In this document: positions 1 through 64,000 of the stretch, in pieces
Position numbering within the stretch: position 1 is the stretch's first letter
How the letters are laid out: the number at the start of each line of letters is the position of its first letter
Source of the DNA: Paramacrobiotus metropolitanus
Lineage: Eukaryota > Tardigrada > Eutardigrada > Parachela > Macrobiotidae
Assembly (NCBI RefSeq): GCF_019649055.1
Contig: NW_026570318.1
Coordinates: 186,001-250,000, forward strand
Length of the DNA: 64,000 bases
Direction: 5' to 3'
Program-made: the position numbers and the translations under genes
Notes under the pieces: generated by a model
The model's input: only the letters and a program-made list of their open reading frames with translations
Database searches by the model: none
Told to the model about the DNA's origin: nothing

Positions 1-1202
1 GACCGAGAACCGGATTTCGTCGAGAATCTGCTCTCGCTGATCGGCTCCGGAGCCATGTATCGTGGCGACAACAATTCCGGAGGGAAAACAGTGAACTTTA
101 ACAACAGTCTGGAATCAATGTTGAAAGTTACCGTGTGATCTGTTGCAGTGTATTCCATTGCCTGCTTCGCCATAACTAATCCGGCGAGTTTCGCCTCTTG
201 CCCATAGCAGATCATGACATTCTTGGCGCACAAATCTCGATGAATAATAGAACGGGTGTGGAGATACACCAGTCCGCGCCTGACATGGTAGCCAAAGCGC
301 ATAAGAGTGCGTGTGGATAGTATCTGCCAGTCAAAATCCACCTGGTCAACTTTCGGTGGATGAGTGTTGAACTCCTGCTGAAGATGGTTAGCCTGGTCCT
401 CATCGTATGGTAGAAGGTTGCCAGTTGGGTCCACCTGGTTGTAAAACCAGGTGTCACCGTGCGATTTCAGATAGGTAGTTTGGTAGCGTCCCGAACTCTG
501 CGTGCTCCAGAAGTAGAAGAGTTTCGCCTACAGTCAATAGACCGGCTTCAGATTTAGCATTCTGTGTTTAATAGTTTGGAGATAACGGGACATTTTGGAC
601 ATAAAATGCACCGAATACCCACTTTTTAATACTACTCCGAGAAGTGAGATGACAAAACATTCAAGTGTTGACCCGCTTTCACCAACATTTCCAGCTCTTC
701 AGTCAATAGTCGCATCTGGCGAGGGTTGCTTGGGTTTTTTGGTCCCTTTGCTGCGATGATTGTCACTTCTTTATCTTCATGGATTCCTTCAACGTACCCT
801 ATCAGGGTAACGCTAGCATCGCTTGCGCTTAAAATCATCTTGCCTGAAATTCCAAAGGTCAATTAATTTTTCCAGCATCCTTTAAAGTCATTAAGATTGG
901 CTGATTATACGGCAAAACTTGCGAAACACTCACTCAAGCGAATGTTTGCCAGCGGAATTCCTACTGTAGATGTTGAATATGCTGCTGGATTTCCGGAGAT
1001 ATAGAAAGCGCACCACGATTGCGGGACAGCAGATTTAGCAGTCTATACATTTTGGAAAAAATAAACCGGTAATCAATATGCTGCTTCTGCATGATGCCGT
1101 GTCGCTGCCGCCGGTGTCTGATTCGGATGCCAAGAACTGCGAACAAGATACTGAACAAAGTAACTGGAATAATGGTTCCCAACGCTGCCGGTAAAACATG
1201 TT
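1..1202 (-). pseudogene. GH16-RTK family, 3' part of the minus-strand gene of module 1 (pseudokinase), cut by the window edge
   Basis: Exons resembling the intact gene at 41233-46295: transmembrane/juxtamembrane exon about 934-1202 (hydrophobic stretch then a basic IRIRHRRQRHG stop-transfer), N-lobe exon about 623-843 (AAKGPKNPS around the beta3 lysine) and catalytic-loop exon about 132-527. The last reads LRFGYHVRRGLVYLHTRSI, then HRDLCAKN, with AGL where DFG should be. A further exon with RYMAPEP (APE motif) runs off the left edge. Compared with the intact paralogue these exons are 8, 5 and 4 nt longer, so each shifts frame, and the CAG acceptor before the APE exon reads CCG. The extracellular exons are missing upstream; a matching first exon lies at 30147-30612. 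This looks like a dying gene. Frame shifts could be assembly errors, but three independent ones argue against that. Confidence 0.75.
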
Positions 1203-1558
1203 CTGGCAGATGTGTTGGAGTTGCTGCTGTATTGTGAACAACATAAAATACTGCTGACACCAATAAGATGCAGACTGCACTTAAGTGCGAAGGTGCCATC
1301 GTAAAACAATCAACAATGAATGGTGCATTCTTAGAATAAACTATTGTCAAACCGTGCGGTAAAATGTGAGCGCAACCAGTGACACGGATTTAATGTATTT
1401 TACTGATTCTGGTACTGTTTCGAAACGTAGCGAATCACAACTTTAACTATATCATCAAGGTGCGGACTAAATACTTTTCGGCTGCAGTTGTAACTTGTAA
1501 TTTGTAAATGTATAGAACAAATGTAAGTGTATAGTAACTGTATGGTACAAACAACATC

Positions 1559-2168
1559 TTAGATCAAACTGTAGTCAAACTCGTGAGGTAAAATATAACC
1601 ATCTCCGTCAACATCGATTTCTTTGTACCATTCCGGAATTTCGGCCATTGCCCCTCTTGGATGCCGAGCAAGAATCTTATCGGACAACTTCAAGAACACT
1701 TTACATTCGTCCACATCCAGCTTGTCATCGCCATTGAGGTCTGCAAAAGAATGCGCACCATGTCAACACAACTGTACAAGCGAGTACCGGATCGTATAAC
1801 TGCACTCAGCTGCAGTGCATGACACCCATAGCGGAGTATCAGACTTTGAAGAATACCAGTGCCAACGATTTTCTTACCGATGATAGCGAATTTGTGCTGC
1901 GCGGTACTATTGTACACAACTTCCCGTTTGCCGCGGCCTATTCTGCCGACGCTCACCGTGTTGGGCGGTCCGCCTAGTCCACCTCCATAACTGCACTGGC
2001 TCTTCGGCTTGCATCCACCGTTGCAGTTGCAGCAAAAAGTATTGCACTTGCCCTTTCCGCAACAACCAAAATGGCTAGGATCGCAAGTTCGGAACACGCG
2101 GCAACGGCTGTAATTCCGGCTAGTGCAAGGACACCGACCACCAGCAAAGTGTTGAGTGAACCGGCCAT
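1559..2168 (-). pseudogene. Secreted Cys-rich EF-hand protein, copy 1 (probably frame-broken)
   Basis: Exon 1 is about 1878-2168 and exon 2 1559-1740, with a GT-AG intron between. The start encodes a signal peptide (MAGSLNTLLVVGVLALAG), then a Cys-rich block (FGCCGKGKCN, FCCNCNGGC), a dibasic RGKR site, and in exon 2 an EF-hand pair (DLNGDDKLDVDEC and DVDGDGYILPHEF). Compared with copy 2, eight extra bases follow the signal-peptide codons, so signal peptide and Cys-rich block lie in different frames. The rest is well preserved, so the break is recent, or an unrecognised splice or start rescues it. Binding calcium outside the cell is the likely ancestral role. Confidence 0.7.
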
Positions 2169-2268
2169 TGTTAAAACGTTTCTCGTAGGAAAAACTTGTA
2201 GACTGATAAAGCTGTGCCAAATGAATACGTCTGCAGCGACTGTTATAGAACTGTGTGTAAATATGCTG

Positions 2269-2275
2269 TTTTATA
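2269..2275 (-). promoter_or_regulatory. TATA box of EF-hand gene copy 1
   Basis: TATAAAA on the minus strand, 101 bp upstream of the start codon. It sits at the same place as the TATA box of copy 2. Confidence 0.5.
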
Positions 2276-2577
2276 TGTAATAGCTTTAATACTTATTGCG
2301 TGTGCGTATAAATACCACCGTATCAGTGTTGTAATCAGTGCAACTGATAGAACTTCGTGAATTTTGACGCCTCGCCCAAACCGGTATCAGATCGGTTCAT
2401 ACATGTGGTGCACAGGATCGTTCGAGCATTCCAGGCAGAAGTGATCTAATCTCGCTGTTAATCAACTACTAATTCGTAATATGCTTATGAATGTTTCGAC
2501 AGACGAGTGAATCATACGACTATCGAAGCAGTTATCAATTTGATCGAAATACCTGTTTATAGCGTTTCATTGTACAG

Positions 2578-2795
2578 GAGTAACAGGACCCACACCGGAG
2601 CCACCGAAACAAGCTACCGTGACTAAGAAAGCTCCTGGTTTGGAAATGGTTATGGCTATTGAGGTTGGTGGACCGAATCCGGCGGCAGCGGTGGCGGAAG
2701 CCGTTGATAAAATCCAACTGGGCGACGACACGTCGATGGAGTATCAGGATTCAAGACACAGAGGCCGAGGTGATTGTCGAAGAATAATTGTTTAA
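2578..2795 (+). CDS. Orphan 3'-terminal exon of an unrecognised gene
   Basis: A good splice acceptor (TTTCATTGTACAG) opens a 72-codon frame ending in TAA, with no ATG needed at its start. The peptide is rich in Gly, Pro and Ala (GPTPEPPKQATVTKK, then GGPNPAAAVAEAVDK) and ends SRHRGRGDCRRIIV. I do not recognise the family. No upstream exon is visible before the EF-hand copy, so it may be a fragment carried here with other DNA, or chance. Confidence 0.3.
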
Positions 2796-3147
2796 TTATT
2801 ACTATGAGTACGTATATGCGCTGGTGAATCATTATTTAGTTTAACTAATACTTTTGCTATTCTGACAAGAAAACCTAGGGTAGATTTAGCATTGTAGTGG
2901 TACGTATCGTACTTGTAAGTTGTAATCACTGGCACTTACAGTTACGTATAATCGCGTGTACGGAGTCGTGAGTGTACGGTATGAAGTTAACATTGATCTC
3001 AACCACCGATGGTAATCTTCCCACGATACCAAATTATTGTCATAATTAGTCTGCTGCGAGTTGAAAATTATGAAATCTATAACAATAGGAGTACATACAG
3101 ATACGTACGCTACTGGTTGCACTAGTGTATCTAAATAAATACATATA

Positions 3148-3340
3148 GGGGGTAAAAGTAAACGTGTTCCACCGTTCCCCTGTACTGCTGCCGTCACCCG
3201 GCTGGAGTTTGACGTTGTGGCTGAACATGGCGCTTACGTACCGCGCCAGATTTAACCATATGTATTGCCGTAACGTAACACTCCAGGCGGGTGACGGCAG
3301 CAGTACAGGTGAACGGTGGAACGCGTTTACTTTCGCCCCT
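3148..3340. mobile_element. MITE with about 70-bp terminal inverted repeats, TATA target duplication
   Basis: The left arm (about 3148-3216) and the reverse complement of the right arm (about 3272-3340) match over roughly 70 bp with few differences; both contain GTTCCACCGTTC and CTGTACTGCTGCCGTCACCC. TATA flanks both ends (3144-3147 and 3341-3344), which suits a Tc1/mariner-type (TA) insertion. There is no room for a transposase, so it is non-autonomous. Confidence 0.8.
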
Positions 3341-3461
3341 TATATTGTACAGTACACTACACTCAGTACACTGACTAGTGACTACAGTATGCTACGTCGT
3401 TAAGACCTTTAATAAGTATCACAGTGCTAGTACAAAACTGAGTACCAAAGCAGAATATAAT

Positions 3462-6400
3462 TTATAATAAAAACACTTCTTCGATGCTATCCTGTTCGGG
3501 GATTGTACCCATCACGCAGATCGCGTTTCCCCGTTGCATTTGAATAGATAGCCGCTGCCTAAAAAACTCTTTTGCGCGTTTTTGGCCGGTAGCAGTTGCA
3601 ATTCCGTTTCCTATCTTCTGGACGAGCGTTTTAGTTCCATTTCCCCAGGGTCCGTAGATTTCAAATGCTGCTGCCATGAAATTGTACCTTGGTTGCAGCC
3701 AGCCGTGTTTTGTCAGCTTTCCTCGCTCCGCGTGCTCGGCCGCAGCCCCGACGTTCACCAGGGTCCGATCAATATACGAAGCCGCTAGTGTGTCTACGCA
3801 AGTCACGTCGATAGCCAGTGGCTTTCCGCGCTCCCAGGGTACGAGCGTGATCACGTCCGGCCTTTTGCGATCTTTCACAGAGAGACCTTTTGGTTCCATT
3901 CTGGCTGGGAAACCTGCGGTTTTCAGGCCGCGGGTGAACTCTCCGCTGAGGCCATCATGTCTTGGCAATCTGCCGGCTGACCGTTTACAACGGAGCCCGT
4001 GCCGCCCCAGATCATCCACTAGTCCACCGCAAACGCACACGTGAGGAGTGACGATTGGAGCTCCCAAGCGTAGCGCTATGCTTATGCGAAAAGTGTTGTT
4101 TTCCAGCAAATTTCCGAGACATGCTGCGGGTAACGCATGAATCCATACACCAGATTCGGGGACAGATACCGCCTTTAGGTGAGCGATTTTCTCCTTTGTG
4201 GCCCGCAATTCGGTTAGCCTTGCATAAGTGTTCAGCGTTGTGGGTGTGTCCCAGGCTTTTTGAACATGTCGTAACACTTCAGACGGAAGTTCATCAGTGT
4301 CAGCCAATAGTTTCCAGGCGCGCGTGGCGGCAGACAAATCGGTAGCCGTTAGCGTCGGGCACAGCCTTGAAGTCAGCGGAAACAACGAGGAAGCCGATGC
4401 CAAGTAGGCAGAGGGAGCTAGCTTCTCGGTGCGTCTGACTCCCAAGCCGCCGAAGCGAACGGGGAGAGATGCCTGGAGCCACGTAGGATGATCCATCCGT
4501 ACGTTGGTGATCATTTCCACTGCATCGCGGAACACCTGGTCGAGCTTGTACAGCTCCTGCGGAAACATCCAGGCGAGAGAGGTGCGCAAGATATGCACGA
4601 TTTTCGGCGCTCCTAAGCAATTTTTCAGCAGAAACAACGCTTGATGTTTAGGAATCAACTGCAAACGGCTGCACATTACCCCGAGCTGACTGATTTTCTC
4701 GTTAACAATCGGTACGACTGCTGGTGGTAACAAAGGGGATCCGAGCAGACAAAGCTTATCTGCTGTTAGCACTGTAATTCCAGGAAACAAAGTAGTGAAG
4801 TTTTCGATGACCGATAATCGCTGTACTTCAGTACCACCACAGAGAAAAAGTTCACATTTCGCAATGTTGACGGAAAGGCCAATCCGTAGGGCTTCCGTGA
4901 TAAGCAGCTGGAAATTGCGTAGTACACTTGACGGGTGGCCTCCTAGCGTCCCGTCATCCATGTACCAGGCATTCAAGTCCGTGTTGATTTTATCGATGAT
5001 TAGTTGCAATACCGAACAAAACAATGCAGGGCCAAGAGGATCTCCTTGTTGCACACCAGACTGGGAGGAGATGACAGTTTCCCCCAAAAACAGCATCGAA
5101 TACGTACCGTAGCACAGCTTTATAAAAGGGTAGTATTCCGGAATGACTTCAGAGGCTATTTTCAACACTTCTTCCCGTGATACGCAGTTAAAGGCGTTCG
5201 TGAAGTCAATTTTCAGAAGGGCCTTGACATCTTTGCTATACTGTAGGAGGAAATCTCTAGCAGTATGTATAACAGCTTCGACACCTCTCTTAACACCCGA
5301 ACCGAGCTGATGTGGCTGTAGCAATTCCGATGTGACTGGCCGGATGCGGATATCCACTGCTTTTGCGGCGAGACGTCGATACACGATGCCAACAGCGATT
5401 GGACGCAGGCCTCCGTCTTTTTTGCGTAGAGCGACGAGTCGGGCACCACAAAGCAGAGGGACAATTTCCGTCGGTATATTGCCTGTCAGAATAAGATTTA
5501 ACAGATCTGTCAGTGAGTCACACAGAGCAGACGAAGCGTCATCCAGTCTTGCACCGATCAGATCCAGCAGGTGTTGGGGTCGCAAATAATCTAACCCACC
5601 TGCGCTACCACGAGGCATCGCCTCTAAAACTGACAACACCTCCGTTGGAGAAAGCGGGACAAACGGCGTGGCTGGTAGATCAGCGGGGAGAGTAGGTAGC
5701 GGGGCTGCAGGGTGTTTGCGCTGCATGCTCTCTATCACCTCTGGAGTGATGTCAGCTACGGAGTCCGACGAAAGGAGAGTGCGAACGGCTCCGCTCACAT
5801 TAAAGTCGTCAATTTGAATGCCAACACGACGGGAAATCTCATCCTCGGGTGTAGCGTGCCGAGGCTTGCCAGGAGCGGAGGGTTCTTCGCCATCGAGTTC
5901 TCCGCTTTCAAATTTCGCGATGCGATCACGTATATGTGAGGTGATTGAAGTTTTCCGTGACTTTTTAGTATCCCCTGGGAGAGACAGGATCGCTGAGGGA
6001 GCAGACAGCAGCTTATGCCACGACGGGGTATCATTGGTAGAAACGACGCCCTGCATAAGCTTCGTCAAAGCTATGGCTACCGATGCGCGGGCGGCTTTTG
6101 GTATCCGGCGCATAATTTTTCTCCTAGCCGTGATAAAGGAGGGGGTCGTTCCGACCGCGGGCGATAGACGGCTGCGCGCGGGCGATAGATGGCGATAGAC
6201 GCGCTGAGCCTGTGGGGGTCCTTGAACGCGGCCTAGACCATTTCTTTGGCGCTCGAGGCATTTCCCGCTTCCACGATGGCTGCCAGCTCGTAAGCAGGTG
6301 AACTGACAGTCTGGGCAAGTCCACGTCATTTTCACTGTAGGGGAAAATTCACGGCAGAGAGCGAATCGAGAACACTGTGGTAGGAAGCAACTTACAGGAT

Positions 6401-6476
6401 GCAGAACGGTGGGGACCCGATAACTACGGGACAAGCTGCCACGACAGCCTCTGATGGAATTCCGAAGAACTTCCAC
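3462..6476 (-). CDS. RLE-type non-LTR retrotransposon (LINE) polyprotein, apparently intact
   Basis: A single 1004-codon frame. Near residue 53 is a C2HC finger (CPDCQ ... H ... C). A reverse transcriptase follows, with RLVALRKKDGGLRPIAVG, a QQGDPLGPALF block and the catalytic YMDD (AWYMDDGTLGG). The C-terminal third has a CCHC knuckle (CVCGG ... H ... C) and a PD-(D/E)XK restriction-like endonuclease signature (KRPDVITL ... LAIDVTCVD). Order and single ORF match the early-branching R2/CRE/NeSL-like LINEs, which use a restriction-like rather than an APE nuclease; I cannot assign the exact clade. It encodes nicking and target-primed reverse transcription of its own RNA. All key residues are present, so it may be young and competent. 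The start is the first ATG of the frame; translation might instead start at the ATG just before the finger (MTWTCPDC). Confidence 0.92.
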   Translation of the reverse strand: MEVLRNSIRGCRGSLSRSYRVPTVLHPVSCFLPQCSRFALCREFSPTVKMTWTCPDCQFTCLRAGSHRGSGKCLERQRNGLGRVQGPPQAQRVYRHLSPARSRLSPAVGTTPSFITARRKIMRRIPKAARASVAIALTKLMQGVVSTNDTPSWHKLLSAPSAILSLPGDTKKSRKTSITSHIRDRIAKFESGELDGEEPSAPGKPRHATPEDEISRRVGIQIDDFNVSGAVRTLLSSDSVADITPEVIESMQRKHPAAPLPTLPADLPATPFVPLSPTEVLSVLEAMPRGSAGGLDYLRPQHLLDLIGARLDDASSALCDSLTDLLNLILTGNIPTEIVPLLCGARLVALRKKDGGLRPIAVGIVYRRLAAKAVDIRIRPVTSELLQPHQLGSGVKRGVEAVIHTARDFLLQYSKDVKALLKIDFTNAFNCVSREEVLKIASEVIPEYYPFIKLCYGTYSMLFLGETVISSQSGVQQGDPLGPALFCSVLQLIIDKINTDLNAWYMDDGTLGGHPSSVLRNFQLLITEALRIGLSVNIAKCELFLCGGTEVQRLSVIENFTTLFPGITVLTADKLCLLGSPLLPPAVVPIVNEKISQLGVMCSRLQLIPKHQALFLLKNCLGAPKIVHILRTSLAWMFPQELYKLDQVFRDAVEMITNVRMDHPTWLQASLPVRFGGLGVRRTEKLAPSAYLASASSLFPLTSRLCPTLTATDLSAATRAWKLLADTDELPSEVLRHVQKAWDTPTTLNTYARLTELRATKEKIAHLKAVSVPESGVWIHALPAACLGNLLENNTFRISIALRLGAPIVTPHVCVCGGLVDDLGRHGLRCKRSAGRLPRHDGLSGEFTRGLKTAGFPARMEPKGLSVKDRKRPDVITLVPWERGKPLAIDVTCVDTLAASYIDRTLVNVGAAAEHAERGKLTKHGWLQPRYNFMAAAFEIYGPWGNGTKTLVQKIGNGIATATGQKRAKEFFRQRLSIQMQRGNAICVMGTIPEQDSIEEVFLL

Positions 6477-6536
6477 AGACTAGGTCCCGTAGCCACCCAT
6501 TATACACGGATGAGGGAAATTAATCATCCGGGGGCG

Positions 6537-6615
6537 AAGTCATTCGGGAATACTACCCTTTTATAAAGCTGTGCTACGGTACGTATTCGATGCTGTTTTT
6601 GGGGGAAAGTGTCAT
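6537..6615 (+). repeat. Inverted fragment of the LINE reverse-transcriptase region
   Basis: About 78 bp, plus strand, nearly identical to the segment at about 5088-5165 of the minus-strand LINE (coding for EYYPFIKLCYGTYSM). It lies just outside the 5' end of the LINE in opposite orientation, which suggests template switching or a twin-priming type event at insertion. Confidence 0.8.
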
Positions 6616-8180
6616 GCTACGTTCAATGTTTTAGTAAATACTACAGTGCTTAGCAGCACGTAATCATAGTGAATGATCGGTACTTAACGCTTGGTACAGA
6701 TTATTATTATTATTATTATTACGGCACAAGAGCAGACAACCCCAAAGGGACTTCAAGTCTGGTCGAAGATATAGTGCTTGACCGACGGACTAAACCCCCG
6801 TTTTCTTGAACATGGAGGACCTTCGCTTCGCTTCGGTCGAAAAAGTGGCGTCGGGAATAGTGGTGTCGTAATGGTAAAAAACCGTCTCTGGAGATTATCG
6901 AGCTGAAAGGCGGTATCCCTAACCTTTGCCCGTATTATTTTAGAAAATATGTACAGTACCTAATAGCAAAAAGGGTGCCTGTAAAAGCCGTTTTTTTCAG
7001 AAATTTATTTGCAAATTGAAATTATCTGAAATTATTTGATATTAGTATTATTGAAATGATTAGAAAATTAACTGCGCTGAATCAGGCCGCTACGCGAAAT
7101 TTTAAGGCATTTACTTGGAATTTATTTACTTGGAAATGCTGTTCACCAGATTTCAGTTCTTGATTCGATTTGTGTGGACTTTTTCTGCCTTTTTTAATTT
7201 TGTGATTGTCCTCAACGATTGTACCCCCTGCAGTTGCTACGTTTATGCAAAAGCTACGTTTCACTGCACTAAAATGGTTGTTAACAAATACAATTTTTAA
7301 TGCATTGTAAGCTATTTAAAATGCCGCAATTTATATAGATAAAAATTATCAAATGCTGTGTTTCTCAGAATATTCAGGTACTTCAAATCCTTTAAGGGAA
7401 CCACATTAGCATGCACCTTTTTAAGCTTAAAAAACCGCCAGTTAATCATCAAGTACCCTAATAATACCACAAGTTAATATTACACTTGTACAAATAATTA
7501 ATAAGTAAATATAAATTGTTGATGTACGTACTTTTCTGTAATCTTTTGTGCTCACTTCTGTTTCTTCCACCGGCTTCTGTTGATGCTACTATGGTTATTC
7601 TATAAACTGACCCCATTGCATTTTGCTTTTTCTGCTGTTGTGCAGCGCTAGTGCAATCGATCTTCTATACCGTTTGCTGTCAGTCGGGTATATATTGTGA
7701 CCTGTGAGTACAACTTACAAGAAGAAAGCCGCGGTTTTGTGGCAGCGGCTGTATGGATCGTTCTCTATGGTCTGCATCACGCATCTGCAAGTATTCAGTC
7801 GCAGTTGCACCAGTGCGTACCGCAAGATTACCATGTACCACCAAGTGGAGGGCACTGCAAGCTCCACGCACACTGCAAGCAAGATGATTATTGATTATTC
7901 ACCGGGATTATAGGCTGCGGCCGCAGGCACCATATTTGACGTAAGGAAGATCTTTCATTAGTAGCAGCGGCACTAATTTAAAGGCTGTTCTATAATCCAT
8001 TTTACGGTTTAAGGACATTTTCAGGGCGGAGAATTTTATTGAATTTTCGTTAAACAGAATTCTCGTTAAATAGATGGTCTATTTAACATTCATTTTCGTG
8101 TTCTTATAAAAACTTAAAAGTGGAAGTAGACTACAATAGTTATTGTGCTTGTTGTGATCGGTTGCGAATATTTCTGTGCA
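6616..8180. other. No gene seen; AT-rich spacer with an (ATT)n microsatellite
   Basis: Only short chance frames. A seven-unit ATT run lies at about 6702-6721. No recognisable repeat or coding signal otherwise. Confidence 0.5.
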
Positions 8181-8396
8181 ATGGGAAAACCGGCCAAGAC
8201 GTTCACGGTCGTGCTTAACCGCGACCAGAACTGGGCCTATCACGAGATTATCACGGAGGCCCTGTTCGTGCTGTGGGCCGGATGCCATTTGTCCTTGAAA
8301 TTCGGTACGCGCTTCTTCCCAGAATGGGAAATAACGCGCAGCGACCCGGACAGCTATACAAATCTGGATTTTCTTCTGTGGTTGCTGCTTCGTCGG
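8181..8396 (+). CDS. Possible first coding exon of the membrane-protein gene downstream
   Basis: The ATG at 8181 opens 72 codons (MGKPAKTFTVVLNRDQNWAY ... FLLWLLLRR) ending at a strong donor (CGG|GTGAGC) in phase 0. The next open exon in phase 0 starts behind a pyrimidine-rich acceptor at about 11661 and runs into the membrane-protein frame at 11712. If joined, the 3.3-kb intron would hold the inverted-repeat element at 9530-10725. The peptide has one hydrophobic stretch and no family I recognise. Joining is inference. Confidence 0.4.
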
Positions 8397-9529
8397 GTGA
8401 GCTCATTATTTTCTCCGAAAAATGCTTCGAATAATGAAAGGTGTAATCTTCCTTTCCTCGATATTATCGGTTCTGTAGGCAACAAACCAGGGCACAATTA
8501 CCGTGCCTAAATTCGAAATATTCTCATTTTTTGTGGAGTACTTTACGGTAATCCGTAATCACATGCATAAAAATAGAATTTTACTTGCAAAGATCACTAG
8601 GAACTGGCCTTAAGAAAAGGCAGATATATGATTACTTAATATTTACTATTTAGGTATTCAGTTTACTCTGCACTGTAGATATTGCTGCACAGTCATATTA
8701 ATGCTTAATTAGTCCGGCAATGCGCGAGGTATCAAGTAATTTTCTGCCGAAAATGAATTTATGCCATAGAATCGGAATCATATAACGAACGTCAATCTTT
8801 TTTTGAAAATTTTGCAGTAGTTGTTAAAAATTTTAAAGGGTGGATAAAAAGTCCACCTTGTGGGCACTGTATGTAGGGCGGTTGCCGGTGTGACATGGCG
8901 TAAAATCCCTTGTACACAACTTTGTATTGATCTGATGTATTCGAATTTATCTGCGTAACGCGTTTGATAGCTGTTGATATCAAGGTGTGTACAGAGTAGT
9001 TGGTTTGTCCACATTAGTTCGTCATCAGTACATTCATCGTTCAGTTTATACTGTTTAACGTTCAGTTTAACGCTCAGTTCAGTTTAACGATGAATGATTC
9101 ATCGTTCAGTTTATACAAAGGACGTTCCAAAAGTAACTTTCCCTAATTTGTATCTTCTGCCAGAAGCGCATCCAGCTACAAATGTCCATATCGTTACATC
9201 CGTCCTTCATTAAGGAATCGAAGCAGCACATACGAGATTAGAACAATTTTTAATTCGACAGTTTTTCTCAGTGTGATTAGAGTCTGCCTACTCATTAATT
9301 TGATTACAATTAGACTGTGAAAGTTGCCGTAAAGAACCAATGACGGTGTCGGACATTTTTTCTCGCGGCTTGCCGGTGTAGTATTTATTATTTTTTTTGT
9401 TCCCGCTTATTTTTCGTGAAGCACAAAACGTACCTGAGCTAAGACTCTTTTACCTTGCAAGAGAATTACTGAATAAAAGAGCTTGTTCTAAAGTCTTTTT
9501 TAGGAAAATAAGAACGATAAGGGTCTATG
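8397..9529. other. No gene seen
   Basis: AT-rich, with short chance frames only. Several near-copies of GTTCAGTTTA around 9040-9115 form a weak local repeat. Confidence 0.4.
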
Positions 9530-10725
9530 TGACGTACGAATACGTACTACATCGTTACACGACATTTCATAACTCGACATTTCATAACGTAACGTTTCAC
9601 AACGTACATTTCATGGCCGTAACGTTTCATGACCGCAACGTTTCACAACTGCAACATTTCATGACCGCAACTTTTCACAACCGTAACTTTTCATGTCCGC
9701 AACTTTTCACAACCATAACATTTCATGACCACTGCATTCTATCAATAATTTTAGCCGTTTTACTGTATTCTCATTTTAACGTAGTAGTCAACGGTGACAA
9801 AAATTCTGCCATCATCCAGCGTTATTTCTAGCTACGCCTGGGCGGTGCGGTTATGCCACAAAGTTGCCAAATTACTCAAGCAATCTTGCAATTACAAATA
9901 TTTTTTTTAACTGGTAGTGTGAGTCATGATCTACAGTATATTCCTTCAATTAGAGTAAAAAAAAAATTCTTAAATTTTTAATTCTTAAATTATCCCTTTG
10001 GCACATACGTTGCAGAGCTGTATCTGATGGCATCTTGCAGACTGCTTGTAAGGGCAAATCCTTGTTGACGATTAACGCCGACTGTTGTGGCTTTGATAAG
10101 GTTTCGCCCGCGCGTTTCTTCATATCCATTTTTGACAAGTGAGCCAGTACTCCCGCTTTATCGGCTAGGGGTTGTGCTGGGTGACCTCTGGAATATCTCC
10201 GTCAATAAAGGTCATACGTCCATGGCAGGTTGTCTTACGACATCGCCACAACTTAGAACTGTTTTTCTTATCCTGTTTTTCTTAGAACTGTTTTTCTTAT
10301 ATAATACTGCCAAATTTTGAGAGGAGTTATCTGTTCGTCACTGAATCGGTTATGGTTGAATCGTGCATTACGAAAAAACTAGATAATCGAAGGTACCACG
10401 AGAAACAATATAGGTACTTAATGAAAATAAAAATTATATGCGGCATCAACCGCAAACCATGCCAACTAATTACATGGTTCAGGTCGATCCACTTTTTATA
10501 AAAATATTCGGCTTTACATCCGTGATTTGGAAAGCGGATCCAAATGTCACGGTTGTGAAATGTCCTGGTTTTGAAATGTTACGGTTGCGAAAAGTCTGGG
10601 TTGTGAATTGTTATGGTTGTGAAACATCCAGGTTGTGAATTGTTACGCCATGAAACGTTACGTCATAAAATATCGGGTTGTGAAATGTTATACAATCCTC
10701 GTATGTACTACATACGAGTACGAGC
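9530..10725. mobile_element. Foldback-like element with minisatellite-built inverted arms
   Basis: The left arm (about 9560-9735) is a degenerate array of roughly 20-bp units such as ACATTTCATGACCGCA and CGTTTCACAACTGCA. The right arm (about 10540-10705) carries the same units in reverse complement (GGTTGTGAAATGTTACG). Both outer ends carry related ACGTACTACAT / GTACTACATACG stretches. Arms of tandem repeats in opposite orientation are the hallmark of Foldback/Galileo-type DNA elements. No transposase is visible between the arms, and I could not fix a target duplication. Confidence 0.65.
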
Positions 10726-11660
10726 CATTTCACGAGATTACTTGACCTGGCAATGCTGGCAGTGAGTATCTGTGTTGTTGATATTTAGTTGTCATTCGAT
10801 TAATGACCAGTGCATGTCAATACGTGAAAAAAGCGAAAGCTTAATCCTCAGCAGCCGGACGGCAGCATGCATGATGTGATGTGGTAGTAACCGTAACCTT
10901 CTGTAGTGATTATGACCTTGTATAGCGGTATATGCTGTACCTATATCTGGTAATAATTAAAATTAATCAATAAATATGCGAGCGAGAGTTCACGACCATG
11001 ATAAAAATTTGTTTTTGTGAGTCCCCGGTGCTGCAGTAAAAAAATTAATATAAATATAAATACGAATAACTTGTACTTACTCATTGCACAGTATGTGATA
11101 AATGCAACCTTTAAATTGTTGTCTGGTCACGCCCTCCTTGACCATGGAAGATGAAAATATTTTTTAAGCGTACTGCGACAGTACACTACCATTTTACGGA
11201 AAACGAAAATTTTCTGAATTTGGAGAGGGCCAATGGGCCCTTGTAATTGCAACTATTGCGCCTCGTAGTGTAGTGTTACAAGTGGCAGAAGCGTACAACG
11301 GTCCCGCAAAGGAAAGGTCAGACTGAAAAAGGCAAGCGGAAATAAAACGCAGTTTTATTCATAAGTGAAAAATAACATCGGAAGACAAAATCTGCGCGAT
11401 GGTAGTGCGCAGGGAAAAATCGAATATCAAGGAAAATTCATAAAATGCGATAATCACAATCATCGAAAAACACACGTGACTCGATCGGATATACCGATGA
11501 GGAAAGATCCGAAAAAGAGAAATACACGCGATGCGTCATCTACTGTGAAAGTAGTCTAGATTGCGATCTCGCTTTCCAAATTCGATATAAATTTGCTGTA
11601 AATTTACATATGTGTCCGGCAGCCAACGTTCTACATTTTGTGCTGTCTCACTTTTGGTAG
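10726..11660. other. No gene seen; upstream region of the membrane-protein gene
   Basis: One short open frame (11365-11559) of biased composition and no recognised domain. It ends at the pyrimidine-rich acceptor-like site before 11661. Confidence 0.4.
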
Positions 11661-11711
11661 AATATAACCGGCTGCGTATGGGATAACATCGCCTCCCCTT
11701 GGAAGTCATAC

Positions 11712-14121
11712 ATGCCGCAAACGGTCACTAATCCGGTTATCACAAGTCGAGAGCACTCTAATGCCGGTTACATCGGAACCTTCGCCACCGTCCTCATAAC
11801 CGTACTGCTGGGCGTCTCTGCTGCCTGCTCCGCTTGGGTCAACCGTCACTGGAGAGTTCCCCGCTGGACACAGCATCTCCGCAACTGTCGCCGCATCACG
11901 ACCTGGCTCGGCTACGGTACAACCTCCGGCGGCGCGGGTGATTTGGATTTTGATGAGGATCCGAAGACACCCGAGTGGCGAATGGTGGTGTTTAACATCC
12001 TTCTACTCTATGCCAGTATGTCTGTGTTTGTCGGGTTGTGGCTGGTGTTCTGCGCTTTGCCGGTGGTCATTCTGGTCGGTCTAACCATTGCCTTTGTGGG
12101 TCGACACTGCGGCGAAGAAGCTCTGTTCCCGACTACTGCCGTGTGCTTCTGTTTGCTTGCTGTGTATTGCATCGGCAGGATTTGGGGGTTATGGATGAAC
12201 AAGACGTATTTTATGCAGCTGCATGAGATTATCAGGTACGATGTGTTCGTGAAATTAAAGAACAAGATTTCTATCTAATATTACTCTCACTCCACGGAAA
12301 ACCAGTCACTTTCGATGGGGTTCACTGCGTCTGCATCGCTGCCAAAATTTAATTTTCAACGTCGACTCACTGTACTGACAGTTAATCGAAAACGAGGTAA
12401 ACGCAGCCGCTGGTCCGTGGGGTGAGCGTTACCCTGTGGACAGAGAATAGGGTCGCTCAGTTTCCTAAAATAATTACGTACGTAGGTTTCATTACGGAGA
12501 TAAACAGCTTTCTTTCAGAAGAGTCAAAATTATCACTTTTATGAAAATTTTAGTCATGAATTCTTATTTTCTCCCCAAGGAGTGCCACGGGAATGCGCCT
12601 TTTCGTGCAACCATTCGCGGCTTATCAGGAAGTGGCACACGAGACGGAAGCAGCGACCGATAGTTCGTTGCCCGCTAAGCTCGAGACGGCAACCGATCCT
12701 TCGTTGTCCGCTAAGCTGGAGGCGGTGTGGTCCTTATGGTTCACGATCATTCTGATGGTGATGCCGGCGCTTTACGCTGTGGCTAACCACTGCGTAGCGA
12801 CCCTTGAAGGACTGCCGGGCGATAGCGGCTGGATGGATCCGTTCTCTCTGCTTTTATTTTCATTGGCCAGTGGCCGTGGCGGATCGACATCTGCCTCTGG
12901 ACATTCTGCAAGCGGCTGGACATTCACCAATTGCACCGAGTGCTGTGACAATTACGCAACGGTATGAAGGCAGTAAAATGGCTGATTGGCATCGTTTCTT
13001 GGTTTCTGTGTCCTCAAGTTAACAAAATATCACTTATGGTGCTAGAAAGAGGCAGTTGGGTGAATGTAGGGTAACTGCATAATGCACATAGCCATTGCAT
13101 CAGTTCCAGCAGATTATCCTCAACTTATGCAGTAGAAATCTCTGTAGTCTTAAAAGCGTGGGTGTAGCCACCGCGTGTCCACACACTGCGACATAAACTG
13201 TCAATGCTTCCCAACGCCCCACTCACGCAGTACGTTTTAACACACCCTGCCTTAGTCCGTTGAGTAGATCAGGTCCATTTTCTTGCTGCTCTCTCTCAAA
13301 GCGGTGGTCTTCTTTTGGAACTACAGTAGTACTTACATGCTTTCTTAGGGAATGAGCCAAACCAACGCGATGCTGTCGTACTATATCGATTTACACCAAC
13401 CCCGTTGGACAACCAGGCATCCGGTTATTTTGGCGCTATTTAACACGGTCATCTCGCCCGTGACGGAACGTTTCTACATGGCGTGGATGGGGATCCTTGC
13501 GTGGGGTGTCGGGTTGCCAATGATTCTTTTGGGATTAACTGGAGCAGCATGTGGTGTTTGGCAATGCTTCCGCGGTCTAATCAGCGGCCTGTACCAGTGG
13601 ATCTGGTAAGCGATTTCAATATACCTATCACTATGAACTGCCTCTATTGCAAACGGTGCATACTGCATAGACCTAATGGTAACAAACACTAACGCCGTTA
13701 AATTCGGCCCGTCTTTCGACAATACGCATTCCCGTACAGGAAACCGAAAACGAACCAGGATGATCCGGAAGACCGCAAAGCGGAAACGACTAGCCCTGAT
13801 AAACCGGCTGTCCAGACAAAGAAGAGACCGTTCTGCGTGTGCGCTTTGTGGATGGGTATTGAACGCTACATCCTGGTGGTATTTTCTCGTTGTTTGTTCT
13901 GGACATTCATCCCGTTTCCGGTGCTGGTACTGATGGTCCCGGAACAGTTTTTGTTGCCAGTTTGGCTGCTGTTGTTGACAATCATCGAAGTGGGTCTCTA
14001 CGGCTGGGTGTGGAAAAACATCTGTTGGGGCTATCGAGAACTGCATACAGATTGCGGCGATCGCGCACACCCTGTGAAAGCTGAAGCGGAAGAAGACGAC
14101 GCATCGCTTTTGACAGCGTGA
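11712..14121 (+). CDS. Polytopic membrane protein, four exons, function unknown
   Basis: Exons 11712-12235, 12580-12961, 13349-13605 and 13740-14121 join through GT-AG introns of 344, 387 and 134 bp and close in frame as 514 aa. Each exon carries one or two long hydrophobic segments, for example LITVLLGVSAACSAWV, FVGLWLVFCALPVVILVGL, FTIILMVMPALYAVA, MGILAWGVGLPMILLGL and PFPVLVLMVPEQF, giving about 8-10 membrane spans. Exons 1, 3 and 4 look like loose repeats of a unit with a Pro in the middle of the second helix. The tail is acidic (EAEEDDAS) and probably cytosolic. No transporter or receptor signature is recognised. An extra 5' exon may lie at 8181-8396, with the first exon then starting at about 11661. 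Confidence 0.75.
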
Positions 14122-15556
14122 AAGCTGTCAAAGGTAACCAAATAGGCGTAAAGCTTTTAGCCCTGCGCTTGTTGATTCAGTCATGATCATTTATCATTCG
14201 CTTAACGTTCGTATTGAAGTATCGCCATACCACCAATACGTGGCGTACAGCTGCTTGCTTAAGATACAACAGTTACAGGTGATGTACTTGTACTGTACTT
14301 GTGCACTTTCGCATAGATTAGCCTATTTCAGATTGCACGGTTTATGTTTCTTTCGGCTCCGGCTCCATGTGGAACCTTCGGTTCCGGGTTGTTTTACGTC
14401 CGTTCGCGACGTTAGCAGCTGTAACCTAGCGTCGTGCGGTGACGCGTAAAAACTATCTGCCTTACGCGGATGCTTGCAACGGCTCAGACACATCAGTGAA
14501 TGGCAGGCCAGCTTATGCTGCCCGTGGATCTTTTTTTAGCGCTCAGACCGCCGACCGTTAGCAGGGTGGTCACGTCCTCGCGCGTACTCGACTCGATAAT
14601 TTTTTCGTTGCTGTACGTGACCAAAATGTAACCGCACAAAGATCTGAAGCAGTTTTCATCCTGCTAACGTACTGCTTATCTGACGCCGTGCACTTCTATG
14701 TACGGAGCTTCTACCGTATGCAATCTGAAATAGGCTATTGATTAGTGTTGTTCGTACGCCTGCATGCGTTCTTAATCGCAGTTATGTTATTAAAATACTT
14801 TATTGACAAGTTGTACAAGCTAAAAGCCATTTACACTTGAACTTGATAAACCAATTTAGAACAAAAAGAACAATTCTTCAAGCTGTTTAGAACACCCAAC
14901 CGTTCCCAGAACAGAAGCAGCGTTCCCACGCTGAATTATTTTATTACCTCTTCATCAGTGCTAGTACATGTTATTCGTACAATACAATAAAACACCATGA
15001 AAGAAGTATTAAGGATAGATTTTTGAACGGGCAAAACCTTACGGTGGACTGTTCATCCGTCCGGACTGCTTTGCCTGTTACAAATGTGGAACGTATAGGA
15101 CTTCTTTGAGAAACTATGGATTGATATGAAAAGTTAAAGTATTTAGGAATAAAGAACGGAATGATGACAGGCATCTCCTGTACTAACGCAATAGACTCTT
15201 GAAAATAAAAGCGTAAGTATTTATATCGAATTTTTGGACCCCATACACACGCAACAAAAGCAAAGAGTCTCATTAAGCCGTTATTGCTACTGCACTGTAT
15301 GCGACAAACGCCGGCAATGACATTAATTTATTATTATACAATAGCCGCAACTTGAAAATTTGTACATTGTATCGCGCATGAAAGGTATTTTAGTGATTTT
15401 ACTGTTTCGAAACGTAGCGAATCACAACTCTAACGACATCATCAAGGTGCGGACTAAAAACGTTTCGGCTGCAGTTGTAAAATAATGTATTGTACAAATG
15501 TATAGATACAGATACAAAAGTAAATGCATCGTAAATGTATGGTACAAACAACAGTC
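14122..15556. other. No gene seen
   Basis: Spacer between the membrane-protein gene and EF-hand copy 2. Short frames only; homology to the 1.4-kb region begins near 15385. Confidence 0.4.
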
Positions 15557-16150
15557 TTAGTTTAAGCTATAGTCAAACTCATGAGGCAAAATGAAACCGT
15601 CCCCGTCAACATCGATTTCTTTGTACCATTCCGGAATTTTTGCCAATGCTCCCCGCGGATGCCGAGTAAGAACCTTATCGGACAACTTCAGGAACGCTTT
15701 ACATTCGTCCACATCCAGTCTTTCATCGCCATTGAGGTCTGTAAAAGAACGCACACCGTATAAGGAAAACTGTACAAGCCCACACCTGATGGGGGTTCAG
15801 CAGTAGTGCATGAAGCTCCTTACGGGATACAAAAACATTTGAATGCAACAGCCAACGATTTTCTTACCGATGGTAGCGAACTTCTGCAGCGCGGTACTAT
15901 TGTACACAACATCCCGTTTGCCGCGGCCAATTCTCCCGACGCTCATCGTATTGGGCGGTCCACCGAGGCCACCTCGTCGACTGCACTGACTCTTCGGCTT
16001 GCATCCACCGTTGCAGTTGCAGCAGAAGATGTTGCACTTTCCCTTACCGCAACAGCCAAAATGACTATGGTCGCAGCATGCGGCGACCACTGTTATTCCC
16101 ACCATTGTAAGGACAAGGACCACCAAAACAGACCTGAGCGAGCCGGCCAT
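15557..16150 (-). CDS. Secreted Cys-rich EF-hand protein, copy 2 (intact)
   Basis: Exon 1 is 15868-16150 and exon 2 15557-15738, with a 129-bp GT-AG intron; the joined frame is 154 aa. Residues 1-24 are a signal peptide (MAGSLRSVLVVLVLTMVG). A Cys-rich segment follows (CCDHSHFGCCGKGKCN, FCCNCNGGC), then a Gly-rich stretch and RGKR, a likely furin site. Joining exon 1 (FATI) to exon 2 gives a canonical EF-loop (DLNGDERLDVDE) and a second loop (DVDGDGFILPHEF). A secreted calcium-binding protein is the clear prediction; its partner is unknown. The TATA box lies 103 bp upstream. It is a duplicate of 1559-2168 and the better preserved copy. Confidence 0.85.
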
Positions 16151-16252
16151 GATTGAGAATCAGTAAGACACCCTTTCGGTTAGGCAAAGTTGTTCCAGAA
16201 AGTTAATACGACTGCAGCAACTGTTACTGAGTTATGTAGTTAAAAACTGATG

Positions 16253-16259
16253 TTTTATA
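16253..16259 (-). promoter_or_regulatory. TATA box of EF-hand gene copy 2
   Basis: TATAAAA on the minus strand (within GTATATAAAACATC), 103 bp before the start codon, conserved in copy 1. Confidence 0.55.
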
Positions 16260-16500
16260 TACTTCTATACAAAATAGCCGCTGCTTCTGACGTTTACTCA
16301 TTGGAACGAGGACGTAAAGATTAAAAGATGCATACCGTACCATCGTTGTAATCGGTGCAACCGATGGAGATGCCTTGATAATGCCGAACCGCCAGAACCG
16401 GTATCAGATCGACTCATACATGTAGTGCGCAGGAACTCGGAGCATTCCAAGTAGAAACGATCTAATCACCCTGCTAATCATCAACTCAATTGCAAGCCAT

Positions 16501-19064
16501 GTAACATGTTTATCGATTAACTTCTGAAGTCGGATGAATCAACCAGGCACTTATTCTATACTCAAACAGCCAAATTTGGGACTATCGATCGGCCTGCTGA
16601 CATTAGCACTTGCATCTTGCGCATTTCCCAACAAAAACCATCGACCGATATCTCAAACGAACGAGGAAGAAATTTTAGGAATTTTGATACCAAAGAAGTT
16701 GTTTTTTATGTGGTCTAAGAGAAAATCGGCGCATCGTAGACATAGCACAGGATTCGAATCCACGGTAAATCGTATGGTTTGTTTACGACAGACTAAAACA
16801 GCTCGATTATCTCTTAGATCTCATACAGAATGATCTTTCTAGTATCGAAATTCTTGAAATGGTTTTCTCTTTCTTTTGAAATGTTGCTTGATGGTTTTCG
16901 TTGTGAAAATGCGCAAGGTACATGTGTTCAAATTTTTGCGCTTTTCCTTTTTATTGTTCATTATTCATTCATTTTTTTTGTCATTCGGTCTTGGACCGAA
17001 TGTAAGGCAATTTTGGCGTCCATTGTATTTATAAGAAATCCCGTTGTTGTGCTTCACTACAGTAAAATCTATGAGACTGAACATCTGCGAACATTGAACA
17101 CGGCTTTAGTCTTTACATTGACCTCTCGCCTAGGAACCGGCGCGTCTCGTAGACTATAACATAGGGGGGCCACCGCGAATATTGAACATCTGTGTAAAGT
17201 GAACATTGAACGCTTTACTCGGAACCGTACTAATGAAATGACTCTGTTCAGTCTGAACAAAGCCATAAAATTCGGCGGTGGTATGTGAGTACGATGGCAC
17301 AGAGAGAATAGCAAGCGCTAAAACCTGGCATATGCCACATTTTGGCACCACGTACAGAGTACAAGCGGATCATTGAGTTTTGTCACCTGGATATTCTTAA
17401 AACTATTGCCAGTACATGTCCAATTTCTCCTTTAAAGTGTCAGCACATGTAAGGAAGCTCCGGAATATAAAATTTCAAAAGGTCACATTGCATTTTACCG
17501 TTTGCGCAAAATACCACGAATACAATACAAAAGCGCATTTAAAATGCAAGCGCATTTAAAAGAATGGAGAAAGCGCATTCAAATTGCGATCGCGGCACTT
17601 CTAACTCTAGTAGAAGGCACACCGTTGAAGTCTGCCTTACGGTGCTTTATTTGATTAATTAAGTGCAGCTTATCGAGACGTTTTGCTATCAAGCGTCAAC
17701 ATTAGCAATTTAGCATCGTAGCAAAGTTTGCCCAGAGTCGGTACACCGCATTAATGGCTTAGTTTGTGAGAATTGTTACCATAGGGTAACACAAGCCAAG
17801 AAGTAAGTAAAGCTTCTGTTCAACACGAAGCAAAGCCGACACAATTGTTTTAAAAAATCGTTAATATAAAAGTTCACGATAGGTACTGATTTTGAAGTTA
17901 TTTAGTGTTTTTGGAGTAGCCGTACTTCAGCACAATAGCGCACCACAATATGTACTGTAAATATGTGCGCACGTACATGCATGGCTCAAAGACATTTCGT
18001 CGACTAACACTTCGTCGACCGACACCAAGGGTGGAGGATAGTGCAGATTTCGGAGAAACGGATCCCGATCTTGGTCGGCAGAACACGTGGCGAATTCCTT
18101 CTTTTGCGGCATTTCCAACGTCATTGTTCAGCAGCAGCAAAAACACCTGACACAACGTCAAACATCAGCAAGGGCTACAAGTATATACATTATTACATAA
18201 TGTATACAGTCCAAAAAATTAATAATGTAGTTTTGGATATAATCATTGCCGCTTTCCTGTAGTATAGCGTCATACAGCATGAACTGCTTATTTATTTCTG
18301 AATTATTAGTTTACGGCAGAGTGGCAATGGTGCAGATTTAAATTTGACATTATTAAGTGTGTGGGTGAACCGTCATTTCGTTGATGAAATTCGTCGACCG
18401 TCACCTCGTCGAACACGACGTCGAGCTGATGTTTCGCTAGACCGTCCTGGTATCCTTAAATTTTCTTATGTTGTTATGTTTCTTTTGTTTTCTTACGCTT
18501 TCTTATATTTTCTTATGTTTTCTGATCTTTTCTTATGTTTTTTGATGGTAGTCGCCCTCGTGACGGTTGACGGCCCTCGAGTGGGCCATAGCGAGTTCCA
18601 GATTCGGTTTTTTCCAGTTTCCTTTCTATTTCCGATAAATATTTCGCAACCATTCGCGTTAAAAGTGAAAGGGTATACCTAATCCGATGACAGTACCGGG
18701 TTTGACTGTTATAGCCAAATGATATAGTACTTTGTTATTGAATTTGACGAGATAAACCTTTTCGAATTGGTTCTGGCGTGCGGAAAATAATATTCTTGCA
18801 CTGTATGCATTACGACTTACGTTACCTGTTTCGGCTAACTTAGATCAAATGTTCTCTGTGATGCCACTGATTAGGCCACTCGTTTCTGCTGTTTGATCAC
18901 AATAATTTACAGCGATATCAATACTGCATGGTTACAAATATAAAATAGAAGCACTAATATTAAAACAAAATTAATGGTAATGGTGGTCATACTTTTACAA
19001 TCCTTTAATTATAAAACTTTTATTTCTCAATATGTATAAGGCGAGCATCCCTCAACAAAACTGA
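16501..19064. other. No gene seen; scattered simple repeats
   Basis: Short frames without domain signals. It contains clusters of TTCGTCGAC-type octamers (about 17993-18020 and 18375-18420) and a pyrimidine-rich run of TTTTCTTATG-like units at about 18466-18545. The 3' end of the LINE at 19065 adjoins it. Confidence 0.45.
17990..18420. repeat. Two clusters of TCGTCGAC octamers about 370 bp apart
   Basis: ATTTCGTCGACTAACACTTC followed by GTCGACCGACACC near 17995-18022, and ATTCGTCGACCGTCACCTCG near 18388-18410. Spacing of 16-18 bp within clusters suggests a decayed short tandem repeat or transposon end. Confidence 0.35.
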
Positions 19065-21650
19065 TCAAATGAAGAATTTGTCCCAATTAACATGGGAAGG
19101 GACAGTGCACAAAACACTCATCGCATTGCCACGCATAATCTCTAAACTTAAACGTTGAAACAAAAAAGTAGAACGGCTCTCGCCCGTCCTTAAAAACAAC
19201 TTTTTACCAATCTCTTTTAACGTAATAATGCCGGTCTCACACCAAGTGCCAAAAGTCTCGCATGCAAAGGGGACAAAATTACAGCGATCCATAAGCGACT
19301 TGTATTTTCCAATCTTCTCCCGGCAGGCCAGTTCAGCGGTAGCGCCAGCACACTTTGAAGTCGCGTCGATGTATGAATCCGCCATCGTGTCTCTGCAAGT
19401 GACGTCCCAAACTAACGGCTGTCCGCGGTACCACTTCCAACGCGTGGCTCCATCCGGGCGCTTTCCGTTTTCACGCAAAAAGCCAATGGGCTCCGGATAT
19501 GCTTCAATGCCGGCATTACATAGCGCTCGCAGTATGATATCGTTGATACCATTATGGCGTTCCCTTCTCCCGATGCACTTCTTGCAAGCTAGCCCATGGT
19601 ATCCGTTTTCCGCAACCTCTTTGCCACATCTCGCACACGAGTGCTGCTCTACGATCTTGGCGCCAAGCCATAGGCCAACAGAAATGCGGAAAGTCTGATC
19701 ATCCAGGAGGTTGCCGAATACTTTCGCGGGAAGGGCGTTAAGCCAGGCCCCGGCGTACTTCGTGCTGACTGCTCTCAGGCGAGCTTCGGTTCTTTTATCT
19801 ACACCAATAATATTCCACAACGTGTCCACATCCTTTTGGATTACCGCGTTATCCCAAACGCATTGGTGAACACGTGCCAGATCTAACGGCAGTTCTTCAC
19901 ACGCAGATTCCAGCTTCCAGTTTTGGCACGCATCGCTGACCAACTGTTCGCTGTTGCTGTTGAAGATCTGTGATGATAACTGACGAGTTGCAAACATGGA
20001 AGCCAAAAAGGCCGAAGGAGCCAATGCTTTTGCTCGTCGTACACCCAAACCTCCTTTGGCAACAGGAAGCGTTGCCTGCGTGTATACATGGCCATCCAGT
20101 TTGGTGTTGGTGATTTCTTCAAGGGCAACTTTGACGTGCAGGTCGAACTCATCAAGCAGTTCCGGCACTTTCCAACACGGGCTGCATCGCAACGTGTACA
20201 TAAGCTTCGGGATGGAAAGGCAATTCCGCAGGAGGTAAAATCCATGATGGGCGTTAAGTAATTGCAAGCGGTCTGTAAAAATTTTTAACGAAGCAATTTT
20301 CTGTTGCAGTAAGAGGGTTATGGCCTCATCAGTTAATGGTGCCCCAAGAAACGTTACCGTTTCAGGCTGCAAAACAATCGCACCAGGGGCAATTGAATGC
20401 AGCCTGTTCTTGGCCACCTCGCGTTCTTCAGAAGTACCACCGATCAGCAGCATTTCACACTTCGCGGGGTTCAATTCCAGTCCAGCGGCGTTGCTGGCGG
20501 CGATGATCGATGTCAGATCATCAGCCACTTCATCCACTGTTCCTCCTAAAGCACCGTTATCCAAGAAAAACACTCTCAGCTTCGAGGACAGGCCTATACA
20601 AAACAGTAGTGCAACGAGGCAGTAAAGCAACGGTCCCATAGGATCGCCCTACTGGATCCCCGTGGCGGATGACAAGTCCTCATCACTGCCACTGCAAGAC
20701 GAGACAGACGGTGCTCCATACACACTCTGGACGAACGGATAATATTCCGGGAAATGTTCGAGGACAGACTGTAACATAACATCACGCCGAACGGTGTTAA
20801 ACGCATTTCTGTAATCGATTTTAAAAAGAACCCGTAGGCCGTCGTGCTCGTCGTGAATGAAGCTCCTGACTGCGTTTACAGCTGCTTCTGCACCTCCGCG
20901 AGTACCGCATCCAACTTGGAACGGAGTAAATAGTTCATTTGCTTTCTTTCCACAACGTTTTGCAACAATTTTAGCTGCAAGCCTTCGTAAAACATTCCCC
21001 ACAGCAATCGGTCGAACTCCACCATCTTTCTTCGACAAGGCAATGAGGTTCGCGCCGAATAAAACAGGCCGTAACTCCTCTAGTAGTTTACCAGCCACGA
21101 TAAAATTCATCAGCTTACACAGTGCAGAACATAGCGGCGATTCGACGGCATCTTTACCATTCAGCATGTCCTTAATGTGCTGTGGACGTAGACCATCCAA
21201 ACCAACAGACGATCCACTTGGAAAACTAAAAACAGCACCGATAACTTCTGCAGCCGTGATGGCGGCGAATGTGGGTAAGTCGTTGGCTAGTGGGGTAGGA
21301 AAACACGTATCCTTGGGGGCGTCGGGATGCTTCGTGCGAAGAACCGCTAAGACTTCAGCGTCTATATTAAGCACGCTCTCTTCCGACGCTAACCGTGCAA
21401 CCGCTTTATGTACGGAACATTCATTGATGTATGATTCTACCATACGACGCAAGCGTTCTGCATCGTCTGTCGCACGCGGTCCGCCACGGGCGTTTAATGC
21501 GGGGGTGTTGCTTGGGGAAGGCCGAACTCCGCTTTCGAAGTCCCGTAGCTGCCGTCGGAAACGCCCAGTGAGAGTTTCTTTCTTCTTTGATGCGGTATCT
21601 CCTTCATTTTGGAATGCACGACGATGGATTGGGAATGCACGACATTTTGA
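19065..21650 (-). pseudogene. RLE-type LINE, older copy, 3' portion (RT and endonuclease)
   Basis: The same element class as 3462-6476. The reverse transcriptase starts at GDTASKKKETL (about 21640) and runs through FGANLIALSKKDGGVRPIAV to a GIQ block, where an in-frame TAG at about 20649 interrupts GIQ(Q)GDP. The catalytic box is FLDN (FFLDNGALGG) instead of YMDD, so reverse transcription would be dead. The C-terminus retains the knuckle (CARCGKE ... H ... C) and the nuclease signature (GKRPDGATR ... LVWDVTCRDT). Its 5' quarter is not upstream on this strand but inverted at 21885-22232. Confidence 0.9.
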
Positions 21651-21884
21651 TTATTTTTGACAGCGAAGATTATGTAATTATGGATGAATAATCTATAATC
21701 CTTGGATTATCTTCCTTGGATTATTCTTCTGTGATGTTCCTCGGGCTTTCAACGAAGTTACTTGGGGGGAATTCTAAATGAACCCCAAGTAATGTGGGTA
21801 CGTCGTTTCCTCGTTCATGGGCTGTTGTCATTTGTTGCGTAGAACTCTGTTTTCTGCCTTTGTACCCTTACTTACAGCATATTT

Positions 21885-22232
21885 ATGCCCACCCAATCGT
21901 TCTCCTGTTCGGGATGTGGCAAAGAGCTGCGTGGATGGGGCTCCTACAAGAATGCCTGCCCGAGAACCCTCTCGTCCACGCTGGTGCCAGTCACGGCCAG
22001 TTCCTCTGCCCCCTCTCAAGATACTGCCAGTGAACCATCACAATCCACCGCAGAAAACCTCATACATGTACTGAAGAACGCTAGGAAATCAGGGAAGATT
22101 AATAAAGGAATTCCCCGCGCAGCGCGTCCCCAAGCAGCGGAAACCTTCGCAAGAGCTGTTGAGCAGTGTGTGAAGGAACCTACCGTCTCTAATTGGACCT
22201 CGTTACTTTTGTTCGCCTCTGCGGTGCGGTTG
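21885..22232 (+). pseudogene. Inverted 5' part of the older LINE (zinc finger and basic region)
   Basis: The plus-strand frame begins near a finger-like CSGCGKELRGWGSYKNAC and continues through KNARKSGKINKGIPRAARPQ and NWTSLLLFASAV. It aligns with the LINE at 3462-6476 just N-terminal to where the minus-strand copy starts. The break falls between FASAV and GDTASK, so the two pieces are complementary halves of one element in opposite orientation. Confidence 0.8.
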
Positions 22233-22390
22233 ATGCGGTATCTCCTTCAGTTGCAAAGCACTGAGCATTATGAATATTTAATTCTTTGATGCGGTATCTC
22301 CTTCAGTTGCAAAGCACTGAGCATTATGAATATTCATAATGCTTAGCATTATGAATATTTAATTATAATATTCATAATGCTATGCAATAT
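22228..22390. repeat. Tandem 56-bp duplication and AT-rich palindromes at the LINE junction
   Basis: TTGATGCGGTATCTCCTTCA occurs at about 22229 and 22283, the same string as inside the minus-strand LINE near 21596. It is followed by GCATTATGAATATTCATAATGC, a perfect palindrome, and further AATATTCATAATGC copies. This looks like debris from a complex insertion. Confidence 0.7.
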
Positions 22391-24090
22391 AATGCTAATT
22401 AAGCATAGCCCACGGCAGACCATCAGTATTATGGACGACAAACAATTTCGGACCGGAAAGGAAACTCTAAGGTTATAATCGCTTGTAAATATTGCGAGAA
22501 TATGTCTGCAGAGAAAAAGGCAGTTGAGCGAAACCGCGTTTTTGTAAGTCTTTCGACTACAGAAGTACAGAGTACAGACTACGGGCATGGTCAAGTATTG
22601 CCCTCATGTAATTACACTGCTACGGGCAAGAGTCACCAAGGTGGTAAACACTAAACTTTGCTCTCATTATAAAAAAAAACCGGCGCCATGTATATGCGCT
22701 CTTTTACATTCACAGGGTAGTTCCACAAACAACTAACCCTTATCTTCTTGTTTTGCTAACTGATTTTTTTGCCCGTTGCATACAGCGGCGAAAACAACCC
22801 GCGTTGTTAGCAACCCATGTGATTCTGATTCTGGCGCTGTTTTTAGATTGTCCAACAATACCGGTGACGCTACATGCATCAAAGATCGAAAGATGCATCG
22901 AAGAGTCAGACATCTTTCTCTGTTGGCTGGTATACGGCCAGTGCAGCGCACCATGGTGCATAAGTTATGATTCATAGAGATAAGAACGGGTATTGTATGT
23001 TAAAAAACGGAGCTGTGCAGCGCGGTATCTTGAATACGGTATAGTTGTTGCGGTATAGTTGTTTTGACCATTCAGAGCGTAGATAAGCTCCGGATCGTGA
23101 TGACACACGTTACCAGTCGTTTCTACTGCGCATAATGCACAAAAAACCTACATAGGCGTTGGAAGATACCCGAATGTCTGAATCTGAGCATTGTCACATT
23201 CATAAAATGCGGCATCTTTTAAATTGGCCAGGAATAATAGGATCAAAGTGACTTGCGACGTAAAAATAAATTCGTATTAGTCTGAATCTGCATTCTCGGT
23301 ATTCGTGTTTTCGATTATGATGCCAATTAGGGTAAGTGGTAAATAGCTTAATTTGTTGTTCTACCTTGTTTTGATATAATTATTATTGACATTTGGCAGA
23401 TTTTTACCTTGAAGCTTTTAATATTTTAAGTCCGAACACACTACAATACTCTGTGTACTTTTACGAGTATTATAACTTTTATTCGCGTTATTAGCAACAA
23501 AATTTTTCATTTTCTATATAAATCGTGAAAAACAAGAAACTGTTCTTTTGTTCATAACAAACTGCCAACGGGTTCTCGGCGTCGGGCATCATTCTACCTT
23601 TACTTGCCATAATTCTGTACCCTCTGTTTCTTCGTTGTTGTGAAAAACCAAACTAGACAAATCAGGTACTTATTGGAATTGCAAAATTATCCTAATTTCC
23701 AAAACTGAAAACTCGTACTGTACGAGTACTGCGTCACGATTCACGACGGTACCAGGTGCTACCGCCACCCGGGCGGCCACTACATTGGCTAGGCGCGGAC
23801 AAGCAGCACAATTTGCAAATTGCAATGGTGCCGACTGCCGACGGGCGACGGCCATTGGCAAAATGCGTTTGAACACGTTTTGAGTCCGCCCACAGAGTCA
23901 CAGACAGATGCGCTCTCCAGAGTCCAGGCCACAGCTGATTGTGAAATTCGCAGTTTTCAGTTTTTCGAATTTCTTACGTGTTCTTCGTTTCTCGTACAGC
24001 TTGTTATGGTTGACAGTTGAACGGTGATTGAAGATTTGAAGTCTGCAAACGAATGCCACAGCAGTGAAAGCACTTAACCCACAGTCTATC
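22391..24090. other. No gene seen
   Basis: AT-rich spacer with short overlapping frames on both strands and no domain or conserved pattern. GC content rises sharply at about 23700 towards the F-box array. Confidence 0.4.
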
Positions 24091-24096
24091 AGCATG

Positions 24097-24773
24097 TGCA
24101 GCATCTACAGCCGTGAGATATCTGCGCGTGGAACGCCGTGGACGTGCGGGGCAGCGACGGCGCTTGGGAGCATGGCCGCGTCATCAACGCCCTGCACAAC
24201 GGCTTGGTCGTCGATTTCGACTGTCCCGGCCGACGCGCCGAGCTGATCGACCCTACGACGTCCGTCGTGCGGCGCAGTCGTCGCCCGCCCGGGCATACCT
24301 CCTCTGGCAGTGCCATTTCGGCGGACTGCCTGAATGAAGCCATCTTCCCCCAGGAGGTGGGGCAGCGGGTGGAGGTGTTGGGGCGGCGGAGCGCCGACCG
24401 CCCCTGGACGTGGCAGCCGGCGACACCGTTCCTTCGCCAGATATACTGGGAGCGCTATGTCTTCGTGGCGATGGATGGTCCCCAGGGAATGCAGCGGCTG
24501 ATGATGCGGACACACCCCGTGCGTTTATTCAGTGCGGAAGCAGCGGCACCCGTGGGTGCTGTCGGGAAGGGGGATTTTGTCACGCGCGCCTGTATCCTCC
24601 CGGCGGACTACTGGGGCCGTGGTCCCGTGAGCGCGACGCTGTGGGATGCCTGGAAGCAGGCCGTGCAGGCGTCCGAGCTGGCTTTCTGGCCGGTCAGCCT
24701 CCTGGGCGACACGCTGGTCTGTCTGCAGGAGCGGCTGGAGGAGCCGCTGCTCGACGAGCATTTGGAGTACTAA
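24097..24773 (+). pseudogene. C-terminal half of an F-box-family gene (array copy 1)
   Basis: Homologous to the second exon of the complete copy (25902-26765). Shared blocks include GRVINAL, LVVDFDCPGR, RSRRPPGHT, TADRPWTW-like SADRPWTW, VGKGDFVTR and VQASELAFWPVSL. It ends LLDEHLEY and stop. Homology starts abruptly near 24097 at SIYSR; four bases fewer than in copy 2 then shift the frame, so the open stretch really begins at the ATG at 24138. The F-box half is absent upstream. It is probably a truncated duplicate; expression from the internal ATG cannot be excluded. Very GC-rich. Confidence 0.7.
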
Positions 24774-25049
24774 GTACCTGGTACATTCATCGTCGATTAT
24801 ATTTTACAATTATTCTTTATTGTGTTTTCCCATTTTTTTATGCAAATTTCTTTACATCCAGTAAAAGGTTCGCTATTTTTAATAATTTTCTCTAATATCG
24901 GTAGTCATTTTCTTTTAACGTTTTATATTTAAGCTTTTTTCTGGTGTAGGTTTTCCTCGAATTTATTTTATAGTTTTGTTGTTTTATTTTATTGCATGAA
25001 TTATTCGTCCAACAGGAAGAATGGCTGACGCAAGCCAAAAGCAGACTCG

Positions 25050-26765
25050 ATGGCGGCATGCGCTGCGGTCGTGGATGACGACAACCACGGAAGTATGCTG
25101 CCCGTTCTCCCGGAGAAAATCCTCCGGGAAGTCCTGGACATGCTGGACAGCGTGCAGCGCGCGAACTGCCGGCGGGTGAGCTCGGTGTGGGACGCCGTCG
25201 TTGGCGTGGAATGGCGGGTCGTCTGGGTGTCCTTCGCCCACCAGCGCCTCGTCGACGCCGTCGGCAACACCACGACACCCGACGAAGCGGAATGGCAGCG
25301 GTCGGCCTACCTCGTGGGCATGTGCTTATGGAAATGCCTGTCCGCGGCCACCCAGACGATCATCATCAGCAACGCCGTGCAGCAGCGGGCGGCGAACAAC
25401 GGCATGGTCGATTGCTTCCATCTGATCGATGCTGTCCGGCAGGAGCAGCCGTTAGACTGGGGTAAGGATGTGACGGTGATTATGCAGCGATTTCACTGGG
25501 ATTTGGAGGGTCTGCTGGACGACGAGGTGCACAGGGCAACGGCGGCGGTGGAGCGGGTGGTCTGGAAGGACGGGACGTTCAGCGGGCCGGTGGAGCACTT
25601 CCGCCGGCAGCCAGTCAAGTGCGGGGTCAGTGTTCGGAGCGAAGAGATGCTGGAGGAGAACGGCGATTCCGTTCCCATCCACTTGGCGCTCAGCGAGGTG
25701 CTGGAGGATTGCCTGGCGGAGCCGGAGGACGATGGGCGGGCGCTGCTGGTGCAGTGGCTGAGGGAGGCGGTCATGCAGCCGCCGGGCTCCCGCGACCGTC
25801 AGCGTATCGACAAGGTCACAGGCAATTTTAATGTTTATTTTTTATTAAATATACAAGGATAAATGTGGAGATGATTTCTTATTACAATTTCTGTTCTGCA
25901 GATTTTGCAGTCCTGCCAGGAGGAAGACCCGCGTGTGCTGGCCGAGTATGGCGTAACGGCGTGGACTGTGGACACCATGCGGGATCGTAAGGCGCGGAGA
26001 TTGACGAAACTGACCTGCTGCGCTCTACAGCGCGAAATGGCGATTCCGCCGGCTGATTGCCCTTCCAGTCCTCCCCAACCTGTCAGCATCTACAACCGTC
26101 CCGACGCCATCTTCACGTGGAACGCCGTGGACGTGCAAGGAAGCGACGGATCTGGCGAGTACGGCCGCGTCATTAACGCCCTGAACGGCGGCTTGGTCGT
26201 CGATTTCGACTGTCCCGGGCGCCGCGCCGAGCTGGTCGACCCTTCGACGTTCCACGTGTGGCGCAGTCGTCGGCCTCCCGGGCACACCTTCTCCGGCAGC
26301 CTGCAGTCGGCCGACGCGTTCGAGGGCGCGGTCTTCCTGCAGAGGTATCCCGAGGAAGTGGAGGTGTTGGCGCGGGAGACTGCCGACCGCCCCTGGACGT
26401 GGCACGCGGCCACGCCCTTGTATCTGCAGATGTTCTGGAAGCGCTACATCTTCCTTGAAATGCAACTGTCGGAAACCGAGGGCGGGGTCAAGGTGAAACG
26501 GCTGCTACGGGCGCATCCCGTGCGGCTACTCGGGCCGGGACTTCCGGAAGCCGCAGAAGTGGTCGGGAAGGGGGATTTTGTCACGCGTTCCCGCGCCCTC
26601 CCTGCGAACTACTGGGGCGGCGGTCCAGTGAGCGCGGCGCTGTGGGAGGCTTGGAAGGAAGCCGTGCAGGCGTCCGAGCTGGCGTTCTGGCCGGTTAGCC
26701 TCGTGGGCGACACGCTGGTCTACCTGCAGGAACTCCTGGAGACGCCGTTACTGGACGGGCACTTG
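25050..26765 (+). CDS. F-box protein with a novel C-terminal domain (complete array copy 2)
   Basis: Exon 1, 25050-25814, and exon 2, 25902-26765, join in phase 0 through an AT-rich 87-bp intron, giving 543 aa before a further donor (CACTTG|GTAAGC). A terminal exon lies downstream; one candidate starts after CTGGTTCAG near 26890. Residues 17-50 are F-box-like (LPEKILREVLDMLDSVQRAN then CRRVSSVWDAVV), which would tie the protein to SCF ubiquitin ligases through Skp1. The middle region (MCLWKCL, VERVVWKDGTFSGPVEHFRR) and the second half (GRVINALNGGLVVDFDCPGR, somewhat like a Tudor/SH3 barrel) are unassigned and could be the substrate-binding part. GC content is far above that of the flanks. The ATG at 25050 is chosen as the first in frame with the F-box. 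Confidence 0.75.
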
Positions 26766-27534
26766 GTAAGCCTTCGCTATTATTTGGCAAATCATATTCA
26801 GCATATTTATCCATTTCCAGTTTTTATTATTCTTGTGTTGGGTATTTTTTAATATTTCATGTAATATATTTTTCATCCCGCTGGTTCAGGTGGTTCTTAA
26901 CTTGTACAGGTTTTTTTCTTTTACTATTATTTACCAGAATTATGTTTTAGTTATTTTCTGTGATGATTTTATTTAATTATTTCCCATTTATTGCTTATTA
27001 CAGTATACTACTCGTAGTATTATTACAGTTTATTGCGGTATTATTATTGCTTATTACAGTAAGTAAGCGTTTAGTTGCAGTATTGGTTTCTCTGTATGTT
27101 TTTGTTTTGAAGGTTTCCGCTTTAGTGGTTTGTTGTGGTTATTAATCAAAACCCCAAGAGAACTTATCTTTTTTTTGTTAATTTCGTTATTTTTTATATG
27201 CGTATTCCTTTTACATTTACCTTACGTTTTGTAATTTTGTTGTATTTTTGTTTTATGATTAATTGTAAATGTTTCTGTATTTCGATAATACATTATTATC
27301 TTATTACGTACTTTATTATATGGTACTCTTGCATTAAGGTTTGTAATGAGCTGGGAAACTGTTATTATAATCATATGAATCAATCAGAAAAAGGATAAGG
27401 TTCCACCATTACGGAAGCAGTAAAACTTAGCGGTATCCGAATTTGAAGGAGCTGGCTATTGTGGTTGGCTGTCAGCCTGTTATTAACTGATGACCATAAT
27501 ACCTATATTGGAATAAATCAGTATCCGTCCGCAG
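26766..27534. other. AT-rich spacer; may hold the last exon of copy 2
   Basis: Strongly AT-rich with repeated TTGCTTATTACAGT-like stretches (27000-27065). A short acceptor-led frame near 26890 could end the preceding gene. No other gene. Confidence 0.35.
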
Positions 27535-29565
27535 GAAGAGCTGTTGGTGCAGGCCACAAAGAAGCTGCAGCCGCCGCCGCCGACGCTGCCCGCGGTCATG
27601 GAGACGGCCAGTGAGGAAACCCGGATGTCGGTCCTCCCGGTGGAAGTCCTCCGGGATGTCCTGGACATGCTGGACACGGTGCAGCGCGTCAAATGTCGCC
27701 GGGTGTGGGCGTTGTGGGACGCCGTCGTCGGGACGGAATGGCGGGTGATCTGGGTGTCGTTCGCGCATCAACGCCTCGTCGACGCCGCCGGGAAGGCCAC
27801 CACGGCCGAGGAAGCCGCGTGGCAGCGGTCGGCCTACCTCGTGGGGATGTGTCTGTGGAAGTGCCTGACCGAGGACACCGAGACCATCATCGTCACCAAC
27901 GCCGTGCAGCAGCGCCATAACACCGGTCTGGAGGACTGCTTCAGTTTGGTCAGCAATCTCCTGCACGATCTACAGGTGTGACGGAGAGATCAATACGATA
28001 GGGTCGAGTAATGATGACCGCAATAACCTGTCTAGCTATGCCTACCCTAGGTCGCGAAGCGAGAAACTGCATACCCGACGATAATTTAATTCTGAATTTC
28101 GAAGACTGCCAGAGTCAGAATGAGACAGCTTATGACCACAGATAATGCAACTAGCGGATTTACAGATATGTACTTGCTGTAGGTAGAAGGACTGGGAACC
28201 GGCTGTGCAACGGTCGACTACGTCATCACTGTCGCATACAGAATGCACTGTGCTATTGCTTACCATAGGTCCACAGATTTTCTTGTCCCTTTTAAAAAAT
28301 GTTCTCAGTTCCTTTCTCCTCTAAAGCCTTCTGGTATTTTAACAGATCATACTGAATTTAGAAACCCGAACACGAAGGGTTAGAAATAGAAAAGAAATAT
28401 GCTAAGAAAACTGACAGAAACCGCGAAAAACGCGCATCTGTCACCATGGCAGCCGCCCTCCCGTGTATGCGAGAGTGATGACGTCAAACGGTAGGTTACC
28501 AGTCCTTCTCACACTATAGTAAGTACTTGGCACTGTATAATCACTATAATGTATATAGCCATAATATAGGCCCGAAGCGCATGCAGCCATGCACCATCCG
28601 GTAATTCAAAACACAGGCCCATATAACAGAGACGGTTCTTAGAGAATAAAATGAATGTAAGTACAAGTACAATGTAGGACGAAATGGTCGCATAACCCCA
28701 GACCCAGCATTCTGTACGAATGCGGCGCAGTGACTTGTACGAACTGGATATTATTTTTAAATCTAGTCGTACAGTGCACTGCACTGCATGCGTACTGAAT
28801 GTGGATATGTTGGGTATGCGTCTATGCGACCATTTCGTCCTACATTTTAAAGCCGTAATAAAATTAAAAACGCACTAGACTGCTGTCGTACTTGTATAAT
28901 AATAATTGCTATACTAATAATTATTATTATCACGTCAGGTGGACGACGATCCGGATCCGACCATGATTATCCACAACTTCCACTGGGAGTTGTACGACGT
29001 CATGATGGAGGATGTGCACGGGGCGGCGGCGGCACTGGAGCACTTCCACGGGGACATGGACGACGTCCTGGACGAGGATCAGCTGCATGCTGCCGCGGCG
29101 GCGGTGGAGCGCGTGGTGTGGGTGGACGGGACGTTCGGCGGACCGGTGGAGCACTTCCGCCGGGAACCGGTCCGGTACGCGGTCAGTTATCGGTGCGCGG
29201 AGGCGGTGGATGTGTACGGGAGTGGCGAACCCGACTACTGGCACTTGCACCTGAGGGCGGTGCTGGAGACCGACCTGCCGTCGGCGGAGACACCGGACGG
29301 GGAGCGGATGCTGGCCGACTGGCTGTCGCAGGCCGCCGCTTCCCCGGATTGTCGGCGGGTGGATAGGATTGTGCGGCTGTGCCAGGAGGAGGATCCCCGG
29401 GTGCTGGTCCAGTACGGCAACGTGCCCTGGCAGGTGGAGGACGTGCAGGGGACGGCTGGAGTGCGCAAGCTGACACGGTTGGCCCGCTGCGCTCTGCAGC
29501 GCGAGATGACGGCCACACCGCCCAGGCATGCCGCTCAAGCTCCGCTTCCGGCCAGCCCCACTTAG
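27535..29565 (+). CDS. F-box protein, array copy 3, lacking the C-terminal domain
   Basis: Exon 27535-27975 carries the F-box (LPVEVLRDVLDMLDTVQRVK then CRRVWALWDAVV) and MCLWKCL. Donor CAG|GTGTGA leads across a 963-bp intron to exon 28939-29565 (behind ACGTCAG), which continues with IIHNFHWELYDVM, VERVVWVDGTFGGPVEHFRR and CQEEDPRVL. In copy 2 this is one exon, so copy 3 has gained an intron, or copy 2 lost it. The frame closes at ASPT just where copy 2 passes into its second domain, and homology to copy 2 ends there. The first exon starts at a splice acceptor shared with copy 2 (CAG|GAAGA), so a 5' exon is probably missing from this call. Confidence 0.65.
28671..28846. repeat. 24-bp perfect inverted repeat inside the intron of F-box copy 3
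   Basis: AATGTAGGACGAAATGGTCG plus CATA at 28671-28694 is exactly reverse-complemented at 28823-28846, 128 bp apart. It is probably a small non-autonomous DNA element (176 bp). No clear target duplication was found. Confidence 0.75.
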
Positions 29566-30146
29566 GACCTACACAGCTCCCGATTCGCCGGAAATCCATT
29601 CGAGTCCTCATTGTTCGTCCTGGCCGTTGGTCGATGCAGTCCCACCGCGGCGTCCATTTCTGCATCTTGTTCAAGAACAATTCTACTTTGGTTTGTGTCT
29701 AACCGTTAACAGGTCTCGGCGTTGGATAGTCACACGCTGATGTTGTTGGACGATCATTTCGTTTATTTCATAATTACTCACGTACAGGGCAATTATGAAA
29801 TAAAGGGCCAATGCACAATATGAAAAAGGGCAATACAGCGGCGGCTCGTATTCTGTTGTTATTTCTGAACTCTGCATTTCCGATATAAATAATGTGTGTT
29901 GTGATTACGAAACTACAGCTGTGTGGAGAAATCCGTTAATGAAAAGTTTGTTGTTATTTTTGCTGTGCAAAGGCATTGCCCAGCTGAGGGCCAGACAGCC
30001 ATCTGCAGCAGCTGTTCCCGCGGCACCAACTCCGGCTTGCGCTTCCACATGCCGCACAGCAGCCGCGACACCGCCTCCACCACCTCCCGAACAAGCCATC
30101 TTCTTTACTGCATAATTCAAAAACCATCACATTTTATGTGCCAGGA
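29566..30146. other. Spacer with a GC-rich open patch
   Basis: 29939-30115 could encode a 58-residue peptide with a hydrophobic start (MKSLLLFLLCKGIAQ) on the plus strand. The minus strand over the same patch is also open (LVREVVEAVSRLLCGMWKRK, PELVPREQLLQM) and looks more protein-like. Base composition resembles the F-box array, so this may be a fragment of it. Neither is certain. Confidence 0.35.
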
Positions 30147-30612
30147 CTACTTACACTTGTCCAGAAAATTTGCCGTGGACAAACAAACTGAAATAAACAG
30201 GGAAAATGCAGAGATATCGCTGTAGACAATGCGTGGATCCATCCTGCTCGCGAACATTTGCAGGAGCGGTAGCATTTCGCTATCGGTACAATCGCGCCCC
30301 TTAATGCCCGGCGCCAGACCGATGCTGTCCATCGCACCGAAATTGCCAGCCAGCGGAAATTTTGCGAGTAGAATCATTTCGCCATAGGTGGAATTAAACT
30401 TCTCCCCATTGAAGATTCGGCTGCCGGTTAGTACGGTTCGCGAGCCATTGTGCCGGCTGCCCGTTTTCAGCACCAAATGACCGGCTTCCAAGCGGATATT
30501 ATCGCCGTCGAAATGTTCATCCAAAGACGCAACATCGTGCTGCTTGAACCACTTCGATTCATTGGGCGGTACATCACTAGAATCGTCGCTAAAGACTTTC
30601 GCCATTTTACCT
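30147..30612 (-). pseudogene. GH16-RTK family, isolated first exon (ectodomain) of module 1 minus gene
   Basis: Aligns with exon 1 of the gene at 41233-46295: NESKWFKQHDV, IRLEAGHLVLKTGSR, LTGSRIFN and YGEMILLAKFP against NESKWYIQKDF, VRLEDGHLVLGTGSR, MTGSRIFT and YGEVFVRARFP. These are the GH16/laminarinase-like strands. The exon ends at a perfect donor (CAAGT|GTAAGT). The signal peptide seen in the paralogue is gone. No second ectodomain exon lies downstream; the transmembrane and kinase exons of the same subfamily reappear only at 1-1202, about 29 kb away on the same strand. It faces the plus-strand gene at 31234, as in module 2. Confidence 0.8.
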
Positions 30613-31130
30613 TCGCCATAGTCCACAGTCCAAACTGATTAAGATGGAGGAGAACAGATAGCAGCTAAAACAACAAAGCTAAAGAATTTTTGGGTTAAAA
30701 TTATGGGGAAGAATTAAAACAGTTAGTATCTGCTCCTTGCGATTGTCAACTTAGAATAAAGCACATGTGGAATCTGTAGTAACAATAATAATAAAAATAA
30801 TTACTGATAATTACGTATCTGTTTCAAGTCATACAGATACCGTTCAACCGGGAACGCTTGTCGCTTTTATGGCAACTGAATAATATACTCAAAATGGCTG
30901 AAGAGTAATAATCATTAAAAATTTATGACCAGTATAATGTGCGCCAGGTGTCTAACCTATCATCACCATTAAGGATTTTTTCACGCCGCAGGACATCCGC
31001 AAAACATCATATCGTAAACATCACTTTTCAGAGCAGACACTTTACAGTTGTTCGCGATAAGTATTTCATACAACTGAAGCAGGCTCTTTGAGTTGTAAGA
31101 ACTAAGAAGTAGAAATACGAAGTTAATTGC

Positions 31131-31141
31131 ACGCTATAAAA
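31131..31141 (+). promoter_or_regulatory. TATA box of GH16-RTK gene at 31234
   Basis: GCACGCTATAAAACTT, about 95 bp upstream of the ATG. The same context (ACACGCTATAAAAACTT) is at 46808-46822 before the paralogue, so the element is conserved between the two modules. Confidence 0.65.
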
Positions 31142-31233
31142 CTTCCAGGTCGCGCAAACACCGGCATTCGATTCCAGTTTCTGTTGAGCAGACTCTTGAA
31201 TTTATTTTCTGCATTTTTTATGCTAACACAAAA

Positions 31234-34162
31234 ATGGCTTGTTGTACCTCAATAATTATTTTCCTGACTGCACTGTGGAGATTAGGCTCCTTTGCTACTG
31301 CTGCGCTCGACGCCGACAGCGCGCACTTCGAAGTCTTCAGGGACGATTTCGACCAAGATCAATTGAGCCTGAACTGGACGGTCATGGATGATGTACTGTC
31401 GCCATTGTTAACCCCTCCGGCTGATCGTCAGAATTTTCATTTGAGGGACGGAATGCTTCGGCTGGAGCGAGGACTCAAGTGGAACGGTTCCCACATTGTA
31501 TACGCTTCACGCAACCTGAAAACACAGTTTGCGTTCCATTTCAAATACGGGGAAATGACCATACGGGCCAAAGTCCCAGCGATACCTGATGCTGTTGCCA
31601 TCGTGGCGCTGATGTCCTGCACAATCTCCGAAAGCTTCACGTGCCGGGTGCCAACGTTACCGAGCGTAATAGCCGATTTATCGGGTGGACCTGGGAACCT
31701 AATGCAGGGTATGGTGGATTACGCCGACAGCGACGGATTGGCCATGCGACACTTTAGTCATTTCAATAGGTAAACAATTTCCTTAACAGATCATTTTTTT
31801 AACACTTCAGACTGTATGCTTTGCAGTGATAAGGCTTTTTCCCGTGATTATCACGTGCACAAGCTGGTGTGGACCCCCGAGAGCCTGGTTTGGTACATGG
31901 ACGGACAGTGGGCGCTGAATTTGACGGTCCCTGGTTTGGAGCAGTGGCCGAAGATGTATATTGGACTGGGCATAATGCCGGGGTTCGAAGAAATGGCCAG
32001 TCAGAACAACGCAACAAACAAATCGTTATCTGAAGTATTTCTCGTCGACTATGTCTATGTAAGGCAGTCCAGAGGAGGCCAAGGATTATCAGCTGGTAGG
32101 TCGACTAGGCTTAGGTTCAAATTAAAGCATCTTTCGGCCGTGTTTGAGCAGAGCTCAAGAGTGAAAACTGAATTTGATGGAATTTCAATCAAAGCAAATG
32201 AACAGTTTAGAGTTTTTCCTCTAAAATGTTCTAGTTTTAGGTGCTAAAATTATTGGAAAATATGATTAGTCATCCAGTTGACATTTGCAATCTTGGAGGT
32301 TTTTTCAATCATATTCTTACGCAGAGTATGGCGGTTTAAAATATCCTGCTCAAGTGCAGTTAATTCTATTCGTACACGTGTGTTCGAAAGGTGATCACAG
32401 CAGAAAGTGTAGGATGCGTAACATGCACATTCGTTGCAGCCGCGAAACGTGCCGTTCGATTGCCAGTCGTCTTTGGAACGGTTATTCCGACTATTATCAT
32501 ATTAGCTGCATTGGCTGTCGGATGCTGGATGCATCGTCGCAGCCGGCATAGCCTCCAGCACGGTAATATGCTACATTATGGGCGGCGGCTGCGCTTCCAG
32601 CGGAGGACCTCCAGCCTTTGCGACATATCCGGATTCGATGCCGATATCGTCATCAGAGATCTGGTGGCCAATCCCTGTGTCCGTCTGTTGGAAGTGCCGT
32701 TAGCAAGTTTGCAAATCGGTGCGTATTGCGTAGCAGAGGTTACGTTTTTGTTACGATAAATTGATACGCCCAAAAGGTTACGCTGCTTTATCCTGCTTTG
32801 GTTAAGCAGTAGTTTTGGTTGTAGCGGATAATGTTTTGGGCGGAAGTGCCCGCCATCTTTTCCGGAAAGGCTGCGCCTTTGGTTTATACATGCAGACCCA
32901 TTGTGACGCGGCAACAGCGATTGCAATTAAAACTGGAAGGTCACGAAATAACCCGTCAGTTATCCGTCGATTGCTCCACGAGATAGAAACGCGAGCCAAA
33001 GCCGGTCGCCATCTGAATATCGTCAACCTGTTGGGAGTAGTCATTAACGGTGACGTTATGTTGCTGCTGGAGTACTGCGAATTTGGATCATTGACGACTT
33101 TTTTGCGAGGACGCGCCCGCCTGGCCTTCTATGAAAAAAACAGATCGGACGAGGAAACACGGAAAATCGCGATGAGCGAAAACGGGAACCCATCAGAAAC
33201 ACCAACATCGCCAACACTTGCCGAGCCAAAGCTTAGCGGCCTGGATCCGACTGCATTAATTGCGACGCTGATTCGGTTTGCTTATCAAACCAGCCGTGGA
33301 ATGGAGTTTCTCCATAGCCGAGACATTCTCCACCGCGATCTGGCGGCGCGCAATATACTGTTGTTCGACACGAACGTGGTAAAAATATCACATTTCGGAA
33401 TGGCCCAGCGGGGACCGCAGTACACTTTAAGCGATCTGCAGGTAAACTGGCTTTTGGTATCCTAGCATGCCAGTTGGAACACTTTGTGTTGGTAGTTTGA
33501 ATTGCAAAAATTATTAACCGCTCTTTTCTTCACTGACAGGAGCCGCTACCGGTACGATGGATGCCTCCCGAAGCTATCGAGAAAAGGCTGTTCTCGCAAC
33601 AGTCAGATGTGTGGTCTTTCAGTATTGTATTGTGGGAAATGTTTAGCTTGGGCGCCATGCCGTATGCCGACGCTCACTGCATTCTGAAGCAAACGGTTGG
33701 CGACTTTCTAACGGGGCTAAAGAGCGGCTGGAGACTAGAGAAACCAGCCATATGTCCAGATTTTGTGTAAGTGATGTTTGCCTTTGGAGTGGCTCTGGAG
33801 CTATTCGCTGTATTTCGCTGAATTATTTATAATTTCCTTCAAAACACCAGATTATGCAACACTGATTTATTGCCGCCTACATAAAATACAAAACTTACAG
33901 TTTCCAGCAGTTTAATTGTTTACGCCAGCTGCAAAATCATGTTCTGATCGGTAGATTCCAACTGATGGAGCAGTGTTGGCGGCTGTCACCAGCAGAACGT
34001 TCAAATTTCGCTGAACTCGCGGGACAATTGAGAAGCATTCTCGAAGCCGAATCTGAGGAATCCTATTTGCGTTTAAACTATAACTACGCCCAGTTCAATG
34101 AAATTCACCGTGATATTTTGAAAAATACTCAATGTGAACTGGAAAGCATGAATGGCGGGTAA
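31234..34162 (+). CDS. GH16-lectin receptor tyrosine kinase, HFG subtype
   Basis: Exons 31234-31769, 31827-32095, 32440-32718, 32825-33441, 33540-33766 and 33955-34162 close as 711 aa. A signal peptide (residues 1-23) precedes a GH16-like domain: [50 protein letters not shown] and [11 protein letters not shown]. The helix [20 protein letters not shown] spans the membrane. The kinase has AIAIK (beta3 Lys), HEIE (alphaC Glu), HRDLAARN and PVRWMPPEA, but ISHFG where DFG is expected, so the magnesium-binding Asp is His. The glycine loop is loose (GGSARH). Activity is probably weak or absent, pointing to a partner-dependent receptor. It shares a 620-bp divergent upstream region with the minus-strand exon at 30147 and is followed by the DFG gene at 35331. 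Confidence 0.9.
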
Positions 34163-35330
34163 AGCGCTAGATTTCCGATGTCGATATGTCAAAATTATGT
34201 GCACGAATTTGCCCTGTATCAGCGGTCTCCGGTGAAATTATGTCATTTTATTCTGACGGTGGTGTAATTTGTTTCGTGTCAGTACTGTCAGAATTTTGCG
34301 CAAAAATTGTCTTTAGATTAATTTTTAATTTATTGTTCTTAAAAATATGGTTTATCACTGATCGCGGGAAGCAAAATGCAGTGAACTACTTGTACAAGGG
34401 CAGGTTGGAGACGTGAGCATGATGAAAATTCGAGCTACCCCGCCTTGAATTGTATTAACATAAGATACTGTGGTGCACTGTCATCTGTAATTTTTCCTTC
34501 ATGTCCGTTGAAATATCACTGAATTCATGTGATAGCTGGTGCTCACGCTAGGCATGCAACAAGACCACAGCGGAAGAAAATGAGATTCTGAAGGTGCAGC
34601 TACAGCTGACTGAGCTGAGTATTCTACATGCCGACACGCCGACATGTATTCTTTTACTGGTCAAATATCGATCACATTTAACATTCCATATACTCTGTAC
34701 GCTTTAATTATGGAGGATCAGAGGCAAATGTGCTTAGTATATTCAAGCAAATACATAGCTAAATACTCCGCAAAAATTTACGAATAAATTTTGGCGCAGG
34801 GTTGCAGGGCATCTGGAAACTGCACAGCACCGGCAACTTTTTGTAAAACAGTCTCTGAACTCATTAGCCTAATTGTTTTAGTCGCATAACCACATTTATT
34901 GGAAAGAAAGCGAAGCAGCATAAACAGTAACAGAAACTGACGAGCATTGCATGTCTACGTTATTTTATTAGTATTGCGCTCAATTGTTGTTTATTACGAT
35001 GTTTCTGATCATAAAAAATAATTATAAACCGTCAGTGTCTACATCTCTTTATTACTGCTGCCAGTACCAGCGCGATCTTTAAAGGCACAGAGAAACCGGT
35101 TTTAGACTTCCATGCAAGACACATGTATGCGATCACGCTCAGCCTTTTAGACAATGTGCAGTGTTTCTACGGTTTCTTCCATAAGTCGCACTGACACAAT
35201 CAACGACACTGCAACCGTTGAAATACATTGCGGTCTGAACATTAGACATGTTTGTGTTTTTTAAGCAGCATAGTGTAAACATGTTGTAGTTTGCGGTAAA
35301 CCGGCTTGTTGAGCTACAAACAACATAAAA
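34163..35330. other. Intergenic, upstream of the DFG-type RTK
   Basis: No gene. The last 100 bp (GTTTGCGGTAAACCGGCTTG) resemble the region before the paralogue at 51097, so promoter elements of the module are probably here. Confidence 0.4.
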
Positions 35331-38300
35331 ATGCCCAGAAAAGGTCGCTTATCACCGATGACCTCCGTGCTTGTCAGCGGAATGGTTTTTCTTTGTTACA
35401 TTGAAGAAGTATTTTGCGATGCAGATGCGACAGAGATTTTCCGCGACGATTTTCAAATGCTGAATCTGGAAAACTGGGAGGTTGCCAATGAGAGCAACGC
35501 AACTAACGCACTTTGGGATCCTGAGAACGTGTTTGCCCAAAACGGTGTATTGACCTTGAGATCTGCCATGCATAGTCAAGGCACAAATCGGTCGCGTATC
35601 AATGCTGGACTAACGACAAAGGATTTCGCCTTTAAGTACGGACAACTCTTAATTCGTTTAAAATATTCCCATGGTTACGATGACGACTCCGCTGCGTGTT
35701 CTATGATCATGTTGATGCCGTTTGGGAACGCCTCCTTTCCCAATACGTCAATCGTTTTCTGCTCTGATGCGCCTACTCTGATAATCGCATATCAGACATA
35801 CGCCGCAATCTCCGGTGAAGCCACCAAATACGAGCAAACTTTTATTAGGTGAGCCAGGTGGCGACAAAACGTCGGTGACGACGTCATGATAAGCGGAATT
35901 ATTTTTTTCTGATATTAAAAATCTTCTTTTTCTGGATATCAAAAATTTAAAATTTGACAAAGTTATGCTGTACCAATCACCTGTGTTCATAAAAGCATGA
36001 AGTAATTCGAAAGAGTTATTAGTACGAAAGAGCTATTCGAAAGAGTTATTAATACGAGTACGTAATACGCGCAAACACTCGCAAGGTCGGTGAGCTAAGA
36101 TCTTTTTCTGTAAGTCTCTTATACTGGTGTGATATGAATTTCGTCCTACAAAAAGAAAACATTTTTTCTGTTTTTGCGCTTAAGCGATGGAGATTTGAAC
36201 CTCGATTACCACATCTATCGACTGGTCAGGACGGATGAGCTGATGGAATTATATATGGACGACATTCGTCTCTTTAACCTCACCGTTCCCGGGCTGGAGA
36301 ACTGGCCAGAAATGCGCATACGACTCTTAAATGGTTTGAAAGATGGCCAGCACCCTGGAAATTTGCGTTTCATGGCAAAAGGACTTCCACCAGTACCGTC
36401 ATACGAATTTCTTATAGATTATGTCATTGTGCTGCAACAAAATAGGCTGCATAGCGGATTAACAACAGGCATGGCTGTTTTCTTGTCAAATTTTTACGGA
36501 ATTCGGTCTACAGTCTATTTACAGACAGACAATGTCACAGTTACAGATAATATCCATCTCAGGATAGTGCTGGGGGCAGCTCTACCGGTTACCCTCTTGG
36601 TGTCAACGGGATTGATTTGTCTGCTGGTTCGACGTGCAAGATACCGTCGTGCCATGCGGCGGAAACTCATTTACAAAACCAAAGGACCGCAAAGAACATC
36701 CAGTTGTCATGATACAACTCCGTTAGAACGCAGTGCCGACGTCCAGCAGCTGCTTAACAGCGAAAGCGTCAAGGCTCGCGAAACCGCACTGCAAAATTTA
36801 CAAATTTGTAAGCAGCGTTTCATTATCTGCGAAGTTATTGTACATGTAGGTTTCTTCGTTTTGTAATATTCATTGGTACCTTGCCTAGATTCATGGTTAT
36901 ATGTAATACATACTGCTGTTATTTTCAGCGAATATGATTTTGGGCCGAGGAACAACAAGCATAGTTAAGAAAGGCGTGGCCACTGGCCTCTGCGGCTGCT
37001 CTGAATCTATCGACGTGGCAGTGAAAACAGCCCGGGACAAGAGCGATCCAGTAGAAAACCGACAACTGCTACAGGAATTGAAAATTATGGCCGCGATGCG
37101 GCACGATGAGCACATTTTGCAGCTATTGGGAGTAGTATTACAAGGTACCCGTTTATTATGCAGTAAGAGGCGCTATTTTATTACGCAAGTGCTGTATGTC
37201 TCTTGCAGGGGACCTTCTCCTGGTTCTCGAATACTCCAAGTTTGGTTGCCTGAAGAATATTTTGAAAACTCGTGGAATCGAACGCTTCTACAACCATGTA
37301 GGCGCGGAGGGTGAGATCCTTCCGTACGATGATGATGAAGCGGAGCGGATTAAACTGGCCGCCGACAGAATGGTAGTGCGACGTGACGAAGCGGATGACT
37401 TCGACGGGGAGATCATGTCCACACAAACGCTCCTGAATTTCGCTTACCAAATCAGTCAGGGCATGCAGTTTCTCAATACCCTGTACATCGTGCATCGCGA
37501 TCTCGCGGCACGGAATATCCTGATTTGCGACGGATATGTGGCAAAGATATCGGATTTCGGAATGGCTCGGATGGGCACCGACTGCGTTGTCGAGGATCCC
37601 AAGGTAAGAGAGTGGGTAGATAACTGAACTGTGGATTGCTATGCCGAAATTATGCAGGAAGCGCTACCGGTTCGCTGGATGCCACCGGAAGCCATCATGG
37701 AGAAACTCTATTCGGAGATGTCGGATGTGTGGGCGTTCGGCGTTCTCCTCTGGGAAATGTTTAGCTTAGGTGCTCTTCCATATGCGGAAATCAATGTAAC
37801 CACCGGCAATAAAATTTCGGATTTCCTTACATCCTTAAGGACGGGATTTCGCTTGGACAGGCCAGCAGCATGTCCAAATGCCATGTGCGTAAGAATTCAT
37901 CCGCACGAGCGGTTTGCGAAAAGGATCTGGGTTTTTAATTTTTGTCAAATTTGACGGGGTACAGATCGATAATTACTGCTGAAAGTTAGGCCGATAGCCA
38001 CTCTGGTTATTTCCTTTTAAAGCCTTCGCTCAGTGACGCAGCCCGACGCTAGAGATTTTGATTTATACAGATTGTTTTCAAATTGAGTAGGCAAGAAACG
38101 GAAAATTTAATAAACCACGGCAGCAGTTGACAAAAACGTAAACCGCTGCGCTTTGAAATTCGGAAGCCACATGCTTCACCTATTTTTTTATATGCGGGCT
38201 GTCGGGCACGATTACCGATCATAGGATACGAAGCACTGTCGAAATTATTGACATTATTTTTGTTCGATGATTTCAGATACAATTTAATGGGGCAATGCTG

Positions 38301-38442
38301 GCAACTCACACCTGATGATCGCCCGCAGTTCGGCTGTCTCACCGAAAGTTTGCGAGGCGTATTGGAAGATGCTTGCACACAGATCTATCACCGCCTGGAC
38401 TATCGATGCCTCCACTCCGTTGCGGCCGTAAAAGGTGGATGA
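35331..38442 (+). CDS. GH16-lectin receptor tyrosine kinase, catalytically complete (DFG) subtype
   Basis: Exons 35331-35848, 36185-36468, 36547-36807, 36929-37144, 37209-37603, 37658-37884 and 38277-38442 give 688 aa. If the small GC-AG intron 36469-36546 is retained, 714 aa; both stay in frame. A signal peptide is followed by the GH16-like domain ([48 protein letters not shown]). The membrane helix is VLGAALPVTLLVSTGLICLL, then RRARYRRAMRRK. The kinase has every key residue: GRGTTS loop, [20 protein letters not shown] and [10 protein letters not shown]. This is a credible active RTK signalling after ligand binding at the surface. A kinase insert ([15 protein letters not shown]) is conserved with the paralogue at 51097. 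Confidence 0.92.
36469..36546 (+). other. 78-bp in-frame intron with GC donor
   Basis: At the position of the GT-AG intron of the paralogue (52109-52201) the donor here reads ACAG|GCATGG; the acceptor TTACAG is intact. The segment is a multiple of three and stop-free, so retention adds 26 residues outside the membrane. Confidence 0.6.
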
Positions 38443-41232
38443 CGAACATTTGTGTACATTTATGTATTACTCTGCCCATAAGAAATGCCTGCAAAGTATT
38501 CACTTCTTTCAGAATCATTCTATCAAATCAAATCTCACTCTTCCCCTTTGTTGTATTTAAAGAAAAGTAAGAACAAGGTGACGAAAAATTTTTTTATACA
38601 AATCGGGTCGATATACACCAGGTTGGGACCAATCCATCCATTGACACTTTCTGCGAGACCAACAAGACCTTCATAGTCGTGATGAGTTTTCGAAAACGGA
38701 AGCCAACATTAACACTCGTACTCATCTATAGGTCATGTGGGTCAGCCAAACAATGTCCAACCGTCGAAGATCTATCGTGTGCCAACGGTGTGGATCGTCG
38801 GTTAGGCGAAACTGTTAAACCTGGTTAAAAAACACCTAATTACGATTTGCAAGCGGTAAAGCAGTTATTAGTGGTTGTTACTGTATTTAGGCAATAATAA
38901 GGCAGGCCGCACGGAACAGCTGTCAGGCTCTTTAAACATTAATGAAGCCAACACCTAGTGAAGGCTTTACAGAAAACCCGATGTGACGGGGTTGGAACTT
39001 ATCTACACCAACCACTACTTACGGCTGCAGGAAAAGGCGAATGTCTGTCCATTGATCCGGATAGGCTAATGTCTGCACCCAGTGCGCATGTGTCGCAGTG
39101 GTCTTTTCAAATAATAGCGGGCTGACGGCCGAACACTTGTCGCTGGTTGCTGCCAAAAATATACGAAGCTGTTCTGCAGCAGCTTCCGTGGAGTAAAAGT
39201 GTAAAAGCGGAATGATAACGTCACACGGAGCGGCACTCCTGCCGCGGCGCCGGTAAACGTCGCCTCGGAAAGCGGCAAAGTCAGTGCAATAAGTGAACCT
39301 CCGCACAATATTGCCATCGCTGATTGGATGATTGCTTGCAGCGCGTTGTAGTTGATCAGCACGAGCTGCTCACAAACAGACAGTATCGGGGAAAGCGAGT
39401 CCTACTCGAAATAACCGTTGCCAGGATTGCGATGCATCGCTAATACAAACACACCAGTGCATTCATGGCCGCTCTTCGCAATAATCACAGGTGGACCAAT
39501 GCCCTTAACTTCACGAGTACGGATTTCACCTTTAAGCCTTCCACAGATGCGCTAAAACGCATATACTGCTTGAGGCATGACGGTGTTTCACGTCTTTCGT
39601 CAGCATCAGCGTATGAAAGCGTCTAGAAAGAAGGCTAACCAGCGCGGTTTTTGTTGTAAGCACTAAGGTAATTGTCGTATTCCCTTAACATTAATACACC
39701 ATCTTCACGAGCTCACTTTTCGCATATCAGGCTCAGATTGATGAGAATATGCCGCTTGTCCACGTACTGTCGGAAAAGCAACCTCCTAGAAGACACACTC
39801 TGGTGAAAGCAATTTGAACACGATAAGAAAGCTTTTACTGGGTTATTTAAGCGAGCGTTGGTTAAACACAAAATTACGCGTTACATCAGTTCAGCACAAA
39901 ATGCACTTCAACCAACCTGTTACCGACACAGAACGTTTCCTCACCACAAGCGCATTACCACGCATTAAAGCAATACTGATTCTCTGATTCAGATTCGGGA
40001 AATGAGTGGACCGTTTCTCATGCGTCCTCTCAATAAGCATCTTACCGAGTGTAGCGATCTTACATTTCTCTTCCTTGCCCCCCATACCCATTGTTTCAAA
40101 AACCAAAACAGAGAAAACAAATTAGCCGGTAGATATCCGTGCCTTTGGTTTTGTAGCATAGTGTGTTTTTAGTCTACAGTAGTGATTAATAATGCTTTGT
40201 ATCAGTGGAAAGAATGCCTATCGTATCAGTTATTTCTGATTCCTGAACCGAGTCAGAAAATGAAGACCTATCATCCTCAGAATACATTAAATTCAACCAA
40301 AACACTTATTCTTCGTCAGAATGACGTAAACAAACAGATTCTGAGGTCAATTTTGTGTCGACATTTTATCCGCGTAATTCCCCGCATACAACGGTGTATA
40401 CGTACGTATGTCCGGACATGACCATGTTGTGCGCAAGCAGCGCATTTTAAAATAAAGCTGACGCTAGTTACAGTAAACTAATGCAAGTTAATTAATTAAT
40501 GTTAGTTAATTTCGGTAAATGTGATGGGCAGTGAAATGACTGCTCAATATAACGTCGTTAAACCGTTGAATTTCGGGATCACACTATACATAACACATCC
40601 GAGTACATTATTAACATTTCCGTATGAAATACAATTCCTTTTAGGGATTTTCATCGCAACTTCGTCGGACATAAAAGCTAGGAAATTATAGGGATTCTTT
40701 TCTGTGTGCCTTTCTTGTTGATTTTTGTCGCTGAATGTGGAAGCTGCAATCATGTTTTCTTTACGGAAGTGCGTGTGATCTTAACGCATATATTGTAGTT
40801 ACGTAAAATTCATAAAATGCAATACTGACACCTCTTTATTGCTGCCGGGCGGGCCCGCCCGTTACAATACAATGCGATCGGATCATCTTTTTCCAGCTTT
40901 CTTAATACGACACATGCATAGAAGTACGAGTATGTTCACTTACGGCCTTTCTGATAACAACTGGAACAGTTTCACGGGTTCGGGTCTACGTTTTCAGAGT
41001 AAAGGCATTTCGCATAAAAGAAGAATTTTTCAACCGTACATAAGAAAGTAATGCTTCCACGGCTACAAAAAAAGATAAACTTGACAAGACGTCCAAAAAA
41101 GGTAAACTCAGCCGACCAGCGAATAGGTGATCTAAGACTGGCATGTGATCAATGGGCGTGGTTTTGTGGGAAATGCATTTACCACAAGCAGAAAATATTC
41201 GCAGCGATGGTAGACGAAAGTTGTTCGTTTGG
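38443..41232. other. Gene-poor stretch between the modules, with decayed fragments
   Basis: Contains the LINE 3' scrap at 39891-40106 and a decayed minus-strand coding-like patch (39019-39362). There two overlapping frames, with ALQAIIQSAMAILCGGSLIA and TEAAAEQLRIFLAATSDKCS, look like one broken protein I cannot name. There is also a CCGGGCGGGCCCGCCCG palindrome near 40843. No whole gene is seen. Confidence 0.45.
39891..40106 (-). pseudogene. LINE 3'-end fragment (same RLE class)
   Basis: ATLGKMLIER, RISIALMRGNALVV align with the last 60 residues of the other two LINEs (KEIGKKLFLR, RLSLEIMRGNAMSV; QKIGNGIATA, RLSIQMQRGNAICV). Only the C-terminal end is present, the usual result of 5' truncation. 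Confidence 0.75.
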
Positions 41233-44200
41233 CTACATTCTGCTGTCGTTTTGGGTTAAGGAATCGCTGCTGACAACATTATTCTGCGTGTACCAATAAT
41301 CAAGACGGAGGTATGGTTCTTCTGCCACATTGTCAGTGATGCTGCGCAGGGCGCTCGTTATGTAAGATGCATCCTTCCTTTCATCGGGCTTCCATTCCCA
41401 GCATTCAAGCAACAAGTCATACCTATCATGTTAACAGCAGCAAGATTACAAGAAGCGAAATGAGTTATTTTTCTCCCATAAGGAGAAAAATGTGCGCTTT
41501 GTGGCACTGGTACGAATAATTGCCAACGAAAGAATAATTAGGGCATTAGAGCAACTACTGTATAAGTGCTTACAATACTTTGGGACATTTTTCCGGTCTT
41601 TTCAAGCGTTCCCCGGTCTGCAAGAACGTAAGGATCTCGGCGTCTTTGCATAAATTGGCATCAACGTATGGGACTTCCCCAAAACTAAACATTTCCCACA
41701 AAACCACGCACAGTGACCACATATCAGACTTTGCCGAGAATCTGTAGTCACCAACAGACTCCGGAGCTAGATGGTAAAGCGACAGTACTTCCTGTAATGT
41801 GAAAGAAGCATAGCAAAGTCAGGGAGGTGTAAACAACAAACCTGGAACAAAATAAAACCGGTACTTCGCTTACTGCCTTATATGGGCTCCCCTTATATTA
41901 CTCTCCCTTATCTGGGCTCCCGAGCAATATGAGCAACCCTCTACATTGGCGGTTACGTTATTACTCACAGTTTTGCAGCTGTTATCAGTGTATGACTGAA
42001 TGAAAATTTAGATGTATGTACTTGAAATACTTATTTCGCCAGTACTTTTGTAGCATTGAGTTTGTATCAACGTTTGTGGCATTTTTTAGTTTGTTCATTG
42101 GCAAATCCGGTTGAAATTAATGAAAAATATATGTAGATAATATAATTATATAAATATAATTCGGATGTGAAATTTCGGAATTCTTTGATGTGCTCACTTG
42201 TAAATCCGGTTGAAAGAAGTAGAAAAGGGTTCTGCTATAAATCCGATAAATAATTTGACGGGTATTGCTCACTAGCCGGGAGCCCAGATAAGGTAGAGTA
42301 ATATAAGGGGAGCCCATATAAGGCAGTAAGCGAAGTATCGCTAATTTACCGTACGATCTGCTGCAACATACTCCGTGACCTGCTTGGCCAATTCCAGTCC
42401 ACCGATTTTTGCCACCTGTCCAGTGCAGATGAAAATAGTTCCGGCAGATAAATTGCGGTGGATAATAGAGCGAGAGTGGAGATATTCCACTCCACGGCTG
42501 ACATGGTAGGCGAAACGCAGTAAACTGCGCGTGGACAGCACCTGCCAGTCGAAATCCATCTGGATATTTTCCGAGGGTTGTGTGTCACATGCCTGTTGAA
42601 GCTGATTAGCCAGGTCTTCGTCGTAGGGTAGGAGGTTTCCGTTTGGGTCAACCTGATTGTAGAACCAATTACCGCCGTGCGCGTGCAGATAGTGCGGCAA
42701 CGTTCCGAATTCGGCGTACTCAAACAGCAGAAGGGTTTTGCCTACAATTTAGCTTCCGATGCAACTCGCTCGAATTTTTTTGATCTGATTGTATTGCCAT
42801 GAACTCTTATATACCGTACCAATCATAAAAGCGTGCACGAATTGCATTTGATAAAATAAAATGAGGACGAACTTTTCTGTACGACTCCGAGCAGTGAGAG
42901 TATGTTCATGTGCTGCCCAGCTTTGACAAATGTTTCCATCTCCTCGGTCAATAACCTCAGTTGGCAAGGATCACTGGCACTTTTCGGTCCTTTTGCGGCG
43001 AGGATTGTCGTTTTTTCTTGATCCGGAATTCCTTCGGAGTAACCTTTTAGCGTGACGCTGGTTTCGCTGGAAGCCAGAATGATCTTTGCTGAAACGGAAA
43101 ATAATTACCTATATGAGAAGTTTGTGCTGAGCTCGATCGATCGATCGCCAGCGTCAGTCTTTACTTAAGCGGATGCTCGCCAATGGAATTTCCATGCGCT
43201 GAATGCAGTCTTGGAATTCCGAGGACATTGCGAGTGTCTCATCATTGTGAGACAGTAAATTTGGGAATCTAAACATCTTGGAAACGAAACTGTTCCCCGT
43301 ATCCATCTTCTGCATGTTGCCCTGCCGCTGTCGTCTGTGCCTTATCCGAATTCCAATAATCATGGCAAAAATGCTTAATACGCCAACCGGAACAATGGTT
43401 CCCAGGGCCGTCGTTATAACGTGATCTGGAATGAAATAATCAAAAATTAGTTTAATTTCAACCTTGCAGACCAATAAGATTTGCAATAGGTATATACCAT
43501 TTCGAGTGGCATCAGTGATCTGCTGAACGGATATGTAGTCAATCCAAAACTCTTGTCTCGGTGCCATAGTGGCATTAAACGGAAAATTCGGCTCACTGTA
43601 GAATTCCATGTTTATTAATGTGAGAGCGATAAAAAGTCGTGGCCATGTTGACAGTCCAGGCACCGTCTGGTTAAGCACCATCTCCTCGTCCACAAACCAG
43701 ACCAGTACATCACGGGTCCATAGCAATCTTACGATGTGGTAGTCAGAGGACAGTTCCGCATCACTGCCAGTAACAGGTACCTTGCATGGCTAATTTGTAA
43801 GATCTGTCACTAAATTATATATGCAGATACTGCTTATTTGTTTTACGTAATCCTAATTTTCAAAATAAAGTACTAAAGTTTTAGACACGATCAGGAGCAT
43901 CGATCTAGCGTTTCATGAGTGCCAGCATTGAAATTCGTTGTAATCTTGTAATTGTTTATTGAAATCTATTCGTTAATTAGGCACTGCTCACTATTAACTG
44001 CTATAAGTAAAGAATCAAGATTCTACATAATTATTATATTGTATAGCCCACCTATAACGCAAAGCAGAGTCAGCGAGAGCGCATGCTGCGATCCGGCCAA
44101 ACAGTGAGGCACACTACCTAGGCATTTAAACCCAGTCCAACTCTACAACTATTCATAGACACAAAATCCATTTTGTTGAACTGCATATGCATATATTGAT

Positions 44201-46295
44201 TGTTTTGTCATTAACGTCAATATTAACATCGGACGAAATCATTCTTAGATGTAAAATTTGCCATTTGATCACCAGATGTATTATGCTCTTCATTTACTGC
44301 CGTGAGCCAACTTGCCCGGCAAAATGGCTCACGATTGCATGCGGAGTTTGTGTTATCTGTACTTGAACATTAACCTGAGACAACAAAACTGGGTTTCAGT
44401 ACTATTGTAATCATTTTTATCTTGCAGAAACGTATCAGTTCACCGTGCCTATTTGGCTATTACAGTCTTTGAAACACCGCAAAATTAATAAGACTATCGT
44501 GACACATAAGTTTTTAACCATTGTGCGGTGCATAATTACACACATACTTAAGGTAAGTTGGTGACGTTACTTCTAAGGTAAGTTGGTAACGTTACTATTA
44601 TTACATCAAGAGCTTATTTCGCTTCATCATGCAGCAAAATGATTGATATAGCTAAAAAAAAGAGCAGAAGAAAAACTTTTAAGTTTTCTAGTGCAAATGC
44701 TCGTGAGCATGCGTGACGAACTGGCTTGCTGTAGAGTATAAAGATTTGGTACCTGTACGGTAAAAATGAGGTATGCGACAATTGCCTTGACGTGATCTTT
44801 GCAACAACTAGCATAACATGTGAGACTCAAAACTATTGCAAACTGCAAAGTGCGCATATGTGTACTTAACCGTGAGCCATTCTGCCGGGCAGGATGGCTC
44901 ACGGGTCCCAAATTTCACAACTTGTTGGGCAGCATTGTGCATAAGTCTAACGCATTGTTGATAAATGCTGATGTTGATTGAAATCTTCAATATTTTGATA
45001 CCAGAACAACAAATTAGAACACCATGGTAAACCCATTTTTGGTATGCAGGTAGTACTTATTCAAATCAATAGGAATAGTTTTCTGCAAATTTTGATAACG
45101 ATTCTGTAAGAAATTTAAGAACGCTGTCTATGCCCTTCACTAGAAGACACTTAATACAGCAAAGCAGTCAGCCATTCTTCATAACGATAGTGGTACCATA
45201 CTCACAACGTATCTACCTATTCACGTATAGTATTTTCAGTATTGTACAATTACAGAGACATAACAATTTTATTGATAAACGACGGCAGAGTACAAATCAA
45301 TAAACATTTACAAGTTAACCAAACAATGAAAAAAGCTTAATTATCACAACAGAAAGAGTTCAATAAACTTTTCAACTCCATTATAGTATAGCATTATTGT
45401 ATACTTATCACAAGCAGTCCAAAGAGCTGTTACAAAATAATAAGCTTTACCCCAGAAATTTGTTGGCGAAGTTTTTACCAGTTGGCTAAAGTGCGTATGT
45501 TACGGTACGTAGTCACTAGCTTCTGTACATATTATACTGCATTAGCACGTATGTATGCATAACAAAACCCGGTTTATTTATATGCGTTATGTCATTAGCA
45601 TATAGTCTTCAAATGGCGATCATACTGCGCCTGCGGTGATTCATGATCGTGAGCCATTTCGCCCGCTAAAAAAGTTAACAAACCTTTTTGCGGCAAAAAA
45701 ATTTGTTCCATGAGCCAATTAACCTTTCTATACATTCTGCCGGCTACATACGCAAGCATACAAGAAATCATACGTACCAAAAGTAATAGTCATCGGCTTT
45801 TTTTTCACGATCACTGCGGTCTTTGTAAGAGACAGTGCCGAGGACTACGTGTGGATTCGTACTTCTGGAGAAGAGCTGCAAGCGCGGTAGCATCTCGAAG
45901 TCAGTACACCTGTGCTCTTTTGTGTTCCCACACGCCAGCAACCCTATAATCGCGCTGGCAAGTAAGTTGCTGGCCCGCGGGAATCTCGCGCGTACGAACA
46001 CTTCGCCATAGGTGAAATTGAATTTATCATCGGTGAAAATTCTGCTACCGGTCATTACAGTTCCCGAGCCGTTCTGTCGACTTCCAGTTCCCAGCACCAA
46101 ATGACCGTCTTCCAAGCGGACATTAGCAATATCGTATTTCTGCTCAAAAGACGGAAAGTCCTTCTGTATATACCACTTGGATTCATTCACGTAGGCACCA
46201 TTAAAATCGTCGCGGAAGGTTTCGGTCAGCTCGCTGCAAGCACGGTGATAACTTTGCAGGCAAAGGAAAAATGCCAACAACGTCGTAAATGGCAT
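41233..46295 (-). CDS. GH16-lectin receptor with pseudokinase (HRN/GGL subtype)
   Basis: Exons in order: 45778-46295, 43498-43763, 43165-43425, 42873-43088, 42350-42741, 41574-41791, 41233-41422; they close as 686 aa. The start is the ATG heading a good signal peptide (MPFTTLLAFFLCLQ), not the one 16 codons upstream. The ectodomain is GH16-like (TFRDDFNGAYVNESKW, VRLEDGHLVLG, FTYGEVFVRARFP, YHIVRLLWTRDVLVWFVDEE, FWIDYISVQQ). The membrane helix is TALGTIVPVGVLSIFAMIIG. The kinase fold persists (FAYHVSRGVEYLH, LAPESVG, DMWSLCVVLWEMFSFG), but HRD is HRN, the catalytic-loop Asn is Thr (SAGTIF) and DFG is GGL, so phosphotransfer is very unlikely. It is a probable decoy or allosteric partner of the DFG receptors. 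Intron 1 is 2 kb with palindromes; intron 5 holds a MITE. Confidence 0.9.
41863..42336. mobile_element. MITE, about 472 bp, in intron 5 of the pseudokinase receptor gene
   Basis: CTTCGCTTACTGCCTTATAT followed by GGGCTCCCCTTATATTACTC at the left is mirrored at the right end (GGCAGTAAGCGAAG) over about 65 bp. TA flanks both ends, consistent with a Tc1/mariner-type target. The interior is AT-rich with no transposase. The arms are nearly identical, so the insertion is fairly recent. Confidence 0.85.
44304..45720. repeat. Recurrent GTGAGCCA...TGGCTCAC palindromes in intron 1 of the pseudokinase gene
   Basis: CGTGAGCCAACTTGCCCGGC then AAAATGGCTCACG near 44303, and CCGTGAGCCATTCTGCCGGG then CAGGATGGCTCACGG near 44871, are two imperfect 33-bp palindromes with the same outer arms. 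A looser third pair, CGTGAGCCATTTCGCCCGC and CATGAGCCAATTAA, is at 45649 and 45709. They may be transposon ends or repeated protein-binding sites. Confidence 0.5.
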
Positions 46296-46810
46296 GATGG
46301 TCACTTCAGATCGAACGTAACTTAATTGCGGAAACATCTTCACTGTTCAAAAAATTGGTCTACTGTGTGCAGGTGGCATATGATCCAATGAAAGACTCAT
46401 ACGGTTGTTGCTTTTCAACTGAACACAATTTTGTTATTTGTACGACGGCTCACGTTCAGCACACGGTAATATCAAATATGGCCACCGTAGTAATAATTAT
46501 TATAGATTTATTACCGACACAATGCACACAAGGTGTCAAACCTTACCATGGAAAGCTTTTCCTTGCCCCAGGACATCCACAAAACATTATATCCAGCAAC
46601 CTGCCTTTTTTTCCGAGCCTGTATTTCACAGCGGTCCGCGGTGTTTTATATGTATAGAATATAGATAAACGAAAGCACTAGCGTTGCAACACCATTTGTA
46701 CAACTGGAAAGCGCTTGGTAATTATCTATCTGCGATCGATCATAAAGACTTCCAACAAATATGAAATGTTTCTGCTGTCATAAAATCAACAGCAAAAAGA
46801 TAATTACACG

Positions 46811-46818
46811 CTATAAAA
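46811..46818 (+). promoter_or_regulatory. TATA box of the decaying HFG-type gene in module 2
   Basis: ACACGCTATAAAAAC, matching the site before 31234 in sequence and surroundings. Confidence 0.6.
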
Positions 46819-47004
46819 ACTTTCATGCAACGCCGGCATTAACTGCGACAATGCCGGTTTCCAGACGTCGTACACCTTCAACAGGCTTTCAAAAACTTTC
46901 TGGTTACTTAGTCTACTTTTGCAGGCTTTCGCCAGGACGTTCCGTGAACTATCAATAATCTTTAAGATACTGTGGATGTTATTGAGCTATCCAACTTCCC
47001 TTAA

Positions 47005-47683
47005 GGGAAGTGGGCCGGTACATAGCACCAAATTCGTGCACAGGCACGAAAACTTTCACTTTCGCGCACTCCCAAACACATTTTTGTTTCGGTTTCTGAC
47101 ATTCTATAGCCAAAAGATTTGTATACACTGGCGTGAAAACCGTTTGTGCGCGCAACATCCGGTTCGGGAGTTATGGCTGTTAGAAAATTCCAAAAAGTTT
47201 AAATGGGTTCAGGTGTGCCAAAAGTCTCATTATGGACCGATCTCCTCAAATTTTGCGTAAATGCACATAACCACGAAGATCGTTTTACACCGATCCACTG
47301 TTCTAGCATGTTTTTCAAATTTTAAAGTGAATTTCAAAAATTTTAAAATTCATTTTAAAATTTGAAAAAAATCATGGAAGTCTGGATCGGTTTAAAAACG
47401 ATCTTCAAAGACATGCGCATTTATATGCAAAATTTGAGGGAGATCGGTCCATAATCAGACTTTTGGTACACCTGAATGCATTTAAACTTTTTGGAATTTT
47501 GTTACCCTCATAACTCCGCAACCGGATGTTGCGCGCGCAAACGGATTTCACAACTACGTATACAATTCTTTTGGCTACAAAATACCATAAAGCAATGCAA
47601 AAAAGTATTTGGGAGTGCGCGACAGCGAAGGTTCCCGTGGATGTACACGAATTTGGTGCTACATATGTACCGGGCCAAATCCC
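47005..47683. mobile_element. Palindromic foldback element, TTAA target, inside a signal-peptide exon
   Basis: Almost the whole 679 bp is one imperfect palindrome: arms of about 330 bp (GGGAAGTGGGCCGGTACATA at the left, matched by GGGATTTGGCCCGGTACATA read from the right) around a centre near 47340. TTAA lies at 47001-47004 and again at 47684-47687. The codons on either side (SYPTS, then LNADN) are contiguous in the paralogue, so the insertion is precise. TTAA duplication fits piggyBac- or Kolobok-like transposases acting in trans. Confidence 0.9.
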
Positions 47684-49093
47684 TTAATGCCGACAACATG
47701 CTTTTCGAAGTATTCCGAGACGACTTCAACCAAGACAAACTTAGCCTGAACTGGACGGTCTTGGACGATGCACTGCCGGCTCCGCTTGCGCCTCCGGGCG
47801 ATCGTCAGAATATTCGCCTGCAAGGCGGTATGCTTCACCTGGAACGGGGTCCGATCTGGAAAGAGTCACATATTGACTACGCTTCGCGTATCCTGAAAAC
47901 ACAGTTTAACTTTCATTTTAAATACGGCGACATGACCATTCGGACCAAAGTTCCTGCGATGCATTATGCCGCTGCCATCGTATCACTGGCGTCCTGCGCA
48001 GAAACAGAAAGCTACACATGCCGGTTACCAGCAGTTTCGAGTGTAATAATTGTAAATCTTTCGGGTGGACGTGATAATGTTATTATGGGCACTGTGAATT
48101 ACGCCGATAGTGAAGGAGTTGCCATGCGCCACGTTAGTTTCTCCAAGAGGTGAGCAACACTTTTATGGAGTTTCCTTCCAGAAATACAGAGTACATCACT
48201 ATCAGCATACGCTTACGGTGACGTATATTGTAGCGATAATGATCTGTCCCTTGATTTTCACATACACAAGTTGGAGTGGACCAGGCAGAGCCTGGTTTGG
48301 TATATGGACGAACAGTGGAAACTGAATCTTACGGTTACTGGTTTGGAGAAGTGGCCTAAAATGTACATTAGCATGGGCGTTATGCCGAGTTCTCAAGATA
48401 CGGCTGGCCAAAACAACGTAACCAACAAGTCATTGCCTCAAGTATTTCTGGTGGATTATGTCTCTGTAAGGCAGCGTAAAAGAAGCCAAGCACCAATGAC
48501 TGGTACGTCGCGCTATGTCACGGCATTGCTACACTTGCGCGCCCGGTAAAGTGCAGTTACTCTTTATCACGCTCATTTCTTCAACAGGCCTTAAAAATAA
48601 AACTGTAAGGTTACGTAACACTGATTTGTGTTACAGCCACTCAGCGCGCTGTACTGCTGCCATCGGTCCTCGGAACTGTTGTTCCAACTATCGTCGTTCT
48701 GGCTTTTTTGGCGGTTGGATGTCGGATATATCGCCGAAGCTGGCACAGCGTTCATCAAGGTACCATGCTACACTTGGACCGAATACGGCGCTTCCAGCGG
48801 AAAATGTCGAGCCTTTGCGATGCATGTGGCCTTGATACCGATGTCGTGGTTAAGGCCATGGCTGCCGATCCCAGCATTCTCCTGCTGGAGGTGCCTTTAG
48901 CCAGCTTGCACATCAGTACGTGAAAATTGTTATTGTGATCATTTCATAATAAATAAGTTAGAAATAAATTTGCCGCTGCATATACGCTATGGTAGGTTAT
49001 TCATGGTGATCGATCAGGTAATTTTACTTTTTAGCGGATCTTGTTTTGGGCAGTAGCTCCTACCACCTTATCCGGAAAGGCAGCGCGTTTGGA

Positions 49094-49343
49094 CTGTATA
49101 TGCAATCCCATTGCGATGGCGCAGCATCGATTGCGGTTAAAACTCGGAGATCACGATTGAAGTCCTCCCTTAACCGTCGACTACTCCACGAGATGTATAT
49201 GCAATCCCATTGCGTCGACTGTATATGCAATCCCATTGCGATGGCGCAGCATCGATTGCGGTTAAAACTCGGAGATCACGATTGAACTCCTCCCTTAACC
49301 GTCGACTACTCCACGAGATGGAAACACGGGCTAGAGCCGGTCG
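49094..49343 (+). repeat. 125-bp tandem duplication in the kinase N-lobe exon
   Basis: CTGTATATGCAATCCCATTG followed by CGATGGCGCAGCATCG begins at 49094 and again at 49219. A third short copy of the opening lies at about 49193. The period is not a multiple of three, so residues around the beta3 lysine (AASIAVK) are encoded twice in two frames. Confidence 0.85.
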
Positions 49344-50470
49344 CCATCTCAATATTGTCAACTTGCTGGGTGTTGTGCTTAATGGTGACGTCCTGTTGCT
49401 ACTGGAATACTGCGAATTCGGGTCGCTGACAGCTTTTCTTAGAGGACACCTTCATTCAATGTCATGTGAAGAGGACGAAATATTGCGGAAAAGCACGATG
49501 GAGAAGAACGGGGATACACGAGACGAACTTATCGAACGGAAGTGTAGCGGTCAGAATCCGAGTTCACTAACGTCGACTCTGATTCGCTTTGCTTACCAAA
49601 TCAGCCGTGGAATGGAATTTCTGCATAGTAGAGCCATTCTGCATCGTGATCTGGCGGCTCGCAATGTATTGCTTTTTGATACTAATGTCGTGAAAATATC
49701 TCATTTTGGAATGGCCCAGCGAGGACCTATGTATACTTGCCATTTGCAGGTAAAATATTTGTTAACACACAAGCTATCGGCGACTTTGCGGCTCTTTAAT
49801 ACGAATTCACGCCGTCGAACTGGTTCTCTGAGATTCTAGCGAACCTAGAGTCTCAAAAATTAGCGATTTAATTTGGTTGGACAAGGCAGAACGCAATAAA
49901 TAATCTACGCTTCCATTGGCAGGGGCCGCTGCCGGTGCGATGGATGCCTCCGGAAGCCATCGAAAACAGGTTATTCACTCAGCCATCGGACGTATGGTCA
50001 TTTGGCGTAGTATTGTGGGAAATGTTTACCATGGGTGCTACACCCTACGCCGCCACCCACTGCATCCAAAAGCAGTCTGTTGGCGACTTCCTGGCCGGGC
50101 TAAAGAACGGTCTCCGCCTGGACAAACCAATGACATGTCCAGAGTTTATGTAAGTGGTTATTGTAGTAGGTTGCCAAATCTGATTCTTGGCAGATGTACA
50201 TGAAATGATTTAATTAGCATGTGTCTAAACTTTTGCCATGTCGACCTTAAGCAAGGTGATCTGATTGGTAGATACCACCTCATGCAGCAGTGTTGGCAGC
50301 TGTCACCTGAAGATCGTCCAAATTTTGCCGTGCTCTCCGAACAGTTTAAAATCATCTTAGACAGCGAGACGGAGGATACTTATCTGCGGTTAAACAATAG
50401 CTACGCCCAGTTTAACGATATTCATCGTGATATTTTGAAGAACGCTTTTGAAGTACACGTTAATCGTTAA

Positions 50471-51096
50471 TATGTATATCCCGTGAATCTAAGTGTGGTC
50501 GGCAGCTTCCCTACGTAGTGCCAGTAAATTGTTACGATAGCTGTTCAAAATAGTTTCGCTGTCACTTGGTTAGTTTTGTTTGTAGCGTTTTATAATCCCA
50601 CCGCTGCTATGGTCGTCTTAGGCCACTCTGCCGCTCAATGTGGAAGGCTATAATTACGGCATTTTTATGAGAATGTTTGTACCCATAAAACCGTAATCAT
50701 ATACCGCCGATATTGACGTATCTATACAGTAACTGCATTATGAGCGCGAGTTGTTAACAACACAATGCAACCGGTTTCCACCATTCCACGTAAAACACAT
50801 GCACACGATCACGCACAGCGTAATTTACAATTATTGTAGACACATGTGAACGGTCTGTATAGACTAGGCATCATATACAGTATTCGGCGTTTTTGTCTGT
50901 ACAAACATAGAAGTATTTGTGGTTTATTCCGATAGTTGGTCTCACGTCAGAACAATCAACGCTGCAGCCATCGACAGTCACAATGTAAAATGCTTTGATC
51001 AGAGTTAACTTGCGGTATACCGTATACGTACGTGTATGCTGTGCGTGGTAAATAGGCTTATCCAGTTACAATTTGCGTTTTGTGCAGGATACACAA
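50471..51096. other. Intergenic, upstream of the second DFG-type RTK
   Basis: No gene. A stretch near 51010 (TTGCGGTATACCG) corresponds to the one before 35331. Confidence 0.4.
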
Positions 51097-54000
51097 ATGC
51101 TGGTAAGCAACCGCTTATTATCAGTCATTTCTGTGTTTGCCTGGATTATTTTTCTTGGGTGCAATGACGGAGTATTTTGTGAGGAGGAAGCAACGGAGAT
51201 TTTTCACGATGATTTTCAAACGTTGAATCTTGAGAAATGGGTCGTATCCAATGAGCATGACGCAACCGAGGATTCAAATTTCGATCCTTCGAATGTGTTT
51301 GCCAAGAACGGTCTGCTGACATTAAAATCGGCTCGGGAGCGTCACGATGCGAAACGGTCGCGTATTAATGCTGCAGTAACGACAAAGGATTCGTTTAAAT
51401 ACGGACAAATCTTAATCCGCGGAAAGCATCCACACGTTTACGCGGTCGACAGCTCTGCCTGTTCTTTGCTGATGCTAGTGCCGATTGGCAACAAGTCCTT
51501 TCCCAATACGTCCATCGGTGCTTGTGCTGCTACACCAATTTTGATAACTGCACATCAGACGTACGTCACGGTCGCCGGTGAAATTACTACTTATGGTCAA
51601 ACTTTCATGAGGTGAGACAGACGACAACAATCCCCGGTGAGGCTCCACCATTTTTTACCAAAATGTTTTATCCGGTCTATAAAATTATACGTACGCACGA
51701 TCTTACCACGAACCAAATATGTGATCACACACAACAAATATGCGCATACGCGCAAATGTTGTAGCACCGCAAGTTTTATCAGGGCAATATTTTTTTTACC
51801 TCCTGCGAAGTACGCCCTTTTATTTTTTTCATTTGCCTTTAGCGATACAGATTTGACCACTGACTACCACACTTACCGGCTGGTGTGGACGGAAGAACTG
51901 ATGGAATTGTATATGGACGATATCCGCCTGTTTAACCTAACAGTTCCCGGCTTGGAAAACTGGCCTGCAATGCGCATACGATTGATGATTGGTTTTCCAG
52001 ATCTTCCGAATCTCCGTTCCCTGTCACAAGAACGCTCCCCAGTTACATCATACGAGTTTCTTGTAGATTATGTCATTGTGGTGCAACAATATAGCGGATT
52101 AAGAACAAGTATGGTTACTTTTTTCAAAGTTTTGAAGATTCTCTCTACCGATAGTTTACTCTACTGATATAATTATTATTATTACTCTTCGGCTTTTCCA
52201 GATAGTGTCACTCTTCGGATAGCGTTGGGCGTGGCTCTACCCCTTACCATCCTGGTATCAGGTGGATTTATTTATCTGCTGGTACGACGCGCCAGATGCC
52301 GTCGTGCCAAGCGCCGAAATATCATTTCCAAAACCGTCGGACTCCCTCGATCATCCAGTCACTATGATGCAACAACGTTGGAACGCAATGCCCATGTTCT
52401 GCAGTTGCTTCAAAGTGAAAGCGTTAAGGCTCGCGAAATCACTCTGCAGAATTTGCAGATTAGTAAGCAGTGTCTAATTACATGAAAAACCGAGGATTTT
52501 TATGTTAATTGATAATAAATAGTATCTTGCATAGAACTATAGATACATTAAAATAAATGTTCCTTTTTATTTTCAGCGAATATTATTCTGGGGCGAGGAA
52601 CAACAAGTGTAGTTAGGAAAGGTGTGGCCACAGGCCTCAGTGGCTATTCGGATCCGGTCGGCGTAGCAGTCAAGAGCGCCCGTGACACAAGTGATCCGGT
52701 GGAGAGCAGACAATTGCTCCAGGAACTGAAAATTATGGCAGCGATGCCGCATCATGAGCACCTTCTGCAACTGTTGGGGGTGGTAATAAGAGGTGTCTAT
52801 TACATTTTTTTCCTGTCTTCAGTTCGGGTGTTCGTTATTAGGCCAGCCGTGTATATTTTCCACAGGTGACCTTCTTTTGGTTCTCGAATACTCCAGGTTT
52901 GGTTGCTTGAAAAATATGTTGAAAACTTACGGCATCGAACGGTTTTATAATCATGTGGACGCGGATGGCGCGATTCTTCCGTACGATGATGACGAAGCGG
53001 AGCGAATTAAACTAGCCTCCGATAGAGTAGTAATGCGCCGTGATGAAATGGAAGAACTCGATGGGGAGGTCTTGTCCACACAAACTTTCTTGCATTTCGC
53101 TCACCAAATCAGTCAGGGCATGCAATTCCTCAGTACTCTGTCCATCGTTCACCGCGATCTCGCTGCTCGAAATATTCTAATTTGCGACGGATATGTGGCC
53201 AAAATATCGGATTTCGGAATGGCGCGGATGGCTACCGAATGCTCTGTAGAAGATCACAAGGTACGAAACTACGAATGCGACTGCGTCATTATGGGTGCAT
53301 AGCTGAATCCTGTATTTTTATGTCACGTGATGCTGCACAGGAAGCGCTGCCGGTTCGCTGGATGCCACCGGAAGCCATCGTAGAGAAACTCTACTCGGAG
53401 AAGTCGGACGTGTGGGCGTTCGGTGTTCTTCTGTGGGAAATGTTCAGCTTAGGTGCTCTTCCTTACGCGGAGGTCCACGTTTCCACCGGAAATAAAATTT
53501 CGGATTTCTTAGCTTCGCTAAAGACGGGATTACGTTTGGGCAGGCCAGCAGCATGTCCGAATGCCATGTGCGTAAGCATCCCCGGAGTACATAATTATTA
53601 GCACGATTGGCTAGTGCACAGTATAATGTTCTATGCTACGTTTCACGTTTTCAAATTTTAGATCAACAGTTGTTGTAGTACAAAGACGCTTTGAGCGTCA
53701 CACCGCTTCTTTTTAATGCATTTGCTCAACGACACTAAATAATCACCCAAAATTTGGTTAAAAAAACTATATTTTAAAAGTGAAATTAGGATAGATTAGA
53801 GGATAGATGACAGAAATTGTTATGAAGATAAACTGCTAGGCTCTGAATGTTAAAGCATCATCCATAAAATACTTCACTAAGTTTTTTTATGATTACGGAT
53901 ACTGTAATCAAACGCTGTCAGAACTGATGTTTTGTTATTTTTTCCGCTGATTGCAGATACAGTTTAATGGGACAATGCTGGCAGCTCCTTCCAAATGATC

Positions 54001-54122
54001 GGCCGAATTTTGGCTGTCTCACGCAAAGTCTGCGTGGTATATTGGAGGATGCTTGTACGCAGATTTATCATCGCTTGGATTATCGATGCCTTCAGCCAGA
54101 TGCGGCTAAGAAAGGCGGATGA
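51097..54122 (+). CDS. GH16-lectin receptor tyrosine kinase, catalytically complete (DFG), second copy
   Basis: Exons 51097-51611, 51843-52108, 52202-52462, 52577-52792, 52866-53260, 53341-53567 and 53957-54122 close as 681 aa. The ATG at 51097 heads a signal peptide ([15 protein letters not shown]). The GH16-like ectodomain has [45 protein letters not shown] and [11 protein letters not shown]. The membrane helix [20 protein letters not shown] is followed by basic residues. The kinase has [30 protein letters not shown] and [10 protein letters not shown]. Exon lengths 261, 216, 395, 227 and 166 equal those of 35331-38442, showing direct duplication. Expected role: ligand-driven tyrosine phosphorylation at the plasma membrane. 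The LTR-element array begins in its 3' flank, 5 bp after the stop. Confidence 0.93.
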
Positions 54123-54126
54123 CGAA

Positions 54127-54235
54127 AATTTTATATATGTAATTACGACATTATTGCGTACTTGAATAATTTTATCAATGAAAAAACTATAAATCTACAG
54201 CGCACTGCGCTGCATCGCACGAAACAGGAGACTAC
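54127..54235. repeat. 109-bp direct repeat, left copy (partner 57919-58027)
   Basis: Identical, as far as I can read, to 57919-58027. It abuts the first LTR, and its partner abuts the last, so the array looks as if it sits in a 109-bp target duplication. Confidence 0.9.
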
Positions 54236-54844
54236 TGTCATAGGTAGTGCTACCTATATCCTATAAATCTACAGTATGGGGAAACATGGGGTGTCCCTAA
54301 AGAATACCTTTTATTCATAAATGGGAGAAAATACATAAAAATAGATAAATCAAGATCAGAGACACTGATATTCCAGTAGAAAATCCATTAACAGGGGCAC
54401 TTCCATAGCTAATCACCACCATGGGCTGTTACAGTATACACCGTGACACATGCCCCTCCTCCCAACAAGGGCTGCCCTCAGCCCATGAGAAAACAAAACA
54501 AAGAGTATGACATGCTCTTAACAAAACTGATCAACAAAAGGGTGTCGCTTCTTTCGGGCAAGTATCCGCGTCCTACTGGCTTCCTCCTAAGATGATGGTG
54601 GCTGGTAGCAGGACGGTGTCAAGGGCCTCTTGTGGCCCTTTTGCAGTGCCGCTGACAGAAAGCGCCTTATCCGGATCCTTCCACACCCTGCACCGCGCAG
54701 GCAGATTTGCCACGTCCGCCATGGGCGTTGCAGGAATATTCCGCATCGTGGTCGAGCTTCCGAGGAGGATGCGGTTCCACTCCGCCTTAACCTCCTCCGA
54801 AATTGGAGGACTTTGGGTTCCGTACGCAGCAGTAAACCTCCGTG

Positions 54845-55945
54845 TTACTGCTGCAATCCGTTTTTTGAACGTGGCCGGGAAGCTGCAGTGTTGCGTGCGT
54901 TTAGCCGCAGACGTGCATACGGTGTGGCTCGGACGGTTCGGCGCTGCCTTAAAGCTGCAATGCGGCTGAGTTCAGACGCAAAGTCCACCGTCCGGAAGTC
55001 AGTTAGCGGCGCCTGACGGTCCACCACTTTCCCATTAGGCAGACGGATTAAGTGGTCCGTATCTGCATTGACAGAACCACTGCCAGCCGCGGGCGATGTG
55101 GAAATGGCTGTCTTCGCCATTGCTGCTGGCAGTAAGAACCGACAGCCCGGATAACAGCGGCCCGCATGCAATCTGGGTCGTTTTAGGCAGGACTGCGATC
55201 GTGAAGCTGTATGCTCAATGGCATCCGATGCCATTATCGTCACGACCGTGAACTGCTGGGGCTGGGGTAGTGATGTGCGCTGAGCATATTGCGGCGTAAC
55301 AGGGAAATATCCTGTTGTTACTTGCTTAGCGCAATGACTAGAAACGGGACTCGAAGGGGTTGCGCGAGTCTGTTTTTCCTGAAGAAGCGCTCGACTTCTT
55401 TCTGCCACCCCTTTATAAAAATTCCGTTCTCGCTCGAACTGAGTTGCGGCCGCCTTGTAGTACTTTTTCTCTTTTCCAAGAGCTGCCAGCTCTTTTTCAA
55501 GCTGGGCGATCCGCTGCTCGGCTGGACAGCAGACGGTAGTGGGTGCAAAGCTGTTGACTTTGCCAGCACTGCAAGGAACGTGGTGAATCACCTGCTGGAC
55601 TATGTTAGGCACAGCAGGATCCGTATAGCTTTCCTTGGCGGCAGGAATCGTTGCACAAAGATATCCATAAGGAGAAGGGTTGGAAAAACCCTTAGAATAG
55701 TCCGAGATATGATGTGGCACGGCGCGGGCTCCGTATAGGTAGGTGTTCGTTTCGGGCGGTCCGTAATCTATTGGTATGTGGTCTTTCGGGCAGGCGGAGA
55801 GCATGCTCGCCCATCCAGATGTCGGATATCCACTGTATGCCGCTGATGGCGGCGGAATCGGCCGGGAAACTGCAGGGTACGCTATCGGCATCGGCGACCC
55901 AAACTGGGCTGGGGCAAGACCGCAGCCACCGAAAGGCTGGTACAT
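54845..55945 (-). CDS. ORF of LTR-type element, first unit
   Basis: 366 codons. Pro/Tyr-rich N-terminus (MYQPFGGCGLAPAQF), a central predicted coiled coil (IAQLEKELAALGKEKKYY, ERERNFYKGVAERSR) and a basic C-terminus (RQRRTVR). Oligomerising coiled coil plus basic tail would suit a Gag-like role, but there is no zinc knuckle and no family I recognise. It is the sister of 56582-57682. Host domestication is an alternative. Confidence 0.6.
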   Translation of the reverse strand: MYQPFGGCGLAPAQFGSPMPIAYPAVSRPIPPPSAAYSGYPTSGWASMLSACPKDHIPIDYGPPETNTYLYGARAVPHHISDYSKGFSNPSPYGYLCATIPAAKESYTDPAVPNIVQQVIHHVPCSAGKVNSFAPTTVCCPAEQRIAQLEKELAALGKEKKYYKAAATQFERERNFYKGVAERSRALLQEKQTRATPSSPVSSHCAKQVTTGYFPVTPQYAQRTSLPQPQQFTVVTIMASDAIEHTASRSQSCLKRPRLHAGRCYPGCRFLLPAAMAKTAISTSPAAGSGSVNADTDHLIRLPNGKVVDRQAPLTDFRTVDFASELSRIAALRQRRTVRATPYARLRLNARNTAASRPRSKNGLQQ

Positions 55946-56581
55946 TGTTCAAACCAGGAGCGCAATTTGTCATAGGTAGTGCTACCTGTATCCTATAATC
56001 TACAATATGAGGAAACATGGGGTGTCCCTAAATAATACTTTTTATTCATAAATGGGGATAAATGAGAGAAAATACATAAAAATGGATAGTTCAAGATCAG
56101 AGACACTGATATTCCAGTCTAAAATCCATTAACAGGAGCATTTCTATAGCTAAGCGCCATCATAGGCGGTTATAGGCTACACCGTGACACATGCCCCTCC
56201 TCCCAACAAGGGCTGCCCTCAGCCCGTAAGGAAACAAAGCACAAAAAGAGTATCACATGCTCTTAACAAAAACAGATCAACAAAAGGGTATCGCTTCTTT
56301 TGGGCATGTATCCGTACTGGCGTCTTCCGAGGATGGTAGCTGGTAGCAGGACAATGTCAAGGGCCTCTCGTGGCTCTTTTGGGTGCCGCTGACGAAGGGC
56401 ACCTTATCCGGATCCTTCCACACCCTGCACCGTGCAGGCACATTTGCCATGTCCGCCATGGGCGCTGCAGCAATATTCCGCATCGTGGTCGAGCATCCGA
56501 GGAGGAGGCGGTTCCACTCCGCCTTGGCCTCCTGCGACATCGGAGGGCTTTGACTCCCGTACACAGCAGTAAACCTCCGCG

Positions 56582-57682
56582 TTACTGCTGCAATCCGTTT
56601 TTTGAACGTGGCCGGGAAGCTGCGGTAACACGTGCGTTTAGCAGCAGACGCGCGTACGGTGTGGCTCGGACGGTACGGCGCTGCCTTATAGTTGCAATGC
56701 GCCTGAGTTCAGCCGTCAATTCCACCGTCCGGAAGTCAGTTAGCGGTGCCTGACGGTGCATCACTTTCTTATTAGACAGACGGATTAAGTGTTCTGTATC
56801 TACATTGGCAGAACCACTGCCAGCCGCGGGCGATGTGGAAATGGCTATCTTTGCCATTGCTGCTGGCAGTAACATCCGACAGCCCGGATTACTGCGATCC
56901 GCATCCAATCTGGATCGTTTTAGGCAGGACTGCGATCGTGAAGCTCTATGCTCAATGGCATCCGATGCCATTATCGTCACCACCGTGAACTGCTGGGGCT
57001 GGGGTAGTGTTGTGCGCTGAGCATATTGTGGCGTAACAGGGAAATACCCAGTTGCTACTTGCTTAGCGCAGTGACTGGAAACGGGACTCGAAGGGGCTGC
57101 GCAAGTCTGCATTTCTTGCAGAAGCACTCGGCTTCTTTCTGCCACCCCTTTGTAAAAATTCCGTTCTCGTTCGAGCTGAATCGCGATCACCCTGTAGTGC
57201 TCTTTCTCTTTTGTAAGAGCTGACAGCTGTTTTTCTAACTGAGTGACTCGGTGCTCGGCTGAACTGGAGACTGCGATGGGTACCAGTCCATCGACTTGGA
57301 CAGCCCTATGAGGTACGAAGTGGCTCACCTGCTGGGATTTGCCGGGCATATAGCAATCCCTGGAGCTTTCTTCGGCTAAGGGCGTCGTAGTAGGAAGCTG
57401 TCCATTAGGAGAAGGGTTGGAAAAACCCTTAGAATAGTCCGGGATATGATGTGGAACGGCACGGGCCCCGTACAGAAGGGCGTTCGTTTCGGGCAGTCCG
57501 TAATCCACTGGTATATCATCTGCGGGGCAAGCGGAAGATGTGCGCGCCCACTCAGTTGTCGGAAATCCAGCATATACCGCTGAAGGCGGCGGAACTGGCC
57601 GGGAAACAGCAGGGTACGCCATCGGCATCGGCGACCCAAATTGGGCTGGGGCAAGACCGCAGCCGCCGAAAGGCTGATACAT
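56582..57682 (-). CDS. ORF of LTR-type element, second unit
   Basis: Also 366 codons, colinear with the first unit without length change. It is most similar in the N-terminal 30 residues, the coiled coil (VTQLEKQLSALTKEKEHY) and the basic C-terminus, and more variable in between. Equal length and conserved motifs in both copies suggest the protein was under constraint before the array formed. Confidence 0.6.
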   Translation of the reverse strand: MYQPFGGCGLAPAQFGSPMPMAYPAVSRPVPPPSAVYAGFPTTEWARTSSACPADDIPVDYGLPETNALLYGARAVPHHIPDYSKGFSNPSPNGQLPTTTPLAEESSRDCYMPGKSQQVSHFVPHRAVQVDGLVPIAVSSSAEHRVTQLEKQLSALTKEKEHYRVIAIQLERERNFYKGVAERSRVLLQEMQTCAAPSSPVSSHCAKQVATGYFPVTPQYAQRTTLPQPQQFTVVTIMASDAIEHRASRSQSCLKRSRLDADRSNPGCRMLLPAAMAKIAISTSPAAGSGSANVDTEHLIRLSNKKVMHRQAPLTDFRTVELTAELRRIATIRQRRTVRATPYARLLLNARVTAASRPRSKNGLQQ

Positions 57683-57918
57683 TGTTCAAACCAGGAGCGC
57701 CATTTGTCATAGGTAGTGCTACCTATATCCTATAAATCTACAGTATGGGGAAACATGGGGTGTCCCTAAAGAATACCTTTTATTCATAAATGGGAGAAAA
57801 TACATAAAAATGGATAAATCAAGATCAGAGACACTGATATTCCAGTAGAAAATCCATTAACAGGGGCACTTCCATAGCTAATCACCACCATGGGCTGTTA
57901 CAGTATACACCGTGACAC

Positions 57919-58027
57919 AATTTTATATATGTAATTACGACATTATTGCGTACTTGAATAATTTTATCAATGAAAAAACTATAAATCTACAGCGCACTGC
58001 GCTGCATCGCACGAAACAGGAGACTAC
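57919..58027. repeat. 109-bp direct repeat, right copy (partner 54127-54235)
   Basis: Repeats the 3' flank of the RTK gene immediately after the last LTR, ending at GAGACTAC before single-copy sequence resumes. Confidence 0.9.
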
Positions 58028-58969
58028 TGAGACAAGAGTCCCAATGATTAACTTTTTAGTTTTTATTGTGCTCTGTCGATGATAGCGACATCATAGTGCA
58101 AGTGCTACGCTCATACATACATATCACCAGGGAGAAACGCGCATTCGGTCACAACTGCTTTTACCTGACAGTAAAAATATTATAACAATCGTAATAAACG
58201 TGCGAAACGTGGATGGATGTTGACTAACCTTCGGCTTATGCTGCAGTTACCACTTACCAGCAAAATATCAAAAAGGGGCGATAATTCAAAAATAACGTAC
58301 TACGTAAAATGACTGAGGCGTAAGTCCGCTGAAATGCACCACGCCCCAGAGGTTTCAGAAAAGGCATTACGCTTTAAACAATTGAATAACATCGGTATAG
58401 TAACTAAGCAGAGTCGTACGATTACAGTATAATCTTAGCAATTTACCACCTGTAGATATGTTCTTCGGTGCTGTCTTTCGGAGCGCTGTAAGCGCAATAA
58501 GATAATCTGCAGCTGAAACACACTCTACGGTGTACCGTCCTGAGAATGTTCCAGTCGTTTGCAAACATTTTACATATTTTGTGCGCCAGTAAAAATTAGA
58601 GGAAACTTCATAAGGTGTTAGAACTGTTCGTATCGATGCTTTGTGCGGTTTATGCATTGTATGAAAAACAGTGCAAAATCATTTGCACGGCGCCTGCTTA
58701 CTTACAGATATTAATTTAAGACATGGCGAAAAATCATTCAACTAGTGTTAAAAAGGCGGACAATGTATTCGAGTCAGTTTGCTGCAGAAGAACGCAGAAC
58801 AAAGACAACATATCTCGAGGGCTCAAAAACATGATATATACCAAGATTGGTCCAGCTATTTAGTTCAAACAAAATGCCGCAATTTTTTTCTAACGCTGTG
58901 TGAACCAAAAGTGGCCTAAATCAAAAGCAGCCTAAAGATACACTATACATAGCCTCTTCGATCACTAAA
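58028..58969. other. No gene seen
   Basis: A 96-codon minus-strand frame (58367-58657) lacks any recognisable domain. The rest is AT-rich spacer. Confidence 0.35.
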
Positions 58970-59930
58970 CTTTGTGTCCACATCGGACTACATGTACGGC
59001 GCGTCCACGAGCGCCGGATTTGGGTATAAATCTGAAACATGTTTCAATCCCGGTCATACTCAATGTTCTTTGCTGTCTTTTGAGTCGCCTTATCGGCTTT
59101 TAACTCGAATGGTGACACAGCCAAAACTGCTTCTCGGGGCCGGTAATCCAGTTTCTTCTGTGCTCCATGAATCCGAAACATGATCATATGCTTCGATGGA
59201 GCTATTCCAGCCTTTCTTGGAAGATCCGGGGTGAGCGCCACAGCGAACAATGGTCTTGGGCGGACGTTCCACCGACGACGTATATCGTGTCATTCACACA
59301 AGCGATTCCGGCGTGAGACCGCCCGTTCGACAAATTACCGAAAATTATCGGTAGTTAGTATTACAGCGGCTACTTAACTGCTTTCCCGGTCGAAGCTTAC
59401 ATTTGGTAAGCCATTGATCTGTCCTGGTGTCGTATGCTTCAACACATGACAAAGATGTCCATTTCCTTGTCTGCCCACCTGCAAAAGGTTGTGCTCATTA
59501 ATGCAAACTTCACGTAGAGTGTTTGTTTTGATTATTTTTACCGACAACGTAAATCAACCCATCTGGACCGACGCATGCCGCGCGTCAGAACGAGGAGTTG
59601 GCATCTGTGCCCGTGGGTTCCAGGAGTTTTCTACTGGATCATAGCAGAAAACAGTCAAAGATACTCAATTCCTTATAAACCCTCCGAAAGTATGTATGCA
59701 ACCTTCACAAGCCACGGCAACAAGATCGCGCAACGGGATTGGTAGACCAGACACCGGCGTCCACTTTTTTTTGCCGGGTCGCATCGTTCCATCGACTGCT
59801 GTGACGGTCCTCTGTAACGTCCTCCCACAGTGTACAAATAACCGTTACGGAATACGGCGCCATGTTCGAAGCTTGGAAGTGTCATTTCTCCAGTTCCTAG
59901 CGCCCACTTATTCCGACTTGGGTCATAATG
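58970..59930 (-). pseudogene. Kelch-repeat protein fragment, degenerate
   Basis: Minus-strand frames contain successive Kelch blades: HGAVFRNGYLYTVGGRY with MERCDP; FCYDPVENSWNPRAQMPTPR followed by GPDGLIYVVG; CVEAYDTRTDQWL; and SSIEAYDHVSDSWSTEETGL then PAPRSSFG. The blades are spread over several frames with stops between them, so this is a decayed part of a Kelch/KLHL-type gene. No BTB or BACK domain is visible nearby. Confidence 0.75.
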
Positions 59931-59941
59931 TCAGTTGCGTG

Positions 59942-60162
59942 TGTCACGAGGAAGGTCTAACACCCCCTCGAAATACAGATAAATCTGGATGTGGAAGAAC
60001 ACGGGTCTTCCACAAAATAAGAGTTTATTGCCCAAAAAGGAAAAAATATAGAAAAAGGGGAAAAGGAAGCAATAAACTGAGCATTTCCATAGGAAATGCA
60101 TGAAATATAGACCAGCAGCCACCGAGGGTGGCTGCTCAATACATCGAGCAGACACCGTGACA
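59942..60162. mobile_element. Solo LTR of a family related to the array at 54.2 kb
   Basis: 221 bp from TGTCACGAGG to CACCGTGACA with the same tips and length class as the LTRs at 54.2-57.9 kb, flanked by the 4-bp duplication CGTG (59938-59941, 60163-60166). The interior is diverged from those LTRs, so it is a different or older subfamily. It abuts the Kelch fragment. Confidence 0.65.
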
Positions 60163-60166
60163 CGTG

Positions 60167-61226
60167 TCCTGTAAACGTTCCAACCACTGTACCCGTAGGG
60201 ACTGTGTCTGTATCAGCCAAAAAGGCGTTTGCACAGCAGAAGCGTCCAGTCGAGTGATTCTGTCATGTCTACAATTTTCCTTCGCGCCATCATTGCCAGA
60301 ATTTTCCATAATAATGTTGTTTTTTTCAGTTTTAGGTGCGGTTCAGAATGTAGTTTATTAAACAGTTTTTAACCGGGACCGGAAACTGTGTTTGGAAAGT
60401 TATAGGCTGACAGCAGTGGCAGCCTGTCATGGTGTTATCACCAAAGTACCTGAACCTCAATATAATCGAGATAGCACGTGGTAGCTGGTGCCCATGTTGA
60501 GTATCTAATAAGGCCGCAATTAAAGGATATGTACAAGTACACTTCAAGATACGGACAACCCTGAAGCAGATTACGTCCGTCTGTTTATAAGAATTAGTTA
60601 TGTTGTCGTCGTCAACTTGTCGATAAGATATCATTTGACGCATACAGAATAAAATAAATTATTAAAATTTTTGAGCCACAGCGTCGAATTGGCGGTGATA
60701 CAGTAATGCAATTAAAGTTTATGTTGCAAACTTGCAAACACCACCAGCCAAAATTGTGATAAATGAAACTGCACGAAAGCGATGCCGTGTACAGTGTACA
60801 CAACGATTCCAACCTCGCCATGGGAACATGCAGTCCCAGGAATGCAGCAGTCATATTTGGCACATTGAATCAGCGTCCTAAGATTACAAATAACGATTTC
60901 AACTGTGTTTCGGTTTTTTTTAATGTTTAAATTGAAATCATTTGAATTAGTGCCGATTAGCGCAGTCAGTTCCGCGGATTTATTGGCAACTGCTGAAGAA
61001 TAAAAAAGGCTTTCACATACACAGTAGCAAAACAATAAAATAGTAGAATATCATTTAACATTCGTGAAATGATATGGTCATGAAATGATGTCATGGTCAG
61101 GAAATGATATGGTCATCCAGTGCCCAAGTAACCACGTGATAGAAGGCTGGCAGTTCAATCTAAGCGAACTACACTCACTGTTCGTACACTGAAGAAGCGA
61201 GAGTAATGAAATAAAAAAAATTACAC
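60167..61226. other. No gene seen
   Basis: AT-rich spacer. Short repeats of GAAATGATATGGTCAT lie at about 61065-61115. Confidence 0.4.
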
Positions 61227-61234
61227 AAAGTCCT

Positions 61235-63093
61235 ATGACGAGCCGTTCGTGCAAAAAGGTTGCATGTATGTTATGTTACTTATGTTATGTTTGTTATGGT
61301 TGTCATGTTACTTGTGTTACGCTTGTTATGTGTGTTATCTTACTTATGTTGCGTTGTTATGAATGTTACCGTACGCATGATACTATTTTATGTTTGATTT
61401 CAAATTATTTCCAATCATGACATTTAATATTAATAGTGTCATGATCAGAAATAAATTCACTGGAGCAAAGTGCAAGTACAAGATACAGTTCACATTAAAA
61501 TAGCAATTGTCGCGCGAAGTCATCGGATAGTTTTGCCGCAAGAGTTGGTGATAGAAACTAAAAAAATTATTAAAATTATGCTGATTTTACTGGACCAAAA
61601 GTAATGGTTTATGCCCTGTGGCTGTTGTTAAATAGTAGAAATTCAACAGTGCTCGTATACCTAATAATTCGTATACTGTCTAGGAGACCCTGACAATTTG
61701 TAATTTGTAAGACCCTAAAAATTTGTAATCTGGCAGGATTGACATAAGAACGTCTGCTTCCCTTACGTACTTCCGTCGGTGGAAGAGTGTACGGCTAAAG
61801 CCTAAAGCATCATCCACAAGTTACAACATCAGCAGCAGCAGCAAAGTTACAGCAGAAAAGCCCGTACTGCAGTAACATTGTATAATACTCGCAAAGTACT
61901 TTGTAGTATGCAGTACATACTATGTAATCATCTGTTTTTGTATTGCTACGCCCAGTGGACCACAGCAGATGGAATTATTTTTTTAGCATACTATGGTAAT
62001 ATCTTTCCAAATCAAAATTTTCTGAATTTACACCCGGAAAATGTGCCCTGGTCAGAGTTTACATTTCACCGAAATTTGATGAGCACGTTTCAGTACAGAA
62101 AAAAGCTTCAAAAAGAACTGCTTTTAAAAACTTCAGCTAGTAATTCAAAGTTTCTTAAAATTATTATTTTCTGAAAATTTATAGCGATTCTTACAGTAAA
62201 ACCCTGTGTTGGAATCGTTTGTTACGCGCCAGTTGACCTTTGTAGATAAATTTACCACTACAGAGTACAAGCCGGATGATGAGCACGATTAAATACAGCG
62301 AAAAACGTAACTTCGTGGGTTAAGTCAAATTACACAATCCGGCGCACCACGCCAAAATGTTTACGCTTTACATGCATTTGCTATGGTTAGTGACCGCTAA
62401 ATGTAATGTAAAAATAAATGTTGGAGGCATTAAGCATAGAATAAAAACAATTATAGAATTTATAATTATAAAAATCAAAAACCAATTTGTATACTGTTGG
62501 TGTTAAATGCGTCTTGTGAATATTGCAGTGTAGTGGCCATCGTCTCAAGCGCCAACAACGCACTCAGTATGCATGAGTCAGCCTGATTGCGAGCGATATC
62601 TTTACGAGCTTATCATCCGGACCGGCTTGTACATACTCATGTACAAGCCGGTCCGGAAAATTAGTACTTTTGGGGAAAATAAATTAGAATAAGTTTTTAT
62701 TTTTAGTGAAACTTCTAGCAACCCTTGCCGAAAAATCTTTCGATGACTTCGCGAAGGACTTGACATTTCAATATTATGATCTAGGAGTCCATGTATGGCA
62801 CGTACCGGTATTATCTGTACAGTATTATGATACCGTTTGCCCGTAGCCACACCAAAATTGTACGTGCGTGCAAAAGTAAATTTGGAAGACTTCTCGCTCT
62901 GAATTTGAAGCCAATATAGTAATATAATATAAAGGATTTAAAATGAAACACATAACAGTATTATGCGTAACATTGCGTTATCAACGTAAATAACATACAT
63001 AACAAGCGTAACATGAGTAACATGGCAATCATGACAAGCTTATCATAAGTAACATAACATACATAAAACCTTTTTGCACGAACGGCTCGTCAT
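61235..63093. mobile_element. Long-TIR (foldback-like) DNA transposon, 1.86 kb, 8-bp target duplication
   Basis: Terminal inverted repeats of about 150-170 bp start ATGACGAGCCGTTCGTGCAA followed by AAAGGTT, with inner parts built of ATGTTATGTTACTT-type tandem units. The flanking AAAGTCCT is duplicated exactly (61227-61234 and 63094-63101). An 8-bp duplication fits hAT, P (Galileo-like) or Merlin superfamilies; repeat-built arms favour a Galileo/Foldback type. Internal frames (61878-62174, 62602-62850) show no transposase motif, so it is non-autonomous. A 42-bp palindrome lies inside. Confidence 0.9.
62616..62657. repeat. 42-bp near-perfect hairpin (19-bp arms, 4-base loop)
   Basis: TCCGGACCGGCTTGTACAT, loop ACTC, then its exact reverse complement. 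It sits inside the 1.86-kb transposon and could extrude as a cruciform. Confidence 0.95.
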
Positions 63094-63101
63094 AAAGTCC
63101 T

Positions 63102-64000
63102 CTAGGCTTCTGCCGGTCAAGTCAGCTATTAATGATTAACTGGGTTGCGGCGGCTCTGAATCGCTGCAGAGCAGCCAAGGTTTGCATTCCAAATGCCGCT
63201 GCCGTCTGGCACAGAAAGACGTCGTTGGTCTGCTGCTTGAAAAAGACTTGCGAAACAAAACGTGCGCCATCGCATACAATAACAATAGGGAAACGGAGTA
63301 CATGTGGACTACTCTTCCACTCGCATTCAGATACACTTACGCTCTACACTCAGCCCATATTCGTTTTGACCAGTCCGAGCGATTTTGCTCTCTCCTGTGT
63401 CTTTTGATAGGGAGCAGGGAGCGCAGCAGACGACCAGGACCTACATGTTCAAAAAGGCGATTTGGACCGGGCTGCAGAGCGTTGCAGAGGACGGTCTGCA
63501 GGCCAGACGGGGTCTGACTCAGACCGCTTGCCATTTTTATTGCCTCTGCAATGCAAACTATCCCTGATTTGTAGCGATTTGAGAGCCGCCGCAATCCAGT
63601 TACTATTGTATTGGTTTTGCCACATGCACAATGCTGACTGAAAGCGTTCGCTGCAACGTGGTATGGTGTCTGTATCGTATAATGATTTTTACCTGGCAAG
63701 TAGAAATTAACACGACGTGTACAGTTTATGCACTCATGTAGCTGTATGGTACACGTTTCATGCAATGCAGTATTATGATCCCGCAGCGCTAAGCCGATGT
63801 CTCATCAGCCGGTCAATGCCAAGACAATCTACAGCAGAACAACACTAACTGTACAAAGTGCAATGCGCGATAAAGATCTGATTTATGAGCGCAATACACC
63901 CTTTCGCTTTCTTAATTCTGCTGTGTAACTTCTCCGACTGAACAATAATTTTCTCCACGTATTTAAGCCGTATTCTTTCGTCCGCATTACCGTAGATCAG
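63102..64000. other. No gene supported
   Basis: Overlapping frames of up to 142 codons on the minus strand (63337-63765) lack domain signals and overlap plus-strand frames of similar length. Possibly old coding or repeat sequence. Confidence 0.35.

Follow-up and report, generated by a model that had tools for sequence, protein, structure and literature searches.

Five related genes between positions 31,234 and 54,122 of the window (the whole stretch of 64,000 nucleotides of Paramacrobiotus metropolitanus DNA analysed here) raise the question of whether an animal receptor tyrosine kinase (RTK) can carry an ectodomain derived from a GH16 enzyme, and what such a receptor would recognize. The genes and the motifs quoted for them in the first-pass annotation were located, and its description of five genes of one design stands for four of them: g1, g2, g4 and g5 each possess a hydrophobic leader, a GH16-like region, a membrane helix and a tyrosine kinase on one chain. 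The fifth gene, g3, does not complete the design, as its frame is broken and its leader was not found. The leaders were judged by eye; the hydropathy of the helix was computed for g1, g2 and g5.

The gene g1 (31234..34162, forward strand) encodes a 711-aa product in six exons (31234-31769, 31827-32095, 32440-32718, 32825-33441, 33540-33766 and 33955-34162). Its kinase has an intact HRD motif and HFG in place of DFG, and it is predicted to be a pseudokinase; a stretch of 12 residues was recorded in its tail. The gene g2 (35331..38442, forward strand, seven exons) keeps both HRD and DFG; its product comprises 688 aa when a GC-AG intron at 36469-36546, inferred from comparison with g4, is spliced and 714 aa when it is retained. 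HRD and DFG are intact also in g4 (51097..54122, forward strand, 681 aa), whose seven exons (51097-51611, 51843-52108, 52202-52462, 52577-52792, 52866-53260, 53341-53567 and 53957-54122) reproduce every letter of the 681-aa NCBI protein P0001 of P. metropolitanus. The gene g5 (41233..46295, reverse strand, 686 aa, exons 45778-46295, 43498-43763, 43165-43425, 42873-43088, 42350-42741, 41574-41791 and 41233-41422) bears the pseudokinase motifs HRN and GLE instead of HRD and DFG. The gene g3 (47602..50470, forward strand) is a g1-like copy with the kinase motif HFG, broken in the assembly: its ectodomain exons 47602-48149 and 48234-48502 are open, and the frame of the kinase exon encoding the N-lobe is interrupted. 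A direct repeat of 104 nt (49092-49195 and 49217-49320, forward strand, spacing 125 nt, 99% identical) lies within the g3 kinase exon, and the expected site of the leader is occupied by a 232-nt inverted repeat (47023..47661, 82% complementary, 175 nt apart), beside which no leader was found. The window further contains a solitary relic of a g5-related ectodomain exon 1 (30150..30638, reverse strand; search match 30210-30605), whose neighbouring listed frames showed neither a second exon nor a kinase, and a g5-like pseudokinase receptor (3..1389, reverse strand) with a leader and a membrane helix and no GH16 ectodomain between them; the latter is cut by the window start and was read by eye from open frames. 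An Rfam search of the window gave nothing above the gathering scores.

The Pfam GH16 profile (PF00722, cut-off 22 bits) recognizes g4 above the cut-off (27.3 bits, E 2.8e-6), g1 and g5 just under it (21.9 bits, E 1.4e-4 and 21.2 bits, E 2.1e-4, respectively) and the paralogue P0002 with 59.6 bits; it gave no match in g2, though the g2 ectodomain is 64% identical to that of g4. Among the seven proteins checked by Pfam (g1, g2, g4, g5, P0002, P0007 and P0008), GH16 was found in all but g2, an immunoglobulin domain in none, and the sole extracellular families over the cut-off were GH16 and the overlapping SKN1/KRE6 (PF03935, in P0002). Alignment of the window heads with ten bacterial or metagenomic GH16 proteins by hhalign resulted in a probability of 99.6 and E 9.9e-25, and the P0002 head matched a GH16 laminarinase from the PDB with E 1.6e-36. 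In the head tree the receptor heads are placed on one side of a branch with 99/99 support; the opposite side holds the kinase-less gene L021, the only animal GH16 enzyme included, together with 16 GH16 proteins from bacterial and metagenomic sources. At the level of sequence, the conclusion holds that the heads descend from a GH16 domain of the laminarinase type; their fold, by homology, is probably a concanavalin-A-like beta-sandwich.

As judged from PDB search and alignment, the kinase part is a split tyrosine kinase with a kinase insert, of the PDGFR/CSF1R/VEGFR type. CSF1R, FLT3 and PDGFRA were the nearest PDB matches after one EGFR chain (best 60 of 1042), and the kinase tree separates six outgroup receptors from the tardigrade kinases (100/99). 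The HRD and DFG aspartates are both kept in 21 of 26 gene models, including g2, g4 and L026 (which reads HCD), in a count that leaves out g3 and in which L049 and L051 were read by eye. The DFG aspartate is lost in g1, g5, L049, L054 and L055, and g5 has lost the HRD aspartate as well. Since g1, g3 and g5 bear pseudokinase signatures, g2 and g4 are the only ones of the five genes compatible with the direct coupling of ligand binding to tyrosine phosphorylation proposed earlier. A tail motif, YxxL[DN]xxYxx[FYN]N, is common in family members; its comparison with ITAM was dropped, as the first half (YLxL) was seen by eye in outgroup receptors too.

Throughout the genome, a kinase cluster is found on the same strand within 6 kb downstream of 53 of the 72 GH16-like ectodomain clusters, against approximately 0.18 expected from random placement (72 x 0.0025), which excludes chance. 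The controls gave 10/72 on the opposite strand and 11/72 upstream, values raised above zero by tandem clustering. The kinase clusters paired with GH16-like heads number 48, and the sequence pairing suggests about 48 (roughly fifty) GH16-headed receptor kinase genes in P. metropolitanus. Head and kinase occur together in 13 of 20 fetched GH16 regions (seven have no kinase in the stretch fetched) and in all eight regions taken subsequently from the list of pairs. The gene models are stop-free in 24 of 26 cases, with one stop each in L049 and L054; doubtful joins occur in the automatically built models for L023 and L025. Nine NCBI-predicted proteins of P. metropolitanus carry both Pfam GH16 and tyrosine kinase domains. 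The RTK class with a GH16-derived ectodomain, encoded in single genes, that the first-pass annotation proposed is supported. The NCBI labels for family proteins are FGFR4-like, VEGFR3-like, PDGFR-like, Kit-like and ver-3-like. A protein search that scored 7995 candidates returned seven proteins with GH16 and kinase among 120 of 599 matches listed, all from P. metropolitanus; P0001 and P0008 are missing from the matches listed, hence absence elsewhere is not implied.

The catalytic residues E-x-D-x-x-E are kept, residue by residue, in 0, 0 and 1 of the 28 aligned receptor heads. The complete triad is present in none of them, and L021, from the same genome, keeps all three residues. This loss rules out an active glucanase for the 28 aligned heads and defines the domain as GH16-derived and not as a GH16 enzyme. 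Of the nine likely cleft positions, the full set survives in 7 of the 28 heads, these being members picked beforehand as canonical; three or fewer are kept in 19 of 28, and 0–2 in the five window genes. The core residues are retained despite the changes in the cleft.

Kinases of the same broad group occur in P. metropolitanus with other heads, namely PGRP (L046 and L056 were read) or astacin (L041 and L042). A kinase is located within 6 kb downstream of 10 of 24 PGRP clusters (in one case at 5.5 kb), with 2 in the opposite-strand control and 4 upstream; the place of L046 in the kinase tree is unsure owing to its long branch and rough model. A clade of GH16-headed kinases excluding the astacin-headed ones was rejected by the AU test (p 0.0016); the head labels of its rows had been assigned before tree building, and the test shares the long-branch risk of the tree model. 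The kinase tree implies that heads have been exchanged in evolution.

The explanation we prefer, with a confidence somewhat short of even, is an RTK class expanded in tardigrades with dead-enzyme GH16 heads, whose canonical members sense glycans and whose derived members sense other ligands. Its likeliest use would be the recognition of microbes or microbial food, as suggested by the PGRP heads on the same broad kinase group. The dead glucanase domain would serve as the binding head, and canonical members, with the likely cleft kept, may recognize glucan-like polymers from fungal, algal or bacterial sources. A polymeric ligand would cluster the receptors, the kinases would trans-phosphorylate each other, and the tail tyrosines would recruit SH2 proteins. 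In derived members, the window genes included, the binding surface may have been rebuilt to read other ligands. HER3 is a pseudokinase that partners active receptors; g1, g5 and their pseudokinase relatives could act in a similar way. A wider formulation, rather doubtful at present, sees pattern-recognition RTKs in which a PDGFR-like kinase can bear any of several head types derived from hydrolases (dead GH16, PGRP, astacin), these having been swapped in evolution and pseudokinases serving as partners, and in which a microbial polymer would directly elicit tyrosine phosphorylation.

It is quite possible, though not probable, that the GH16 scaffold is instead a protein-binding head of growth-factor, adhesion or pheromone-type receptors used in development, sex or sensing, with glycans playing no part. 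The poorly kept cleft of the window heads and of the 19 heads mentioned above, together with their retained core, and the growth-factor-receptor type of the kinase agree with this. Tandem arrays and pseudokinase partners suit any receptor repertoire, and expansion by tandem duplication is common in developmental or sensory receptors too, which counts against microbe sensing; however, the nine cleft positions survive without exception in seven members, and PGRP, carried by other kinases of this genome, is a microbe-recognition fold. It is unlikely that the receptors recognize carbohydrate of the tardigrade's own matrix, cuticle or eggshell (in moulting or eggs) rather than microbes, as the same PGRP heads point outward, to bacteria, even though a dead glycosidase cleft suits any beta-glycan and the astacin heads of L041 and L042 suggest matrix substrates.

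In seven pairs, dN/dS amounts to 0.04–0.28 for heads and, where compared, to 0.12–0.35 for kinases; there is constraint against amino-acid change in both head and kinase. In g1/g3, both with HFG, the exon encoding the C-lobe has a ratio of 0.09 (dN 0.153, dS 1.678), and the helix-juxtamembrane part of L022/L025 reaches up to 0.76, the L025 join being doubtful. The head is the faster-evolving part in g2/g4, L024/L027 and L024/L028, and the kinase in L022/L025. With head dN/dS below 0.3 and no consistent excess of head over kinase speed, arms-race evolution of the heads is unsupported. The broken g3, the solitary exon and the headless copy in the same window, the stops in L049 and L054, the doubtful joins of L023 and L025 and the seven GH16 regions lacking a kinase in the stretch fetched might indicate that the family consists for the most part of decayed or decaying copies of a small number of genes, many of them functionless. 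This is very improbable in view of the ratios well below one in seven pairs and the 24 stop-free models.

A wrong joining of adjacent GH16 and kinase genes is rejected as practically negligible: splice signals and conservation were the only basis for most exon joins of the window, but in L033 a single open frame runs from GH16 through the helix into the kinase N-lobe, making the fusion independent of intron calls, g4 is identical to the NCBI model, and the same gene order recurs at 53 head clusters. GH16 and helix lie in one frame also in L022-L025, L027 and L028, together with the juxtamembrane part except in L025.

The receptors of classes III and V (PDGFR, CSF1R, FLT3, KIT and VEGFR) resemble the tardigrade receptors in the split kinase with an insert and the single membrane helix, and share in part, by eye, a YLxL-like tail; they carry immunoglobulin repeats in place of the GH16 ectodomain. 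The GNBPs (beta-glucan recognition proteins) of arthropods are secreted proteins with an N-terminal glucan-binding domain and a dead GH16 domain, which has lost its catalytic residues and is used as a lectin. They feed a protease cascade, in contrast to the tardigrade heads, which are likewise GH16-derived with catalytic residues lost and sit on a membrane helix and a tyrosine kinase. GNBPs bind microbes upstream of Toll, according to the available part of PMC7056985. Venus kinase receptors are invertebrate-limited RTKs whose ligand-binding module is known from another receptor type (PMC4026697, available part). They are similar as invertebrate RTKs with a borrowed module, but combine a Venus flytrap head with an insulin-receptor-like kinase, not a GH16 head with a PDGFR-like one. 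Plant L-type lectin receptor kinases form large families of single-pass receptors with a concanavalin-A-like lectin head; with their Ser/Thr-type kinases and legume-lectin heads they are convergent at most. Bacterial GH16 laminarinases (PDB 4dfs, 3azx) contain the homologous domain as enzymes with the E-D-E triad, which the receptor heads do not have.

The first-pass annotation knew of no described RTK class with this ectodomain, and this is supported within the scope covered: among the literature matches listed (subscription papers being outside the scope), no RTK with a GH16 or PGRP head is described, and a term search for "kinase" gave 0 occurrences in the available text of PMC11191345. RTK classes are distinguished by their heads. 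In the available part of PMC7056985, eight tardigrades are reported to lack NF-kB and the intracellular components of Toll and to possess few Imd genes, and no homologue of GNBP1/3 or PGRP-SA/SD was found in any sample; the receptor genes named here allow tests of the question raised there, namely the detection of microbes by tardigrades devoid of the standard pathways. If the preferred explanation is true, the family would be the animal counterpart of plant lectin receptor kinases and would clearly exemplify the conversion of an enzyme into a receptor, a kinase-less enzymatic relative being still encoded in this genome. Through these receptors the tardigrade may directly perceive microbes or other signals from its surroundings.

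The window is a portion of an array on contig C98, in which matches span ~172 to 240 kb and further members lie upstream of the window; it comes from a 169.8-Mb assembly of Paramacrobiotus metropolitanus (lineage Tardigrada, Eutardigrada, Macrobiotidae), and its genes are eukaryotic and intron-bearing. Kinase and ectodomain motifs were located by motif scanning, and exon chains were assembled from splice signals, phase and similarity among the genes. The joins are supported by splice signals and similarity, with an identical NCBI model for receptor gene g4 only (P0001, 681 of 681 residues). When g2 served as template, a spliced-alignment script recovered the g4 exons except the first codons and the stop. 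A phase-2 intron within the GH16-derived extracellular domain (the head) and a phase-1 intron upstream of the membrane helix (GC-AG in g2) are common to g1, g2, g4 and g5. The reverse strand also carries a g5-like pseudokinase receptor that has a leader and a helix but lacks an ectodomain (3-1389), a lone GH16-like exon, a relic (30150-30638), two reverse-transcriptase-like open frames, probably non-LTR retroelements (3465-6479, with YMDD by eye, and 19068-21650, fragmented), and a tandem pair of similar open frames of 367 aa (54848-55948 and 56585-57685). An F-box-like gene in tandem G+C-rich copies lies on the forward strand (24100-29700; by eye: VLREVLDMLDSVQRANCRRVSSVWDAVVG).

The first-pass annotation had claimed that a GH16-like ectodomain and a kinase are joined in single genes, and this is supported by the sequence. 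The joining is seen in g4, identical to P0001, in locus L033 (contig C130), where one frame stays open from GH16 through the membrane helix into the kinase N-lobe (GEGHFGKVW ... VAVKEI), and in at least nine NCBI proteins of P. metropolitanus with Pfam GH16 and kinase among the matches listed (P0001, P0002, P0003, P0005, P0006, P0007, P0008, P0122 and P0123), which are annotated, for example, as fibroblast growth factor receptor 4-like or as Kit-like. Head and helix lie within a single frame at L022-L025, L027 and L028, with the juxtamembrane region included in L022, L023, L024, L027 and L028, not in L025. As to the GH16 identity, Pfam GH16 matches g4 (E 2.8e-6), falls slightly under cut-off in g1 and g5 and has no match in g2, the head of which is 64% identical to that of g4. 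A profile of the five window heads aligned with 10 bacterial or metagenomic GH16 proteins over 208 columns (probability 99.6, E 9.9e-25). Judged by sequence matches, GH16 ancestry is beyond doubt in paralogues nearer the enzymes, namely in the P0002 head (Pfam GH16 E 3.5e-16; PDB GH16 laminarinase E 1.6e-36). Two GH16-like domains in tandem occur in receptors or receptor-like models: P0122 (by eye), P0004 and contig C25 at ~1150000-1175400. Locus L026 (C136:162300-170300) has three tandem copies of the kinase exon that carries the HRD motif, here as HCD, and NCBI model P0005 includes all of them.

The residues of the catalytic E-D-E triad are retained in 0, 0 and 1 of 28 receptor heads aligned with 15 GH16 proteins from bacteria and metagenomes; the 28 include the broken copy g3 and also P0004, a model that has two heads and no kinase. 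The intact motif was found in one of the seven kinase-less GH16 regions examined, L021, whose final exon terminates directly after the GH16 domain. Nine positions near-invariant in GH16 enzymes (three W, two Y, two N, one E and one R), which probably line the cleft, were scored. All nine are retained in L021 and in 7 of the 28 receptor heads (L022, L023, L024, L025, L027, L028 and L037, three of them near copies), six in L031, five in L026 and three or fewer in the remaining 19; the window genes retain zero to two. Loss of the triad together with this distribution suggests a canonical subset that looks like lectins derived from a glucanase, and a majority, including the window genes, with a surface probably rebuilt over the retained core.

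Genome searches used Pfam GH16 and two receptor heads as queries for the ectodomain, and Pfam kinase together with the g2 kinase for the kinase domain; clustering of the matches gave 72 head clusters over 28 contigs. Among the kinase matches listed, 53 of the 72 have a same-strand kinase cluster within 6 kb downstream (~0.18 of 72 expected for random placement), and these pair with 48 distinct kinase clusters. Control pairs on the opposite strand (10/72) and upstream (11/72) are due to the tandem arrangement. The figure of ~48 genes is an estimate, since clusters may split or merge genes and the kinase count covers the listed matches. Head and kinase were present in 13 of 20 regions around strong GH16 matches, with no kinase within the stretch examined in the other seven, as well as in all eight regions picked afterwards from the paired list. 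In a family-wide protein search, the proteins with both domains among the matches listed came from P. metropolitanus alone; the search had a candidate limit that left out known members.

The best PDB matches of the kinase are one EGFR chain, followed by CSF1R, FLT3 and PDGFRA (among the best 60 of 1042 matches). The DFG aspartate is missing in 5 of the 26 kinase models scored: g1 and L054 (HFG), g5 (GLE, with HRD changed to HRN), L055 (GFG) and L049 (AGLGMAK in translation). Outside the 26 models, g3 has HFG too, and L035 has both HRD and DFG; L051 was missed by the motif pattern but contains ICDFG. Because the same two kinds of loss turn up again in copies distinct from one another, they are likely to be old. 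The tail motif YxxL[DN]xxYxx[FYN]N is present in 14 of 17 GH16 proteins of one set and in 13 of the 26 models, several of which end short at the tail.

Seven kinase loci without GH16 (L041-L047) were read. An astacin-type domain lies upstream of the kinase in four of them; L041 and L042 preserve its zinc motif (HELMHTLGFYHE), which is altered in L044 (RELMHVLGFYNE); in L043 the domain comes from a search match within the locus. These heads appear to sit on kinases of the same family as the GH16-headed ones. L047 gives a weak MAM match under cut-off, and L045, the seventh locus, has a further ectodomain. L046 (C63:792200-796000) encodes a PGRP (Amidase_2) ectodomain (human PGRP-I-alpha, E 1.2e-18), a membrane helix and a tyrosine kinase in order, and L056 (C6:2736500-2739000) has PGRP exons, a helix segment near-identical to that of L046 and kinase exons in the same order. 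A search with the L046 PGRP exon gave 24 clusters in the genome; ten of them have a kinase no more than 6 kb downstream (in one case at 5.5 kb), against two on the opposite strand and four upstream in the controls. This PGRP-headed family merits a separate study.

In the head tree, 21 receptor heads are separated by one branch (99/99) from L021 and 16 bacterial or metagenomic GH16 proteins, and the simplest reading of this split is that the receptor head arose once. The kinase tree sets the six outgroup receptors apart from the tardigrade sequences (100/99). Within the latter, the four kinases with astacin heads are nested among the GH16-headed ones, adjoining the window genes (99/97; 97/97 with long branches removed). 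An exclusive clade of GH16-headed kinases was rejected (AU p 0.0016). If the automatic kinase models hold, this nesting and rejection indicate that heads were exchanged or replaced during evolution. The placement of L046 and L047 is unsure because both are long branches and the automatic L046 kinase model is rough. For the tested pairs, a simple count put dN/dS at 0.04-0.28 in heads and at 0.12-0.35 in kinases; the head evolves faster than the kinase in g2/g4 and the L024 pairs and more slowly in L022/L025. Between g1 and g3, the HFG pair, the C-lobe exon is under constraint too (dN 0.153, dS 1.678).

The present study covers the genome sequence of one species. At this level it demonstrates the predicted architecture, the loss of catalysis, the cleft kept in the canonical subset, the two kinase states and the constraint. 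Binding of a polymer would cluster the receptors and lead to trans-phosphorylation, with pseudokinase members as possible partners; the receptors may be used for sensing microbes or food, and derived members may read other ligands. In eight tardigrades, Mapalo et al. (2020, PMC7056985) report few Imd genes, neither NF-kB nor intracellular Toll components, and neither GNBP1/3 nor PGRP-SA/SD homologues; they did find homologues of Toll and Spaetzle, as well as PGRP homologues in most of the eutardigrades surveyed. Tyrosine kinase receptors with GH16 and PGRP heads, as predicted here, could fill this gap.
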